Source: Echinicola pacifica DSM 19836
GTDB lineage: Bacteria > Bacteroidota > Bacteroidia > Cytophagales > Cyclobacteriaceae
Direction of reading: 5' to 3'
Assembly: GCF_000373245.1 (NCBI RefSeq)
Contig: NZ_KB890750.1
Span: forward strand, 227,255 to 291,254
DNA: 64,000 nt
Of the stretch, positions 1-64,000 are shown piece after piece. Within the stretch, counting starts at the first letter, position 1; every line of letters starts with the position of its first letter. The notes under the pieces are model-generated. The model ran no database searches, was not told the origin of the DNA, and worked only from the letters and a program-made list of their open reading frames with translations. The translations under genes and the position numbers were made by a program.

Positions 1-203
1 CTGATCCCTTTCTTTATTGACCTTGCCAAAGGGATATATTCTCCCCTAAATTGAATCCTGGTTAATTACTAAATAATATTCCGGAGGCATTAAGAGTTAC
101 TTTCCCTTATCCAGTTCGATAGCTTTATTTTTTTTATAAAATTACACAAGCAGCTATAGGATATTTTCAGATCCTTTTGGGAGTCAACATGATATAGGAT
201 TAT
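1..203. other. non-coding edge region
   Basis: No gene is supported here. An 8-base inverted repeat (ATCCCTTT at 4-11, AAAGGGAT at 28-35) has a 16-base loop and no T-tract, so it is not a convincing terminator. The stretch lies downstream of the minus-strand glycosidase operon that ends at 204. Confidence 0.5.
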
Positions 204-1301
204 CTACTGGCCTGTAATCTCTTTTAATTTGGAAAAGAAGGCTTTTTTACGAGCAGAGCTTATTCCCCAGTCGATAGGAACACTTTGATAACCCTCTGTG
301 AATCCTTCACCTTGCATTCTGAAATCAAAATATCCCCAGGAAGCATAGGATTTTATAGCCGCTTTAAAATTGTAATTTTCATCGTCGTAGTTAAAGTGGT
401 CGTCTTCATTAAACAGTATTGGCTGGCCTCTGTAGCTGGGAAGGTTTTTAGTTTTGATAACCATATCGGTGATGCCAGTCGGCTTACTCACGCCATTTCC
501 ATGAAGCAAAATAAAGTCCGACACTTCTACCACCTCGGCTGAGGGTATAAGCTTACCACCATAGCTGGTACTTACTAATAAGGATCCCTTGCTTTTTTCG
601 CGAACTCTTACGATCAATTCCTGTATTCTCTTTTGGGTCAGTATCGGATGATCATAAGGGCCATTGCATTCATTATTGATCTCTATAAGCAGGTTTTTAT
701 ATCCTTTGTCCAGTATCCATTCTGTGATATTGTCGGTGGCATTCAGCACTGCATTTTCATCCTTGAGGTATTGGTCCTGCCCAAAGTAAAAATATCCGAA
801 GATGACGACCATGCCCAGGTCGTCGGCTTTATTCAGCAGCCGTTCCAGACGATCTATATATGCCGGGACCAATTCTCCCTGTGCGTCAAAAGCTGAATTA
901 CGACAATTGTGACCACTGTACCCCACAGGGCTGCCTCCTTGGAGGTTGAGGGAAAAGGCCAGCAAGCCATGGGCTCGCCATTCCGGCATTGCAGCAACAA
1001 ATTCATCCGTATTCCTATCTGCATCCCATTTTTGGGTGTCGGGATATACAAACTCGCCCACTGTATTAGGGTTTTGATCATCAAAGATACCCTGGACCAT
1101 TCTTGAGTTCATCAGCAGGCCCTCTATTTTGTTGCCTTCCCAATACCTCCCTTCATAGGTCAATGTATCATTGATATAAAACTGCCCATCCTTGATAGAC
1201 ACTTTGGTTTTAGCCATTTCTTGAGCTAATAGTTCCCCTGAAGTCATGACCAATATCAGGACCAGGTGAAAAACTTTTTTAAGTGTATTGATTCGTATCA
1301 T
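204..1301 (-). CDS. secreted clan GH-A type glycoside hydrolase, family uncertain
   Basis: A 365-residue protein with a clear N-terminal signal peptide (hydrophobic residues about 10-26, ending LLAQ) and one catalytic domain. The pattern fits a clan GH-A (beta/alpha)8 barrel of the cellulase superfamily: a candidate acid/base Glu211 in INNECNG after strand 4, and a candidate nucleophile Glu299 in ILFNEDDH after strand 7. I cannot place it in a numbered GH family, so substrate and bond are unknown. The context suggests a side chain or oligomer of a sulfated rhamnose-rich glycan, acting in the periplasm or at the cell surface. It is the last gene of a minus-strand operon behind the TIM-barrel/SMP-30 fusion (130 bases away) and a sulfatase. 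The start is the ATG directly before the signal peptide. Confidence 0.75.
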   Translation of the reverse strand: MIRINTLKKVFHLVLILVMTSGELLAQEMAKTKVSIKDGQFYINDTLTYEGRYWEGNKIEGLLMNSRMVQGIFDDQNPNTVGEFVYPDTQKWDADRNTDEFVAAMPEWRAHGLLAFSLNLQGGSPVGYSGHNCRNSAFDAQGELVPAYIDRLERLLNKADDLGMVVIFGYFYFGQDQYLKDENAVLNATDNITEWILDKGYKNLLIEINNECNGPYDHPILTQKRIQELIVRVREKSKGSLLVSTSYGGKLIPSAEVVEVSDFILLHGNGVSKPTGITDMVIKTKNLPSYRGQPILFNEDDHFNYDDENYNFKAAIKSYASWGYFDFRMQGEGFTEGYQSVPIDWGISSARKKAFFSKLKEITGQ

Positions 1302-1431
1302 CTGAGTTTTTTTTAGTCTTGATTTATCTTTTCCCTTTATATTTTTTTCTCAAGAAGATCCTACTTATAAGCCTATCTAAGGCGGGAAAGTTGATTATAG
1401 ATTCCCTGTGAAAATCTATTTGACCTAACTT

Positions 1432-3108
1432 TTAGTCTTTAATGGCCTTGATATTTACTTTTATGACGCGGTTTTTGCTCATTTCTGGAATCATGATTTC
1501 TCCTGATTGTGGGTTAATTCCTAAATCCGCAAATTGATTAAAGCCAGTAACAATTTCTTCTACATTGCCCTTTGCATCGATTTTCAGGAGTTTACCTCCT
1601 GTCCAGTCGGTGGCATAATAATGTCCATCATACAGTAGCACGCCATCTAAGTTGGCGATTGGAGCTCCTATGCCCACGGGCTTTATAGACTTATCCTTAA
1701 GGTTAATCTTTAATAGGCTTCCTTTTTTGCTTGTTTCGAAAGTAGCCAGATTTGTCATAGGACCCCAGGTGGCCACTATCAGCTCATCTTCTGATATCAA
1801 AAGACCATTGGGAAATTCCAGTTTTTCGCTTTCTAGCCATATCTCCACTTCACCAGCAGGGCTTACTTTATAGATTCTATTAGTAAAGGTGTCTGAGATA
1901 TAGATTTGTCCTTCGGACGAAATGGCAACATCATTTATAAACTCTGAACCGGGAAGTTTGATTTTCTGGATGACCTCTCCTGACTTTAGGTCAATATCCA
2001 CCAAAACGCCTCGATCTCCCACATACAGGTGGCCCTTCCAGGAGGACATGCCTGTGGGGGCATCCAGCCCTTGTACCCATCGAGCCTCGACCAGCTCCCC
2101 CTGCTTATCCAATTTAGTAATCCAGCCATATTGATCTTTTTCTAAGGTGACTTTTCCACCACCAAGGTTAGAAATATACCAGGCCTCGGATCCCTCATCA
2201 TAATAGGCACTTTCGGGAGCATCCAGCGCCTCGGAGATACTGGAAATGGGTGCGTTAATGATCTTAACCTCTTCCTCAAAAGCTTCCACTGAACGACCAA
2301 TATGGTCTTTTGCGCCTTCCCGTATGCCAAACGTATGCAGAAATATCTCCCCCTGATACTCGATTTTATTTAAGGCGATGAGGAATTTGCTAATATCATA
2401 GTCGCCCTGATCCAGCGGTTTGATGGCATCCGTCCAGTTTGCATCCGTATTTGGGTTAAGGGTAATATCCGCTCCGGCGATGGAGACGAACTTCAAATAA
2501 GGTTTTGCTTTTATAGCAACCTCCAGCATTCGATCTCCATTTCCAGCCCTAAGCTCATGGCATGAATGCATGCTGAGGTATAGGTTAGGTGCCTGAATGG
2601 CCTTGATATAGGGAATAGCATCTTCCACAGACTCGATAAAGGTATTGTCATGGGGGTAAATGACGATATCCTTGCCAAGAGTTTGGGCTTCCTGGCTCAT
2701 CTTTGTTAATAAATCAGTGGTTCCTGCGGTGGTAGCGTCAGTATCCAGAATGATCACCCATAATGCTTTAAGCTCTGGAAGTGCCAAGGTCTTTTTCCAT
2801 AAGTCATCTTCTGATGCATTGCTAAAATTATAGGGAAAATACACTACAGGGATGGCCATTTCGCCATTTTTGAATGCTTCACTATTTTGGTATTCCAGGT
2901 ATTTGTTTCTCTGTCCCTCTGTTTTGGCGGCAAAGGTAAAGCCTTTTAATCCTAGATCAGAGAAAAGTTCCACGCTTTGATCTATCGTTAGGGCGTCCAT
3001 ACCAAAATCAAAAGCGTATAGATTTTCCTGTAAGGATTGCCCCTGAGCAAGGGGTCCAATGAGGAGAAGAAAGTTTATAATAAGGTATTTTATTGGTCTT
3101 GGTTGCAT
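1432..3108 (-). CDS. sugar isomerase/epimerase-like TIM barrel fused to SMP-30/gluconolactonase-like beta-propeller
   Basis: A 558-residue exported protein (signal peptide about 1-23, ending AQGQ). Residues about 28-285 resemble the AP-endonuclease-2/xylose-isomerase-like TIM barrel found in sugar-phosphate isomerases/epimerases. Residues about 300-558 are a repeat-rich domain of the SMP-30/gluconolactonase/NHL propeller type, with blades such as INDVAISSEGQIYISDTFTN. The two folds in one exported chain suggest sequential handling of a released sugar, for example epimerisation and lactone hydrolysis, but no activity can be assigned. The barrel may have lost catalysis, because the usual metal-binding residues are not obvious. 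The gene lies 13 bases downstream of the sulfatase at 3122-4597, so the two are almost certainly co-transcribed. Confidence 0.7.
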   Translation of the reverse strand: MQPRPIKYLIINFLLLIGPLAQGQSLQENLYAFDFGMDALTIDQSVELFSDLGLKGFTFAAKTEGQRNKYLEYQNSEAFKNGEMAIPVVYFPYNFSNASEDDLWKKTLALPELKALWVIILDTDATTAGTTDLLTKMSQEAQTLGKDIVIYPHDNTFIESVEDAIPYIKAIQAPNLYLSMHSCHELRAGNGDRMLEVAIKAKPYLKFVSIAGADITLNPNTDANWTDAIKPLDQGDYDISKFLIALNKIEYQGEIFLHTFGIREGAKDHIGRSVEAFEEEVKIINAPISSISEALDAPESAYYDEGSEAWYISNLGGGKVTLEKDQYGWITKLDKQGELVEARWVQGLDAPTGMSSWKGHLYVGDRGVLVDIDLKSGEVIQKIKLPGSEFINDVAISSEGQIYISDTFTNRIYKVSPAGEVEIWLESEKLEFPNGLLISEDELIVATWGPMTNLATFETSKKGSLLKINLKDKSIKPVGIGAPIANLDGVLLYDGHYYATDWTGGKLLKIDAKGNVEEIVTGFNQFADLGINPQSGEIMIPEMSKNRVIKVNIKAIKD

Positions 3109-3121
3109 AATGTTTTACAGC

Positions 3122-4597
3122 TTATTTTATGGTTTTGGGTAGGTAAAATTCATACCAGGCCTCCTCGGCAGAGGTAAGAGATAATTGAGATATGCCGGGG
3201 TTTTTCAGTTCATCTGTCCATCGTTCCAGCTTTTTGCGCATGACCGCGGCGAGTTGAGGATATTGACTTATGATATTTTCGTCTTCTACAGGACTCTCAC
3301 TCAGATCGAAGAGGTATTCTTTATTGCCCGCCACCAAGTACTTGAAGTCCCCGGAACGGATTGCGGTTTGATTCCAAAATCTCCAGTATAAGTTTTCATG
3401 GGGATCAGTCCGTAAGGATTCCTTAAGAAAGGGGATTAGGTTTACACCATCTAAATTAGGATTAGGATCCAGGCCTGCCACTGCCAAGGCGGTGGCGGCC
3501 ACATCAAGGCTAATAACAGGACGGTGATAAACCTTGCCTTTAGGCAGCACTTTTGGCCAGGATATGATATAGGGGACACGAATTCCTCCTTCGGTGATCA
3601 TTCCCTTTTCGCCCACCAGGGGTCCATTCAAGGATCCGTCCCAAGCGCCTCCTTTGAAGGAAATGGGAATATCTTTTTTATCGATTTTCAGGGGTGCTCC
3701 GTTATCGCTGATAAAAAATATGAGGGTATTCTCTAATAAACCCAGCTCCTCTAGCGTCTCTTTGATCTGCCCCACGCCATCATCGATTGCAGACATCATG
3801 GCTAGACAATACCTTCTACGCTCAGGCATATCTCCAGGAAATCTCTTCAGGTATTTTTCGGTAGCTTCCAGCGGTACATGTGGGGCAAAATACGAAAGGT
3901 AATAGAAGAAAGCTTGGTCTTTATTACGTTTGATAAAGGCCGTGGTAGCCTCAGTTTGTAAGTCGAGTCGATATCCTTCTTCTTCTTTCCATTGCGGCTC
4001 CACCTTATTTCCTTGCAAATCATAATTGATCCAATAGCGATTCATAGGGCCATAAAAATACTCATCAAAGCCCCTCGAAGATGGGTAATAGGGCATCTTT
4101 TCCTCCAAGGATATATCACTGGGCTGCACCTCTTTATCTTTGAGTTGGGGTAAGTTTTCTTCGATCCAGGTGATTTGCTGGTGATTGGGCTCCAAGTGCC
4201 ATTTTCCGGTCATACCCGTGATATATCCTGCTTTTTGCATCATCTGAGGAAGCAGTTCCTGATCCAAAGGCATGGGGATGGTTCCATTATGATCCAGCCC
4301 ATATCGCTGCTGGTACACTCCCGACAGCAAGCCCGAACGGGAGGGAATACACTGTGGGGCAGTCACATAGCCAGAGGTCATTCTCACCCCTCTTCCTGCC
4401 AGCTGATCGATATGTGGTGTTTTGATATCGTCCACCAGTCCCTGGACTCCCAGATCTGCATAGCCTTGATCATCGGTATAGATCACGATGATATTCGGTT
4501 TGTCTTGACTATATAGCGGTATTACCAGGGCTATATAAGTAAGGAAAGCGAAAGACACCTTATATATATAGTAGCGATTCTGGATAGCTCTTATCAT
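3122..4597 (-). CDS. S1-family sulfatase (formylglycine type)
   Basis: A 491-residue exported sulfatase of the alkaline-phosphatase superfamily. After a signal peptide (about 1-30) come the metal-binding motif YTDDQG (40-45), the formylglycine motif CIPSR with Cys83 as the residue to be oxidised, the GKWHL motif (131-135) and ISDNG (about 297). It should hydrolyse a sulfate ester of the PUL substrate in the periplasm; the position of the sulfate cannot be read from the sequence. First gene of a minus-strand operon with the TIM/SMP-30 fusion and the glycosidase. It diverges from the operon starting at 4772, and the 174-base intergenic region holds a copy of the shared 17-base element. A sulfatase-maturating enzyme is required but is not in this window. 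Confidence 0.93.
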   Translation of the reverse strand: MIRAIQNRYYIYKVSFAFLTYIALVIPLYSQDKPNIIVIYTDDQGYADLGVQGLVDDIKTPHIDQLAGRGVRMTSGYVTAPQCIPSRSGLLSGVYQQRYGLDHNGTIPMPLDQELLPQMMQKAGYITGMTGKWHLEPNHQQITWIEENLPQLKDKEVQPSDISLEEKMPYYPSSRGFDEYFYGPMNRYWINYDLQGNKVEPQWKEEEGYRLDLQTEATTAFIKRNKDQAFFYYLSYFAPHVPLEATEKYLKRFPGDMPERRRYCLAMMSAIDDGVGQIKETLEELGLLENTLIFFISDNGAPLKIDKKDIPISFKGGAWDGSLNGPLVGEKGMITEGGIRVPYIISWPKVLPKGKVYHRPVISLDVAATALAVAGLDPNPNLDGVNLIPFLKESLRTDPHENLYWRFWNQTAIRSGDFKYLVAGNKEYLFDLSESPVEDENIISQYPQLAAVMRKKLERWTDELKNPGISQLSLTSAEEAWYEFYLPKTIK

Positions 4598-4671
4598 AGG
4601 TCATCGGTTTATTGCGTGATCGAGATTTTAGTACTCTGTTTTATAAAAATACCCTTAGTCTTAGGATCTTA

Positions 4672-4707
4672 TATCCTGCCGCGTGATGCCCAATACAAAA
4701 CAGGATA
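4672..4707 (+). promoter_or_regulatory. putative PUL operator, copy A
   Basis: The 17-base core CAATACAAAACAGGATA (4691-4707) lies at the right end of an inverted repeat with arms TATCCTG (4672-4678) and CAGGATA (4701-4707). It sits between the divergent genes 4597(-) and 4772(+). Copy B at 44684-44718 has the same 17-base core and nearly the same left part (TATCCTG then CYGCGTGATG). The regulator that binds it is not known; the GntR-family protein at 40861-41904 is the obvious candidate. Confidence 0.6.
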
Positions 4708-4771
4708 CCTTTCTGATCTAGTTCTGCTAGTTTAGTCGGAATTAACATTAACCCATATTATATCCGAAGAC

Positions 4772-7700
4772 ATGAGTAATCTGCTTTCCTTATTTATAGT
4801 TTTTCTGCCTATACTATTCCCTGCTGAGCCTGATCCATTGATTTTTGATCTTAGCAAGGCACATGATATGGAGGTCAGCTCGACTGACTTACACACCTAT
4901 GACATTACCACGACAGGTGCAGACCCATATATATTCGCTCAGCCACTCACAGCAGACCTGGATGAAAATGCCAGCATGGTTTCCTTTGAATATTTCTGTC
5001 CCACAGGATTGGATTTTTTCGAGCTCTATTTTTATCCCCTAAAAGAAGATCCTCATCCTATTATCATCAAGGACATCGGATCTACAGAGGGCTGGGTAAA
5101 GTTTACTATCGATATCTCCGCAGTCCGATCCTACTGGGGGAAATCTGGGGACATCTTACGAATGGATTTTGGTGGAGCTGCTGGCTTGAATATCCAAGTC
5201 AGAGCCATGGAGATACGAGCGATGACAGCCCGGGAAAAGGAAATCCTCTCAAATAAAGAAGCCATAAAACAGCAGGAGGCTATATATGAAAAAGGATTAC
5301 AGGAATACCTTGGGAGGGATTATGAGGCGGGCATCCATCAGGTCAGCGTAGGTGAAAGCAGCGTAGATATAGAGGGAGATCTTGGGCAGAGCCAAGGTCA
5401 ATATGCCCTTGCCGAAGTACCTGTTTATGCCAATGCCACTGAAGCACAGGAACTGGTAATTGTCCAGGAATTCAATACAAAAAATAAAGGGACTTTCTCA
5501 AGCTCTATTGATCGGTTCATAGAGCGTGATGGATACAGGTATGACCGTCTTTTGTCCAAGTGGCTGGTGGTGAAGAAAACGGAGGAAGGTTTCCGTCCAG
5601 CCTCCCATGCTCGTCATCCTGACGCTATAGTTTCCAAGTACGATTACGATTTTGTGCGGCCCTCGACTATTAAGGGAATAGGTGGATACAGTGCTGGCCG
5701 CGAAGCTCCTACCTCCGATTTGGATGATCTGGGGATCACCAGTGTGACCATCAATATATGGTTGAATAAATTCTATCGCTCCTCCGCTGCTCCAGGACAT
5801 TTGGAGCATGAATATATGGGCAAAACCTATTATATAGACCAGAAATCCATTGAAGGATATGACCGATCATTTAAAGAAGCGGCTGACAGAAATATAGAGG
5901 TTTCTGCTATAATACTGGTGGACAAGGCCTCTGGCTCCCCAGACAAAACCATAGGCGAGATCTTGCAGCATCCGGACTGTGATCCAGCGGGCATATACAG
6001 CATGCCAAATGTCACCAGCGCTGAGGGGGTACAATATTATGCAGCAGTGATCGATTTCCTGGCAGATCGGTATATGCGCCAGGACAAGAAATATGGCCGT
6101 ATCAACCATTGGATAGTGCACAATGAGGTGGATGCTGGCTGGGTATGGACCAATGCTGGGGACAAATCGGCCCTTGTATTTCTGGATCTCTATCATAAAT
6201 CCATGAGGATCATCAATAATATCGCGAAAAGCTATAACCCCAATTCTAAAGTATTCATCACACTGACCCACTATTGGAACTGGACCTCCAATCCTCACTT
6301 CTACCTGTCCAAGGACTTACTCGAATACCTATTGCAATTCTCCAGGGCGGAAGGTGATTTCGATTGGGGCATCGCCCAACACCCTTACCCCGAATCCTTA
6401 CGCGAGCCCAAAACCTGGCTGGACAATAAAGTAAGTTTCAACTATGAAACCCCATTGATAACTTTCAAAAATATCGAAGTATTGAATGCGTGGGTACAGC
6501 TGCCTGAGGTACGCTATAAGGGTACGGAAAAAAGGCTGCTATATCTATCCGAAAATGGGACGAACTCTCCCACTTATAGCGAAAAGGACCTCCATGAACA
6601 AGCCGCAGGAATGGCTTATGCCATGAAAAAAATCAAATATTTGGAGGGAATCGATGGCTTTCAATATCATAACTGGCAGGACAACCGCCGTGAGGGAGGC
6701 CTGCGTATAGGCCTACGGAGATTTCCTGATGATGAAGAAGATCCCTCAGGCAAGAAACCTGTGTGGGAAGTGTACCGGGCCTTTGGCCAAGAGGATGAAG
6801 ACCTAGTGTATGACCCTTACCTAAAGACCATCGGCATAGAGTCCTGGGATGAGGTGCGCTATAAAGAGCCCATTTATGGCAAAAACCTAAGTCTAAAATC
6901 CAAACGAGAGGTCATGAGTGATACATGGGTCGCTACGGACCACCTGGGACGGACTCTCCCCTCTGCCAGTCAGACAGGACCCCTAAAGCAGGATCGTACG
7001 GTGGGGATGTTTTACTTTATCAATCATGATACTCCAGCCAAAACAGGCCCATATAATGTTACTGAGATCCTCCAGGAAAACCCCAAAAACCCCAACTGGG
7101 GCCCAGGGGCACATTTCTGGGGCGAGCCTGAGATAGGATATTATCTCAATAATGAGGAATGGGCCATCCGAAAGCATGCCTATCAACTTATGGATGCTGG
7201 AGTGGATGTCATCATCATGGATGTCACCAACGACCGTACCTATCGGGAAACTTACCTGACCCTCTGTAAAGTCTATACAGAAATGCGTGCTATTGGCGAA
7301 AAAACTCCCGATATAGCGTTTCTGGCAAGTGAAAAATCAGTGAATAAACTTTGGGAAGATTTTTATTCACAGGGACTTTATCAGGATCTATGGTTTTATT
7401 GGAATGATAAGCCACTACTGCTTTATGGGCAACATGAAATCCCCTCCCGAAATAAGGTGAATGATATAGTATTTTCATCTACTATCCGGGAATTCTTCAC
7501 CTTGAAACAAAGCTGGGCCTGGACCACGCTCCCATGGTATGAGGAAGGTCAGGATGAATGGCCTTGGGTGGACCATTTTCCACAGGCCATATCATGGAGC
7601 AAGGATCCCTCGGAGGCGGAAATGATCCCGGTATCGGCAGCCCAGCACCCCCTATCCAATATAGGCCGAAGTTATCATAATTTTCACCAGCCCGAATTGG

Positions 7701-8638
7701 ATGATCAAGACCTTACGGCTTTTACTGATGAAGGCTTGTATTTTCAGGAGCAGTGGAACCGGGCCATTGAAGTGGAACCTAAATTCGTGTTTGTGACCGG
7801 CTGGAATGAGTGGTCGGCCGGCAAAAAAGTAATGGAAGAAAATGTTTCCGAAGAGCTTCAACAATGGAATTTCTACCCAGGAGCCCATTTGGGTAAAGGA
7901 GGAAAGCCCATTCAGCCCGGTGAAGCCTATTTCATTGACCAGTATAATCAGGAGTTTAGCCGTGATATCGAACCCATGAAAGGAGGGCATGGAGACAATT
8001 ACTATTACCAGCTTATGGCGAATATCAGAAAGTATAAAGGCAGCCGAAAAGTTCCTTCTGCTACCTCCTACTCCATCAATATCCTTGGTGATTTTGACCA
8101 GTGGGATGCTGTAAGTACAGAATACTATGACCATATAGGCGATACTATGCATAGAAATAGCATTGCATCAGGTACTGTAGGTCCTTATATTGATGAATCT
8201 GGACGGAATGATTTCGAGTCCTCAAAAATATGCTATGATAAGGATAAGGTCTATTTCCTTGTCCAAACACTACAGCCCATTAAGGTCAGCAAAGGAGGCA
8301 AATTAAGCTTACTAATCAATATAGACAGAGATAGCGATACAGGTCTTGCTGGATATGATTTGGCGGTCGATCTGGACCATTATGGAAAAAACACCAGCAC
8401 TCTGCAAGCCTTCCAAAAAGATAAAGGCTGGAAAAAACTGAATAGCCTGGAGGTTCAGCTTAAGGGAAATCAATTGATGCTCGCTATTCCTATAAAATAC
8501 CTGAGAACGTCTGGTGGGCTGGACTTTGAATTTCACTGGGTGGATGCTATCGAAAAACTGGACTGCTTAGAGGACATTCTCTCCGCAGGGGACAATGCAC
8601 CTTCCAGGCGAGCGAATTATCTTTTTACCTTAAATTAA
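4772..8638 (+). CDS. DUF5722 barrel fused to GH99/GH71-like barrel and CBM9-like domain
   Basis: A 1288-residue exported multidomain protein. Order: signal peptide (1-17); beta-sandwich-like region (about 25-150); short charged helical linker; a DUF5722-type (beta/alpha)8 domain (about 175-700) with the conserved HNEVDAGW block near residue 450 and a second Glu in YLSENGTN near 595; then from about 714 a GH99/GH71-like barrel with the WNEW block near 1011; and from about 1100 a CBM9/DOMON-like domain. The whole second half is paralogous to the protein at 24194-25963. The HNEVD and LSENG glutamates look like a clan-A acid/base and nucleophile pair. A two-enzyme endo or exo glycosidase is inferred; substrate and linkage are unknown. 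First gene of a four-gene operon with three sulfatases, with 13 bases to the next gene. Confidence 0.8.
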   Translation: MSNLLSLFIVFLPILFPAEPDPLIFDLSKAHDMEVSSTDLHTYDITTTGADPYIFAQPLTADLDENASMVSFEYFCPTGLDFFELYFYPLKEDPHPIIIKDIGSTEGWVKFTIDISAVRSYWGKSGDILRMDFGGAAGLNIQVRAMEIRAMTAREKEILSNKEAIKQQEAIYEKGLQEYLGRDYEAGIHQVSVGESSVDIEGDLGQSQGQYALAEVPVYANATEAQELVIVQEFNTKNKGTFSSSIDRFIERDGYRYDRLLSKWLVVKKTEEGFRPASHARHPDAIVSKYDYDFVRPSTIKGIGGYSAGREAPTSDLDDLGITSVTINIWLNKFYRSSAAPGHLEHEYMGKTYYIDQKSIEGYDRSFKEAADRNIEVSAIILVDKASGSPDKTIGEILQHPDCDPAGIYSMPNVTSAEGVQYYAAVIDFLADRYMRQDKKYGRINHWIVHNEVDAGWVWTNAGDKSALVFLDLYHKSMRIINNIAKSYNPNSKVFITLTHYWNWTSNPHFYLSKDLLEYLLQFSRAEGDFDWGIAQHPYPESLREPKTWLDNKVSFNYETPLITFKNIEVLNAWVQLPEVRYKGTEKRLLYLSENGTNSPTYSEKDLHEQAAGMAYAMKKIKYLEGIDGFQYHNWQDNRREGGLRIGLRRFPDDEEDPSGKKPVWEVYRAFGQEDEDLVYDPYLKTIGIESWDEVRYKEPIYGKNLSLKSKREVMSDTWVATDHLGRTLPSASQTGPLKQDRTVGMFYFINHDTPAKTGPYNVTEILQENPKNPNWGPGAHFWGEPEIGYYLNNEEWAIRKHAYQLMDAGVDVIIMDVTNDRTYRETYLTLCKVYTEMRAIGEKTPDIAFLASEKSVNKLWEDFYSQGLYQDLWFYWNDKPLLLYGQHEIPSRNKVNDIVFSSTIREFFTLKQSWAWTTLPWYEEGQDEWPWVDHFPQAISWSKDPSEAEMIPVSAAQHPLSNIGRSYHNFHQPELDDQDLTAFTDEGLYFQEQWNRAIEVEPKFVFVTGWNEWSAGKKVMEENVSEELQQWNFYPGAHLGKGGKPIQPGEAYFIDQYNQEFSRDIEPMKGGHGDNYYYQLMANIRKYKGSRKVPSATSYSINILGDFDQWDAVSTEYYDHIGDTMHRNSIASGTVGPYIDESGRNDFESSKICYDKDKVYFLVQTLQPIKVSKGGKLSLLINIDRDSDTGLAGYDLAVDLDHYGKNTSTLQAFQKDKGWKKLNSLEVQLKGNQLMLAIPIKYLRTSGGLDFEFHWVDAIEKLDCLEDILSAGDNAPSRRANYLFTLN

Positions 8639-8651
8639 ATAGAATGCACTT

Positions 8652-10184
8652 ATGATATTCAAAAAATTCATACGTCGATATATCAAAGCCAGCACAGCTC
8701 TATTGCTGGGAGCGATTGCCTATTCTTGTTCGCCGGCTACAGAAGCACCCCCGCCCAATATCGTTTTTATCTTAGCGGATGATTTAGGCTGGGCGGATCT
8801 GCCGCTTTATGGAAATGCATTCAATGAGGCGCCGAATTTAAGTAAACTGGCCAGTGAGGGCATGCTTTTCACGAATGCTTATGCTGCCAATCCAGTATGC
8901 TCCCCGACGCGGGCTAGTATTCAGACGGGCCAATACCCCGCTCGAATAGGTATCAATGATTTTCTTCCCGGACACTGGCGCCCCTACGAAAAACTAAGAG
9001 TTCCGGCCAACAAAACCCAATACCTACCGGAGGAATACCAAACGATTGGCGAAAATCTCAAGGAGGCAGGTTATAAAACCGGTTACTTTGGTAAATGGCA
9101 TTTAGGAATAAAGCCAAACCATCTTCCCGAAAATCAGGGGTATGATGAAAGTGTGGTTTATAATGGTGGGGGATATTTTAATTTTGGGGCTAAGCTGCAT
9201 CCACCGCAGGAATTCCCCAAAGATAAGGTGCTCTCTGAGGCCCTGACCGATCTGAGTATAGACTTTATCGAAAGTAATAAGGAGCAGGCGTTCTTCCTGT
9301 TTTTGGCACACTATGATGTGCATGTGCAGTTGGATGCAGATGCTGAGCTGATAGAGAAATACCTCAGGAAGCCCAAAGCTAAAAATTATCCTTCCAATGC
9401 CATCTATGCCGCCATGATTGAGCATTTAGATACAAGCGTGGGGAGGATCATGGATAAACTGGAAAAAGAAGGACTCGCAGAAAATACATTGGTAGTATTC
9501 TTTTCTGATAATGGAGGACTGGTGAAGCGCTTCGATGAAATCCCACTTCTTGACAAACATAGCTTATCCTATTACGAGAACGACTCCTTGCAATATATAG
9601 CGTCCTCCAATGCTCCTCTGCGGGCGGAGAAAGGGACGATATTCGAAGGGGGAATTCGCGAACCCATGGTCGTCCGATGGCCAGGGAAAATCAAGGCGGG
9701 TACGAAATCCGATGCCCTGATCAGCAGCATAGACTTCTTTCCCACCTTCATGAATATCGGCAAAGGAAGGGTATCGCACGGCCAACAGATAGATGGCCAA
9801 AACCTAGAGGAGATTTTTGAAGGGGAAGAACCGCAGCCTGAGCGTAGCCTCTATTGGCATTATCCTGTTTACCACCATGCAGAGCCAGCTAGCGCAATTC
9901 GAAAGGGCGACTGGAAGTTGATCCACTTTATGCAGGACGATCATGTGGAGCTGTATAATCTGGAAGAGGATATAGGTGAGAGCATTGACCTGAAGGCTCA
10001 GCAGCCAGAGCTAGCAGCAGAATTATACACTAGCCTTCAGAATTGGCGCGAGGAGGTGTCTGCGGCGATGCCAATCCCAAATCCAGATTTTGACTCCGAA
10101 AAAAGGCATCTTTGGGTCCGTCATCCTCATTTTGATGATATGCTCCAAGGCTTAGATAATTTCAAAGAAATCATACCTCAATAA
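8652..10184 (+). CDS. S1-family sulfatase, lipoprotein
   Basis: A 510-residue sulfatase with a lipoprotein signal peptide (lipobox IAYSC, Cys26), so it is probably anchored in the outer membrane. Visible motifs are LADDLG (41-46), the formylglycine motif CSPTR (Cys83), GKWHLG near 155, and FFSDNGG near 285. The length is normal for the family. It removes a sulfate ester from PUL oligosaccharides; specificity is unknown. First of three tandem sulfatases that share only family-level motifs, so they more likely act on different sulfate positions than arise from recent duplication. The next gene begins two bases after its stop codon. Confidence 0.93.
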   Translation: MIFKKFIRRYIKASTALLLGAIAYSCSPATEAPPPNIVFILADDLGWADLPLYGNAFNEAPNLSKLASEGMLFTNAYAANPVCSPTRASIQTGQYPARIGINDFLPGHWRPYEKLRVPANKTQYLPEEYQTIGENLKEAGYKTGYFGKWHLGIKPNHLPENQGYDESVVYNGGGYFNFGAKLHPPQEFPKDKVLSEALTDLSIDFIESNKEQAFFLFLAHYDVHVQLDADAELIEKYLRKPKAKNYPSNAIYAAMIEHLDTSVGRIMDKLEKEGLAENTLVVFFSDNGGLVKRFDEIPLLDKHSLSYYENDSLQYIASSNAPLRAEKGTIFEGGIREPMVVRWPGKIKAGTKSDALISSIDFFPTFMNIGKGRVSHGQQIDGQNLEEIFEGEEPQPERSLYWHYPVYHHAEPASAIRKGDWKLIHFMQDDHVELYNLEEDIGESIDLKAQQPELAAELYTSLQNWREEVSAAMPIPNPDFDSEKRHLWVRHPHFDDMLQGLDNFKEIIPQ

Positions 10185-10186
10185 AT

Positions 10187-11905
10187 ATGAAGACTATTAA
10201 TACCCTATGCTTACTCCTGGCAGTATCACAGCTCTTCAGCTGCAATAGCGCCCATACCAAAGTAAGCAACAGCACAGCCAAACGCCCCAATGTCATCTTC
10301 ATCCTTGCGGATGATTATGGCATCATGGATACTCAAGGATATGCACAAAAGATTCTCGGCATCGACCCGGAGCTGATGTATTATGAAACCCCCAATTTGG
10401 ATCGAATGATGAGTGAGGGAATTTCTTTCTCCCAAGCCTATGCCAATCAGCTATGCTCCCCCACCCGAGCCAGTATATTAACAGGAAAGTACGCAGGAAG
10501 GCTGGGCTTTACCACGGCTATGCCTCCTCGCGAAACCTACTATAACCAAAACTTAGAAGTACCTGAGGGCTATTATGCTCATGATGTGCTAAGTCATGCC
10601 GATAATATCAAAATCGAACAGGCCATGCTCAATAGCACCTCCAATTCAGCTATCCCTTCTGGTGCTGATTGGGATAAGGGAAAGGATGAATTGTCCATTG
10701 CCGAGGCCATGGAAGATTACCATTCTGCTTTCATCGGCAAGTGGCATGTTGGAGGCTTTGGCGCCAAGGGGTACCAACCCGAAAATCAGGGCTTTGAGGC
10801 CCTCGCTTGGTATGACGCTGGTGGATCAGCCTATTATAATTGGAAAAATGCCTGGAATATCAATACCAAAGGTCCTTATCCAAATATGCCACAAAGCAAG
10901 TGGGAAATGGGAGATGCTGGAATGGAAACCGGGGAAGAATACCTTACCGATGACCTGACGGAACAGGCTTTGAGTTTTATCGAGCGGGAGGCCAAGAATA
11001 AGGACAAACCCTTCTTTCTCTATTTCTCTCATTTTGCGGTGCACAGCCCTTACCAAGGACCTGAGGAAGAAATAAACTATTATGAAGGAAAAGACAGTAA
11101 AGGCTGGAATGGGCACCATGATCCAGTATATGCCACGATGGTCAAAAATCTCGATGAATCTGTCGGGGCTATATTGGATAAATTGGAAGAGCTGGGCATT
11201 GAAGAAAACACCTTGGTGGTATTTATGTCCGACAATGGCGGCATAGATTCCAAGATCACTCCAAAAGGTGATGGCACAGATAACAGTCCCTTTCTAGGGG
11301 GCAAAGCTTGCCTCACAGAAGGTGGTATCAGAGTACCGCTGATCTTCAGATGGAAAGGGACTTTACCCGAGAAGAAATGGGTGGACATCCCTGTTGACTG
11401 CACGGACATCTTCCCTAGCCTGCTGGATGCTGCGGGATATCCTGCGGAGCAAATCGTGAAAAGCAAAAACCTAGATGGCCAAAGCCTTTTACCCTTGCTT
11501 ACTGATCCACAGAATAAGAAAAAGAGCTATACCAAAACCGATCACTTCTGGCACTATCCCTTCAATGTAATCTATAATAATCCGACAGATGGATATCCAC
11601 TTACTCCCCATTCGGCCATACGATCAGGAGATTATAAGTTGATTTTCGATTGGCATGGGAGACTGGCTTTATATAATATTGAGAAAGATCCATATGAGAA
11701 AAACAATTTGTCCGGCAGTGATCCCGAACTTACTAATGAGCTTTTCGGCAAGCTGATGAGCTGGATGGAAAGTAATATTGAGGCCCGCTACTGGCCCATT
11801 CCAAATCCTGAATACGACCCTCAAAAGGATGTTCGGGATGAAAAATACATCGACCTACTTGGTCAATATCAATCTCAAGGATATGTTATCACTAATAAAA
11901 AATAA
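10187..11905 (+). CDS. S1-family sulfatase, lipoprotein
   Basis: A 572-residue sulfatase with lipobox LFSC (Cys19). Motifs: LADDYG (40-45), formylglycine motif CSPTR (Cys90), GKWHVGG near 183-189, and MSDNGG near 348. It is longer than its neighbours because of an insertion between the formylglycine and GKWH motifs (about 95-180) that carries acidic and Asn/Ser-rich sequence and probably shapes the substrate pocket. Second of the three tandem sulfatases; four bases separate its stop from the next ATG. The substrate position is not deducible. Confidence 0.93.
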
Positions 11906-11909
11906 TAAA

Positions 11910-13466
11910 ATGGCTTTAAATTATACCCGGAATCGCTTTGCATTAGCGGTGGTTTTCCTTCTGATATTATTCAAAGCTCAGGCCCAAGGAAACAAACAAC
12001 CTAAAAACATCATTTTCATCCTTGCGGATGATCTAGGCTGGAGCGATGTGACCTTATATGGAAATACAGACTTCTATGAGACGCCAAATCTCGAAAGGCT
12101 TGCGGCTAAAGGTCTTACATTCACTCATGCCTATGCTGCGAGTCCATTATGCTCGCCCACTAGAGCTAGTATCCTGACAGGGCAAAATCCCTCTAGAAAT
12201 GGTATTACGGCACCCACAGCACATACAGATCAGTTGATCCTCAAGGCACAGGTAGCGCCAAATGCCAGTCCTTCAAGTAAGGCTATCATCACCCAATCGG
12301 TCTCAAGGCTGGATACGCAGCTTCCTACTTTGGGAAAGTTGATCAAGTCTGCCGGCTATTCCACGGCTCACTTTGGCAAATGGCACCTTGGAAAAGAGCC
12401 TTATTCTCCCCTGGAGCATGGCTATGAGGTGGATATCCCTCATTGGCCCGGACCAGGGCCTGCAGGGAGTTTTGTCGCTCCATGGAAATTCCCGAATTTC
12501 ACAGAAAACTATCCGCAGGAGCATATCGAAGACCGAATGACCGACGAAGCCATTCTGTGGCTAAGGGAGCAGCAGAAAGACAAGCCTTTTTATATGAACT
12601 ATTGGCAGTTTTCGGTTCATGCCCCATTTGATGCCAAGCAGGGACTTATTGAGTATTACCAAACAAAAATGGACCTTAACGACCCCCAACATTCTCCAAC
12701 CTATGCTGCCATGGTGCACTCTATGGATCAGGCGGTTGGGCGTCTTTTGGATGAGGTGGAGCGTCTGGGTATTGCCGATGAGACCGCTATCATATTCTTC
12801 AGTGACAATGGAGGAAATATGTATAATGGTCTGGTCGATGAGCTGCCTTCGGGGGAGAAGATCCTCAACCCTCCCACTAGCAATGCTCCACTTAGAGGTG
12901 GAAAAGCCACTATGTATGAAGGGGGAATTCGTGTGCCCTGCATCGTGGTATGGCCCGGGCTTACACAGCCAGGAACCAGAACTGATGTCACGATCCAATC
13001 CACAGATTTTTATCCAACCATCCTGAAACAGCTTGGTATTTCTTTACCTTCTAACTATGCCATAGATGGTCATGATATCAGCCCTGTACTTAAAGGTGAG
13101 GAATACGAAAGTCAGCCGATCTTTACCTACTTCCCTCATACTCCAAAAGTACCTGATTGGCTGCCTGCCTCTATGGCCGTCCATTCCGGTGACTGGAAGC
13201 TTATACGCTTGTTTTATGAGGGAGAAAATGAAAAACATGATTATAGACTATATAATATCAAATGGGATATCAGCGAGTCTAATAATCTTAGCTCCTTATT
13301 CCCTGAGAAAGTAATTGAGCTGGATGCGCTTATAGAGGCTCATCTGCAGGACGCCAATACGGTGACGCCTATTCCTAACCCAAGCTTTGACCCTTCAAAA
13401 TACCGTCCACAGGATATTGGAGTGCCTCCTATAGGACTTCATAATGCCGATGCTATCAAAAAATAA
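11910..13466 (+). CDS. S1-family sulfatase
   Basis: A 518-residue exported sulfatase. The ATG at 11910 is chosen because it immediately precedes a signal peptide (hydrophobic 11-22, ending KAQAQ). An upstream in-frame start at 11778 would overlap the previous sulfatase by over 120 bases and bury the signal sequence. Motifs: LADDLG (38-43), formylglycine motif CSPTR (Cys81), GKWHLG near 154, FFSDNGG near 300. Last gene of the operon that begins at 4772. A good intrinsic terminator follows 26 bases after the stop. Confidence 0.93.
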
Positions 13467-13491
13467 GGTTCTTTCTTAGCCCTTCCTACCC

Positions 13492-13530
13492 TGCAACTTC
13501 CTGGATATCCTCAGGGAGTTGCATTTTTTT
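13492..13530 (+). terminator. intrinsic terminator
   Basis: A 12-base stem (13492-13503 with 13512-13523, one G-U pair) is followed directly by a run of T residues. It lies 26 bases after the stop of the last sulfatase and ends the operon that begins at 4772. Confidence 0.85.
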
Positions 13531-13687
13531 TGTCTGTAATAGCAGCTAGATGCTAAGCAATCATAAATCGATAAAGCAGATCTTTCTGATTACATTAGGT
13601 CAATAAAGAGAAGATTATCTTAATCCTATACTTTATTATTTATATACAGGTCTCCAATCTTCGGTATGGGGGCAGATACATTTAATA

Positions 13688-13720
13688 TGCCTGCCAATGG
13701 GGACAGTACAAGGCAGGATA
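13688..13720 (+). promoter_or_regulatory. putative PUL operator, copy C
   Basis: The core CAGTACAAGGCAGGATA (13704-13720) matches copies A and B at 14 of 17 positions. It again ends an inverted repeat (CCTGCC at 13690-13695 against GGCAGG at 13712-13717). It lies about 360 bases upstream of the GH106-GH78-GH78 operon. Confidence 0.5.
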
Positions 13721-14077
13721 ATTTCAAATGGATAATTCCCTTAATTTATATTAAACCTTAAGTCCAATTCTCAAAAGCCCAAACACTATGAAAAATTCTC
13801 ATCCTTCCAAGAGCCAATTTTTTCCGTCAATAAGAATTTCTAATGAGTGGATAGACCTTCTCCATTCATCTATTAAGTCACTATCGATAATATTATTTGG
13901 CTCGGCCAATCCCTATTTTTCTTATAAAGGCAGAACGCTTAGATCACAACAAATAGCTAAAAATAAGGATAATGATCTCCAATTAGAATATATCTATATC
14001 ACCTCTTCAAGATAAGTGATTTGAAAATAATTAGTAGTCGGCCCGCAAGCCATCATCTCATCAAAAATAAAAATTCT

Positions 14078-17000
14078 ATGAAACTGGATATATTATCTAG
14101 AAAGAACAATTTCTACTTTTTCCTTTTAGGCTTATTGCCCATGCTAAACATAGCCTGTCAATCCACCCCTCAAACGCCTGAGATAGGAAGAATAGATTAC
14201 GAGACCTTGGTAGATGGATTTCAGATACCGCCAGACAGCGTAAAGCCCTGGTGTTATTGGTATTGGATTAATGATGATATTTCGAAAGAAGGGGTTACTA
14301 AGGATTTAGAAGCTATGAAAGAAGTGGGCATCGGAGCGGCGCTTATTGGGAATATCAACCCGAATGGCGAGGATGGACCTGTCCCGCTATTCAGTGAGGA
14401 ATGGTGGGAGATATTGGTGCACACCGTAAATGAAGGCAAGAGACTCGGTGTAGATATTGGATTATTCAACTGTCCTGGCTGGAGCCAATCCGGCGGGCCT
14501 TGGGTAAAATCTGATATGGCGATGCGCTATACTGTTTTCTCCGAAACGGTCATTCTTGGAGGTAAAAATATTGAAATACCCCTTCCACAGCCTACCAGTG
14601 AATTTCAGGATACCTATGTGCTAGGAGTTAAGAATAACGGAGATCTATTTACTGTTTCCTCCGAAAATACCCGATTTTCCAGTTCTCCATCCGTAACTGA
14701 TGGTCAATTTTGGGCTGACCGGAAACTAACGACCACGCCATCTTTTGATCTGGCAAAGCATAAAGAATATAGCCTATCAATACAGACTGATAAGCCTATT
14801 CAGGCCAGGAGTATATCTATCAGCCCAGGGGATAAGCCGCTAAAGTGCGACTGTAGCCTGGAGGCCAAGGTGGATGGTGAATATCAGATGGTTCGGGAAT
14901 TTACCTTTGACCGAAGTAAAATGGAGCCCAATGTGGGCGCAAATATCCAAGGAGCTGTGGCGCTGTCCATCGACGCTCCAGAGACGAATGAATTTCGTCT
15001 GACTTGCAATAATTTCAAAGGTGCCAGGAATGTAGGCTTTGCAGAAATCTCCCTCTCCGAGCAGGCTACGCTAGACCATTATGTGGAGAAGCAGATGGCC
15101 AAAATGCACCCTACCCCGACGCCCACCTGGTCGAGTTACCAATGGGCATCCAATCAGCAGGAGGTGGATCCAAAATTGGTCACTCAGGTGGACGAAATCA
15201 TCGACCTAAGTGACAAAATGGATGAGAATGGGAACTTAAACTGGTCCGCTCCTGAGGGAAATTGGACCGTATATAGATTCGGGATGGCTCCCACGGGAAC
15301 CGAAAACTCCCCATCTGCGCCGCAAGGCAAAGGCTATGAAATTGACAAGATGAGTGAGGAACTTATCCGATTCCACTTTGACCAATTTGTAGGTAAACTA
15401 CTGGAGAGGCTTCCGGAAGAAAGTAAATCCGCATTCAAGTATGTGATCGCCGATAGCTATGAGATGGGATCTCAAAACTGGACGGATGGCTTTGCAGAGA
15501 AATTCGAGGATAAATACGGCTATGATCCCGTACCCTTCCTTCCAGTATATACAGGAAAAGTGGTGAAAAGCCTGACCCATTCCGAGCGATTCCTCTGGGA
15601 TATGCGTAGGCTGGTGGCCGACCAGGTCGCCTATGAATACGTGGGTGGACTCCGAAAAGTCAGTAATGAGCATGGGTTAAAACTTTGGTTAGAGAATTAT
15701 GGACATTGGGGATTCCCATCCGAATTCCTCATGTATGGAGGGCAGTCCAATCTGGTGAGTGGGGAATTTTGGAATGAAGGTGCTCTGGGAAATATAGAGT
15801 GTAAGGCCTCCTCCTCTGCTGCCCATATTTACGGCAAACCGGTGACCTCTGCGGAGGCTTTTACCGCCGCCAACAGCAGTTATTTGAGACATCCTGCCTT
15901 GCTTAAGAAGCGTGGTGACTGGAGTTTTACGGAAGGTATAAACCATTTCGTGCTCCACTTATATATTCAGCAGCCCGATGATAGCCGTAAGCCAGGTGTC
16001 AATGCCTGGTTCAGCACCGAATTTAATCGTCATAATACTTGGTTTGAGCAGTCAAAATCATGGATGGACTATATCCGAAGAAGCCAGCATATGCTGACCA
16101 AAGGTAGATATGCTGCCGATATCGCTTATTTCATTGGAGAAGATGCACCGGTGATGACTGGGGTGAAAGACCCGGAAATTCCGAAGGGATATTCTTACGA
16201 TTATATGAATGCGGAGGTACTGCTGGAAAGAGCCGAGGTGAAGGATGGCAAGCTCACTCTTCCCGATGGGATGAATTATGGCCTGCTGGTATTGCCACCA
16301 TTAAATACCATGACTCCGGAGTTATTGACAAAGATAGAGGAAATGGTAAGTCAGGGATTGGCTATTTATGGTTCAAAACCTAGCACCTCCCCTAGCCTGC
16401 AAAATTTTCCGGAATCAGATGAAATAGTGGCTAGCCATGCCCGAAAGATGTGGGGCGAAAATGACTATGGTGATACTGAATTCATAAAACCCTTTGGTAA
16501 AGGTCTGATCTTGGATAATATGCCGCTTCAGAAGGCTCTCGACCACCTAAACCTTCGCAAAGATGTGATCCTCTCAGAAGATGACCCTATCCTATGGACA
16601 CACCGTGAAGCTCCGAATATGGACATTTATTTCCTTAGCAATCAGAGCGATGATAAGGTCTCTACCAAGGCCGTATTCAGGGTGAAGGACAAGACTCCCG
16701 AACTATGGAATGCGGTAACAGGAGAAATCAGAAAACTATCCGAATACGAGGTGCTGCCAGAGGGTCTGCGTGTTCCCCTGAAGTTTGAAGCATCCGAAAG
16801 CTGGTTTGTGGTATTTACTGAGGATGAGCACGGAGAGGCTAAAAGCTATAAGGAGAACTTCCCTAAAAGCCATCAGGTACAGACTATCAGTTCTGCATGG
16901 TCACTGGACTTCAATAATAAGGATATCGGCCCACAAGCCCCTATCAAATTAGATAAGCTGGTGGATTGGACGAGTTTTGACACCGATTCAATTAAATTCT

Positions 17001-17356
17001 ACTCAGGAACCGCAGATTATAATACGACCTTCCAAGTGACAGAGATCGAAGAAGGTGCAAGCTATCAGATAGATTTAGGAGATATTAGCGTGATGGCTAC
17101 AGTGATCCTGAATGGTCAGGAAGTGGGTACCTCTTGGATCAAGCCGTTCCGATTGGACATTAGCCAGGCTATAAAGAAGGGGGAAAATACCCTGGAAATC
17201 AAAATTGCCAATTTGTGGAGAAATCGATTAATCAGAGACTTGCAATTGCCGGAGGCAGAAAGATACACTTGGACTTCGGTCAATGATGTAAAAGTGGACG
17301 AGGCGCCGCGCAGCTCTGGACTATTGGGTCCAGTGACGATAAATAAAATTGATTAA
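14078..17356 (+). CDS. GH106-type alpha-L-rhamnosidase, lipoprotein
   Basis: A 1092-residue protein. The ATG at 14078 is chosen because it gives a proper lipoprotein signal (lipobox LNIAC); an in-frame TTG at 14021 would add 19 residues in front of it. The N-terminal half is typical of GH106 (CYWYWINDD near 58, SKEGVTKDLE, FNCPGWSQSGGPW). The central part has DSYEMGSQNWTDGF near 457 and HNTWFEQSKSW near 650. The C-terminus (about 970-1090) is a GH2-like galactose-binding beta-sandwich. GH106 members are inverting, calcium-dependent alpha-L-rhamnosidases. Here it presumably removes rhamnose from sulfated oligosaccharides after the sulfatases have acted. First gene of a three-gene rhamnosidase operon, 15 bases from the next gene. 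Confidence 0.88.
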   Translation: MKLDILSRKNNFYFFLLGLLPMLNIACQSTPQTPEIGRIDYETLVDGFQIPPDSVKPWCYWYWINDDISKEGVTKDLEAMKEVGIGAALIGNINPNGEDGPVPLFSEEWWEILVHTVNEGKRLGVDIGLFNCPGWSQSGGPWVKSDMAMRYTVFSETVILGGKNIEIPLPQPTSEFQDTYVLGVKNNGDLFTVSSENTRFSSSPSVTDGQFWADRKLTTTPSFDLAKHKEYSLSIQTDKPIQARSISISPGDKPLKCDCSLEAKVDGEYQMVREFTFDRSKMEPNVGANIQGAVALSIDAPETNEFRLTCNNFKGARNVGFAEISLSEQATLDHYVEKQMAKMHPTPTPTWSSYQWASNQQEVDPKLVTQVDEIIDLSDKMDENGNLNWSAPEGNWTVYRFGMAPTGTENSPSAPQGKGYEIDKMSEELIRFHFDQFVGKLLERLPEESKSAFKYVIADSYEMGSQNWTDGFAEKFEDKYGYDPVPFLPVYTGKVVKSLTHSERFLWDMRRLVADQVAYEYVGGLRKVSNEHGLKLWLENYGHWGFPSEFLMYGGQSNLVSGEFWNEGALGNIECKASSSAAHIYGKPVTSAEAFTAANSSYLRHPALLKKRGDWSFTEGINHFVLHLYIQQPDDSRKPGVNAWFSTEFNRHNTWFEQSKSWMDYIRRSQHMLTKGRYAADIAYFIGEDAPVMTGVKDPEIPKGYSYDYMNAEVLLERAEVKDGKLTLPDGMNYGLLVLPPLNTMTPELLTKIEEMVSQGLAIYGSKPSTSPSLQNFPESDEIVASHARKMWGENDYGDTEFIKPFGKGLILDNMPLQKALDHLNLRKDVILSEDDPILWTHREAPNMDIYFLSNQSDDKVSTKAVFRVKDKTPELWNAVTGEIRKLSEYEVLPEGLRVPLKFEASESWFVVFTEDEHGEAKSYKENFPKSHQVQTISSAWSLDFNNKDIGPQAPIKLDKLVDWTSFDTDSIKFYSGTADYNTTFQVTEIEEGASYQIDLGDISVMATVILNGQEVGTSWIKPFRLDISQAIKKGENTLEIKIANLWRNRLIRDLQLPEAERYTWTSVNDVKVDEAPRSSGLLGPVTINKID

Positions 17357-17371
17357 CCGCAACGTACTCCT

Positions 17372-20074
17372 ATGAAATCGCTCCTTAATACCGTACTCAT
17401 TATTCTGCTGATAGGCCTAAGTGTCCGATGCAGCCCCAGCCTCCCACAGGAGGATAGGGAAAGTATGGAGGTCAACTTCATTACCAATATTGACGATGTG
17501 CCTAGATTTAGTTGGGCAGGATCCAGCCAGGCTTACTACCAAATAAGTCTTCACCAATCTGGCAAAGAAATATGGAAAGGGGAAAAACAAGCCACCTCTG
17601 AGCATACTGATATCAAGTATAGCGGAGACCTTCTAAGCGCAGGGGAAGAATATCATGTTACTGTAAGCACCTGGGATGCCCAGGAGAATGCACTGGAAGA
17701 ATATGCCAGTACCTTCTTCCCTCCTCTCAGCTATCCTGGAGACTGGAATAAGGCCCGTTGGATAAGTTTCGACTATCATGCGGACTCCGCGCTGCCAGTA
17801 TTCAGAAAGGAAATAGCGCTTAACAAGTCCAAGGAGGTGGAGAATGCACGATTATACATCTCAGCACCAGGGTTCTATGAGGCTTTCCTCAATGGAGAAA
17901 AGATCGGCGAGAATGTATTAGACCCTGCTCAGACCAACTTCGAAGACTATACCTTCTATACTGCTTATGACCTTGATCCGGAGGAGCTTCAAAATAGCTT
18001 GCTGGAGGTCATGCTAGGCAATGGCTGGTACAATCAAAATGTGGTATGGAATAAATCCATGATCTATGGGCAGCCTGTATTCATCGCACAAATAATAATC
18101 AACTATGGTGATGGGACACGAGAGGTCATCGGGACGGATGAGTCCTGGCAGTGGCAAACGGGCCCCATCACCTTCTCCAATATCTATGCTGGCGAATATT
18201 ATGATGCCCGCAGGGAGCTAGATGAGACTAGGGAGGACAGATGGAAGGCTGCATCCCCAGCCAAGCTACATCCTAAGCAGCTAAAGGAGCAATACCTGCC
18301 TCCTATCCGGGAGATGGAAGAGGTGAAAACGGTGAAAATCACTGAGCCTGAGCCAGGGTTATATGTCTTTGACCTGGGGCAAAATATTACCGGCTGGCCG
18401 TCAATTCAAGTGAAAGGTACTGCCGGACAAGAAATAACAATGCGATTTGCCGAAGAAATAGACAACAGTGGAAATATCGACCCCACTTCCACAGGGGTGA
18501 AGGCCACCAAACATGTGCAAACCTGTAAGTATATCTGCAAAGGGGACGAGATGGAATATTGGCAGCCACAATTTACCTATCATGGCTTCCGATATATAGA
18601 GGTCAGTGGCCTGAAGGAAAAACCTGGCTTGGATTTTCTAACCGGTAAAGTCCTATACTCTTCCATGGAGCAAGCGGGAACATTTACCAGCTCAGAGCCA
18701 ACTATCAATAAACTCCATGATCTGACTGTGTGGACCATCAAAGGAAATATGCAAGGCATCCCTACAGACTGTCCACATCGTGAAAAATGTGGCTGGACAG
18801 GCGATGCACATGCTGTCATCCATGCGCTGATCTATAATATGGATTCGCGACTGTTTCTGACCAAATATATGTTTGACATGCGCTCTTCCGGGCGTAATAC
18901 CACTAATGAACTGTATTTTGGGGAGAGCTTTCATGATCGAAGTGTGATCAAAAAACCTGCTGGGATACCCACTATGATTGTGCCCGGCAGAAGAACCAGC
19001 GGTATTGCCTCTCCGGACTGGGGTACGGCGCAGGTTCAGGTGCCTTGGTATCTTTACCTGTACTATGGACAAGAGGAAATTTTGGAGACCTTCTACCCAG
19101 ACATGAAAGTATGGACAGATTATATCCAAGCCAAAAACGTGGATGGCATCATCACCCATGGACTTGGCGATTGGTGCCCTCCTTCGGGAAATCAGACGAT
19201 CGAGTGCCCAGTGCCAATCAGCTCCAGTGCCTTTCATATTCTGGATGTAAAACTAATGATCGAAGCGGCCAAAGTATTAGGCAGGAGTCAGGATCAAGGG
19301 AGGTATGAAGAACAGCTGAAGCAACTCATTAGCAGCTTTAATAGGGAATTTCTAAATCCTCAGGACAGCACCTATGGAAGCCAGACGGCTGATGTTTTGG
19401 CCTTGGAAATCGGCATCGTACCCGATGAATTTAAGAAAGGCGTGGCCCGATCCATAGTGAAAGATATCCATGGAAATGGAGATGGCTTCCTGACCACTGG
19501 GATCTTTGGCATTAGCAGGCTATTTAAAGTGCTCAGTGAAAACGGCCAGGAAGCAGAGGTTTATCGGCTTCTGACCAAAACGGGGGTGAATAGTTTCGAT
19601 TATATGTGGGAAAAATATGATGCCACCACTCTCTGGGAAGTGCTGCCAGTAAAAGACCTGGCCGAATTATATAATGGCCGCTCTCATAGTCATCCCATGC
19701 AAGGAGGCTTTGATGCCTGGTTTTACTCTGGATTAGGCGGAATAAACCCCAGCGTGGAGACTCCGGGATTTGAAAAAATAATCTTCAAGCCCTACCTCAG
19801 CCAGTATATCCAAAACACAAAAGCCTCCCACCGCTCCCGCCATGGACAGATCACCAGTGAATGGCATAATGAGCAGGGGGAATTTACATGGAACATCACC
19901 ATACCCGAAAATACCACTGCCGATATCTATGTGCCTATCCACGCCAAAGACCAGAAAATCACCCTCAATCGTGAAGCGGTCATCGCAAGGGAAGAATCTG
20001 ATGAGAAATTTTCCTTCATCGGATCCTATGAGGCTGGATCCTATACAATTAATGTTTCTACTACTTCAAAGTAA
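17372..20074 (+). CDS. GH78 alpha-L-rhamnosidase, lipoprotein
   Basis: A 900-residue lipoprotein (lipobox near SVRC, Cys21). Domain order follows GH78: an N-terminal Fn3-like domain (about 40-115), a rhamnosidase N-terminal beta-sandwich (about 130-300), a concanavalin-like domain (about 320-430), an (alpha/alpha)6 catalytic barrel (about 440-790) and a C-terminal beta domain. The signature DCPHREKCGWTGD carries the expected general acid Glu471, and ATTLWE carries the expected general base Glu756. It should hydrolyse terminal alpha-L-rhamnose by inversion. It sits between GH106 and a GH78-like paralogue, with nine bases before the latter. Confidence 0.92.
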   Translation: MKSLLNTVLIILLIGLSVRCSPSLPQEDRESMEVNFITNIDDVPRFSWAGSSQAYYQISLHQSGKEIWKGEKQATSEHTDIKYSGDLLSAGEEYHVTVSTWDAQENALEEYASTFFPPLSYPGDWNKARWISFDYHADSALPVFRKEIALNKSKEVENARLYISAPGFYEAFLNGEKIGENVLDPAQTNFEDYTFYTAYDLDPEELQNSLLEVMLGNGWYNQNVVWNKSMIYGQPVFIAQIIINYGDGTREVIGTDESWQWQTGPITFSNIYAGEYYDARRELDETREDRWKAASPAKLHPKQLKEQYLPPIREMEEVKTVKITEPEPGLYVFDLGQNITGWPSIQVKGTAGQEITMRFAEEIDNSGNIDPTSTGVKATKHVQTCKYICKGDEMEYWQPQFTYHGFRYIEVSGLKEKPGLDFLTGKVLYSSMEQAGTFTSSEPTINKLHDLTVWTIKGNMQGIPTDCPHREKCGWTGDAHAVIHALIYNMDSRLFLTKYMFDMRSSGRNTTNELYFGESFHDRSVIKKPAGIPTMIVPGRRTSGIASPDWGTAQVQVPWYLYLYYGQEEILETFYPDMKVWTDYIQAKNVDGIITHGLGDWCPPSGNQTIECPVPISSSAFHILDVKLMIEAAKVLGRSQDQGRYEEQLKQLISSFNREFLNPQDSTYGSQTADVLALEIGIVPDEFKKGVARSIVKDIHGNGDGFLTTGIFGISRLFKVLSENGQEAEVYRLLTKTGVNSFDYMWEKYDATTLWEVLPVKDLAELYNGRSHSHPMQGGFDAWFYSGLGGINPSVETPGFEKIIFKPYLSQYIQNTKASHRSRHGQITSEWHNEQGEFTWNITIPENTTADIYVPIHAKDQKITLNREAVIAREESDEKFSFIGSYEAGSYTINVSTTSK

Positions 20075-20083
20075 ATTATAACT

Positions 20084-21820
20084 ATGTCTATTCTAAAGCC
20101 CTTCCTATTGATGTCTATGCTCTTATACAGTATGCAGGTAATAGGACAAGGACCACAAGCCAGCAGCAACAGCTATAAAGATACCCGTGTGCGGGAATAT
20201 ATCACGCCTCAGCGTATCATGTGGCTGTCTGATTCCACTCTTATACAGAATAGTGAGGGGCTCTTACTCCCAGGAAATGGTCAGGCTGATTTGGTCGGAA
20301 AAAATATCTGTACCCTCAGCGGTTCGCTAGGTGAAAATCCTGCTTTTCTACTTGATTTTGGGAAAGAATTGCACGGTGGTTTGCAGATTGTCACGGGGAT
20401 GTTTGAGGGAAAGATTCCCATCAATGTCAAAGTGACTTTGGGAGAATCTGTGGCAGAGGCCATGTCCGATGTCGTGGGATCCTCCGCCACCAACGAGCAT
20501 GCGATCCGACAGATGGACGTGACGGTTCCATGGTTAGGAAAAATCGAGATTGGCAATAGTGGTTTCCGCTTTGCGCGCATCGAACTATTGGACAAAGATA
20601 GGACGCTAAAACTCAAAGAGGTCAATGCCATATCCATATATAGGGACATCCCTTATCTAGGTAGTTTCAAGTCAAATGATGAACGCCTGAATAAAATTTG
20701 GGAAGTGGGTGCCTATACAGTACACCTAAATATGCAAGAATACTTATGGGACGGGATCAAACGAGACCGTCTGGTATGGGTGGGAGATATGCATCCTGAG
20801 GTAATGACGATTACTTCCGTATTTGGTCCCAATGAGGTGGTTCCTAAGAGCCTTGATCTCATCCAGGACATCACAGATCTGCCTGCCTGGATGAATGGAA
20901 TCAGTTCCTACTCCATCTGGTGGATCTTGATCCAACATGAATGGTATAAGTCCTTCGGCAATATTGAGTATCTCAAAAAACACGAAGACTATATCTTTAA
21001 ACTGTTGAGTTTATTGCAGGAAAATATTGATGAAAACGGCAAGGAAACACTGGAAGGAAGGTTTCTTGACTGGCCCACTAGTCCAAATACTGAAGCGGTA
21101 CATGCAGGCCTGCAAAGCCTCATGGTGATGGTGTTCCAGACGGGTATAGAATTGGCGGAAATACTGGAGCAGCCTCAGCATATCGACTCCTATCAAAAAA
21201 GTATTGACCTGCTGAAATCGCATGTTCCCGACCCAAATGATAATAAATCTGCTGCAGCCCTGCTGGCTATCTCAGGACTGGAGAAGGCGAAGAAGGTGAA
21301 TAGAAAGTGGCTATCTAAAGACCCTAACGCCGGTGTATCCACCTTCTACGGTTATTATGTCCTGCAGGCGAGAGCAATGGCGGGCGACTATACTGGAGCA
21401 ATGGATGTGATCCGCGACTATTGGGGTGGCATGCTAGACCTTGGAGCCACGACATTTTGGGAAGATTTTAACCTCGATTGGGCAGAAAATGCTGGCCGTA
21501 TCGATGAATTACCCGAGCCGGGTAAAGTGGATGTGCATGGAGAATATGGCGATTATTGCTATATCGGCTTCCGTCACTCCCTTTGTCATGGCTGGGCTTC
21601 AGGCCCCACCTCTTGGCTATCCCAACATGTGCTGGGCATATCTATCCATGAAGGAGGAAATGCCGTCAAAATCGACCCGCACCTCGGTGATCTCGAATGG
21701 GTGGAAGGAAGCTACCCTACCAAGTTTGGCGTCCTATCCGTAAAGCATACCAAAAACTCCGAAGGTGAAATCTCCACAGAAATACAGGCACCTGAGGGAC
21801 TTACCATCCTCAATGATTAA
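20084..21820 (+). CDS. divergent GH78-like (alpha/alpha)6-barrel glycosidase
   Basis: A 578-residue exported protein (signal peptide about 1-21, ending VIGQG). It lacks the N-terminal Fn3 domain of the neighbouring GH78 and keeps a concanavalin-like part and the six-hairpin barrel. The GH78 signature is present in altered form: DGIKRDRLVWVGD, where the position of the general acid Glu is Asp228. The base region GATTFWE is kept, with Glu460. An Asp in place of the Glu acid should change geometry and may change substrate, so this could be an alpha-L-rhamnosidase-like enzyme for a different sugar or linkage. Last gene of the GH106-GH78 operon; a hairpin terminator begins 20 bases after the stop. 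Confidence 0.82.
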   Translation: MSILKPFLLMSMLLYSMQVIGQGPQASSNSYKDTRVREYITPQRIMWLSDSTLIQNSEGLLLPGNGQADLVGKNICTLSGSLGENPAFLLDFGKELHGGLQIVTGMFEGKIPINVKVTLGESVAEAMSDVVGSSATNEHAIRQMDVTVPWLGKIEIGNSGFRFARIELLDKDRTLKLKEVNAISIYRDIPYLGSFKSNDERLNKIWEVGAYTVHLNMQEYLWDGIKRDRLVWVGDMHPEVMTITSVFGPNEVVPKSLDLIQDITDLPAWMNGISSYSIWWILIQHEWYKSFGNIEYLKKHEDYIFKLLSLLQENIDENGKETLEGRFLDWPTSPNTEAVHAGLQSLMVMVFQTGIELAEILEQPQHIDSYQKSIDLLKSHVPDPNDNKSAAALLAISGLEKAKKVNRKWLSKDPNAGVSTFYGYYVLQARAMAGDYTGAMDVIRDYWGGMLDLGATTFWEDFNLDWAENAGRIDELPEPGKVDVHGEYGDYCYIGFRHSLCHGWASGPTSWLSQHVLGISIHEGGNAVKIDPHLGDLEWVEGSYPTKFGVLSVKHTKNSEGEISTEIQAPEGLTILND

Positions 21821-21840
21821 AGCTATTTTGACTACTAATT

Positions 21841-21869
21841 GAGGAGTCCTGATTATCATTGGGCTCCTC
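21841..21869 (+). terminator. intrinsic terminator of rhamnosidase operon
   Basis: GAGGAGTCC (21841-21849) pairs with GGGCTCCTC (21861-21869) with one G-U pair, across an 11-base loop. It is followed by a short pyrimidine-rich stretch, 20 bases after the stop of the last rhamnosidase gene. Confidence 0.7.
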
Positions 21870-21940
21870 TACTTGTCAAATTTCATAATGATAATGAGTT
21901 CGCTAAAAGTTGCTTTACCCTTATGTACTATTAATAAGAA

Positions 21941-21971
21941 GACCACACCATGAATAGATTCTGGTGTGGTC
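21941..21971. terminator. perfect 10-base-pair hairpin, back-up terminator or leader structure
   Basis: GACCACACCA (21941-21950) and TGGTGTGGTC (21962-21971) form a perfect 10-base-pair stem with an 11-base loop. The T-tract after it is poor (ATTTAGTTTC), so its role as a terminator is less sure than that of the upstream hairpin. Confidence 0.45.
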
Positions 21972-22302
21972 ATTTAGTTTCAGTCCGGATTGACTATTAG
22001 TCAAATTGATGTTTTTTTTCAATATGGGACCTTTTGCTAAATAATAGTCCTATGGCAATGAATAAATAATTTTGACCGAAGGTCAGATAATTTAGTATTA
22101 AGGGGATTTAAATACTATTTCAACGTATGTATATAAATAAAACGGACTTATAATCGTCAATTTATAAGGGAAGGTAGAAGGGGTTTTGACCAGTGATATT
22201 ATTTACTAAAGGATGAAATACTTTATAAGCAAGAAATGAGAGGATGTGGCAGAGATTTTCTTAAGCAAAAGCCTCCATTATCTCTTTAACGGATATACAA
22301 CT

Positions 22303-23781
22303 ATGAGGAAATTTAGCATTTGGGCATTCATCGGATTACTATGCTTATGTGGATGGAGAAGTGAGGGAAATGCTCAGCAAGTGAGCAAGGGTAAAAGCCC
22401 CAATATTATTTTTATATTGACGGATGATCAAGGTGCGCATTTATCGGCTTTGGGCACCAAGGGTCTCCAAACCCCCAATCTGGACCAGCTTGCTCATGAG
22501 GGGGTATTATTTACTAATTCCTTTGCCTCGGTGGCCTCGTGCTCCCCGAGTAGAAGTTCGATCATGACGGGTATGTATCCCCATGCCAATGGCCATTGGC
22601 GGAATACTGTCACGCCAAGACTTTCGGATGCTGATCAGGAATTTGGCAGGCAGTCGTCCACCGTGGACAAGGTGGGCGTGCATGAATACGTTCAGACGCT
22701 TCCTGAGGTGCTAAAGGCCAATAATTATTATACGGCAATCACCCAGAAATTTCATATGAGCCCCCCATGGAAATTTCCCTATTCCGACAGAAATCCCGTG
22801 AGCAATGATCCTGAGGAATTCCGGAAGGTAATAGCGCAATTTATTGAAGATTCAGAAACAGGTAATCAGCCTTTCTTTATTCAGGCGAATATCAGTCCAC
22901 CTCATAGGAATTTTGATCATCATATGAGCAAGTTCCCTCAATATATGGCAGATCCTGATGATATAGAAGTTCCTGCGTACCTTCCTGATACACCGGAGAT
23001 GCGGAAGGATCTCAGTAAGTATTTTGGCTGTATCCAATTAGCGGATGCTTGCGTGGGGGCCATCGTGGAGCTATTACAAGAAAAGGGCATTTATGAAGAA
23101 ACCCTAATCATCTATACGAGTGATCAGGGGGAGCCTTACCACCGTGCCAAGGCCTCTCCTTATTATGCCGGGATGCATGTGCCCCTTATCGCAAGAGGTC
23201 CTGAGATTCTTCAAAATATCGTCCAGGACGAGCTAATATCACATATAGATATTATGCCCACTATTTTAGATTATGCAGGACTGCCTATTCCAAGTACTGT
23301 ACAGGGCAGTTCTTTGCTAGGAATATTGGAGAATAAGGTAAATACTGGTCCTCAGCGGCAGTATATATTTGCAGAGCACAATTCCCATGGGCCACCACGA
23401 GCGGAGCATTATCCCAGTCGCGCTGTTTTTGATGGGCAATTTTATTATATCCTAAACCTGATGCCCGATAAGGACTACCTTCTTCCTGCAGATCTCCAGG
23501 AGCAAAAAGTCTGGGGAAACCAGAGCTATACGGCTACTGAGCATGCGGAAGAGTTATTTCCTGAGCAGTATGCTGCCTTACGAATGCTGGAATCAGGGCG
23601 ACCTGCTGAGGAATTATATAATATGAATACTGATCCCGGGCAGCTAAATAATCTCGCTCAGGATAAGGACTATGAAAGCAAGCTAGAGGAACTCAGGAGC
23701 GCCATGAAGGAATGGAGGAAGAATTCTGGGGATGACTTTGATGATCCTCTGGATATCCCAACACGCCTAGGGAATCCCTAA
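22303..23781 (+). CDS. S1-family sulfatase, N-sulfoglucosamine-sulfohydrolase-like
   Basis: A 492-residue exported sulfatase. The ATG at 22303 is preferred over an in-frame ATG at 22246 because it begins directly at the signal peptide (hydrophobic 6-15, ending GNAQQ). Motifs: LTDDQG (39-44), formylglycine motif CSPSR (Cys80). The usual GKWHL is replaced by QKFHMSPP, and the usual DNG by SDQG, a pattern resembling heparan-N-sulfatase-like branches of S1. The substrate group therefore probably differs from that of the other sulfatases here. It is transcribed alone and converges on the GH99-like gene, sharing the bidirectional terminator at 24068-24114. Confidence 0.88.
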   Translation: MRKFSIWAFIGLLCLCGWRSEGNAQQVSKGKSPNIIFILTDDQGAHLSALGTKGLQTPNLDQLAHEGVLFTNSFASVASCSPSRSSIMTGMYPHANGHWRNTVTPRLSDADQEFGRQSSTVDKVGVHEYVQTLPEVLKANNYYTAITQKFHMSPPWKFPYSDRNPVSNDPEEFRKVIAQFIEDSETGNQPFFIQANISPPHRNFDHHMSKFPQYMADPDDIEVPAYLPDTPEMRKDLSKYFGCIQLADACVGAIVELLQEKGIYEETLIIYTSDQGEPYHRAKASPYYAGMHVPLIARGPEILQNIVQDELISHIDIMPTILDYAGLPIPSTVQGSSLLGILENKVNTGPQRQYIFAEHNSHGPPRAEHYPSRAVFDGQFYYILNLMPDKDYLLPADLQEQKVWGNQSYTATEHAEELFPEQYAALRMLESGRPAEELYNMNTDPGQLNNLAQDKDYESKLEELRSAMKEWRKNSGDDFDDPLDIPTRLGNP

Positions 23782-24193
23782 AACAAAGCTGGCTGGATGA
23801 TCAGATAATCCGGTCTACAAACCATTAGAAAATTCTTCTTAATAGTCCTGTTATTGCCGGCCAGGAAATCCTGGAGATTAAATTATTATGGATGAATTGC
23901 TTTTTTACGAGGTCTGATGGAGCTTTGTTATTCTTCTTATCTCCTCAATTTTTCTTCAATTTTTGACTCTTCCTGCCTGAGTTTTGGTGTTTGCCAAAGA
24001 CTGAGTGTTACCTTATACAGTGAAAAATGCAAGGAATAGCGTGGTTCAGCAGGGTACTTGGAAATGTAAAAAGGCTGGTACTTCTCAACCTAATGAGAAG
24101 TACTAGCCTTTTTTGATTATGATATAATTTATTTCAGTTAGACCAAAGCAACTTTACCTTTGACTGCACTAATCTCAGGGATTTACACTTGAT
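23782..24193. other. convergent intergenic region
   Basis: About 410 bases between the convergent sulfatase and GH99-like genes. Apart from the bidirectional terminator at 24068-24114 I see no gene or repeat. Confidence 0.5.
24068..24114. terminator. bidirectional intrinsic terminator
   Basis: A long stem around AAGGCTGGTACTTCTCA and TGAGAAGTACTAGCCTT (one mismatched or G-U position) with a six-base loop. It has an A-run on the left and a T-run on the right, so it works for both convergent transcripts. Confidence 0.88.
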
Positions 24194-25963
24194 TTATTTT
24201 GTCTTAGGCTGGAAGGAATAGTCAAATCGCCGGTCTGGGGCAGAGTCACCCTCTAGGAAGAATGCCGAAATGTCCTTCAACTGCTGAGGATTGTCCATCC
24301 AATGGAAGTTAAATTCCGGTTTATTAGCCCCATAACCAAGGAGTTTTTTTTGTACGGCCAGCTCTAATTCCGATCCTTTCACTTTCAGGTTCAGCTGAGT
24401 TACTAGCTCCCAGGATTCCCCATTCCATTTCTTCAAAGTGCTATTATTATTATCAATTTTTCCATGGTTGACCACAAAATCATAGCCTTCCCAGCCTGTG
24501 GATTTATCCTGGTCCGCATCAATAAACAAGAGCATCCAACCTTCCTCATCTGGAGAGGTCAAAGGAGCAGCTGTTTGGGCATAAAAAAAGATGGATTCAC
24601 GGTCATAGCTTACCTTTGAGGCTATTATATCATTTCTCCCTGAGGTATTCGTGTAGTTCATGGTGGGATCATAGCCCTCAAAATTTCGGTGTCCAATATC
24701 CCCTTTAGGATCGCGATACACTGGGCTTACGGTCTTCCAATCTTCAAATTTTCCTTCCACGCTTATGGGGCTGGACTGATAAGGCTGTGGTGCTTCCATA
24801 CCTTTAAATTTCCTGATATTAGCCACCATTTGGTAGTAATAACTATCCGAATATCCACCTTTCATGGGAGCGATATCGCGATTATACTCTTTGGTGAAAG
24901 CATCCACAAACCAGCTATCGCCGATAGCGATGGGCCGACCTGCATACATTCCATCATAGCTTTTGTCCATTTTTTCATTCCAAATAAATCGCTGCGCCAC
25001 CCATTCATTCCATTGGGTAATCATCACTATGCTGGGGTCTATACGATGTGCTTGGTTCCATTGCTCTGCAAATTGCTTTCCTTCGTCTGTTACCTCTGTG
25101 ATATACTGTTCATTTACCGCTGGTTGGGCACCATCATGGAAGCTTTTGCCAATATTTGGATGAGGGTGAGAAGCCGTAGAAACGGTAATTTGCTCAGGTC
25201 TGGAGCGGGTATCGCTCCATCCATAGTCCTGTGGATAGGTATCCAGCCATTGCCAGTGGTTAGGCTCTGTCCTGGATTTTGTCCATGCCCAGCTTTTTTT
25301 GAGGGTAAAAAATTCCTTTACCTCAGGCCGAAGGATAGGGTCGTTTGGCTCAGCCATGGCCAAGGGCTTTCCATCCCAATAGAACCACAACTCCTTGAAA
25401 TCATTTTTACTGTAAAACTCATCATAAAGCTCATTCATCACCTTCCCACTTTTCGAGTTGGTAAGGAAACAAATTTCTGGTGTTGGAATTCCCTGGTTTC
25501 TCATTTCCAGAGACACCTCACAGAGTTTCCTTACGGTATTCAGATAGCTGAATCCATTGGTGACGTCAAAGAAGATAAAATCCACCTTGGCATTGCTTAG
25601 CATCTGCAGATCATGGCGGATCACCCAAGGATCCTCAGACCTATAATACCCATATTCTGGCTCCGACCAAAAGTGGAAAGCGCCCTCTGGACCCCATTTT
25701 TTTGTGGCCGAATCATCCGCAAGGATTTGGGTGATATCATACACTTCCTCATTATGGGCACCATGCCATATATAATAGAATACGCCCACGAGTTTGTCTT
25801 TCCTGAGCTCCCCCACCTCGGCAAAGGAAGGCAGCTCTCGGCCTAGTGCATCCGTGGCCACCCAATCATCCGCAATCATCCTTGTCTGCGCCATGCTCTC
25901 TGCCCCCAGCCCTATCCCCAATACTGCTAGCCCAAAACCAATAATTTTTATTATGTTAAACAC
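24194..25963 (-). CDS. GH99/GH71-like glycosidase with C-terminal CBM9-like domain
   Basis: About 589 residues from a GTG at 25963, chosen because it directly precedes the signal peptide (IIGFGLAVLGIGLGAESMAQ). Longer in-frame starts at 26014 (GTG) and 26038 (TTG) would add an unusual extra hydrophobic segment. The barrel (about residues 30-390) carries GVFYYIWHG, a HFWSEPEYGYY block and ITQWNEW. The C-terminal 180 residues are a CBM9/DOMON-like domain beginning VEGKFEDW. The whole protein is paralogous to residues 714-1288 of the fusion at 4772-8638. The family relation suggests an endo-acting or retaining glycosidase; the substrate is unknown. Last gene of the SusCD operon, which points to action on the glycan that these transporters import. 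Confidence 0.8.
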   Translation of the reverse strand: MFNIIKIIGFGLAVLGIGLGAESMAQTRMIADDWVATDALGRELPSFAEVGELRKDKLVGVFYYIWHGAHNEEVYDITQILADDSATKKWGPEGAFHFWSEPEYGYYRSEDPWVIRHDLQMLSNAKVDFIFFDVTNGFSYLNTVRKLCEVSLEMRNQGIPTPEICFLTNSKSGKVMNELYDEFYSKNDFKELWFYWDGKPLAMAEPNDPILRPEVKEFFTLKKSWAWTKSRTEPNHWQWLDTYPQDYGWSDTRSRPEQITVSTASHPHPNIGKSFHDGAQPAVNEQYITEVTDEGKQFAEQWNQAHRIDPSIVMITQWNEWVAQRFIWNEKMDKSYDGMYAGRPIAIGDSWFVDAFTKEYNRDIAPMKGGYSDSYYYQMVANIRKFKGMEAPQPYQSSPISVEGKFEDWKTVSPVYRDPKGDIGHRNFEGYDPTMNYTNTSGRNDIIASKVSYDRESIFFYAQTAAPLTSPDEEGWMLLFIDADQDKSTGWEGYDFVVNHGKIDNNNSTLKKWNGESWELVTQLNLKVKGSELELAVQKKLLGYGANKPEFNFHWMDNPQQLKDISAFFLEGDSAPDRRFDYSFQPKTK

Positions 25964-26047
25964 AATTTGTAGTTTTAATTGAATAATAAAAAAAGGGACG
26001 AAAAAGGCTTTCACCAATATTCCGTCCCCAGTTTTCAAAGGGTAATT

Positions 26048-27838
26048 CTATTGCCACACAGAAGGCTGTCCGATACCTGGTAACCTTCTCACCTCTTCTG
26101 TAGCCAGAGGCAAGATCAGGTAATGATCGGAAGTCGCACTTCTAGGCACGTCGATTTTCACTCTTTCGTAAGAAAACTCTCCTTCTGCGGTTCCGTCAGA
26201 ACTGGTAATTTTCATTCCTGTCAAGGCTCCGTTTGTCTCAAGGATATCCCATCTTCTCTGATCATAAAAGCGATGATCTTCAAAGCACAGCTCCACACGT
26301 CTTTCATTGCGAACGCGATTCATCAACCAATTCTGATCATTTGAATAGCCCAAAACGGACTGGATTTGTGGCTGACCGGCTCTTTCTCTTACGATGTTGA
26401 GTGCTTCGGCTGCTGCTCCCAGGTTACCCAAGGCACATTCTGCTTCTGCGAGGTTGAGGTAAAGCTCTGCCAACCTAAAGAAAATTTTGTTGGCATCGAC
26501 CCCCCCTGTGGTAGAACCCCAATAGTTGGCACTTCTAAATTTTTTAGCATAATAGCCTGTGGTACTTCTTCTCTTGTCCACCTCGGTATCAGAGGTTGGA
26601 GTTTCATTAAATCCTGAGCCAGGAAAACCCTGGAACGTGAATATTTGTATATCTGGAACAGCTGCGGCCATGCCTTTAAAACGACCATAAATGGCTCCAT
26701 TATAAACTATAGCATGGTAAAAACGTGCATCTCTATCTTCGTAGGGGTCAGCTCCTGTCGCCTCGCTATAATTAGGTGCCAATTCCACTGCAGTATGGCT
26801 TTCATTGGTATATGACTGCACTGGCAGGCTTCCGTTGGTCAGCTCAAAGCTATCTACCAATTCCTGACTTGGTACCACCCCAGCATTGTTACTTTGTGTA
26901 GCGGAGCCATAAGATGCTAGATCTACCCCGTTTTGGGCATTCATTTCTGGTGCACCATTGATAGCGGATCTCATGATGATCTCCGAGTTTAACACTGTCG
27001 CATCCTGACTGAATAGTTTATCATAGTCCGCCATAGGCAATAAAGAATAGGTTCCCGCCACCTTATCAATGGCCTCCCTTGTCGCATCTGCGGCACGTTG
27101 CCATTTTTGACTGTCCCCATTGGGGTTATTGAGCGGGCTGGCATTGAATAAAAGCACCCTGGACTTCAAGGCATAGGCCACAGCCATATTTACCTTGTCA
27201 AATTCATTATTGGCGGCTTGTCTAAGTGGGATTCTTCCCGCCGCGATCACCTCATCTATTTCCAGTACTATACGGTCTGTGATCTCCTGATAGCTAGGAC
27301 GAACCAGGTCTGCCCAACCTGTAAAGTCCGGGCTATAAGCCTGGTCAGTAAATGGAATAGGTCCAAAGTTTTTGATTAGCATGAAATGATACCAGGCCCT
27401 CAATAACTTAGCCTCATCCACCCACATTTCGATATTTTGTCTGGTAATCAAATCCTCTGGCACCTGTGACTGTGGCAGATATTCCATCGCCAGGTTAGAT
27501 TTTCGGATTCCCTCCCAATAGGAGTCCCATAAGGTAGAGGAAAACATATTTCGATCCGGCGATAATAAGCCACTGTTCCAATCAAAGGGAGTACCTGTAC
27601 CTGCCCTGAAGGCGTCATCGGTATAGGCGTCCAGAATTTCACCATTATGATAGCTCTGAAAGGTGCTGTTTAGTTTATCATAACTTCTATCCCGAAAATT
27701 GACGATGGTGCTTTTGTTTAGCAGGCGATCTACCGTCAGTTTATTGACAGGCTCTTCATTTATTTCACTTAAGCAACTGCTAGTTCCTAGCAATGAAATC
27801 ACTAGCAGTGCTTTGGTATATATATTAAATAGTTTCAT
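26048..27838 (-). CDS. susD: SusD-like glycan-binding lipoprotein
   Basis: A 596-residue outer-membrane lipoprotein with lipobox near GTSSC (Cys22). It has the SusD/RagB features: tetratricopeptide-like helices, NMAVAYALKSRVLLFNASPL near 225-245, and a C-terminal block RNERRVELCFEDHRFYD typical of the family. It forms the lid of the SusC transporter encoded immediately upstream (27866-30784) and captures oligosaccharides at the cell surface. The gap to that gene is 27 bases, and the gap to the GH99-like gene downstream is short. Confidence 0.94.
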   Translation of the reverse strand: MKLFNIYTKALLVISLLGTSSCLSEINEEPVNKLTVDRLLNKSTIVNFRDRSYDKLNSTFQSYHNGEILDAYTDDAFRAGTGTPFDWNSGLLSPDRNMFSSTLWDSYWEGIRKSNLAMEYLPQSQVPEDLITRQNIEMWVDEAKLLRAWYHFMLIKNFGPIPFTDQAYSPDFTGWADLVRPSYQEITDRIVLEIDEVIAAGRIPLRQAANNEFDKVNMAVAYALKSRVLLFNASPLNNPNGDSQKWQRAADATREAIDKVAGTYSLLPMADYDKLFSQDATVLNSEIIMRSAINGAPEMNAQNGVDLASYGSATQSNNAGVVPSQELVDSFELTNGSLPVQSYTNESHTAVELAPNYSEATGADPYEDRDARFYHAIVYNGAIYGRFKGMAAAVPDIQIFTFQGFPGSGFNETPTSDTEVDKRRSTTGYYAKKFRSANYWGSTTGGVDANKIFFRLAELYLNLAEAECALGNLGAAAEALNIVRERAGQPQIQSVLGYSNDQNWLMNRVRNERRVELCFEDHRFYDQRRWDILETNGALTGMKITSSDGTAEGEFSYERVKIDVPRSATSDHYLILPLATEEVRRLPGIGQPSVWQ

Positions 27839-27865
27839 CTTCAGTTCTGTTTAAATGGAATAGCA

Positions 27866-30784
27866 TTAAAATTGTACACTGACACCAAGATTATAGGATT
27901 TGATCAGTGGATAATTGATATTACTTCCTGCTGCCACTTCTGGGTCAAAATCCTGATTCGGAAGATTGTCGAAGGTGAGCAGGTTGAGACCACTTATATA
28001 AAATCGAATGGACTGAGCATTCAACCGATCTGAAACCTGGGTAGGCATGGTATAACCGAGCTCGATATTTTTGAGTCGTAAAAATGAGCCATCTTCGATC
28101 CAATAATTAGTAGTACGGTAGTTGGTAGTATTATTTCCCAATCGAGGATATACAATATCTTCGCCGCTGGCCGCCTTTTCAGGAGTCCAGGCATTTTGCA
28201 TATACTCGGTGAAGTTATCTCTATTTGCCCATCTACCAAATCCTGAAAGCAGTACATTCCTGCCAGTGGCACCATTAAGGAAGATGTTGAGGTCAAACCA
28301 CTTATAGGTGGTCTGTATATTGAGACCAAAGAAGGTTTGAGGCACACTTCCACTGGCCAAAGGAGCAATATCCTTTTGATCCACTAGACCATCTCCATTG
28401 AGGTCTTCAAACTTGATATCCCCAGGGATGGGAACTCCACCTAATGCGGACTGATCTGCCCAATTGTCAATTTCTGACTGGGAGTTAAACAGTCCTGCTG
28501 AGCGATATCCCCAGTATTGACTAATCGGATAGCCCTTACTTCTATAAGGATAAGCAAAAGTATCATCATAAGGCACCTCGGCTAGATCGGTAATTTCATT
28601 TTTAGAATAGCTCATATTCGCTCTCAAATTGATATACCAGTCTTTGGAAAGGTTTTTGGCATATCCTGCAGCCAGCTCAAAGCCTCTATTGAAGGAAGAA
28701 CCTATATTGGCAGGTGGCAGTGAAGCTCCACCCAGTCCCATCATCCCATTAGGAATAATATCGATGTTTTGGACGACCAAGTTTGAGTTGTCATTATAGA
28801 AGAAATCAGCACTTAAATAGAGCGAATTGAGCAAGTTTGCCTCTACCCCAATATTATAATTGGTAAAGGTTTCCCATTGGAAATTCTCATTGCCTAGCTG
28901 GTCTTCCGTTCCATTTGGATTCCAGCTGGTGATGTATAGAAATTGATTATTCCCATCATAATTAAAGGCTGCATTTCCAGTGACACCCACCGTAGCTTTC
29001 AGCTTCATATAGTTTACCACTGTGGAATTTTTCATAAAATCCTCATTGGAAAGTACCCATCCTAAGCCTAGGGAAGGAAATACCCCATATCTATTGTCCT
29101 TAAAGAATTGCTCCGAACCTTGATAAGCAAAATTGGCCTCAGCTATATATTTACTATCATAGGCGTATAAGAATCTCCCGGAGAAGCCTAAATAATTATT
29201 AGGCAATAAAATTTGCTTTTGTGCGCGGTTTTGCTCCCCTAAAAGGGTGGCCATTACCTCATGTTTTTGATTAAAAACACGGTTATAGTCCACTCGTGCA
29301 CGGAGGTTATACATATAGTAGAAGTACTTCGTTTGGCTGTCGGACAAGGTGGAATTGGAGGTCCCCGGAATCAGGGCATATCCTAATGAATCTGCGCCGC
29401 TGATATCGGAGAAGGTGGTCACCTCATACGATTCATAGGAGCGACTCCTTTGCTGAGAGCTCCTTGAAAGTACATCAAAGGAAACCTGACCAGAGACAGA
29501 CAGGCCTTTGATGGCATTCAGCTCCTGGCGTATCCCGAATGTATTACCCAGACGGGTGACGGTTTCGGCTTGAGAGCCTGTTCTATTAAGGTATCCGAAG
29601 ATGGATTGGGTATTTCTAAATTCGATTTTATCACGCTTTACTAGCACTTCTCCATCTGGGGTAAGGTCATTATAAGCATTGTTTGGAGTTTCATAGAGCT
29701 TGGATATTGCATAGTCCCAGCCTTGTCCCGGACCAATATACGGGGAATTATTGCGCTCCAGATAGCCCCCAACATTCACCCATACCTCTGTGGTTGGGGA
29801 AAGGGTGATATCTAAATTGGTTCTGAAATTAAAGCGGTTGGATTTTGATTTGGAATTATAGCTATATTCATCAAAAGGAACGTTTTCAAAAAGACCGCTT
29901 TGATTCATATAACTTACGGAGGTGAAGAATTTCATTGCATCATTACCACCTCTAAAATTTATATTTAACCGGCTCATCAGGGAATAGTCTTTCATAAAGT
30001 CCCCTACCATATCCCTTACTGGATAAAACTCCGTGGAATCCGCCAAGCGGTATCTTTCCATCTCATAAGGAGTGTAAAACTGAGTTCCACTTTGGTCAAG
30101 GCCATTGCCCCCAGAAGCGATATCCTGAGCATCTGCGTATAGGGTATCGTTGGCCACTCTTTGGTTATACATTCTGGTATAGTCGTATGCTGAGACCAGG
30201 CTAGGCAAGCGAGTAGGACTCTGGAATGCCTGATCAAAAGAGATATTGATTTTGGACTTACCGTTAAACCCTCTTTTAGTTTCAATAAGAATAGCCCCTG
30301 CACCGGCACGCATGCCATACATCGCACGTGCTGCCCCATCTCTTAGGACGGTAACACGCTTAATTTCGTGGGGGTCTATTCCTTGCGGATCACGCTCTAT
30401 TCCATCCACCAAAAACAAAATAGTATTGGCATTTGGAGAATCCTGGCCTCTTACCTGAGCGGAGAATGTCTCCAAGCTAGGCTCACCGCCGGTTTGAATG
30501 ATATTCAAGCCAGGAAGACGGCCTTGAAGAGCGATCATGATATTAGAGGAGCGGCTTTTTACCAGCTCTTCTCCACTTATGGTCACCACGGAGCCATTTA
30601 CATAAGGCCTTCGCATGGTACCAAAAGCCACATCTACCGATTCATTTTCTACCTTTCCCTCTACGATCGTACTGTCCTGAAGGACGCTTTTGGATAGCCC
30701 AGCAGTATAGCCGTCCTTGCTTATGAATAACAGCGTCAGAAGAGCCAGGGAATATATATAGTTAACTTTTACTTTTATCTTCAT
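27866..30784 (-). CDS. susC: SusC-like TonB-dependent transporter, short N-terminus
   Basis: A 972-residue outer-membrane beta-barrel of the SusC/RagA family. A signal peptide is followed by only about 50 residues before the plug. The usual N-terminal carboxypeptidase-D-like (CNA-B) domain is absent, unlike in its partner at 32715-35831. A TonB-box-like VDVAFGTMRR (about 53-62), a plug domain with LFLVDGIERDPQGIDPHEI, and a C-terminal barrel ending NLGVSVQF are visible. It imports PUL oligosaccharides with TonB energy. It is paired with the SusD at 26048-27838 and is the second of two tandem SusCD pairs. Confidence 0.94.
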   Translation of the reverse strand: MKIKVKVNYIYSLALLTLLFISKDGYTAGLSKSVLQDSTIVEGKVENESVDVAFGTMRRPYVNGSVVTISGEELVKSRSSNIMIALQGRLPGLNIIQTGGEPSLETFSAQVRGQDSPNANTILFLVDGIERDPQGIDPHEIKRVTVLRDGAARAMYGMRAGAGAILIETKRGFNGKSKINISFDQAFQSPTRLPSLVSAYDYTRMYNQRVANDTLYADAQDIASGGNGLDQSGTQFYTPYEMERYRLADSTEFYPVRDMVGDFMKDYSLMSRLNINFRGGNDAMKFFTSVSYMNQSGLFENVPFDEYSYNSKSKSNRFNFRTNLDITLSPTTEVWVNVGGYLERNNSPYIGPGQGWDYAISKLYETPNNAYNDLTPDGEVLVKRDKIEFRNTQSIFGYLNRTGSQAETVTRLGNTFGIRQELNAIKGLSVSGQVSFDVLSRSSQQRSRSYESYEVTTFSDISGADSLGYALIPGTSNSTLSDSQTKYFYYMYNLRARVDYNRVFNQKHEVMATLLGEQNRAQKQILLPNNYLGFSGRFLYAYDSKYIAEANFAYQGSEQFFKDNRYGVFPSLGLGWVLSNEDFMKNSTVVNYMKLKATVGVTGNAAFNYDGNNQFLYITSWNPNGTEDQLGNENFQWETFTNYNIGVEANLLNSLYLSADFFYNDNSNLVVQNIDIIPNGMMGLGGASLPPANIGSSFNRGFELAAGYAKNLSKDWYINLRANMSYSKNEITDLAEVPYDDTFAYPYRSKGYPISQYWGYRSAGLFNSQSEIDNWADQSALGGVPIPGDIKFEDLNGDGLVDQKDIAPLASGSVPQTFFGLNIQTTYKWFDLNIFLNGATGRNVLLSGFGRWANRDNFTEYMQNAWTPEKAASGEDIVYPRLGNNTTNYRTTNYWIEDGSFLRLKNIELGYTMPTQVSDRLNAQSIRFYISGLNLLTFDNLPNQDFDPEVAAGSNINYPLIKSYNLGVSVQF

Positions 30785-30813
30785 TTTAAATATCCTTTAA
30801 GGTCTTTGAATGA

Positions 30814-32679
30814 TTATTGCCAAGCTTCAGGTTGATCCAGATTAGGGAGCAACTTTTTATCCACGATAGGGATAGGCAGCACCTTATACTTTTCGTTGTG
30901 ACATTCCCAAGTAAATGGCATTTGATACCGCGAGTGCTTAAATTCTCCCGGTCCTACCTGCTCGACTTCCATTCCGCTGATGGTATTGTAATTTTGATCA
31001 CTAATAATATCCCATCTTCGGATATCATAGAACCTATGATCCTCCAGCACCAATTCTACTCTTCTTTCATTATGGATTCTCTTCATGAGCCATTCGTTAT
31101 TGCCTGCCATATAATCTGGCACCTGACGGATGGAAGGTTGATTAGCTCTCAGTCTGGTCATATCCAGGGCATCACAGGCCTCATCAAATCTCCCAGCGCC
31201 ACAGAGCGCCTCTGCATAGTTCAGGTAGATCTCTGCATATCTCATCAGGATAAGGTTTTGATTTACCCGAGCATTAGCCTGGCCCTTTGTTCCGGCACCA
31301 TACCAGAGAGGATCTCTATCTTTGCCGTAGTAGTAGCCTGTAAAGGTTTTTTTATCATCTCCTGAGGAAGCATTGCCATTGGATCCAGTGCCTGGTGCAT
31401 TCAGGAAGGTCCATACGGTGATGGGGCCTAGCTGATAAGACTGTCCAAAAGTGCTACCGTTATAGAGTATATCTCTGTAAAACCGATCATCACGATTGGC
31501 ATAAGGGTTATTTTCATCATCATATCCTGCGGCAAGAGCCTCAGCCGTGAAGGTTGGGTTGGCATGGCTGGCATCATAATTTTCGACGATCAGTGCTCCA
31601 TTTTTCAGCTCATAAGAATCCACCATCTCCTGAGAGGGAGTTTCCCCTGCCTTATGGTTTGGAAAATTACTTTTCTTAGGTCTGGCTGTGGCCAAGTCCA
31701 TTCCATGAACATTGGAGAATTGTCCTAGTTGGCCTCTATATCTCCAGATTACCTCGGTGGCTTCCACATTCTCTCCCATATTGGAGATATACATTTTCTT
31801 AGTATTTTCAAATGACTCTAAAGAATACTGATTTAGATCCAGGAATGATTTTGCGGCAGCCGCCGCAGCGGCATACTTAGCTTGATCTCCAGAAGGATTA
31901 TTGAGCGGGCTGGCATTATATAGAAGCACACGGGATCTCAGTCCATAGGCAAAGGACAGTGGTACCCTGTATTTATCATTGGTATTAAAGGGCTCCCTTT
32001 TCATAGGAATATTGCCATTGGCTATCACCTCATCGAGTTCAGCAACGATCTGATCAGTAATCTCCTGAAAGGTAGGTCTGGACACATCATCCCAACCATC
32101 ATATCCCAGATCTGGAGTTTCATACATGAATGGCAGTGGGCCATACATACTGATCAATCTGATATAATAAAAGGCCCTGAGAACCCGCGCTTCGTCCACC
32201 ATCAGTCTCCTATCGGCCATCGGGAGTTCTTCTTCGGAGACGGTGATATTGTCCACATTATTGATTAGGGTATTGCACTGACGTATGGCGCCCCAATAGC
32301 GACCCCACCAGCCCACCTGTGGGCCCATATATTGATTTCCTGTATTACGGTCTGCCCAGATTGCAGCAAATGAAGGTGACAAAAGTCCTGACCTCCAGTT
32401 TTCCATACTTTGACCTTGTGAGTCAAAGGCATTATCTGTCAAGGATTCCTCAGTGGTCCAAAAATACAGGTAAGATCGATCCATCGGTAATCCCAAATAG
32501 GAAGCGGTAAGCATGCCGCGGATTTTGTCTGGATCACTTAGCATCCCCGCCAGATCTTCTCTAGAATCATCCGCCCGGTCCAAAGCTTTCTCAAAGATTC
32601 CCTCGCATGAAGGCAGAACGAAAAGTGCCGCTAAGCCTATCAAAAGGATATGTCTGCTTATATATTTATATTTTTTCAT
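30814..32679 (-). CDS. susD: SusD-like glycan-binding lipoprotein
   Basis: 621 residues from the ATG at 32679, chosen because it begins the lipoprotein signal (lipobox FVLPSC). An in-frame ATG at 32703 would add eight charged residues. Family features include SFAYGLRSRVLLYNASPLNN near 260-280 and IHNERRVELVLEDHRFYDIRRWD near the C-terminus. It is the surface-binding partner of the SusC at 32715-35831. It differs clearly from the other SusD here, so the two pairs probably handle oligosaccharides of different size or sulfation. Confidence 0.94.
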   Translation of the reverse strand: MKKYKYISRHILLIGLAALFVLPSCEGIFEKALDRADDSREDLAGMLSDPDKIRGMLTASYLGLPMDRSYLYFWTTEESLTDNAFDSQGQSMENWRSGLLSPSFAAIWADRNTGNQYMGPQVGWWGRYWGAIRQCNTLINNVDNITVSEEELPMADRRLMVDEARVLRAFYYIRLISMYGPLPFMYETPDLGYDGWDDVSRPTFQEITDQIVAELDEVIANGNIPMKREPFNTNDKYRVPLSFAYGLRSRVLLYNASPLNNPSGDQAKYAAAAAAAKSFLDLNQYSLESFENTKKMYISNMGENVEATEVIWRYRGQLGQFSNVHGMDLATARPKKSNFPNHKAGETPSQEMVDSYELKNGALIVENYDASHANPTFTAEALAAGYDDENNPYANRDDRFYRDILYNGSTFGQSYQLGPITVWTFLNAPGTGSNGNASSGDDKKTFTGYYYGKDRDPLWYGAGTKGQANARVNQNLILMRYAEIYLNYAEALCGAGRFDEACDALDMTRLRANQPSIRQVPDYMAGNNEWLMKRIHNERRVELVLEDHRFYDIRRWDIISDQNYNTISGMEVEQVGPGEFKHSRYQMPFTWECHNEKYKVLPIPIVDKKLLPNLDQPEAWQ

Positions 32680-32714
32680 CTCTTTATTCTTTAAATCTAT
32701 CATCTAGGTCGCGA

Positions 32715-35700
32715 TCAAAGGGTGATGTTCAACCCCAAATTATAGGTGGCAAATATGGGATGGCTGAGGGAGTTAGATACTTCCGGATCCATCACTTTAT
32801 ATTTCATATTATCCCAAAGGCCCACATTGGCACCATTGAAATAAACCCTAAGATTGTCTATCCGCAGTCGGCTTAGCAGGGATTCTGGTAAGGTGTATCC
32901 CAGCTCCACATTTCTCAGTCTGATATACCACAGATCCTGTATCCAGTAATTGCTTGGCTGCTTACTGACCGATACGCCGTCCACATGCATACGAGGGTAA
33001 ATGATCTCTTCCCCATTGGCGACTTTCTCCTCTGTCCAGGCGCCCTTATGATGTTCAAAGTAATTTTTATAACTATTGAAGGCATTGCCATTCCAATCTT
33101 CTACGCCCCTGCCAGTGACATTAAAACCATAATTGCTCACGCCGTGAAATAGGACGCTAAAGTCCACTCCCTTATAGGACGCATTCATCGATGCTGAATA
33201 GTTAAATTCCGGTACATTGGGAGACTGCATAGGGACCTGATCTCTTGGATCCACAAGACCATCACCGTTTACATCCTCATATTTAAGATCTCCGGGGAAT
33301 ACTTCTCCACCCAAGGTGGTTTGATCTGCCCACTCATCGATCTCCGTCTGATCTTGGAAATAACCCAGGGCATTATAACCCCACATCGTGCCTCGGCGAA
33401 ACCCTTCCTGGCGGATAGGATAAGCGTAATCATCTCCTAAAGATGCCTCATTGATGCTGATCACCTTATTTCTCGCAAAGGAGGTACTCAGCCTTGAGGA
33501 TAGGGTAAATCCTGAAGGGAAATGATTGGTATAGCCCAGGGAGGCTTCAATGCCTTTGTTGGTCATCACCCCATTATTAGTCGGAGCTAGGCTCAGCTGA
33601 CCAAAGACATAGGTTGGAATATTACTATTCGTAATAAGGATCGAGCTTCTTTTTTCATAAAAGACATCCATATCCAATTCAAAGCCATCCAGGAAATTAA
33701 CTTCCACTCCCAAATTGGCCTTATTACTTACTTCCCAAGATACATTGGCATTGGGTACTGAGTTTTGATATACTGGAGCAGGAAGACCTGGCATCCCTCC
33801 AAGGCCGGCAAAATACCCTCCTGATCCTTGCGTCCAGTCATCTACATAGATAAATCGGGTATTGGATATCTTATCATTTCCTACCAGGCCAAATGAACCT
33901 CTAAACTTCAGGAAATCGATAAATTGAGAGTCTTTTAGGAAATCCTCCTCACTGGCCACCCATCCTAAGGAGAAGGAGGGGAAAAAGCCAAATCTATTGC
34001 CAGGAGCAAACTGCTCTGAACCATTCATACCGAAGTTAAACTCGGATAGATATCGGTTACGATAAGCATAAGTCACCCTACCGACCAGGCCTACATAATT
34101 ATAAGGCACTTGGATATTGATCACTTTTTGGCTTTGCAGATAAAGAAACTGGCCAGTGACATTATGGTCGTTAAACTTCCGCTGATAGTTTAATGAAGCC
34201 TGAAGGTCAAAATTGGTATAGAAACTCTGAGTTAAGATGGAGTTTAACTCGGTGTCATTACCAGCTCCAGGCAAATAATACAGGGAATCCTGTGCGCCAG
34301 AAGTATCCAGCTCGCCAATATAGGTCTGATAAGTCCTATTAAATCCCCTAATATGGGAGGCTCTGGAATCGTAAGATGCCATCACCCTTGCCGATAGACC
34401 TTTGGTGATGAAATCAAGATCTTGCTCTAAGCCTAAGGTGGTATTAAGGGTATTGTCCGTGGAAGTTCGGTAACCCGTTCTATTTAAGTTGCCATAAGGT
34501 GTACGGTCAGCCCCAGGCACACTTACCACCTCACCATCTGAGTTCAAATCTGGATAAGAGATAGCTGGAATATCAGCATATGCTGCCATCTGAAGGTAAT
34601 AAAAGGACCCTGTGGTGGCAGCATCATTGCTGGCGCCAAAAATGATGGGGTCATTCTTATCTTGCAGATAACCTGACAAATTTAACCAGCCTCTAAGGCC
34701 CTTATTGATTTGCATATCAATATTTGCCCGGTAATTAAATCGGTCAAGACGCTGCTCATTATCATAGTTATATTCATCCCAACGTTCTGTTTTGAAGGGC
34801 CCACCTTGACGCATATAGCCGACACTGGTGAAGTACTTGGTTTTTTCGGTACCCCCACGCACATTGACATTGGCTTTCATCATCGGGACGTAATCATACA
34901 TGAGTTCCTCGTAGAAGTTTCTATCCACATAATAGTCCGGCAGGTATCCATTGGCATAAGCATCAAATACCTCTTCCGAAAAAGCAGGAGGAGTATTCCC
35001 ACCAGTAAACTGATTGTGTTGCTCAATGACCGCATTACGAGTATTCATATAGTCCACGGCTCCCATAGGCTGAGGCACACGGGTGATAGACTGTAAGGAA
35101 TAATTTAAGTTTCCAGTAATCTGAGCTTCACCGGCCAGGCCTTTTTTGGTGGTGATAAGGATCACACCGTTGGCACCTCGTACCCCAAATACAGCTGTTG
35201 CAGATGCATCCTTCAGTACGGAAACTGATTCCACATCATAGGGGTCGAGAGTAGAGATCTCACGCTCCACGCCATCCACCAAGATCAATGGACTGGAATT
35301 ATTTATGGTCGCTTGTCCACGGATGAGGGTTTGTACATTTTCGCTTCCTAGCTCGCCATCTTTGAGCATCACGGTAAGTCCGGGAAGCTTACCCGCCAGA
35401 CCGGTAGTCAAATTGGCCGTAGGGCTGCGGACGATGTCTGCGGAGCCGATGGTAGATATAGCCCCAACTACACTTTCCTTCTTTTGGGAACCATAACCTA
35501 CCACGACCACCTTACCCAATTCCATAGAATCCTCTTCTAAGGTCAAATCAATAATGGAGCTGTTTCCTACCTCCATTCGCTGAGGCTTAAAACCGATAAA
35601 GGTGAATACAATCACATCTCCCTTTTTGGCTTTAATCTCGTATGTTCCATCCAGGTCGGTGATAGTCCCTACCATGGGCCCGCCGCTGGTGTTTTCGAGT

Positions 35701-35831
35701 ATTACATTTACCCCTATCAGAGGCTCTTCATCCGGACCAAGTACGGTCCCTCTCACTGTTGCCTGTTGTGCATAGCCCTGCATACAAACAACGCATGTAA
35801 AGAGCAGTATCCAGTAAATCTTCCTTTTCAT
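32715..35831 (-). CDS. susC: SusC-like TonB-dependent transporter
   Basis: A 1038-residue SusC/RagA family transporter with signal peptide (about 1-21, ending GYAQQ). An N-terminal carboxypeptidase-D regulatory-like domain (about 25-100) contains GVNVILENTSGGPMVGTITD. Next come the TonB box VVVGYGSQKK, a plug with LILVDGVEREISTLDPYDVE, and a barrel ending YNLGLNITL. First gene of the SusC-SusD-SusC-SusD-GH99-like operon. Its upstream region holds a perfect 8-base inverted repeat (35899-35919) and a copy of the shared PUL element (35959-35975). Confidence 0.95.
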   Translation of the reverse strand: MKRKIYWILLFTCVVCMQGYAQQATVRGTVLGPDEEPLIGVNVILENTSGGPMVGTITDLDGTYEIKAKKGDVIVFTFIGFKPQRMEVGNSSIIDLTLEEDSMELGKVVVVGYGSQKKESVVGAISTIGSADIVRSPTANLTTGLAGKLPGLTVMLKDGELGSENVQTLIRGQATINNSSPLILVDGVEREISTLDPYDVESVSVLKDASATAVFGVRGANGVILITTKKGLAGEAQITGNLNYSLQSITRVPQPMGAVDYMNTRNAVIEQHNQFTGGNTPPAFSEEVFDAYANGYLPDYYVDRNFYEELMYDYVPMMKANVNVRGGTEKTKYFTSVGYMRQGGPFKTERWDEYNYDNEQRLDRFNYRANIDMQINKGLRGWLNLSGYLQDKNDPIIFGASNDAATTGSFYYLQMAAYADIPAISYPDLNSDGEVVSVPGADRTPYGNLNRTGYRTSTDNTLNTTLGLEQDLDFITKGLSARVMASYDSRASHIRGFNRTYQTYIGELDTSGAQDSLYYLPGAGNDTELNSILTQSFYTNFDLQASLNYQRKFNDHNVTGQFLYLQSQKVINIQVPYNYVGLVGRVTYAYRNRYLSEFNFGMNGSEQFAPGNRFGFFPSFSLGWVASEEDFLKDSQFIDFLKFRGSFGLVGNDKISNTRFIYVDDWTQGSGGYFAGLGGMPGLPAPVYQNSVPNANVSWEVSNKANLGVEVNFLDGFELDMDVFYEKRSSILITNSNIPTYVFGQLSLAPTNNGVMTNKGIEASLGYTNHFPSGFTLSSRLSTSFARNKVISINEASLGDDYAYPIRQEGFRRGTMWGYNALGYFQDQTEIDEWADQTTLGGEVFPGDLKYEDVNGDGLVDPRDQVPMQSPNVPEFNYSASMNASYKGVDFSVLFHGVSNYGFNVTGRGVEDWNGNAFNSYKNYFEHHKGAWTEEKVANGEEIIYPRMHVDGVSVSKQPSNYWIQDLWYIRLRNVELGYTLPESLLSRLRIDNLRVYFNGANVGLWDNMKYKVMDPEVSNSLSHPIFATYNLGLNITL

Positions 35832-35898
35832 ATATTAATTGATTATATGGGTTAATTAATTTGTTTTTAATTGAATGAAAATCATTTGTTTTATTATA

Positions 35899-35919
35899 AA
35901 CTGCTTCGATTAAGCAGTT
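35899..35919 (-). promoter_or_regulatory. inverted repeat in SusCD promoter region
   Basis: AACTGCTT (35899-35906) and AAGCAGTT (35912-35919) form a perfect inverted repeat with a 5-base centre. On the minus strand it lies between a TTGACA-like and a TATAAT-like hexamer, about 70 bases before the SusC start. It could be an operator or a transcript-start hairpin. Confidence 0.4.
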
Positions 35920-35958
35920 GTCAACAGTACCAATATTAGAAATATAAGGCGCAGAAAG

Positions 35959-35975
35959 CATCCTGCCTCCTACTG
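35959..35975 (-). promoter_or_regulatory. putative PUL operator, copy D
   Basis: On the minus strand the sequence is CAGTAGGAGGCAGGATG, matching copy C at 14 of 17 positions. Both C and D are preceded, about 15 bases earlier, by ATGCCT. It lies 128 bases upstream of the SusC start. Confidence 0.5.
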
Positions 35976-36156
35976 CCTACACCTAGGCATTTTCAATAAT
36001 TCGAAGTGAAATCATAAGGTAATTCAATAATTTATAATAAAAATTGAATGTTTTTCAGGAAATAGTAAATATCAAGCTCTATTCTTAGGTAAATTATACA
36101 TGCATTTTCGGGGCTGCCGTATAGGCTACAAATCATTTTCCATATATAAAATAAAA

Positions 36157-36188
36157 AAGGTGCTCTCTATCATGATAGCGACCACCTT
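36157..36188 (-). terminator. intrinsic terminator of minus-strand sulfatase gene
   Basis: A 16-base imperfect stem with two mismatches and almost no loop (centre TATCATGATA). On the minus strand it is followed by a T-rich tract (complement of the A-run at 36151-36158). It lies 40-75 bases after the stop codon at 36231. Confidence 0.7.
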
Positions 36189-36230
36189 ATGAGGTTATTT
36201 AATTAAAACTGAGTAGTGTTTTAGATTGGT

Positions 36231-37715
36231 TTATTTAACCGTATTTAATTCATGTAAAAGATCATAAGGCCTCGAGGTATAGTTGTATTGCCAGGTCTCC
36301 TCAGGCATGACTTTGGCAAAATCCTCTGGCCCATAAAATGCATCACCAAACTGCTCCATCCAGCTATAAGTAAGGGTGCGAAGGGCCGCTTTGGTATCAT
36401 GGTAATCGGGGTGATAAAACAAATTATTCAATTGATAAGGATCCTCCTGACGGTCAAAAAGCACATTGCTTAGCTCCAGAGAATCCTTGCTCATGGAGAA
36501 GGTAAAGTCCTTGGTGATCACTCCCCGCCAACTATTATTGTTTCCCTTTCCTTGCTTAAGCACCCATATAGGGACCGAATTCACCGCTTCATTATCTCCC
36601 TGAAGAATAGCATCGGAAAGGTCCCGCCCATCATAATCCTGCTCGTCCTCCAACTCTAATAAACCCAGCAGGGTGGGCATAATGTCCAAGGCACCAAATA
36701 GCAGTGAAGTCCGTGATCCCTCCTTCAATTTTTTTGGATACTTCATTATAAATGGAATATGACTGGAATAATCATGCGGATATTGCTTTGGTAGCAGAGC
36801 ATTATGGGATTCCAGCATATCTCCATGATCAGCAGAAAAAAGGGTCAGGGTATTATCCTCCTCCCCTATTTCTTCCAGCTTGTCCATCAATAAGCCAAAA
36901 GCTTTGTCCACTCCAGAAACCATGGACATATATCCATGATACATCCTCATCCTGTCCGCACTTGCTGCCAGCCCTGGCCGCAGCCGGATCGAATCCCTTT
37001 CGTATAGCTCCATTAACTCGTCCATGGTGTCATAACGATAATGCATTTTCCCGTCCTCACCCTTAAACTTCCCCCAATCATGAGGTGGATGCCAGCTAAC
37101 TATTAGTGCAAAGGGCTTATCTTTATCTATTTGATCCAAATAGGCTATCGCTTGATCCGTTTGCCCATAAACCTCCCATTCATCAAAAAAATCCTTTTCT
37201 CCTTCATCATTCCAATAAAAAGCCTTCCCTGGCCGGAAATCCACATGACAATTATTCGTCAAAAGGCGGTCAAACCCATAGCGCATCTCCCCCTGCGGTA
37301 TAGGCCGATCCCGATCGCCACCGAGCAAATGCCATTTTCCTATATATGCGGTTTGGTACCCCTGTTTCTGGAGTATCTCTCCCAGGAGTTTTGACTGATT
37401 GGGAAGCAGTGGTGCATCATTGACAAAAGCCCCATTCTTCAATGGATGCATCCCGGAAAATAACATCCCTCGAAAAGGCGTACAGGCAGACTGGTTGGAA
37501 AAGCAATTTTCGAATAACAAGCCCTCTCTTGCAAACTGGTCCAGATTTGGTGTTTTTACCTGACTATTGCCGTAGGCGCCAAGCATATCATAGGAATGCT
37601 GGTCAGATAATACAATCAACAAATTGGGCTTTTTCTGGACTTCCTCCTTCGCTTTTCCGCAGGAAATCAATCCTAGACTAATCCATATATAGCCAATCCA
37701 AATTGCTCTTTCCAT
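36231..37715 (-). CDS. S1-family sulfatase, CTPFR type, lipoprotein
   Basis: A 494-residue lipoprotein (lipobox GLISC, Cys19). It differs from the classical members here: the metal motif is LSDQH (36-40) instead of DD, the formylglycine motif is CTPFR (Cys78), and the later metal site is SADHGD near 293. This pattern is known from S1 branches containing choline-sulfatase-like and several polysaccharide sulfatases. It is probably a carbohydrate sulfatase of distinct specificity. Last gene of a minus-strand group with the CBM/PKD protein and another sulfatase; the 113-base gap upstream may hold a secondary promoter. Confidence 0.9.
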   Translation of the reverse strand: MERAIWIGYIWISLGLISCGKAKEEVQKKPNLLIVLSDQHSYDMLGAYGNSQVKTPNLDQFAREGLLFENCFSNQSACTPFRGMLFSGMHPLKNGAFVNDAPLLPNQSKLLGEILQKQGYQTAYIGKWHLLGGDRDRPIPQGEMRYGFDRLLTNNCHVDFRPGKAFYWNDEGEKDFFDEWEVYGQTDQAIAYLDQIDKDKPFALIVSWHPPHDWGKFKGEDGKMHYRYDTMDELMELYERDSIRLRPGLAASADRMRMYHGYMSMVSGVDKAFGLLMDKLEEIGEEDNTLTLFSADHGDMLESHNALLPKQYPHDYSSHIPFIMKYPKKLKEGSRTSLLFGALDIMPTLLGLLELEDEQDYDGRDLSDAILQGDNEAVNSVPIWVLKQGKGNNNSWRGVITKDFTFSMSKDSLELSNVLFDRQEDPYQLNNLFYHPDYHDTKAALRTLTYSWMEQFGDAFYGPEDFAKVMPEETWQYNYTSRPYDLLHELNTVK

Positions 37716-37828
37716 AAGTAGAATAATTTTATTTATGCCAGATTTTTATTAATCCAGCCCTATATCAGGGGGATTTCATACCTCTCATGAAGTTTTAGGA
37801 ATATATAATTTCAGTGATCCGGCATATG

Positions 37829-38953
37829 CTATTCGGTCACGACATCCCATACTTTGGACCGGACGGACTGCCCTGCTGCTCCTGTCGCCGTAAGCACCAC
37901 GGTCCACTCCCCTGCTTTGGAGTAGGTATGGCTGGGGTTCTGCTCTGTAGAAATTTGCCCATCTCCGAAATCCCAATGCCAGGCCGTCACCTGTCCAATA
38001 GACTTATCCATAAATTGGATCCATCGCTTCTGCCGATCCAATTCCACGAAAGACCAATTGGCCTCAAGGGCTTTTTGGTACTCCTCCTCCAAAGGCATAA
38101 GACGAAAAACATTGAGGTATGAAGCGTCATAGATCATCCTGGTATCATGCGCGAGATTCATAAACCCCTCAAATTTCCCATGGTTTGTATCATAATCGAT
38201 GACACACCAGGAAAGTCCAATGGCTTGATTTTCCTTCAACTCTGAGATTTTGGAGGACTCAATTCCCTCTACTGCCGCATAATCAAAGGGGGTAATATAA
38301 AATTCCATTTGTAGCCTTCCACTCTCGCCATGGACAAAATCATAGTCGTAGGCCACATTGAAATAGGGAAAGTCCTTGATCCATGGAGTATTTCCCCAAA
38401 TCATAACAGCATCTTTATTTTTCACTGGAGTAAATACATGATAATTCTGTGCGTGAGCACCGTGCCCATTAAAATGAAGCGCTTCCTGCGGAAACTTTGT
38501 CGTATTGCCATTATGCCTCTTGATGAAAGGTCCCCCGGAAAGGTCCGCATCCACCACCAGCTCAAAAATATCCTGACTTAATGCCTTATCTTCAAAACTC
38601 CAAAAATCATCATAGGCCTCTAGGTAGAAATATAGGCGGTTTAGATCCTTAACCCAGGCCACTTTTACGGTAATATCATAATCTGCAGAATCCAAGGTCT
38701 CTAAGGGCTCACCTTCTGTTTGCAGCAGTTGATCCAAGCCGATATTATAGGAATCAGGCACCATATCCCAATCCTCAAATTCCCCATCAATCCGAGGTAT
38801 CCTGTCCTGTGGAAATTGAAATACTTTATATTCTACATCTGGATTCGAAAAGGACATTAAGAGTATTCCTAATAATACGACGATTCCGCTATGAAGCGGA
38901 AGGGCAATGACCTCAAGTGTATTCCAGCTATTTATTTGAACAAATGCTTTCAT
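37829..38953 (-). CDS. exported CBM9-like protein with C-terminal PKD domain
   Basis: A 374-residue protein with one N-terminal hydrophobic segment (about 23-36, signal peptide or anchor). A CBM9/DOMON-like beta-sandwich follows (about 42-290, opening [12 protein letters not shown]), then a C-terminal PKD domain (about 300-374) with [11 protein letters not shown] and [13 protein letters not shown]. There is no catalytic domain. The CBM9-like fold is also the C-terminal module of both GH99-like proteins, which suggests a shared ligand. The likely role is binding the polysaccharide at the surface or displaying it to the enzymes (surface glycan-binding protein role); this is inference. It lies between two sulfatase genes. 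Confidence 0.72.
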
Positions 38954-39043
38954 ATATTTCTTTTTATTAAACGCTACACTTTCCCCTGGCTACTTAAGCA
39001 AAGCCAAGGTTTTTTATCATAAAAAGGACATAATAGGAGGATC

Positions 39044-40669
39044 TTAATTTAAGGGATACTTGCTTTGAAGTTTGGTGGGCATAGCGGAAGGAATATAGTT
39101 ATTACCAGTTCCACGGTCACCTTGGGGCTTATAATGCGGGCTATTCTGCGTGCTAGTCGGTTCATAATTGGACTCACCACTTTCGGCCTTCCACCAACTT
39201 AGCCACTGCTGATTGAGTTCACGGAGTTTGCTTTTATTTTGACTAGAGAGATCTTTGGTTTCTAGAGGATCTTCCTGAGTATTATAGAGCTCCCATCCGC
39301 TACCATCCACTTCCACCAGACTCCAATCTGCGGTTCTGATGGCTCTATTGTCCATAAATTGAAAAAACATAGGTTCTTGTCGGGACCAGTTTTGGCCTTT
39401 TAGCAAGGGGGCAAATGATTCTCCAGCGAGTGATTTATCCGATTTTTGCTGAGCCATATTCTGATCGGAAGGGCTGGCAATATCCATGAATGTCGGCAGG
39501 ATGTCCACCACATGTAGCGGTGCAAAGGAAATCTCCCCCATCTTTTTAATAGTGCTTGGCCACCAGGCAATCGCTCCGGTTTTCACACCACCACCATGTT
39601 GGCTTATTTTATATAGTCGCTGTGGGGTGCCACTTGCATAGGCCCAGCCAGTTCCCGGTTGATAATTTGAGCCTATATCCCCAGGAAGGAGCCCTTTTTG
39701 CAGCAACTGCGCGTCCATTACCGAAAAGGAATCCGTACCATTATCACTCAAAAAGACAATCAAGGTGTTTTCATCCTGGCCCGTCTCTCGAAGACTCGCC
39801 ATTAATTTGCCAATGCCACGGTCCATGCGCTCCACCATGGCCGCATATACTGACATCCTCAGATCCTCCAGATCCTTCTGAGCATCTGTCAGTGTTTCCC
39901 AATCGGGTAGATTTTGCGGATAAGCAGGCAAGGGAGTGTCTTTAGTGATTATACCTAATTCAATTTGTCTTTGGATCCTCCTATCGCGGCTGGCCTGCCA
40001 TCCTGATAGATAAGACCCACGGTATTTCATGATATCCTCTTTAGGTGCTTGTAAGGGATTATGTGGTGATTGATAACTGAGATAAAGAAAAAAGGGCTCT
40101 TTCTGTGCCGAGGTGTCCGCCTTCACAAATTCTACCGCCCTATCGCTAAAGGCATCAGTGCTATAGAATCCGGGGTCGAAATCATTAAACTCTTGGTCAT
40201 TTATACGATAATCGGCGCTTCCATTAAAATAAGTCGAATATCCACCTAGAAAACCAAAGAAGTAATCAAACCCCTTATCATTGGGTTTGCCCTTTAAGTG
40301 CCATTTTCCTATCAAGCCTGTTCTATATCCTTCATGCTGTAACTTTTGCGCTAGATTTTCCCCGTTTTCTATGCCATATCCCACCGCTGGCCACCATTTA
40401 CCGGTCAGCATAGAACTTCTTGAAATGACGCACATGCCTGCATTATGCATGTTTGGTAAGCGAAGTCCCTCCTCCGCCAGCTTATCCAGCACGGGACTCT
40501 CTATCTCCCCACCAAAACTCCCCAAATCACTGTAACCAAGATCGTCGGCCACAATAAGGATGATATTGGGCTTCCCGGGGGAGGATGGCGCCTGCGGTGC
40601 ACAAGCAAAAAATAATGCTGCTCCTACAAGCAGCAGGAATAAGCGCTGAACGATTACGATTTTATTCAT
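39044..40669 (-). CDS. S1-family sulfatase with unusual CVISR motif, lipoprotein
   Basis: A 541-residue lipoprotein (lipobox LFFAC, Cys23). It has all general sulfatase features: VADDLG (40-45), GKWHLKG near 128, and FLSDNGTDS near 305. The formylglycine motif is Cys80-Val-Ile-Ser-Arg, with Ile where the family has Pro (C-x-P/A-x-R). I checked the codons and the reading is clear. Either the maturation enzyme tolerates Ile, or this protein is not matured and has another role. The long C-terminal tail (about 495-541) is rich in Asn, Ser and Pro. It is probably co-transcribed with the CBM/PKD gene downstream. Confidence 0.88.
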   Translation of the reverse strand: MNKIVIVQRLFLLLVGAALFFACAPQAPSSPGKPNIILIVADDLGYSDLGSFGGEIESPVLDKLAEEGLRLPNMHNAGMCVISRSSMLTGKWWPAVGYGIENGENLAQKLQHEGYRTGLIGKWHLKGKPNDKGFDYFFGFLGGYSTYFNGSADYRINDQEFNDFDPGFYSTDAFSDRAVEFVKADTSAQKEPFFLYLSYQSPHNPLQAPKEDIMKYRGSYLSGWQASRDRRIQRQIELGIITKDTPLPAYPQNLPDWETLTDAQKDLEDLRMSVYAAMVERMDRGIGKLMASLRETGQDENTLIVFLSDNGTDSFSVMDAQLLQKGLLPGDIGSNYQPGTGWAYASGTPQRLYKISQHGGGVKTGAIAWWPSTIKKMGEISFAPLHVVDILPTFMDIASPSDQNMAQQKSDKSLAGESFAPLLKGQNWSRQEPMFFQFMDNRAIRTADWSLVEVDGSGWELYNTQEDPLETKDLSSQNKSKLRELNQQWLSWWKAESGESNYEPTSTQNSPHYKPQGDRGTGNNYIPSAMPTKLQSKYPLN

Positions 40670-40737
40670 TTTTTGTGCTTGTATCTTGGTGCATTTCTGT
40701 GTGAAATAATGGTATGTATCCTTATGGGGGAAATAAA

Positions 40738-40751
40738 TATCCTATAGGATA
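40738..40751. promoter_or_regulatory. perfect 14-base palindrome
   Basis: TATCCTATAGGATA is a perfect palindrome 70 bases upstream of the sulfatase start at 40669. Its outer five bases on each side equal those of the inverted-repeat arms of copies A and B (TATCC and GGATA), so it may be a related compact site. No experiment can be read from the sequence. Confidence 0.3.
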
Positions 40752-40860
40752 GATCATAAGGGAAGATTAGTAACCTTCTGTAAGACCGACCTTTGCAGCT
40801 AGTGAAGTGTGGAATTTCGTTAGCGCAATTTTGATCTATCGTTTTCAGTGAACTTTACTA

Positions 40861-41904
40861 TTATAGACTGCCTCTGTCGATGAAGTCAAAGTAATTTTGC
40901 ACAGTTTCGCACTTGTTCTTTTTCAACATATAGGCGACAGAATCTGCCATCACCTCAAAGTCAGTACTGAGCACGGAGATATCCAGAACCTTCTTAAGTG
41001 GGGTGTCATTATAGGAAATTACGCCTACATCATGGCCTAAGCTAAGCTCGGTATTTCGGGTCTGTTGCAGAAAATTGATCAAATCTTCCTCATCAATGAT
41101 GATATAGGCATCACCAGGTTCAAATTCCATATCTGGATATATTTTATCAATAATCTCAGAATTACAATTCATGTCCTCACAAAACATCTCAAAGCCATCT
41201 TTGATTTCTGTGGGATATGGGTAAATATGGTTTTCTGGAAATACTAAGATGATTTTTTTGTACATACTAATTTTTTCAGCCCCGGAAGTCAATGCATTAT
41301 AGATATCCATTTTGAAATCCTGATAGATACAAGGTACCGTTTCCTCTAAGGCTGGAAGGTGCTTATCCATCAATAGGAGTTTGCCGGTAGGCATCTTCCT
41401 AAAATAATCAATCGCTGTATCCACGATCTCCTGCTCATCATTGAAGTGTGGCATGACTACAAAATGATCATACACAAGCTGATTTTCAGTAAGAATCTCC
41501 AATAGATAAGGTGCATTACAATGGTGCACACGGACGTCCACCTGATAGTCTGCCCCCAGTGCGTCCACAAAAGAGTTAAAAATCTTAAGCTTATAATTGC
41601 TCAACTTATTCAAGATGATCATCACCTTGGTTTTGGTCAAATTCACATTTCTAGTGACATAAAACCCCTTACTCATCTCTGAAGCTATCACTCGTTTTTT
41701 TCTCAAAAAATTCAGTGCCTTTACAATAGTGTCTCTCGAAAGCCCTGTATTCTCACGTATTTCGGTAATGGAGGGTAATTTCTCCCCTACTTCAATGTCT
41801 TTACGCTCTATGGCCTGAAGGATCAAGTCGGATAACTGTCTATATTTGGGAACACTTGAGTTATCATTAATTCTTCCATCAAAAATATCGACTTCTGTAA
41901 TCAT
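40861..41904 (-). CDS. GntR-family transcriptional regulator with sugar-binding-type domain
   Basis: A 347-residue cytoplasmic regulator. Residues 18-86 form a GntR winged helix-turn-helix (PSITEIRENTGLSRDTIVKA is the recognition part). The remainder (about 90-347) resembles a periplasmic-binding-protein-like effector domain of the LacI type, as in Bacteroidota regulators of deoxysugar use such as FucR. There is no hybrid two-component sensor or ECF sigma/anti-sigma pair in the locus, so this is the only regulator visible and probably senses a monosaccharide from the glycan, perhaps L-rhamnose or its catabolite. A copy of the shared 17-base element lies 241 bases upstream, consistent with autoregulation. 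Confidence 0.85.
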   Translation of the reverse strand: MITEVDIFDGRINDNSSVPKYRQLSDLILQAIERKDIEVGEKLPSITEIRENTGLSRDTIVKALNFLRKKRVIASEMSKGFYVTRNVNLTKTKVMIILNKLSNYKLKIFNSFVDALGADYQVDVRVHHCNAPYLLEILTENQLVYDHFVVMPHFNDEQEIVDTAIDYFRKMPTGKLLLMDKHLPALEETVPCIYQDFKMDIYNALTSGAEKISMYKKIILVFPENHIYPYPTEIKDGFEMFCEDMNCNSEIIDKIYPDMEFEPGDAYIIIDEEDLINFLQQTRNTELSLGHDVGVISYNDTPLKKVLDISVLSTDFEVMADSVAYMLKKNKCETVQNYFDFIDRGSL

Positions 41905-42445
41905 AATATATTGGGTTTTGGGTTAATGTTATTTTCACTCAGTGAGAGGCTAATGACAAGTTCCACACTGGTGGGTTTTCTTGGATAAGAAAGCAACTTT
42001 ATACACGTACATCTCACTATAAATCATAGGTTTTTTTTCGATTCCCTTCGGAATAAAAATAACCCATAGTCGCAGCAAACTTTAATGTAATTGGGGCTTA
42101 TTACTAGTGCAATGGTTAAATATACTAAACCATAGGCTGAATAGTAACCTGCTTCCTACTGCAACTGTATGATAAACACTTTATACTAAGCAGATGAATA
42201 GAATCTTTTTTGGGTAATTAGGGGCTAAGTGCGTAACGATTCGCTGACAACACTTCACTATTAGTAAGAATACCTCAGTCCAGGGTGATAGAAAACTGGA
42301 GTATTTCCTTTATAATTCCAAAGATTTCGAAAGTCTAATAAGTACAAATAACCATTTATTAGGATTAAATCCTACACTTATACCTTTTGGCTATGCTATT
42401 AAGAATGGATCAAATTTGTGATGGAAAGAATTTCCAGTAGGAAAA
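41905..42445. other. intergenic region upstream of the regulator
   Basis: About 540 bases between the regulator and the GH105 gene (both minus strand). It holds an imperfect palindrome TTTTCACTCAGTGAG near 41932-41946 and the element copy at 42145-42161. No coding frame is convincing. Confidence 0.5.
42145..42161 (-). promoter_or_regulatory. putative PUL operator, copy E
   Basis: On the minus strand the sequence is CAGTAGGAAGCAGGTTA, equal to copy D at 14 of 17 positions. It lies upstream of the GntR regulator gene. Confidence 0.45.
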
Positions 42446-43546
42446 TTATTTTTTCACCAACTTATATACCTCAGAACCAGCATTAAGGAATCCTCCTACT
42501 CCAAATATCGCAGTGGTGTCGGGGTCAAAAGCCACAGGAAAGCCACCCACGGGCTGGATATTGGTTAGCCTCCCATTTTCCAGCTGTCTAAGACATAGCG
42601 CCTTCCAGCCATCACGGACTGCTGGCTCATAAACCTTACGATCCAAAAGACCATTATTTATACCCCAGGCCAAAGCATAAACAAAAAATACAGAACCGCT
42701 AATATCATCTTGAGCTGGGTGATTTTCATCTAATAAACTAGGCGCCCAAGTTCCATTTTCCTTTTGAATACTAAGTAATTTGGTACTCATCATTTTATAA
42801 ATCCCTTCAAAATAGGAACGATCAGCATGATCGTCTGGGAGATATTGCAGCACTTCTACCAAAGCCGCCATTACCCAGCCATCTCCCCTAGCCCAAAATA
42901 CTTTCTGGCCACCCGGAGAAATTTTAGTAATATCACGACGGTCATGGAAATATAAACTATCCGCCTCGGACCAATACCAGTCTTGCGCTTGCTTCCATTC
43001 CTGAACCATATAGTCTATATACTTCTTCTCCCCTGTCACCGCTCCCAGGCCGGTCCATACCGGAGCAGCCATATAGAGGGCATCACACCAGTTCCAGCGC
43101 TCCCGATTATACCTAAGCCTTATCAGCCCATCAGCTCCCACTATGGTTTTCTTTGGTGGATTGGCTAATATCCAATCAAATTCGGCCCTTACCTTTGCGA
43201 TCATGGAAGGGTCTTTAAAATGCTCTGAAAGCTTTAGATAAGACAGGCCTACTGCATGATCATCAGCATGATATTTTCGATCACCGATATTCCAGGCATT
43301 TTCAGTCCCAATATCCTGTACTTCCACGAGGTATTTATCATTTCCGGAGACCTCGTAAAGATCCGTCAATCCCATATAGAAGGGTGCACAGTGCCATTCC
43401 AGAGGCCCAAAAGGGCTGGGATTTGAAATTTGCCACTCTGCCGCCTTTTCCATTCGGGTGAGGATCACCTCCTCATCAAATACATCTTCATGAGCCTGAT
43501 AGCTCAGCATGATCCATAAAAACGAAAGTAAATTGATGCTATACAT
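42446..43546 (-). CDS. GH105 unsaturated rhamnogalacturonyl/glucuronyl hydrolase
   Basis: A 366-residue protein, normal length for GH105, with a short N-terminal hydrophobic segment that probably acts as signal peptide. The (alpha/alpha)6 barrel carries both conserved blocks: HADDHAVG (93-100, Asp95 and Asp96) and WNWCDALYMA (151-160), in which Asp155 is the expected catalytic acid. GH105 enzymes hydrate the 4,5-double bond of the uronate that polysaccharide lyases leave at the non-reducing end. The presence of this gene therefore implies a lyase acting on the same glycan, encoded outside this window. It lies six bases behind the DUF4861 gene. Confidence 0.92.
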   Translation of the reverse strand: MYSINLLSFLWIMLSYQAHEDVFDEEVILTRMEKAAEWQISNPSPFGPLEWHCAPFYMGLTDLYEVSGNDKYLVEVQDIGTENAWNIGDRKYHADDHAVGLSYLKLSEHFKDPSMIAKVRAEFDWILANPPKKTIVGADGLIRLRYNRERWNWCDALYMAAPVWTGLGAVTGEKKYIDYMVQEWKQAQDWYWSEADSLYFHDRRDITKISPGGQKVFWARGDGWVMAALVEVLQYLPDDHADRSYFEGIYKMMSTKLLSIQKENGTWAPSLLDENHPAQDDISGSVFFVYALAWGINNGLLDRKVYEPAVRDGWKALCLRQLENGRLTNIQPVGGFPVAFDPDTTAIFGVGGFLNAGSEVYKLVKK

Positions 43547-43552
43547 ATCTAA

Positions 43553-44464
43553 TTATTTAGTCGTATGAAAAAGTGAATGTTCTGACAGATAAGATTGCCA
43601 TTCCGCAAATGATTTGATTTCTCCCGCCTTTTCCCAGCCATATCCAGCCTGGTAGTGGACCTGCCCTTCCTTGTCTGTTTCGGTAATGAATAAGGCATTC
43701 CCCTCATCTTTACGCTGCGCATCGACCAACTTGAATTCTCGGATGTGCTTAGGATTCATCATTATTCCAGTCCCCAGTCCATAGCCATCTATATTTTCCC
43801 AGCAGGCCAGCCACCCAGAAGACAGCTCCCTGCTGACCTCCGCCTTTCCATCATGGGTCGTAATTCCTATTGCGATTGGGAGGTTTACTGCTATCTTCCC
43901 ATTCTTCCAGAAAGTAGAAACCGCCTCATAATATCGGTTTCCCAGACGAATGCTGATCTGCTTTTCTTCCTTATAGTGATCACCAGCATACTGCCATTCG
44001 TAGCTTAGTACAAATTTGGTGTCCTTTGTTTTTTGTTTAATAATCTTCCATTCTGTATAGGTGTCAGAGCTAATTAGCGAGTCTCTGGCCCACAACCCCA
44101 AACCTCCGCAGCCTCGGGAGGAACCCACGTGATAGGGATCGTAGCCCTCTCCATGATCACGATGGTAGGATTTCTTCTCTACATTTTGCTTATACCATTT
44201 ATCAATGATGGGATAGTGTACTCGCTTCAACCAGCAGTCAATCCCACTATCTTCGGGCCGATCGCGCATAGCAGGACCGTATGCCCTGAAGGCCACCAAA
44301 TCATTTTCCCATGCAAAATCATCCGCACGTTCAGGAATATATCGGGCATAGCTGCTCTCCCTGGTTTGCTTATGGCTATGACAAGAAGCTAGTATAAATA
44401 AGCTAATTAGTGCTATATATAATCCCTTTCCAGTAAGAGCTCTCCTCATGGTTATTTTTTTCAT
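43553..44464 (-). CDS. DUF4861 lipoprotein
   Basis: A 303-residue lipoprotein (lipobox LASC) with the characteristic DUF4861 sequence: RADDFAWENDLVAFRAYGP, SGIDCWLKRV, HRDHGEGYDPYHVG and SRGCGGLGLW. The family occurs in pectin-, ulvan- and related uronic-acid PULs and is predicted to be a beta-sandwich carbohydrate-active protein. Conserved His, Asp, Glu and Arg side chains suggest an enzyme, but I do not assign a reaction. It is co-transcribed with GH105 (six-base gap), so it probably acts on unsaturated uronate-containing oligosaccharides. Confidence 0.82.
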   Translation of the reverse strand: MKKITMRRALTGKGLYIALISLFILASCHSHKQTRESSYARYIPERADDFAWENDLVAFRAYGPAMRDRPEDSGIDCWLKRVHYPIIDKWYKQNVEKKSYHRDHGEGYDPYHVGSSRGCGGLGLWARDSLISSDTYTEWKIIKQKTKDTKFVLSYEWQYAGDHYKEEKQISIRLGNRYYEAVSTFWKNGKIAVNLPIAIGITTHDGKAEVSRELSSGWLACWENIDGYGLGTGIMMNPKHIREFKLVDAQRKDEGNALFITETDKEGQVHYQAGYGWEKAGEIKSFAEWQSYLSEHSLFHTTK

Positions 44465-44683
44465 TCTATACTTTTAAATTTTTCACTAGTGAAATTTTAT
44501 ATTTAATTATATAAGAGCCTATCCTTGCAGGAGCCTTGAAGCTTATATATGATGCCAATACCAATCGACTTCTCTATCCTTTATTCTCAGCCGTAGCCCC
44601 AAGATCTTTAAGACCCTGTATATATCAATGATTGCCGTCTATCTAGCTCGGTTTTTAAATTTATCGACAAAAGCAAACCTATT

Positions 44684-44718
44684 TATCCTGCTGCGTGATG
44701 CCAATACAAAACAGGATA
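44684..44718 (+). promoter_or_regulatory. putative PUL operator, copy B
   Basis: Arms TATCCTG (44684-44690) and CAGGATA (44712-44718) frame CAATACAAAACAGGATA (44702-44718), the same 17-base core as copy A 40 kb away. It lies between divergent PUL transcription units, 220 bases from the DUF4861 start and 339 from the GH43 start. Confidence 0.6.
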
Positions 44719-44721
44719 CTT

Positions 44722-44809
44722 TAGCCCCACCTTATGCCTACATTAGAGTGAATTAGAATTGCTATTATCTCAAAACCTCAGTCAGAGAAGAAGAATGAAA
44801 GTGGGGCTA
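44722..44809. repeat. 9-base inverted repeat with 70-base interior
   Basis: TAGCCCCAC (44722-44730) and GTGGGGCTA (44801-44809) are exact inverse complements. They directly adjoin operator copy B. The interior is AT-rich and non-coding. It may be a leader structure, a bipartite protein-binding site or a very small mobile-element remnant; I cannot decide. Confidence 0.4.
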
Positions 44810-45056
44810 CTTTTATAAAATCAAATTGCCCTCTCGTCTAATTATCGGAATTGAGCATTATATAAATAGTATTTGGCAAGGTTTCTAAGCGTCCAAGTTT
44901 ATAATAAGCTTGGTTTTTTATTAGAAAAAATTATTCGTTTTTAAATAACATTTCATTAATAACCAGCCCATATAACACCTTATTTTCATAAGACCACTCA
45001 TTAATTATTCTATTATGAATCAGCACTAGCTGTTACCTCCCCCCAAAAAAACCACT

Positions 45057-46787
45057 ATGAAAATTACGATAAACATCCTAATGATTTCCTTTTGCCTGAT
45101 ATCCACTCTGCATGCTCAGCAAACAGGCAGTTGGGGAGATCAAGGAGACGGCACCTATATCAATCCAATCCTCAATGCAGATTATCCTGATGTTGACATA
45201 GAGAAAGTTGGCGACACCTATTATATGATTTCTTCCAAGCAGCATATGTCCCCGGGGATGGTAATCCTAGCGTCTAAAGACATGGTAAATTGGGAGACTA
45301 TAGGTCATGTATGGGACCATCTATCATGGGATGATACGTATGACTGGGATCAGATGAATGGCTATGCTTTGGGTGTATGGGCGGGTGATCTGGCCTATCA
45401 TGATGGTCTTTGGTATTGCTATGTAATAGATCGGAATAAGGGCTTACTGATGAGCAGCGCCACAGATATACGGGGACCATGGACTAAGCCCCATCAAATG
45501 CTTCCCCCAGAGACTGTAATTGATGATCCCGCAGTATTTTGGGATGAGGATAACCATCAGGCCTATCTAATCTGTAATACCGGAGGCATTCACAAATCCC
45601 CCGAAAATAAGATCAAGGGAAATGAAAATAGGCTTTATAAAATGAGTTGGGATGGCAGAGAAATACTTGATACTGGCACACTCATCTATACTGGCCCTGG
45701 AGCAGAAGCTGCCAAAATATACCAAATAGATGGCCGCTGGTATATATTTATGGCAGAATGGTTTTTTGGGGAGCCTCAGACTCCTAGAAGGATAGATATT
45801 CCGGCCAATGACCGAAAGCAACTCGTCCTTCGTTCGACTAGCGAAAGCATCTATGGACCATATGAAAAGAAAATCGTAATGGAGCGCGGTGAAGGACAGG
45901 AACGTAGTGCGAGCCAGGGCGCCCTGATGCAAGCTCCTGATAGCTCCTGGTGGTATAGTCATCAACTTATCCAAAATACCGCCACGCCTTTTCAGGGAAG
46001 GCCCCAAATGCTTGAGCCTGTAAGCTGGGTCGATGGCTGGCCAGTAATTGGTGTGGATGAGGATCAGGATGGAATTGGAGAACCTGTGCATCAGTATAAA
46101 AAGCCCATCCAAGGTTTTCCTATTACCGCTCCACAGACCGACGATGACTTCTCCGCAGAGCAGCTTAACCCACAATGGGAGTGGAATCATAATCCACGGG
46201 AATCCCATTGGTCCCTTAGCGAAAGACCAGGATGGCTACGGCTAAAAGCCAGCAACCCAATATCTGAGGATGGTGCCAAAGGCCCCGGTAATAATAGGTG
46301 GTCTGATTCCAAAGCAAGTAGTTTCCCCTTCTGGCGAGCATCCAATACCCTGAGCCAGCGTATCATGGGCAACAGTACTGGCACCGCTGTAGCCAAAATC
46401 GATATTTCAACCATGGCTGAAGGGCAATGGGCAGGCTTTGTGAGATTTGGAGGTGTCTATCATCTCCTCGCCGTACATATGGATGATAGGGGTAAGCGCT
46501 ACCTTTACTTTGTCAATTCTGAGGGAAATAAAACAAAAGGACCGGAAATCAAAGCCAATACTATATATATCAAGACTTCGAATAAGGGAAACCAAGCCCA
46601 TTACGAATACAGCCTGGATGGAGATTCTTTCAGCAATTTCGGACCAAACTTCACCTTGAAGTTTGGAAATTGGACTGGTGATAGGCTGGGGTTCTTCTGC
46701 TGGAATGAAAAAGACGAGCAGGGTTATATCGATATAGATTATTTCAGCTACGACTATGACGGCCCAAAAGCTGCCGATACCCATTAA
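45057..46787 (+). CDS. GH43-family glycosidase with C-terminal beta-sandwich
   Basis: A 576-residue exported protein (signal peptide 1-20, ending LHAQQ). Residues about 30-340 form a five-bladed GH43 propeller. YPDVD (Asp45) is the likely base, VIDDPAVFW near 157 the pKa-tuning Asp, and GAEAAK near 217 the likely acid Glu. The C-terminal part (about 365-570) is a concanavalin-like beta-sandwich as in GH43 xylosidases and arabinofuranosidases. In an ulvan-like substrate it would be a beta-xylosidase, but arabinofuranosidase or galactosidase is also possible. First gene of a two-gene operon with a GH106; about 70 bases separate it from the next start. Confidence 0.88.
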   Translation: MKITINILMISFCLISTLHAQQTGSWGDQGDGTYINPILNADYPDVDIEKVGDTYYMISSKQHMSPGMVILASKDMVNWETIGHVWDHLSWDDTYDWDQMNGYALGVWAGDLAYHDGLWYCYVIDRNKGLLMSSATDIRGPWTKPHQMLPPETVIDDPAVFWDEDNHQAYLICNTGGIHKSPENKIKGNENRLYKMSWDGREILDTGTLIYTGPGAEAAKIYQIDGRWYIFMAEWFFGEPQTPRRIDIPANDRKQLVLRSTSESIYGPYEKKIVMERGEGQERSASQGALMQAPDSSWWYSHQLIQNTATPFQGRPQMLEPVSWVDGWPVIGVDEDQDGIGEPVHQYKKPIQGFPITAPQTDDDFSAEQLNPQWEWNHNPRESHWSLSERPGWLRLKASNPISEDGAKGPGNNRWSDSKASSFPFWRASNTLSQRIMGNSTGTAVAKIDISTMAEGQWAGFVRFGGVYHLLAVHMDDRGKRYLYFVNSEGNKTKGPEIKANTIYIKTSNKGNQAHYEYSLDGDSFSNFGPNFTLKFGNWTGDRLGFFCWNEKDEQGYIDIDYFSYDYDGPKAADTH

Positions 46788-46857
46788 ATCATTAGCGACA
46801 CAAAATTTTTAATTCCTCATTATGGTTCCTGGATTATATTCTCAATTTGGTAAGACT

Positions 46858-49734
46858 ATGCCATTAATTTATATAGTAGTTTTTTTGACTAGCCATTTTT
46901 TTGCCTGCTCAAGCATTGATGTGCAGGAGCTGGAAATAGAAAGGGCTTTTATGAACCCACCAGACTCTGCACGAGCGCATACCTGGTGGCACTGGGTGGA
47001 TGGGAATGTTTCCAAAGAAGGCATCACCAAAGACCTCGAATCCTTCCGTGCAGTTGGGATCGATGGATTCCAGCTCTTCGATCTTGGCCTGGGCTTTCCA
47101 AATGGTACGGCAGTCTTTAATTCCCCCACCTTTCATGAAAATATTACTCATACCATCTCTGAAGCAGAGCGCTTAGGGCTGGAAATGGGCATCAATAGTG
47201 CTTCTGGTTGGTCAAGCACAGGAGGCCCCTGGATAGAGCCAGAGCATTCGATGAAAACTATCGTGTGGAGCGAGCAGTCCATCAATGCCAGTACGCAGCA
47301 TCCCCTGCACCTTGCACGACCAGCATTGAATGAAAAGCAACAGAAATATGATTTCTATGAGGATGTGGCGATAATTGCCTTTCCCACACCCCAAAATACC
47401 CGCTATCGTCTTCCCAACTGGGAGGCAAAATCCATGACAGATATACAAACCAGACCGGATGGATTTGTCCCTAGTCAGGAAACGGCCCCGTTGGCGGCCA
47501 TTATTAGGATGGATGATATCCTCCTGCTTACCGACCAGATGGAAGCCACGGGCCTGCTAAATTGGAAACCTGAGTCTGGGGACTGGACGGTACTTAGACT
47601 TGGCTATACCACGACTGCTGCAGTGACTCGGCCAGCTTCCCGAGGGGGGATAGGCTTAGAATTGGATAAGTTGAGCAAAGAGGCTGCTATCCTTCATTGG
47701 GAAGCCCTATTGGATAAAGTTATCGCTGATGCTGACCAAAGGGAGGCCTTTACGACCCTGCTTATAGATAGCTATGAAGTAGGTTGCCAAAACTGGACCG
47801 ATGGATTTGAAAATACTTTTCAACAGAGAAATGGCTATGACTTGCTTCCTCGTTTGGTATGTCTTACCGGTAGGATCGTGGAAAATAGTGAATATACTGA
47901 ACGTGTACTATGGGATTTGAGAAAAACCGTAGCCGATGAGATGTTTGAAAATTACTTTAAGTTTTTTGCAGAAAAATGTCACGAAAATGGTATTAAGCTC
48001 GCTTCCGAGCCATATGGCACAGGTTCCTTTGATGCGGCTCAGGTGGCCGCCCTAGTGGACTTACCGATGACCGAGTTTTGGCATACTGATAAGCCTTGGC
48101 CAAAGAGAAATCTTTGGGAATGGACGAGTCATATCGCGGCCTCGGCAGCTCATCTTACAGGTCGGGCTGTGGTGGGGGCAGAAGCCTTTACTCGCATGGC
48201 AGGGGACTGGACTGTACACCCGTACATAATGAAGGTATGGGGAGACCGTGCTTTCACGATGGGCGTAAATCGCTTTTATTTTCACACCTCCGCCCATCAG
48301 CCATGGAGTGATGCCATAAAGCCGGGGATGACCATGGGCAGGTTTGGTTCTAATATACACCGCAATAATACCTGGTTTTATCAGTCAAAAGCATGGATGG
48401 ATTATATCGCACGGTGTCAGTATATCATGCAATCCAGCCGATATATGACCGATATCCTTGTGATGTATGGTGATGAGCGTGGTTTCAATAGTTTTATTGG
48501 TAATAAGGAACCTGTGGATATGGAATATATCGATGGATATAAATTTGATTTAGCAGGTATAGGGACCTTAGACCATTTATCAGTGGATGAGCAGGGGAAT
48601 ATCCGTGCTAGCCATGAAGGCAAATTGATCGATAATAAGTATAAATTATTATACCTAAAAAGAAGTTCCTTCATGCGGCTAGAGACCATAGAGAAATTAG
48701 CTGATTTAGCAGATCAAGGGGCATTGATAATAGCCCCGAAACCTCAACGTACTCCGGGGCTCACCGATTATATAGTGAATGATCGGAAGCTTGCTAAGAT
48801 AATTGAGAAGTATTGGGATACAGGTATTATCCAATTGCCTGAGACCTACGAGAAGTCGGTCAGGGAAATAATGCCTGATTGCATTTTGCCAAAAAAATTC
48901 GAGTATTCCCATCATAAATTGAATGATGGAGACTATTATTTTATTTCAAATCAATCCTATGAAGCTAAGACACTAACGGCCAAATTTAGGGTTTCAGGAA
49001 GACAACCTGAAATTTGGAACCCTGAAACAGGTGAAATTTCCGTAGCAACAAATTGGAAGCAGTCAGAGAATGGAAGTACTGAGGTAGGTCTGGAAATGAG
49101 TCCGGCAGGCGCAGTATTTGTGGTATTCAGGAAGGATACAGATCTTCAGGAAGTCTCCACTCCCAGCCCTGTATATGAGGAGATTTTAGCGCTCAACCAA
49201 GATTGGGAAGTTATATTTGACCCTAACTTTGGCCCCAAAGCATCCCTTATTTTCCGCAAATTGATTCCTTGGAACGAGCATTCGGATGAGGAGGTAAAAT
49301 ACTATTCGGGCACAGCCAGCTATATAACGCAGTTTGATTTTGATGCACAGCCTAGCTCCGTGATTTTGGACTTAGGCAGAGTGGATGTTATTGCGGAGGT
49401 ATTCCTCAATGGGACTGCTCTCGCCACTTTGTGGAAGCCTCCCTTCCAAGTTGATATTTCGGATCACCTCAATAAAGGTAAAAATGATCTGGTCATAAAA
49501 GTCACTAATCTATGGCCTAATCGCCTGATCGGAGATGCTAAGGAACCTGAATTAGCAGAGATAAAAGGAAAAACTTATCAGGCTTTCCCTGATTGGACCC
49601 AAAACGGTGAAATTCCATCCAGCAGCAATAGAAAAACCTTTACCCCTTACGAACATTGGAAGGCAGATGCACCATTATTGCCATCTGGCCTGCAAGGTCC
49701 CGTCAAGCTTATTCGCCAGGAAAAAAAACACTAA
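46858..49734 (+). CDS. GH106-type alpha-L-rhamnosidase, lipoprotein
   Basis: 958 residues from the ATG at 46858, chosen because it directly begins the lipoprotein signal (lipobox HFFAC). An in-frame ATG at 46822 adds 12 residues before it. It has the GH106 layout: WWHWVDGNVSKEGITKDLE (about 42-60), NSASGWSSTGGPW, DSYEVGCQNWTDGF near 305, and HRNNTWFYQSKAW near 502, with a C-terminal galactose-binding sandwich (about 800-950). It is shorter than and clearly diverged from the GH106 at 14078, so the two probably act on different contexts of rhamnose. Paired with GH43. It marks the right end of the PUL. Confidence 0.87.
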   Translation: MPLIYIVVFLTSHFFACSSIDVQELEIERAFMNPPDSARAHTWWHWVDGNVSKEGITKDLESFRAVGIDGFQLFDLGLGFPNGTAVFNSPTFHENITHTISEAERLGLEMGINSASGWSSTGGPWIEPEHSMKTIVWSEQSINASTQHPLHLARPALNEKQQKYDFYEDVAIIAFPTPQNTRYRLPNWEAKSMTDIQTRPDGFVPSQETAPLAAIIRMDDILLLTDQMEATGLLNWKPESGDWTVLRLGYTTTAAVTRPASRGGIGLELDKLSKEAAILHWEALLDKVIADADQREAFTTLLIDSYEVGCQNWTDGFENTFQQRNGYDLLPRLVCLTGRIVENSEYTERVLWDLRKTVADEMFENYFKFFAEKCHENGIKLASEPYGTGSFDAAQVAALVDLPMTEFWHTDKPWPKRNLWEWTSHIAASAAHLTGRAVVGAEAFTRMAGDWTVHPYIMKVWGDRAFTMGVNRFYFHTSAHQPWSDAIKPGMTMGRFGSNIHRNNTWFYQSKAWMDYIARCQYIMQSSRYMTDILVMYGDERGFNSFIGNKEPVDMEYIDGYKFDLAGIGTLDHLSVDEQGNIRASHEGKLIDNKYKLLYLKRSSFMRLETIEKLADLADQGALIIAPKPQRTPGLTDYIVNDRKLAKIIEKYWDTGIIQLPETYEKSVREIMPDCILPKKFEYSHHKLNDGDYYFISNQSYEAKTLTAKFRVSGRQPEIWNPETGEISVATNWKQSENGSTEVGLEMSPAGAVFVVFRKDTDLQEVSTPSPVYEEILALNQDWEVIFDPNFGPKASLIFRKLIPWNEHSDEEVKYYSGTASYITQFDFDAQPSSVILDLGRVDVIAEVFLNGTALATLWKPPFQVDISDHLNKGKNDLVIKVTNLWPNRLIGDAKEPELAEIKGKTYQAFPDWTQNGEIPSSSNRKTFTPYEHWKADAPLLPSGLQGPVKLIRQEKKH

Positions 49735-50067
49735 AATCGATTTAGTCTAATTATATGCCGTTTAGCCCTTATATACCTAAATAAATTTCATTCATTCTCT
49801 CTTACCTGAACTATATACACCATAACGAAGCAGAATACTCTTTAGCCATTAAGTAATTGGTAGTTTATAATAGATAATTCTATGGAATGGTAATCTTCTA
49901 GTTTATGCTACCTATCCTATTATTTTAATACGAATAGTTCGCCATGGCTATAGGGGTGATCACCAATGATCCCGCCCAACCAGTATTGCCAGACTTCATA
50001 GAAAGCCCAGAAATAAGCATGGATAATATGACCTAATTATTGCACCTGGCAAGATTGCTATCCACCG
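49735..50067. other. degenerate intergenic region
   Basis: About 330 bases without an intact gene. The last part reads partly as coding in broken frames, and a stop at 50029 precedes the frame of the HYR protein. I regard it as the decayed 5' part of that gene or of a neighbour. Confidence 0.35.
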
Positions 50068-51240
50068 ATGATTTTGAGCAAAAACCTGACGGTATATCTG
50101 GATGAAACAGGAAATGCCAATATCAGTCCACAGGATATGGATGGAGGCAGTACTGATCTGAGTGGAATCAGCTCTTATACAGCTTCCAGAACTGCCTATA
50201 GTTGTGAGGATATTGGAGATAATGAAGTGGTATTGACCGTAACAGATGCTTATGAAAATGCAGTTTCAGGTACCAGCACCGTGACCGTACTTGACAGCAT
50301 CCCACCCACAGTTGCGCCATTGAGTACCATTACTGTGGGAAATAACACGGGTGTTTGCGGTGCAATTGTTAATTTTGATATCGAAGCCTCGGACAACTGT
50401 GGCATTTCTTTCATCCAAAGTACCCCCGCCTCTGGAAGTGAATTTACAAATGGAAATACCACTGTCAATATACTGGTAACCGACCACAGTGGGAATAAAA
50501 CGGCATTATCCTTTGAGGTAATCGGGATAGATGGCGAAGTTCCAGTCATACATCTGACCACTGAGTCGATTTCCATGTGGCCACCAAACCATGAGTACCA
50601 GAATTTTGATGTATCAGATTTTGTAGGTTCGGTAAGTGATAATTGCTTAGACCTATCTATAGACAATATCCTGACCCTATCGGTAAGCTCTGATGAGGCC
50701 GATAATGGTCAGAGAGATGACAATACCACCGAGGATATCGTCATCGGTGCAAATTGTAAATTTGTTGACTTGAGAAAAGAAAGAGCAGGTTCCGGGGATG
50801 GCAAAGTCTATACGATAGAGCTTGCTTTCTATGAGGAAAATCACAATATAAGTCTAGAGCAAGTAAGGGTCACCGTCCCCAAAAATAATAATAGCCCCGC
50901 AGCTGACAATGGGCTGATGTATTCGGTAGGAAGCCACTGCACTGCAATTCCTGCAGGTAAAATGTCTATCAATGAATCCGAAGGAACATCCAATGATTAT
51001 CAGAATAAATTAGGGGTTTTCCCAAATCCGGTGACGCAAAATTTCACGATCGATTTTGGGGAATTGGGGACTGTTCAGGTGTTAATTCATAACAGACTTG
51101 GAGCCTTGGTTTATGAAAAAACCGTATCAGAATCCATCCTTCAGCTCTCCAAAGGAAATTCCTTCCGCAGTGGTGTGTATATAATCACCCCCATTGACCA
51201 ATTCGTTGATAAGTACGATCAAAAACTAATTATTGATTAA
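50068..51240 (+). pseudogene. truncated HYR-repeat protein with T9SS type A sorting domain
   Basis: A 390-residue frame with no signal peptide. Its first residues lie inside a repeat typical of Bacteroidota HYR adhesins (LTVYLDETGNANISPQDMDG followed by DNEVVLTVTDAYENAVSG). A HYR domain comes next (about 75-160), then a region with several Cys, and an intact C-terminal type IX sorting domain (about 315-390: LGVFPNPVTQNFTIDFGELG). A protein destined for T9SS export must have a signal peptide, so the gene has lost its 5' part. It is probably the 3' remnant of a once much larger cell-surface protein, left by a rearrangement at the PUL edge. Confidence 0.65.
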
Positions 51241-51562
51241 ATCAGTCGTGCTTTAAAGACCAATTATATGGGTAACTAATTTAGGAGTTGAATAGTAAAA
51301 GGCCTTCTCACAATAATGAGAAGGCCTTTTCTTTGATTAAATATAAATTCCCTTTGATAAGGGGGATTAGGATTAGACTTAAGATCCTTTTGAGCCAAAG
51401 AAAATAACCGCAAATCATCCATTACCATCCAAATCTGGGCTATACGCATTGGTTCAAAATCTGTTGACCAAAAGTTAAATTTCGGAAAGGTTGATCTTAG
51501 AAGGTATCATATAAGGGTTTTTTGGGACAATTATATTCCTCCATCCCCACTAGCAAAATCTC
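51241..51562. other. convergent intergenic region
   Basis: About 320 bases between the HYR remnant and the efflux adaptor. Besides the bidirectional terminator at 51297-51330 nothing was recognised. Confidence 0.5.
51297..51330. terminator. bidirectional intrinsic terminator
   Basis: A perfect 14-base stem (AAAAGGCCTTCTCA with its complement) around the loop CAATAA, with A and T runs at the ends. It serves both the plus-strand HYR remnant and the minus-strand efflux operon. Confidence 0.9.
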
Positions 51563-52732
51563 TTAATGAGAATGTCCTGCCTCACTTTTATTTTTCTCGG
51601 CTTTCAAATAATAAGCTTGGTTTTGGACGATATTGAGGGTGGAATCGACTTTTGACATAAAGGAAATCCCAACCCAGTCATTACTTTGATTTTGGGTGAT
51701 GACCTCAATGGGTTTAAATACCCATTCTTCTCCCTCTTTTTCTGCCGAGAAGACATAGTTTCGCTCATTTTCGGAAACGATAGCTGTCTCGGGCACCGCC
51801 AGCTGCAAGGTATCCCCTACCAAAACCTGCCCTCGGACATACATGCCCGGGATGAGCACCCCTCGTTTATTCTCAATTTCCGCATGCAAATGTATGGCTT
51901 TTGGATTGTCCTCAAAGGATTTTCCGACAGCATATACCTCTGCGATAAGATCCTGCTCCGGGACTGATTGCACCTTAAATCGGACCTTCTGACCTTCATG
52001 GATTTTGTGAATATCCTTTTCGTACACCATCAGATCGGCATGGATATGATCTATATTTTCTATCTCAAACATCTCAAATTCCGGTTGTACATATTGTCCC
52101 ATCTTGATATGTACCTTCTTCACATAGCCGTCTAGCGGGCTTCTAATAGGGATTTTATTTTGAATATCCCCCTCTTTGATTTTAGAAACCTGAAGGCCGA
52201 GAAGCTCAAGTTGCTTTTCCAAGCCCAGCACTCGTGCATCCATGGCCTTGAGTGAGGCATGGGTACGCTGCAGGTCTCTACCGGCGCCTACTTCCTCATC
52301 GAGGAGGGTTTGCTGGCGCTCATATTCTTGTTGCAGAAAGTCCCTTTCGTAGAATTTCTCGATATAATCACTTTGGATTTGGACGATTTCCGGATGCGAT
52401 ATATATGCCAACACCTGCCCTTTGCTGACCTTATCACCTTCAATGATGGTGATACTTACCACATTGGCCCCAATCATACTGGTGATGGCGGCTTCATTCT
52501 GAGGCGGCACTTCCAGCATCCCATTGGCTTCTACATAACTGGTTAAGTTGCGCTCTTCTACCGGACCCCATTTCAGACCGAGTGCATCTACTTGACTTTG
52601 GTTCAGGTGCACCCCATCATCATGGTGCTCCTCATGTGGGTCCTCTTCATGGGAGGATTCCGTCTCCGAGCTGTTGCCACAACCTGAAAAACTTAAAAGC
52701 AGAATTAAGGATAATATATAGGAATAGTTCAT
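51563..52732 (-). CDS. heavy-metal RND efflux periplasmic adaptor (CusB/CzcB-like)
   Basis: A 389-residue lipoprotein (lipobox SFSGC). It has a His/Glu/Asp-rich stretch after the lipobox (about 25-42, EEDPHEEHHDD) and a His-containing tail (EAGHSH), both likely metal-binding. The rest is the membrane-fusion-protein fold: barrel-sandwich halves around ITSMIGANVVSITIIEGDKV, a helical hairpin (about 110-180), and beta-barrel and membrane-proximal domains. It links the inner-membrane pump to the outer-membrane channel and, in Cus-type systems, delivers metal. It is translated directly behind the pump gene (two-base gap). The metal (copper/silver or zinc/cobalt/cadmium) cannot be told. Confidence 0.9.
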   Translation of the reverse strand: MNYSYILSLILLLSFSGCGNSSETESSHEEDPHEEHHDDGVHLNQSQVDALGLKWGPVEERNLTSYVEANGMLEVPPQNEAAITSMIGANVVSITIIEGDKVSKGQVLAYISHPEIVQIQSDYIEKFYERDFLQQEYERQQTLLDEEVGAGRDLQRTHASLKAMDARVLGLEKQLELLGLQVSKIKEGDIQNKIPIRSPLDGYVKKVHIKMGQYVQPEFEMFEIENIDHIHADLMVYEKDIHKIHEGQKVRFKVQSVPEQDLIAEVYAVGKSFEDNPKAIHLHAEIENKRGVLIPGMYVRGQVLVGDTLQLAVPETAIVSENERNYVFSAEKEGEEWVFKPIEVITQNQSNDWVGISFMSKVDSTLNIVQNQAYYLKAEKNKSEAGHSH

Positions 52733-52734
52733 GA

Positions 52735-55700
52735 TTACTTGCTATAATTTTGGTTAAGATAATCCAATTTGATCCTGGCAGTCAGTAGATACTCCAGCGC
52801 TTCCAGGCCTTCCAACTCTAATTGTAAGGCATCATTGACATTTTGCATGAGCTCCAGGTAATCGATTTGTCCTGCCTCATAGGCAAGTCGGGCACCTCGG
52901 AGCTGCTGTTCAGCGAGTGGAAAGGCTTCTGTTTGGAAATACTGGTAGGTATTCTGCCATTTTTTATAGTCCAGAAAGGCATTTGATTTTTCCAAAGACA
53001 ACTTCTCCTCCATCCAGATTAGGTCCGAATAGGCCTGTTTAGATTCCACCTTGGCGCGCTGTACTTGAGCTTGGCTTTGGTTGAAAAAAAGCGGTAGGCT
53101 GATCCCCAGTTGGAAAGTAGAGTAACCAGTCTGCCCGCCCACTTCCTGAATACCATATTGACCAGATATTTTGGGCAGATAGCTGGCGGTCGCTGATTTA
53201 ACAGCCGTTTTGGAAGCTTCCAGTTGTGACTCTCTGATCAGCACCAGGGGATGCGGCTCCTGGGAGAGGTTGGTTTCTGGATTTGAAGCTATCCAATCAT
53301 CCACAGTAAGAGACTCCACGGTATAGAGCGTATCACTAAACATCCATAGATTAAACCGCCCTTCGGCCATCAATAAGTCCTGCTGGCTTTTCTGAAGATC
53401 TATGGAGGAGCGTCGATGACGATTTGCCACTGCCAGCCATTCCAGTTTGCTGCTCGCCTGAGACTTAAAACGTACCTCGGCGGCTCTCTCCACCCTAGCA
53501 TAGGTAGAATCTATTTTTTGGAATAAGTCCAATTTTCTTTTCTGAATATACACCTCAGCATAGGCTTTGCGAACTTCCTGTGTGAGCTCGGCCATGCTAA
53601 GGTTTAAGGCGGCCTCTGCCAGTCCTATCCTAGCCTCATGGTATTTGGTTTTGGCGGGAATCCCAAAGATATCCATCTGCTGTTGCTGCAACCCTATGAT
53701 GGTATAGATCCCATTGCCATCCTTGAGCTCCTCCCCGCCCGTGAAGACCTGCGTATTCCCAAAATCCCAGGCGGACTTCTTCATAAACTTCTCCTTTTCT
53801 ATTTCCAGCCGTGCTCGCTGCAGTTCAGGATAGTTGCGCTGAGCTTTTTGAATGGCTTTCTCCTGACTAATGCTAATGGCATTGGTATCCTGTGCCTCGG
53901 CGGCAAAAGGAATTGTCAGGGCGAAAAAGGTAATTATTCCCATGGCTTTGGTGAGCGTATTCATAGATCGTCCATTTGAAGGTCTGGATTCCATCCACTG
54001 ATAGAGAATCGGTAAGATAAATAAGGTCAGGATGGTGGAAGTCAGTAGGCCACCGATGACCACTGTGGCCAGTGGACGCTGCACTTCTGCACCTGCCGAG
54101 CTGGACAGAGCCATGGGAAGGAAACCCAGGATATCGGTAAGCGCGGTTAGCATAATAGGTCTGAGCCTTCGTTTGGTAGCCAATATTATTCTTTCCCTTA
54201 AACCCAAATTCTCATTTTCCTTGAGTTCATTTAGGCCATTGATCAGCACCAGCCCATTGAGGACCGCTACACCAAATAATACGATAAAGCCGACGCCAGC
54301 TGAAATACTAAAAGGCATCCCTCTGAGCCATAGTGAAAATACCCCTCCCACTGCCGCGAGTGGTATGGCGATATATATCATCAGGGTCTGTGGCAAACTT
54401 CCCAAAGCAAAATAAATCAAAACAAAAATGGATAATAATGCCACAGGAACCACGATCTGCAAGCGTGAGGATGCGCGTTCCAGGTTTTCAAAGGCTCCTC
54501 CATAGCGGATATAGTAGCCTGGAGGCAAGCTTAGGTTTTCATCTAACTTAGATTTTATCTCCTCCATGAGCGTTTGTACATCCCGACCACGCACATTGAT
54601 GCCCACATAGGTTCTTCGGTTGGTATTGTCACGGCTGATCTGCATGGGACCGGGTTGGTAGCTGATTTTAGCCACCTGGCCCATCGGCACCTGCTGCCCG
54701 CTTGGAAGGTCTATAAATAGATTTTCCACATCGTCTATGCCACTTCTGTCCGCTGAGTCAAGCCTCAAAACCAGGTCGAATCTTTTTTCTCCCTCGAATA
54801 TCAGACCAGCACTCTGTCCTGCAAAGGCCGTGGCAATGGTGGTGTTTAGCTTTTCTATATTCAAGCCATATTGGGCGATTTTCTCGCGGTCATATTTCAC
54901 CGTCATCTGCGGCAGACCGGTGGTCGCTTCCACCTTTAGATCGCCGATCCCTGGCGTATCACCGATTATGCTTGCGATCTCATTGGCCTTATCAGCCAAT
55001 ATCTCCAGATCCTCACCAAAGAGCTTGATGGCGATGTCCTCACGAACCCCTGTCAGCAGTTCGTTGAACCGCATTTCTATAGGCTGGGTGAACTCAAAAT
55101 TAACCCCTGGCACCTGGCTGATTTTCGCTTTTATTTTCTCTATCAGCTCCTCTTTGGTCGAGGCAGACACCCATTCCGACTTGGGTTTGAGGATAATAAA
55201 GGAATCACCTATGTCCATGGGCATGGGATCGGTGGGCACATCTGCCACCCCAAACCTACTTAATACCTGATCTACTTCGGGGAAATTTTCCAAAAGGATC
55301 TTCTCTATTTTGGTGGATACAGCTACCGACTCGGTCAAAGAACTCCCTGGAGCAAGGACGATATGAAAGGCAATATCCCCTTCATCCAGCTGAGGGATAA
55401 ATTCTGCTCCCATATCGCGAAATAAGAATACGGTCGCAATCACCAATCCAAGCATAAATAGCAGTATCAGCTTGCCTTTCTGCAATGACCAGGTAAGTAG
55501 AGGAAGGTAGAATTTCTCTGTCTTCGCCAGAATTTTGTCGCTCCAGCTGGCCTTAGTACTTTCCTTGACACGAAGGAATAAGGCGGACATCATGGGAACA
55601 TAGGTCAGACAAAGAATCATGGCGCCAAGCATGGCAAAAATAAAGGTCAAGGCCATTGGCTTAAACATCTTACCTTCCACCCCTTCCAGGGCTAGTACTG

Positions 55701-57084
55701 GTAAGAATACAATAAGGATGATCAGCTGACCAAAGAAGGCAGAATTCATCATCCTTTTGCTGGAGGACAAGGCGATTTTGTTTCTCGACTTGGCACTGAT
55801 CAGCTTGCCTTTTTTCAAATGCTGATGAAGGTAGAAAACGGTGCTCTCCACGATGATCACGGCACCATCCACAATAATCCCAAAATCTATCGCCCCCAGA
55901 CTCATCAGGTTGGCCCATACATCGAAGATATTCATGAGGATAAAGGCAAAAAGCAAACTAAGGGGAATGGTAGAGGCCACGATAAGGCCACCTCTCCAGT
56001 TACCAAGCAGAATCACCAAGACCAATATCACAATCAGGCCCCCTTCGAGCAAATTGGATTTGATGGTGCTGGTGGTCTTTTCGACGAGGTTACTTCTATC
56101 CAAAAAGGGTTCGATATGCACACCTTCAGGTAGGCTTTTTTCGATCTGCTCCATTCGTGCTTTTACTGCGGAGATGACCTCGGCGGAGTTTTCTCCCTTT
56201 AGCATAAGGATCATCCCCCCTACGGCTTCACCCTGTCCGTTTTTGGTAAATGCGCCATAGCGGATTGCAGCGCCAAATCGGACTTCCCCGATGTCTTTGA
56301 TTGTCAAGGGAATGCCCTGAGACTGCTTGACCACAATAGATTCTATATCGGAGATGCTTCTGGCGATCCCTTCACCACGAATAAAATTGGCCTGGTGGTT
56401 TTTCTCAATATATGCCCCTCCGGTATTCTGATTATTTGCCTGCAAGGCGCTCATGATCTCAGCCATACTGATATTCATGGACTTAAGCTTGTCCGGCGAT
56501 ACGGCCACCTCATACTGCTTCACCTCTCCGCCAAAGGCATTCACCTCGACCACACCGGGCACCATAGCCATCTGCCGGCGAATGATCCAATCCTGGATCG
56601 TCCGAAGGTCCATGAGGCTGTATTGGTCCTGATAGGCGCTATCCACCTCGATGGAATACTGATATATCTCTCCAAGTCCAGTGGAAATCGGCCCTAAGCC
56701 GGGCTTTCCTATATTCTCAGGGATACTTTCTTTCACTTCTGTTAGCTTCTCAGATACCAGCTGCCTTGGCAGGTAAGTATCCATTTCGTTGTCAAAAACG
56801 ATGGTGACCACCGATAAGCCAAAACGAGAAACGGAACGCACTTCTATCACTCCAGGGAGATTCGCCATTGCCAGCTCCACTGGATAAGTCACAAACTGCT
56901 CAATATCCTCTGTACCAAGGTTGGGAGCTTGCGTGATCACCTGCACCTGATTATTGGTGATATCTGGCACAGCATCCACGGGTACCTTTAGCATGCTCCA
57001 TATCCCCAGGCCTATGATCACCAGGGTAAATAGTCCGATGATGAGCTTATTGTGAATGGAAAATGTAATAAGCTTATTTATCAT
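52735..57084 (-). CDS. CusA/CzcA-type heavy-metal RND pump fused to TolC-like outer-membrane channel
   Basis: A 1449-residue protein. Residues 1-1035 are an HME-type RND transporter: 12 membrane segments, two large periplasmic loops, and DFGIIVDGAVIIVE in TM4 with the proton-relay Asp. Residues about 1066-1449 are a TolC/CusC-type outer-membrane factor (SISQEKAIQKAQRNYPELQRA at its start, with long helical hairpins). Between them lies a sequence that looks like a complete signal peptide, MNTLTKAMGIITFFALTIPF and then AAEAQ (1041-1065). Such fusions are known in Bacteroidota. The junction may serve as a 13th membrane segment that is cleaved so the channel part can reach the outer membrane. Confidence 0.92.
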   Translation of the reverse strand: MINKLITFSIHNKLIIGLFTLVIIGLGIWSMLKVPVDAVPDITNNQVQVITQAPNLGTEDIEQFVTYPVELAMANLPGVIEVRSVSRFGLSVVTIVFDNEMDTYLPRQLVSEKLTEVKESIPENIGKPGLGPISTGLGEIYQYSIEVDSAYQDQYSLMDLRTIQDWIIRRQMAMVPGVVEVNAFGGEVKQYEVAVSPDKLKSMNISMAEIMSALQANNQNTGGAYIEKNHQANFIRGEGIARSISDIESIVVKQSQGIPLTIKDIGEVRFGAAIRYGAFTKNGQGEAVGGMILMLKGENSAEVISAVKARMEQIEKSLPEGVHIEPFLDRSNLVEKTTSTIKSNLLEGGLIVILVLVILLGNWRGGLIVASTIPLSLLFAFILMNIFDVWANLMSLGAIDFGIIVDGAVIIVESTVFYLHQHLKKGKLISAKSRNKIALSSSKRMMNSAFFGQLIILIVFLPVLALEGVEGKMFKPMALTFIFAMLGAMILCLTYVPMMSALFLRVKESTKASWSDKILAKTEKFYLPLLTWSLQKGKLILLFMLGLVIATVFLFRDMGAEFIPQLDEGDIAFHIVLAPGSSLTESVAVSTKIEKILLENFPEVDQVLSRFGVADVPTDPMPMDIGDSFIILKPKSEWVSASTKEELIEKIKAKISQVPGVNFEFTQPIEMRFNELLTGVREDIAIKLFGEDLEILADKANEIASIIGDTPGIGDLKVEATTGLPQMTVKYDREKIAQYGLNIEKLNTTIATAFAGQSAGLIFEGEKRFDLVLRLDSADRSGIDDVENLFIDLPSGQQVPMGQVAKISYQPGPMQISRDNTNRRTYVGINVRGRDVQTLMEEIKSKLDENLSLPPGYYIRYGGAFENLERASSRLQIVVPVALLSIFVLIYFALGSLPQTLMIYIAIPLAAVGGVFSLWLRGMPFSISAGVGFIVLFGVAVLNGLVLINGLNELKENENLGLRERIILATKRRLRPIMLTALTDILGFLPMALSSSAGAEVQRPLATVVIGGLLTSTILTLFILPILYQWMESRPSNGRSMNTLTKAMGIITFFALTIPFAAEAQDTNAISISQEKAIQKAQRNYPELQRARLEIEKEKFMKKSAWDFGNTQVFTGGEELKDGNGIYTIIGLQQQQMDIFGIPAKTKYHEARIGLAEAALNLSMAELTQEVRKAYAEVYIQKRKLDLFQKIDSTYARVERAAEVRFKSQASSKLEWLAVANRHRRSSIDLQKSQQDLLMAEGRFNLWMFSDTLYTVESLTVDDWIASNPETNLSQEPHPLVLIRESQLEASKTAVKSATASYLPKISGQYGIQEVGGQTGYSTFQLGISLPLFFNQSQAQVQRAKVESKQAYSDLIWMEEKLSLEKSNAFLDYKKWQNTYQYFQTEAFPLAEQQLRGARLAYEAGQIDYLELMQNVNDALQLELEGLEALEYLLTARIKLDYLNQNYSK

Positions 57085-57443
57085 GCTTCTTGTCTTTTAT
57101 GATCAAACACTTTCTTTTATTGCAATTCATAATCAATTGATTTACAATAGATAAAATTATAATAGTTAAATGAAAATTGATGAATGGACTATGATTCTTG
57201 ATAGGGACTTGGCTGCTTAAAATGAAAGTACAGCCGATCGATTTTCCGCTCCATTTGGTGGAAAATCAATGATCCAAAACCTATTAATGACTCATTGAAA
57301 ATGTTTGCTAAGGTCTGAGAATGATTGACAATACAGCCCTCGCATACATGGCCAGTGGAATAGGTATCAAGAAAATAGTGGGAAAATGAGCCCGGTGATA
57401 TCTGCTTTAGAATAGCTAAAGCGAATAAAAAATCAACCTGCTC
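57085..57443. other. intergenic region in metal-efflux cluster
   Basis: About 360 bases between the small DUF6660-type gene and the pump gene. It contains an inverted repeat GATTTTCC (57240-57247)/GGAAAATC (57260-57267), which may be the operator of a metal-sensing regulator or a transcript hairpin. No gene is supported. Confidence 0.45.
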
Positions 57444-57749
57444 TTAGGCAATCCTGGGAGGTTTCAAAAATTCAAATAGCTCCTCTCCATAAAATAATAT
57501 ACCGACCTCGGTCTTTGGACTGGGATAAGTAATGCTAAAATCAAGTTCCATCAATTTGGCTTCTACAATATGGATATGACAACAATGGCATACGCATAGC
57601 GGAGAACAATCATCTCCTGTACAATCGTCATGGTCCACCATTAGGTATTGCTGGGCAGCGTCCCCTTCACTGTCAGATAGCACGTCCCCGCAAGGCACGG
57701 CTACGATGCCCAATAGATAAATACTTAGTATGATGGTAAACCATTTCAC
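57444..57749 (-). CDS. small exported Cys/His-rich DUF6660-type protein
   Basis: A 101-residue protein with a signal peptide (about 1-18) followed by a strongly Cys/His/Asp-rich region (about 38-62: DHDDCTGDDCSPLCVCHCCHIH). This is a likely soft-metal-binding site. Proteins of this kind (DUF6660) accompany CusA/CusB-type efflux systems in Bacteroidota. It probably binds copper or a related metal in the periplasm before efflux. It is encoded upstream of and in the same direction as the pump genes. Confidence 0.8.
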   Translation of the reverse strand: MKWFTIILSIYLLGIVAVPCGDVLSDSEGDAAQQYLMVDHDDCTGDDCSPLCVCHCCHIHIVEAKLMELDFSITYPSPKTEVGILFYGEELFEFLKPPRIA

Positions 57750-58272
57750 GTTGCTAAGATAATAACATAAGCATGCAATTGTTTTGCAACTAGGGATTTA
57801 CTGAATTTTTTATTGGGAATAATAATAGAAAATCTTCTAAAAGGTGGACACCATGGCTGGATTATCTAATAAATCCCTGACCGAGGACTATAGGTCTTTG
57901 GCCCGGAAGGGCTTATAAATGACCCTGAAATTGGTGACTTGAGACAATAAACCTCCAAACTCCAGGTCGGAGAAAGCATCATTGATGAAAACCACGGGCA
58001 TCTCCCTTGTTTCCCCTATCTTCTGCATAAGCTCCAAGGCATGCTATCATGGATGTGGAGTAAAAAGGATGTGAAAGCAAATAATCGATATATAGAATAA
58101 ACCGAGGCGAGAAGTAGTGATTTGGGAGGAAAGGTTCCTTGGTATTAACAAATCATTAAACCTAAACGCTGAAATAGTTCCTCTCTGGAAATGCGTTAAC
58201 TTTGGTGGATTATAAGAATTATCAGTATAATAGAACTAATATTTATCAGCATTCCTAAATTGTAAGTCCAAT
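57750..58272. other. intergenic region with gene remnant
   Basis: About 520 bases upstream of the phosphodiesterase gene. It contains the response-regulator remnant described separately, and a TAACTTTG box (58197-58204) that matches the Bacteroidota -7 promoter consensus but lacks a clear -33 partner. Confidence 0.5.
57840..58066 (-). pseudogene. remnant of response-regulator receiver domain
   Basis: On the minus strand the sequence reads in pieces as part of a REC domain. LLHIHDSMP (near 58045-58066) resembles strand 3 with its phospho-Asp. After a frameshift comes ALELMQKIGETREMPVVFIND (helix 3 and strand 4). Then come RVIYKPFRAKDL with the conserved Lys-Pro of strand 5, a stop codon at 57888-57890, and a helix-like SSVRDLLDNPAM. 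A frameshift and an in-frame stop show it is dead. No start or output domain remains. Confidence 0.55.
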
Positions 58273-59064
58273 ATGAAATTTTTGGGTAGTATTTCAGTCA
58301 TTTTATTAGCCTTAGTGACCATAAGTTGCAATATGAATAATCAATTTAACACCAATAAGGTGATCGCTCATCGGGGGGCGTGGAAGAACCATAGCTTTCC
58401 TCAAAACTCCCTGGCTTCTCTTCGGGAAGCGGTCAAATTGGGCTGCGAAGGAAGTGAGTTTGATGTTTGGATGACTCAGGATAGCGTGTTGGTGGTAAAT
58501 CACGATGCTGATTTTGAAGGAATGGAAATAGAGCACAGCACCTATGAGCAGCTGCTCACCAAAACGCATCCCAATGGAGAGAAACTTCCTACGGTGGAAG
58601 AATACCTGATAGAAGGCATGAAGCAAAGCAGCACCAAGCTGATATTTGAAATTAAGCCATCAAAAATCGGGGTAGAAAGAAGTGAAATTATTGCCAGAAA
58701 ATCCGTGGAAAAAGTGATCGAGCTAGAGGCTCAGGACTGGGTAGATTATATCACCTTCAGCTATGAGGGAGGTCTGGAAGCTATTGCCACAGATCCTAAT
58801 GCGAATATAGCCTACCTTACTGGCAATAAAAGCCCTAAGGAATTGTCCGAAAAAGGATTCTTTGGTTTTGATTATAATATCAAAGTTCTGAAGGAAAATC
58901 CAGAATGGATCAAGGAAGCACAATCTCTGGGTTTAACCACCAACTCCTGGACGGTTAATAGCCAGGAAGATATGGAATGGTTACTGGATTTGGGAATAGA
59001 CTTCATCACCACTGATGAGCCAGAGTTACTATTGAAGGTAATAGAAACCAGAGACTCCAAATAG
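58273..59064 (+). CDS. glycerophosphodiester phosphodiesterase, lipoprotein
   Basis: A 263-residue lipoprotein (lipobox TISC, Cys19) of the GDPD family, a (beta/alpha)8 barrel. The catalytic signature is present: VIAHRGAW (His33, Arg34), GSEFDVWMTQD with Glu62 and Asp64, and VVNHDADF with His77. It hydrolyses glycerophosphodiesters to sn-glycerol 3-phosphate and an alcohol, probably in the periplasm. Length is normal. It is transcribed alone and ends in a clear terminator. Confidence 0.92.
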   Translation: MKFLGSISVILLALVTISCNMNNQFNTNKVIAHRGAWKNHSFPQNSLASLREAVKLGCEGSEFDVWMTQDSVLVVNHDADFEGMEIEHSTYEQLLTKTHPNGEKLPTVEEYLIEGMKQSSTKLIFEIKPSKIGVERSEIIARKSVEKVIELEAQDWVDYITFSYEGGLEAIATDPNANIAYLTGNKSPKELSEKGFFGFDYNIKVLKENPEWIKEAQSLGLTTNSWTVNSQEDMEWLLDLGIDFITTDEPELLLKVIETRDSK

Positions 59065-59090
59065 GAATTTCACAGCCATATAAGTGCTAA

Positions 59091-59140
59091 AGCCTGCGAA
59101 ACATAAGGGTTAACTCTTTTTTCGCAGGCTTGTTTTTTTT
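59091..59140 (+). terminator. intrinsic terminator
   Basis: AGCCTGCGAA (59091-59100) pairs with TTCGCAGGCT (59121-59130) across a 20-base loop, then a T-run. It lies 26 bases after the stop of the phosphodiesterase gene. Confidence 0.85.
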
Positions 59141-59202
59141 AGCCTCAGCTCATAAGGTTTTCTCTCCATCAAATTATATGAAGGAACACTATGGGAATCA
59201 GG

Positions 59203-60342
59203 CTAAAAGGCTTCCCCAATATAGATATAAAAGCCATGTCCTTCTCTGGTAAAAGCGGCATCCACGCGGGTGTAGATGTCCTTTTTTGGAAAGAGAAGGA
59301 AGCGCAGCCCTGCTCCTCCTGAATAGACGACCTTATTTAAGGCCAAATTGGAGAAATCATCAAATACGGTACCTGCTGATGCAAAAACCGCTGCGCCAAA
59401 GCGCTTCGAAAAGCCGAGTGGAAGTGGCAAAAAACGCATTTCCACCTGTGTGGCCATATAATCCTTATCTCTGTATCGGCCCATATAATAGCCCCTCATG
59501 AGGCTTTCTCCACCCAAGGCGCTCATCATATTAAAAGGAACATTTCCTGTATTAAACTGCCCAAAAAGCTGACCAGCGATAATATTATTCTTGCCCACAG
59601 GGCGATAAATCCTACTGTCTGAGATGATGGTGGAAAATTCATATTCGCCCGCCCAGAATGGAGCGTATTTGATATAGGCTAGTTCTGAGAATAATCCATC
59701 CCTCACATTCAGCACATTATGGCGGTTGTCATATACAAAACCCAGCCCCATACCGATATTGGTAGAGCCTTCATAGCCCACAGGATAGTCGATAACCTGA
59801 CCCTCATGATGAGGCTCAAATTCTACTGATCCGAATTGGTTATAATCAAGTTCGACCCCAAGGTAAAAATCCTTTCTAAGCTTTTTTAAGACCCGTTCTT
59901 TAAGCAGGATTTGGTGAGAATCCACCAGTGCCTGATAGTCTGATGGGCTGTCTGGCCCGAGGCCATAATAATACATGGGAAAGCGCTGAATCCTTAACTT
60001 ACCAAGGAAAAACCACTCCTCCTTATCGCTATAGATCGCATGGTCAAACCATAATCCATATTGCCCTGCAAGGGTAAAAAAGGTAAAACCATTGATCTCA
60101 CTGAGGCGATTGGCCGTGTCCATCTTGGCATAATAGACATATAAAGAGCTGAAGCCTAGTTCCCAGCTGGTCTCGGGAGCATAGGCTACGGTCGGATAAA
60201 CCAGAAACTGGGGTTTATAGACTGCACTGGTATCATTGATAATGCCATTGATATATCGCTTGATGAACCCTTCCTTTTGGGCGAAGCCCGATAGGCTAAA
60301 GCAAAACATAAAAAGAAGGAAGACAGGTATGATTTTTTTCAT
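59203..60342 (-). CDS. BamA/TamA-family outer-membrane beta-barrel protein
   Basis: 379 residues from the ATG at 60342, which opens a signal peptide (MKKIIPVFLLFMFCFSLSGF, then AQ). An in-frame start at 60408 would put 22 residues in front. The body is the surface-antigen (D15) barrel: alternating strands, ENDs such as YDNRHNVLNVRDGLFSELAY, MSALGGESLMRGYYMGRYRD (the conserved loop-6-like RGY motif), and a C-terminal Phe. There is no POTRA domain, so it is not an insertase of the BamA type. A transport or phospholipase-like role is unknown. It stands alone on the minus strand. Confidence 0.85.
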   Translation of the reverse strand: MKKIIPVFLLFMFCFSLSGFAQKEGFIKRYINGIINDTSAVYKPQFLVYPTVAYAPETSWELGFSSLYVYYAKMDTANRLSEINGFTFFTLAGQYGLWFDHAIYSDKEEWFFLGKLRIQRFPMYYYGLGPDSPSDYQALVDSHQILLKERVLKKLRKDFYLGVELDYNQFGSVEFEPHHEGQVIDYPVGYEGSTNIGMGLGFVYDNRHNVLNVRDGLFSELAYIKYAPFWAGEYEFSTIISDSRIYRPVGKNNIIAGQLFGQFNTGNVPFNMMSALGGESLMRGYYMGRYRDKDYMATQVEMRFLPLPLGFSKRFGAAVFASAGTVFDDFSNLALNKVVYSGGAGLRFLLFPKKDIYTRVDAAFTREGHGFYIYIGEAF

Positions 60343-60589
60343 TGAGTTTCGATAAGAGCATTCCTTGATATTCCCCAAAGCCAGATACCTCAGGCTGAGG
60401 AAAAACACTATGCAGGAGCAAAAATATACTTTATTCTACCTTTATTCAGCCTTCCCTGGCAAATACCGCGAAAAATAATCAAAATATAATAGGTACTCCC
60501 CTTTCCCGTACCCGCCAGCGCTTTTCGAATAATGTGTATTTAGGACTAGTTTAACTAATTCATTATCTGATAATTACTGTGAAATAAAA

Positions 60590-62305
60590 TCAGAATCCCC
60601 AGGCGAGCTGGCCAATAATCTTTTGTGCACCCACGGGAAGGGCCAGAAGGGAATTTTGACCTAGGAAATTAGCTTTTATCTGATTGATGGCGGGATGAAT
60701 CCATGCGGCGCTTTCATGATCCTCCTGATGCAAGAGCATGGATAACTGGATATACATGATCAGGTTTTTCATGATTTTGTCAGCATTAAAATCCAAAAAG
60801 TCCGGATCATCATATCTGCTTTCTTCGATATGGCTGAGCAGTTTCTTCAACTCCACCTTCAGGAGCTCTAAGTCAGGAAAATGCTCTAGTGAGCTTGTCA
60901 GCGGCTCAAAGAAGGAAGAAATATCCTGTACCTCTGCCCAGTTTTTTACGATGACGGAGACGGTGTGGATGGAGGATTGATGCAGGAGCGGAAGGGCGAG
61001 GCAATCCTTTATGAACTTAGGGATGACACCTTGCTCCATATAGCCATGGGATTCCATGATCTTCATGCTCTGACCGATGCCCGAAATAGCGGAATTCACA
61101 CAGTGATTTTTGATCAGAGGGATCAGGTGATTGAGGTTAGATTCCAGATGTGGCTTTTCAGGGCCGGTTTTGTCCATCATACGGATGGTTTTCCAGAGCA
61201 AATAGAAGTCGGCTACGAATTGATTATTCAAAGCCTCTAATTTGGCCAAGGTGCTGGGATGATCCAGAAGTCGGCGATTGCCATCATACGTTTGGTAGCA
61301 GGCATACTGATAGGCCTCGACCAGTGATCTTCTGAAGCCAGCCACGGCGGAGATGCTTGACCAGATATTGGTGACCTTCATGAGCTCTTCCAATATTTCC
61401 ATTCCCTGGCCTTCCTCGCCTAGCAGAAATGCGGTACAATCCTTAAACAGCAGGTCTCCGACGGGTAAGCTATGCATGCCGAGCTTTTGATCCAGGTTTT
61501 TGATTTCAAATTCCTTGGAGACACCTGGTTTATTATTGCCTTCGATTAAGAATATAGAAAGCTTCGGCTTTTCGTTGTTTTCTGATGGCACGGCAGCGAG
61601 CACCAGCTTTAGATGAGCATGTATATTTTCACAATGGCTCTTCTCTCCTGATATCTTATAGACTCCATCTCTTAAGGGGATGGCCTTGGTGCTGATCGCA
61701 TCAAATTTCAGCCCAGCAGCATTTTCTCTGAAGCAAAAGCAGACTTCGGAAGCATTTTCAGGACCTAGCAAATAGTCATTTTCTATAAATTTGGCTTGCA
61801 GCTCGGGGTTGGCATATCTTTTCATGATCTGCCCAAAGGCATCTTTCATCCCGATAATATTGGTCACTGAGGAGTCCGAAAGGGCCAAAATATAGGGCAA
61901 GGCATAACCCATTCGGTATTGCTGTCCCTCAAACTCCGGCGACAAAAAGGTGATGGCACTGGAGCCCATCATGCGAGTTTGGTTGGCGGCTTTCATCAGC
62001 TCATGCCGCGAAGGATGAAAGATGATATTGTCAATATCTCTACCAAAAAGGTCCCTTTTGACAAATTTTGGACTATGCATATGAGCACTTATGGAGAGCT
62101 CATTTAGTGTGCTGGCAGCCAATTTACCTAGTTTTACCAGCTTGGGCTGCAAAAACGACCAGGCATCCGGGCTAAGTTCTTTCTGTAAGAAATGAACAAA
62201 TATCTTATCACTGACAAAAAAGTTCTTGCTGGGTTCGTAATCGTCCCATATGTGCTGACCAGAATCCCCTAAACTTTCCATAGAATAATCCACAAAATCC
62301 TGCAT
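60590..62305 (-). CDS. AidB-like acyl-CoA dehydrogenase family protein
   Basis: A 571-residue soluble flavoprotein-type protein. Near the N-terminus GRDIDNIIFHPSRHELM resembles the AidB-like branch of the acyl-CoA dehydrogenase superfamily, not the classical chain-length enzymes. The FAD/acyl-CoA-binding middle domain (about 180-300) and the helical C-terminal domain with ESHGYMEQGVIPKF near 435 are recognisable. The segment after it (PLLHQSSIHT) lacks the common W-x-G-[ST] motif near the flavin, so catalysis and substrate are uncertain. It is a single gene with no fatty-acid genes nearby. Confidence 0.8.
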   Translation of the reverse strand: MQDFVDYSMESLGDSGQHIWDDYEPSKNFFVSDKIFVHFLQKELSPDAWSFLQPKLVKLGKLAASTLNELSISAHMHSPKFVKRDLFGRDIDNIIFHPSRHELMKAANQTRMMGSSAITFLSPEFEGQQYRMGYALPYILALSDSSVTNIIGMKDAFGQIMKRYANPELQAKFIENDYLLGPENASEVCFCFRENAAGLKFDAISTKAIPLRDGVYKISGEKSHCENIHAHLKLVLAAVPSENNEKPKLSIFLIEGNNKPGVSKEFEIKNLDQKLGMHSLPVGDLLFKDCTAFLLGEEGQGMEILEELMKVTNIWSSISAVAGFRRSLVEAYQYACYQTYDGNRRLLDHPSTLAKLEALNNQFVADFYLLWKTIRMMDKTGPEKPHLESNLNHLIPLIKNHCVNSAISGIGQSMKIMESHGYMEQGVIPKFIKDCLALPLLHQSSIHTVSVIVKNWAEVQDISSFFEPLTSSLEHFPDLELLKVELKKLLSHIEESRYDDPDFLDFNADKIMKNLIMYIQLSMLLHQEDHESAAWIHPAINQIKANFLGQNSLLALPVGAQKIIGQLAWGF

Positions 62306-62885
62306 AGTTCCTTTTTTAATTACCTAACAATAGTTTTCATAATCACTGGCTCAGTACTGATTTGGCAGCCTTTCATTTCCCTCAAAACCTTAATGAAAAC
62401 AAAAAGGGAAAGTAACCCTTCTCTAATAGGTAAATGATGAGAGAGGATGCGGACTCCTACCCGGAGTACCATTCTCTCTATGATAACTATCCTTACCTCT
62501 AACTGTTAACGTGTCTTATGTTAAAAATAAATAAAATAATTAATTTTTACCAAGGTACTTTATAAAAATCCCTAATAACTGGTAGTTTTTGTAAGATAAT
62601 ATTAAAAAAATACAATAAACACTGAATTTTCATTCAGTCTGATTTTCTAAAAAAGCATTTAAGCTGGGCTTAGTCCTTAGGAATGCCTCTTGCTGTAGAG
62701 AGTATAGCCATAGAATAGACCTTTATAGGGCTTCAGATAGGCTGATCGTTGGGGGGCAATAGGAAGTAAACTTTGCATTTATAAATTCATACCTAAAAAA
62801 AAGGCCTCCAAATGAATGGAGGCCTTTTTTCAAATTATTGCAATAGTATGATCAAAGCTCTTATCAGGGCAAAATCATTTTTAGA
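62306..62885. other. intergenic region with possible leader hairpin
   Basis: About 580 bases upstream of the AidB-like gene and downstream of the TRAP permease. It holds the TRAP terminator (62795-62830) and a two-part hairpin at 62440-62479 (outer AGAGAG/CTCTCT, inner ACTCC/GGAGT) 135-175 bases before the AidB-like start. Nothing else is recognised. Confidence 0.45.
62795..62830 (-). terminator. intrinsic terminator of TRAP transporter gene
   Basis: On the minus strand a stem around GGCCTCCATT and AATGGAGGCC (tips AAAAAA and TTTTTT) lies 55 bases after the stop codon of the TRAP permease and is followed by a T-run. Confidence 0.88.
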
Positions 62886-64000
62886 TTATAATCCAAATAA
62901 ACCTGGCAGCCAAAGGGTAAGTTGTGGGAAGATCGTGATGACGATCAAGCCAATAATCATGGCCACAAAGAAGGGCAATAGGGGTTTGACGACCTTGGCG
63001 ATGGAGGTGTTTGCCACCCCGACGCCTATGAACAGCACTGATCCCACAGGAGGGGTACATAATCCAATACATAGATTGAGCACCATGATGATCCCAAAGT
63101 GGACTGGGTCTATGCCCAATTCGGTAACCACAGGAAGGAAAATCGGCGTAAAGATCAATACTGCCGGAGTCATATCCATAAAGATCCCCACAAATAGCAA
63201 TATGAGATTTATGATGATAAGGATTACGAATTTATTATCACTCAGGGACAGTAAAACTGCGCTTATAGACTGCGGGATATCCTCACTGGACATCACCCAT
63301 GACATGGCCATGGACGTCGCGATCAACATCGCCACTACGGAGGTGGTAGCGGAGGACTTCAAGAGAATCGCTGGTATATCCTTAATCTTCAACTCTTTAT
63401 AATACAACGAAAGGGCTAAGGTATAAAGTACGGCGATAGCTGAGGCCTCCGTTGCGGTAAATACGCCTATGACGATCCCTCCGATCACAATGATCAGAAG
63501 TGTCAAACTAGGAGCGGCATCGATAAAAACTCTTCCAAGTTCGCTCATGGAGGTAGCTTCTCCTGGAGGCAATTTCTCCTTACGGATAAAGTACGCCGCG
63601 GTAAGCATCAGCAAAAGGCCCATAAATAGGCCCGGAATATACCCTGCCACAAAAAGCGCAGCGATGGAAACTCCCCCACTGGCGAGGGAATATACGATGA
63701 GCACATTGGAGGGAGGGATGATCAATCCGGTGGTGGAGGAGGTGACGTTTACAGCCACTCCCAATTCCTTAGGATAGCCTTCGTCTTCCATTCTCTTCCC
63801 AAGTATACCTCCCAGTGCGGAAGCTGCTGCTACAGCCGAACCGGCGATAGCACCAAAAAGCATGGCTGCGATGACATTGACATAGAGCAATCCACCGGGG
63901 AGCCTTCCACTCATGGCTTTGGCGAGGTTGATCAGCCGATTGGCGATCCCACCTTTATTCATGATCTCCCCTGCCAATATAAAGAAGGGGATGGCTAAGA
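62886..64000 (-). CDS. dctM: TRAP transporter large permease subunit, partial
   Basis: Partial gene: the frame runs off the right edge, and the TTG at 63977 is internal (upstream codons read LAIPFFI and the conserved LAGEIMN follows). About 370 residues are visible, with many hydrophobic membrane segments and DctM-family motifs: GSAVAAASALGG, TTGLIIPPSN, and GLCTPPVGSVLF near the C-terminus. It is the ion-coupled membrane channel of a TRAP uptake system, usually for organic acids including uronates. That would suit uronate catabolism, but the gene is 13 kb from the PUL and its partner genes lie outside the window. Confidence 0.93.
   Translation of the reverse strand, partial: LAIPFFILAGEIMNKGGIANRLINLAKAMSGRLPGGLLYVNVIAAMLFGAIAGSAVAAASALGGILGKRMEDEGYPKELGVAVNVTSSTTGLIIPPSNVLIVYSLASGGVSIAALFVAGYIPGLFMGLLLMLTAAYFIRKEKLPPGEATSMSELGRVFIDAAPSLTLLIIVIGGIVIGVFTATEASAIAVLYTLALSLYYKELKIKDIPAILLKSSATTSVVAMLIATSMAMSWVMSSEDIPQSISAVLLSLSDNKFVILIIINLILLFVGIFMDMTPAVLIFTPIFLPVVTELGIDPVHFGIIMVLNLCIGLCTPPVGSVLFIGVGVANTSIAKVVKPLLPFFVAMIIGLIVITIFPQLTLWLPGLFGL

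Follow-up and report, generated by a model that had tools for sequence, protein, structure and literature searches.

A 17-base element recurs in front of the genes of one PUL in Echinicola pacifica DSM 19836, and the question it raises is what the element does and which protein reads it. The original prediction, made for the 64,000-nucleotide stretch of DNA analysed here (the window), counted five copies and took them for the likely operator of the single GntR-type regulator gene of the locus. We find that the element is a real control element, upstream of the promoters of an algal-sugar digestion cluster and of the genes for L-rhamnose breakdown, and that one sugar-sensing regulator family probably switches on both.

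Results

The positions, conservation, geometry, co-occurrence, tree and fold class reported below were all obtained by computation. The consensus CARTASRARRCAGGWTR is matched with 0 mismatches by the five predicted copies (A-plus, B, C, D and E-plus in the list below), at the coordinates and on the strands first given, and all five fall outside ORFs of at least 150 aa, in keeping with their description as intergenic. A genome-wide scan for competing matches (5,440,978 bases in 22 contigs) also bore the prediction out: it returned exactly five matches without mismatch, all within the locus, where about 0.08 would be expected by arithmetic under uniform base composition, a count that is not blind since the consensus was built from the same five sites. 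Six further matches with exactly one mismatch are scattered over the genome, three of them within ORFs. The copies at 4691 and 44702 are, as had been noted, identical at 17/17 bases, and their near-identity extends over about 35 bp, left arm included.

The window carries seven elements, two more than originally counted. Those added, at 4672-4688(-) and 44684-44700(-), have three mismatches each to the 17-mer, show the same promoter geometry as the other copies, and adjoin the copies at 4691 and 44702 in back-to-back orientation, facing the divergent genes. These opposed pairs account for the apparent inverted repeat of CCTG...CAGG type that had been described. The description holds at 4691 and 44702, but B has CCTG without a divergent gene, C has CCTA and D has neither. 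The inverted repeat was therefore rejected as the basic unit: both real cases are opposed elements, and the four sites of the orthologous PUL in another species (G207, see below) show no left arm. The elements, the transcription units and the candidate regulator are as follows.

4672..4688, minus strand: element A-minus, CATCACGCGGCAGGATA; -7 box TATTTTTA at 4644-4651(-); faces the sulfatase gene 3122-4597(-); score 21.4 against a null maximum of 19.06
4691..4707, plus strand: element A-plus; -7 box TAGTTTAG at 4728-4735; upstream of the DUF5722 gene 4772-8638 and three sulfatases; orthologous site in G207
13704..13720, plus strand: element B; -7 box TTAATTTA at 13741-13748, with a better register, TAATTTAT, 1 nt later; upstream of the GH106-GH78 genes; orthologous site in G207
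35959..35975, minus strand: element C; -7 box TAATATTG at 35931-35938(-); upstream of the SusC/SusD genes; orthologous site in G207
42145..42161, minus strand: element D; -7 box TATATTTA at 42117-42124(-); upstream of the GntR regulator gene, with putative autoregulation
44684..44700, minus strand: element E-minus, CATCACGCAGCAGGATA; -7 box TAAATTTA at 44656-44663(-); upstream of the DUF4861-GH88 genes; score 23.6 against a null maximum of 19.06
44702..44718, plus strand: element E-plus; -7 box TACATTAG at 44739-44746; upstream of the GH43-GH106 genes
3122..4597, minus strand: sulfatase, first gene of the unit facing A-minus
4772..13466, plus strand: DUF5722 gene and three sulfatase genes, unit of A-plus (putative operon)
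14021..21820, plus strand: GH106, GH78 and GH78-like gene, unit of B (putative operon)
24194..35831, minus strand: two SusC/SusD pairs and a weak GH99-like gene, unit of C (putative operon)
40861..41904, minus strand: candidate regulator, 347 aa, GntR winged helix and LacI-type sugar-binding domain
42446..44464, minus strand: GH88 and DUF4861 genes, unit of E-minus
45057..49734, plus strand: GH43 and GH106 genes, unit of E-plus

Under a model whose training sites all lie outside the window, the seven window sites score 21.4-31.3, and the maximum in 60 second-order Markov sequences is 19.06; the training sites had first been located through the window consensus, so that the test is held out and not wholly blind. 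Besides the window, the held-out combined model covered some 95 kb of contig C2 and a further 251 kb from other stretches. These results support the element as a shared regulatory site of the PUL, present at every proposed transcription unit; upstream of the sulfatase at 22246 no element was found. The match at 49821(+) failed the combined model, the site C2:784351, which had earlier looked plausible, scored below the threshold of 12, and matches in G146, G190, G207 and others (e.g. C1:4803729) were discounted because they lie within ORFs. An intergenic one-mismatch site at C22:37091 scores 21.7 and is without a proper -7 box.

The element is a 10-bp direct repeat, not an inverted repeat. The motif is self-similar at a direct shift of 10 bp (6.08/8 identical, p 0.0006), its best inverted self-similarity is weaker than the direct one (0.23 vs 0.49), and the family motif does not take the form of a palindromic operator. 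The half-sites lie head-to-tail, 10 bp apart, as CARTA..... CAGGWT in the PUL and in a form approaching four CAGNA pentamers upstream of rhaEW, the L-rhamnose catabolism genes, which were identified by NCBIfam equivalogs. The conserved unit reaches past the 17 bp and takes in a -7 box, whose start lies 37 nt from the element's first base and which, in window and rhaEW promoters alike, is of the housekeeping type, with the consensus TAnnTTTG (PMC7366714, PMC9723704). At this offset the seven window sites average 4.86/6, and the top of 2000 random sets is 3.43; the spacing is exact in 6/7 window sites and 1 nt off in the seventh, and in 53/56 rhaEW promoters offset 37 gives the best -7 box. A register in which the final TA of the 17-mer starts the -7 box was abandoned, offset 37 being the conserved one. 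In a flavobacterium the box is reported to occupy -12 to -5; if the same holds here, the 17-mer spans roughly -49 to -33.

Constant spacing between site and -7 box, as found here, is a feature of activator-dependent promoters, and this geometry would favour activation over a classical repressor operator. Repression, in which the GntR protein would block sigma at -49 to -33 and the sugar would release the block, with regulator and sites unchanged, appears to us rather unlikely. Repressors are common among GntR and LacI-domain sugar regulators, and the site does overlap the upstream promoter region, yet a repressor would not need the exact spacing seen in window and rhaEW promoters. That TTTG occurs at the expected -33 position in 0/7 window sites is a weak argument against it, because, according to PMC7366714, Flavobacterium johnsoniae has yielded no -33 motif.

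Whether the element is confined to the PUL can be judged from rhaEW. It lies upstream of these genes across the family, at 30/30 of the first loci and in 56/69 upstreams overall, the 69 being the usable ones of 70 loci, from 67 or 68 of 130 rhaEW genomes. A site before rhamnose catabolic genes, the feature expected of an L-rhamnose regulon, is thus present, and the held-out model found the element repeated in a second rhamnosidase locus. As it both precedes rhaEW and recurs in that locus, the element is, judged by the distribution of its sites, a member of a wider L-rhamnose regulon and not a PUL-private operator.

The distribution of the element also bears on its binder. Across 295 genomes, GntR homologs of the window regulator and rhaEW occur together in 120 and are both missing from 152, with rhaEW only in 10 and GntR only in 13. 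In rhaEW upstreams outside the matrix the element is found in 25/29 GntR-positive and 0/8 GntR-negative cases (Fisher p 1.3e-5, the genomes not being phylogenetically independent); left out of this count are L137 and L138, second rhaEW copies of counted genomes, and L129, whose upstream is too short, and the loci L108-L147 were hand-picked from a list and are not random. No element was found at threshold in four of the 29 GntR-positive independent loci, and the weak loci L111, L120, L123, L124 and L125 score 14.5-16.9, less than the maximum of 17.4 reached per 10 kb of random sequence. Another gene precedes rhaEW in 4/8 GntR-negative loci (rhaT in two), and whole-locus scans of the GntR-negative loci gave nothing above 12.5. 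Only 49/130 genomes have GntR and rhaEW no more than 5 kb apart.

A GntR-type regulator is the best candidate binder of the element. In the window regulator the N-terminal winged helix matches Pfam PF00392 (E 6.9e-10, 38.9 bits against a cut-off of 27), and the C-terminal part adopts a LacI/ribose-binding-protein fold in the predicted structure (AlphaFold2, mean pLDDT 87.9), for whose sugar domain Foldseek ranks ribose-binding protein and LacI-family regulators highest, with a target TM of 0.74 for AscG; Pfam Peripla_BP_3 alone stays under its cut-off (23.1 vs 26.5 bits). NCBIfam MocR matches are confined to the winged helix, and the protein has the LacI-type domain instead of a MocR aminotransferase-like one. 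Among the 29 of 68 window ORFs scanned, which include all listed PUL genes, a DNA-binding domain was found only in 40861-41904, where it is the GntR domain and no AraC HTH; no HTCS hybrid sensor regulator was found among these 29. The claim that a single regulator gene in the locus settles the binder did not survive, since the source genome holds six homologs of the window regulator, any of which might act, and the individual binder is uncertain. The operator assignment itself is upheld for a shared PUL site with GntR as best candidate, but not for exclusiveness to the PUL, and the geometry would suggest activation.

In a tree, the PUL regulators are sister to the core regulators of the genus (support 100/99), and sites adjoin regulator homologs in two further families of the class (7/9 loci). 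At the Echinicola arenosa locus L001, which has a 53% homolog, a site is visible only with the rhaEW-based matrix; 17-mer matches at this locus were discarded as at most chance-like (6 seen, 2.5 expected). A palindrome containing CAATCGATTG precedes some regulator homologs.

The best-known GntR operators are palindromes, and a tandem site would fit regulators of AraC or DeoR type as well. The element might be read by another family, e.g. an unlinked AraC-type or hybrid two-component regulator, with GntR merely accompanying the rhamnose genes; we regard this as improbable. Tandem sites near -35 do suit AraC-type activators, an AraC gene stands beside rhaEW in one GntR-negative genome, and the rhamnose regulator of Bacteroides thetaiotaomicron is of AraC type (PMC3878776, PMC3870299). 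However, presence of the element tracks presence of GntR, the GntR-less genomes are without it, including the one with the AraC gene, and the only DNA-binding domain among the scanned window ORFs is that of 40861-41904. Even less probable, by a wide measure, is that the element forms the upstream part of an alternative sigma factor promoter class requiring no activator: two conserved boxes at fixed spacing are what a sigma factor would give, but the downstream box is of the housekeeping type and the upstream box vanishes where GntR is absent.

The element is also conserved in an orthologous, syntenic PUL. In G207, 18 of the 26 window proteins tested were found in one block at 68-82% identity, and four sites are kept there in the same order and orientation, as the original prediction implied, while the intergenic DNA around them has largely diverged. 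Element D has counterparts upstream of the G207 regulator ortholog and of a 66% paralog on contig C2. We dismiss the idea that the copies are a dispersed repeat from duplicated promoter DNA, devoid of regulatory meaning: A and E have about 35 bp in common, so that one probably derives from the other, but the remaining copies share only the site, which is kept in G207 despite diverged flanks, always points to its gene with fixed geometry, and has 0 exact matches elsewhere in the genome.

Discussion

We consider it likely that the element is a promoter-built binding site of a GntR-type sugar regulator of the L-rhamnose regulon, and that the PUL regulator binds the seven sites, senses rhamnose and activates. 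The PUL regulator (40861-41904) would have arisen from the core rhamnose regulator by a duplication at genus level, its LacI-type domain sensing L-rhamnose or a rhamnose-derived product. It would bind all seven elements, one of which precedes each PUL transcription unit, and once bound would help RNA polymerase to start, at its own gene as well. Sites A and E would act as paired back-to-back elements, each firing one of two divergent units. We infer here the identity of the binder as the PUL regulator protein, its activating role and the molecule that it senses.

A broader reading, which we offer tentatively and for which we would not quite claim an even chance, is that of a class-wide, promoter-locked activator with GntR and LacI-type domains, which would read up to four tandem CAGNA pentamers on one side of the promoter, without a palindrome and with exact spacing to the -7 box. 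It would have been copied into PULs in this genus, where every copy would have a site dialect of its own (CARTA-SRARR-CAGGWT in the window PUL, TAGTA-NGATA-CAGGAT in the second locus), paralogs and sites having co-diverged.

A testable rule, site, 20 nt, -7 box, takes the place of the PUL-operator guess; it predicts seven promoters in the window and more elsewhere. The finding ties control of the PUL to the central rhamnose pathway, and rhamnose-rich algal-polymer loci could be found through the promoter instead of the enzyme. How regulator and site diverge after duplication could be studied in the several paralogs that this one genome holds, whose sites differ slightly.

Comparison with known systems

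AraR of Bacillus subtilis has the same domain order as the window regulator (GntR winged helix, then LacI-type domain), and its DNA-binding domain is among the PDB sequence matches of the latter (4egy, E 4e-4). The operator of AraR, a repressor for arabinose, is palindromic, unlike the direct-repeat site proposed for activation here. Direct repeats do occur in the GntR family, as MocR-type regulators (GabR, PdxR, TauR) have direct-repeat operators and several are activators; they have the winged helix in common with the window regulator, but carry an aminotransferase-like domain where it has a LacI-type one (PMC5320631).

Within the same phylum, FucR (BT1272) and ManR (BT2103) of Bacteroides are GntR-type regulators of sugar catabolism regulons, with a SusC/SusD operon that includes genes for extracellular mannosidases also under ManR control (Ravcheev et al. 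2013, PMC3878776); compared by description only, they resemble the window regulator but serve other sugars. The HTCS of Bacteroides PULs likewise have direct-repeat sites before PUL units, with repeats on average 21 bp apart as against 10 bp here (PMC3878776).

The RhaR regulons described by Rodionova et al. (2013, PMC3870299) come closest in content, including, like the window system, rhaEW and genes for rhamnose polymers. Their DeoR-type motifs are imperfect direct repeats with 10-11 bp periodicity, and their AraC-type motifs are 21-bp direct repeats. The regulators named there are of AraC, DeoR and LacI types, and the main text of that survey does not contain the word GntR, whereas the candidate here combines GntR and LacI-type domains with a site coupled to the -7 box. 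Our analysis names an L-rhamnose regulator family in Bacteroidota that goes unmentioned in the main text of the rhamnose-regulon survey searched.

The element and the rhamnose regulon

Our results indicate that the 17-base element is a rhamnose-regulon promoter element of fixed design, which is more significant than an operator of the PUL, the rhamnosidase/sulfatase/SusC-SusD gene cluster of the window. One site in the same genome, at one mismatch from the consensus, lies 71 bp upstream of a 702-aa gene that matches the NCBIfam equivalogs for bifunctional rhamnulose-1-phosphate aldolase/dehydrogenase (RhaEW) and adjoins an L-rhamnose isomerase-like gene. In G207, a genome of the same genus, and in G234 the site likewise stands before the RhaEW gene; an L-rhamnose mutarotase gene lies beside it in both, by NCBIfam in the case of G207. 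RhaEW occurs in 130 of 295 genomes of the family, and in all 30 loci of a first set the gene is preceded, at a distance of about 82 to 102 bp, by a related site. With further loci added, 56 of 69 usable upstreams scored at least 10, 30 of these 56 being the set behind the matrix itself. The original reading as the operator of one PUL is thus incomplete.

Compared with the bases that lie 10 bp further on, the opening eight bases of the rhaEW site are identical at 6.08 of 8 positions across 38 distinct sites (p 0.0006, column permutation); similarity is seen at 5 bp too. The consensus, CAGTACAGAACAGGACAGTAA, can be read as four CAGNA units, the first and third of which are best kept in the PUL sites.

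The spacing to the Bacteroidota -7 box, TAnnTTTG, is largely constant. Counted from the first base of the site, the best match in the scanned range begins at an offset of exactly 37 nt in 53 of 56 rhaEW promoters (ties assigned to 37), and 52 have TA at that offset. The seven window sites together peak at the same offset, matching 4.86 of 6 positions where the best of 2000 random sets matched 3.43; site B fits best one base later. In Flavobacterium psychrophilum the box is placed at -12 to -5 (PMC9723704), and the 17-mer would therefore cover -49 to -33. That the site is locked to the box suggests contact with RNA polymerase, and from this spacing we infer that the element would serve activation.

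Copies in the window and in G207

The five 17-mers first noticed were all recovered in place, each without mismatch to the consensus, and the whole genome holds exactly these five perfect matches, all in the window locus. One mismatch adds six matches, three of them within ORFs and one of the others being the site before rhaEW. Matching at up to three mismatches is uninformative, because in the window it gave 12 matches where dinucleotide shuffling expected 7.8, which is not significant; the weight of the evidence lies with the exact matches and the other results given here. When a model that combines the site with the -7 box was built from nine sites outside the window and run on the window, it gave seven matches with scores of 21.4 to 31.3 (top of 60 second-order Markov sequences, 19.06). 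The five predicted copies are real, but the count is seven, the two missed being reverse-strand partners of A and E.

Elements of the window, with counterparts in the orthologous PUL of G207
4672-4688 (-), partner of A, facing the sulfatase gene 3122-4597 (held-out model)
4691 (+), site A; G207 5394751 (+)
13704 (+), site B; G207 5402027 (+)
35959 (-), site C; G207 5423320 (-)
42145 (-), site D; G207 5431252 (-)
44684-44700 (-), partner of E, facing the DUF4861-GH88 pair (held-out model)
44702 (+), site E

With these partners there is one element for each of seven proposed transcription units, whose boundaries were inferred from gene spacing. The sulfatase gene at 22246 has no element of its own by this model in the window, and may be read from site B.

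Comparison with a related genome bears the prediction out. In G207, 18 of 26 compared window proteins are present in a single block at 68-82% identity, with sites at four places in the order and orientation of A, B, C and D. Alignment of the intergenic regions at A, B and C shows the site conserved between flanks that have diverged; MAFFT left D and its counterpart unaligned because their distances differ. The G207 block lacks GH43, the second GH106 and a counterpart of site E, and the sulfatase gene diverging from A was likewise not found in it. The inverted repeat proposed at A does not hold there, its left arm being missing. Two differences in length were also seen: the DUF5722 protein (window 4772-8638) is 1288 aa long, against 722 aa for the reading of its counterpart in G207, and the leader from site B to the GH106 start (window 13466-14021) is about 200 nt longer than that of G207, where the site lies 101 bp before the ORF. 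Elsewhere in the window, a 1449-aa ORF (52735-57084) encodes a single chain with domains of two kinds, AcrB-type pump and outer-membrane efflux protein.

The candidate regulator and its paralogs

The candidate binder is the window regulator, a 347-aa protein with GntR and LacI-type domains (40861-41904, minus strand). Among PDB structures, its predicted fold (mean pLDDT 87.9) most resembles LacI-family regulators and ribose-binding protein, which points to a predicted sugar-binding domain of that type in its C-terminal part. Homologs occur in 133 of the 295 genomes; in raw counts that ignore kinship, 120 genomes have both GntR and RhaEW, 10 RhaEW alone, 13 GntR alone and 152 neither. Among upstreams outside the matrix set, one per genome, the site was found in 25 of 29 with GntR versus none of 8 without, kinship again being ignored. 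Scans of nine whole GntR-negative loci gave nothing above 12.5, where random 10-kb sequences reach 17.4, a value below which some GntR-positive loci likewise score. Of the 130 genomes with rhaEW, only 49 have GntR no more than 5 kb away from it, and an AraC-type gene adjoins rhaEW in one GntR-negative genome.

The genome holds six homologs of the window regulator. A tree built from 67 homologs groups the PUL regulator with its G207 ortholog and their near paralogs (100/98, one longer branch included) and places this clade as sister to the core regulators of the genus, the GntR homologs of its proposed central rhamnose regulon (100/99). The winged helices of the two groups show several differences, e.g. 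DTVEKAYN in the core and DTIVKALN in the PUL clade. A second locus on contig C2 (about 784-830 kb; L032, L160, L148, L137) carries GH78, GH106, GH88, sulfatase and SusC genes, two GntR homologs and a second rhaEW. The held-out model found eight sites there, all on the plus strand (scores 19.3 to 27.9), seven with a -7 match of 5 or 6 of 6, or close, and with a slightly different shared middle, GATACAGG. This middle, together with the clade differences, fits regulators and sites that may be diverging together. In the same locus, a 1175-aa protein joins a sulfatase and a GH78 rhamnosidase domain (L032:11600-15127).

Weaker sites of the same design
C18:240261, own genome, score 16.3, before LutA/LutB-like lactate genes
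C1:1744841, G207, score 16.4

The LutA/LutB-like genes would fit lactate as a RhaEW product. Beside the core GntR pair lies a conserved weaker site, CATAACAGTACAGGAYA (own C18:185129, G207 C1:1811193, G234 C1:3583188), which in the own genome precedes a gene of 479 aa for which Pfam gave no match at 1e-5. In two loci (L034, L039) a palindrome with CAATCGATTG, possibly the operator of another regulator, precedes one gene of the core GntR pair.

Comparison with known systems

At the level of the phylum, 27 of 198 genomes have a homolog of the window regulator at E 1e-45 or better. A site of the same geometry exceeded the random maximum in seven of nine extra-family 4-kb loci (18.7 to 30.5, against 17.4), and these seven represent two further families of the class. 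A survey of rhamnose regulons covers LacI, DeoR and AraC types, and GntR does not occur in its main text (PMC3870299); among the open-licence PMC papers listed by our searches, none has a title that names a rhamnose regulator of GntR type for this group. In B. thetaiotaomicron, FucR and ManR are described as GntR-type and RhaR as AraC-type (PMC3878776), whereas the candidate rhamnose regulator here is GntR-type. The spread of a sugar regulon to polysaccharide genes is already known; this case differs in its regulator family, its tandem site and a spacing that is locked.
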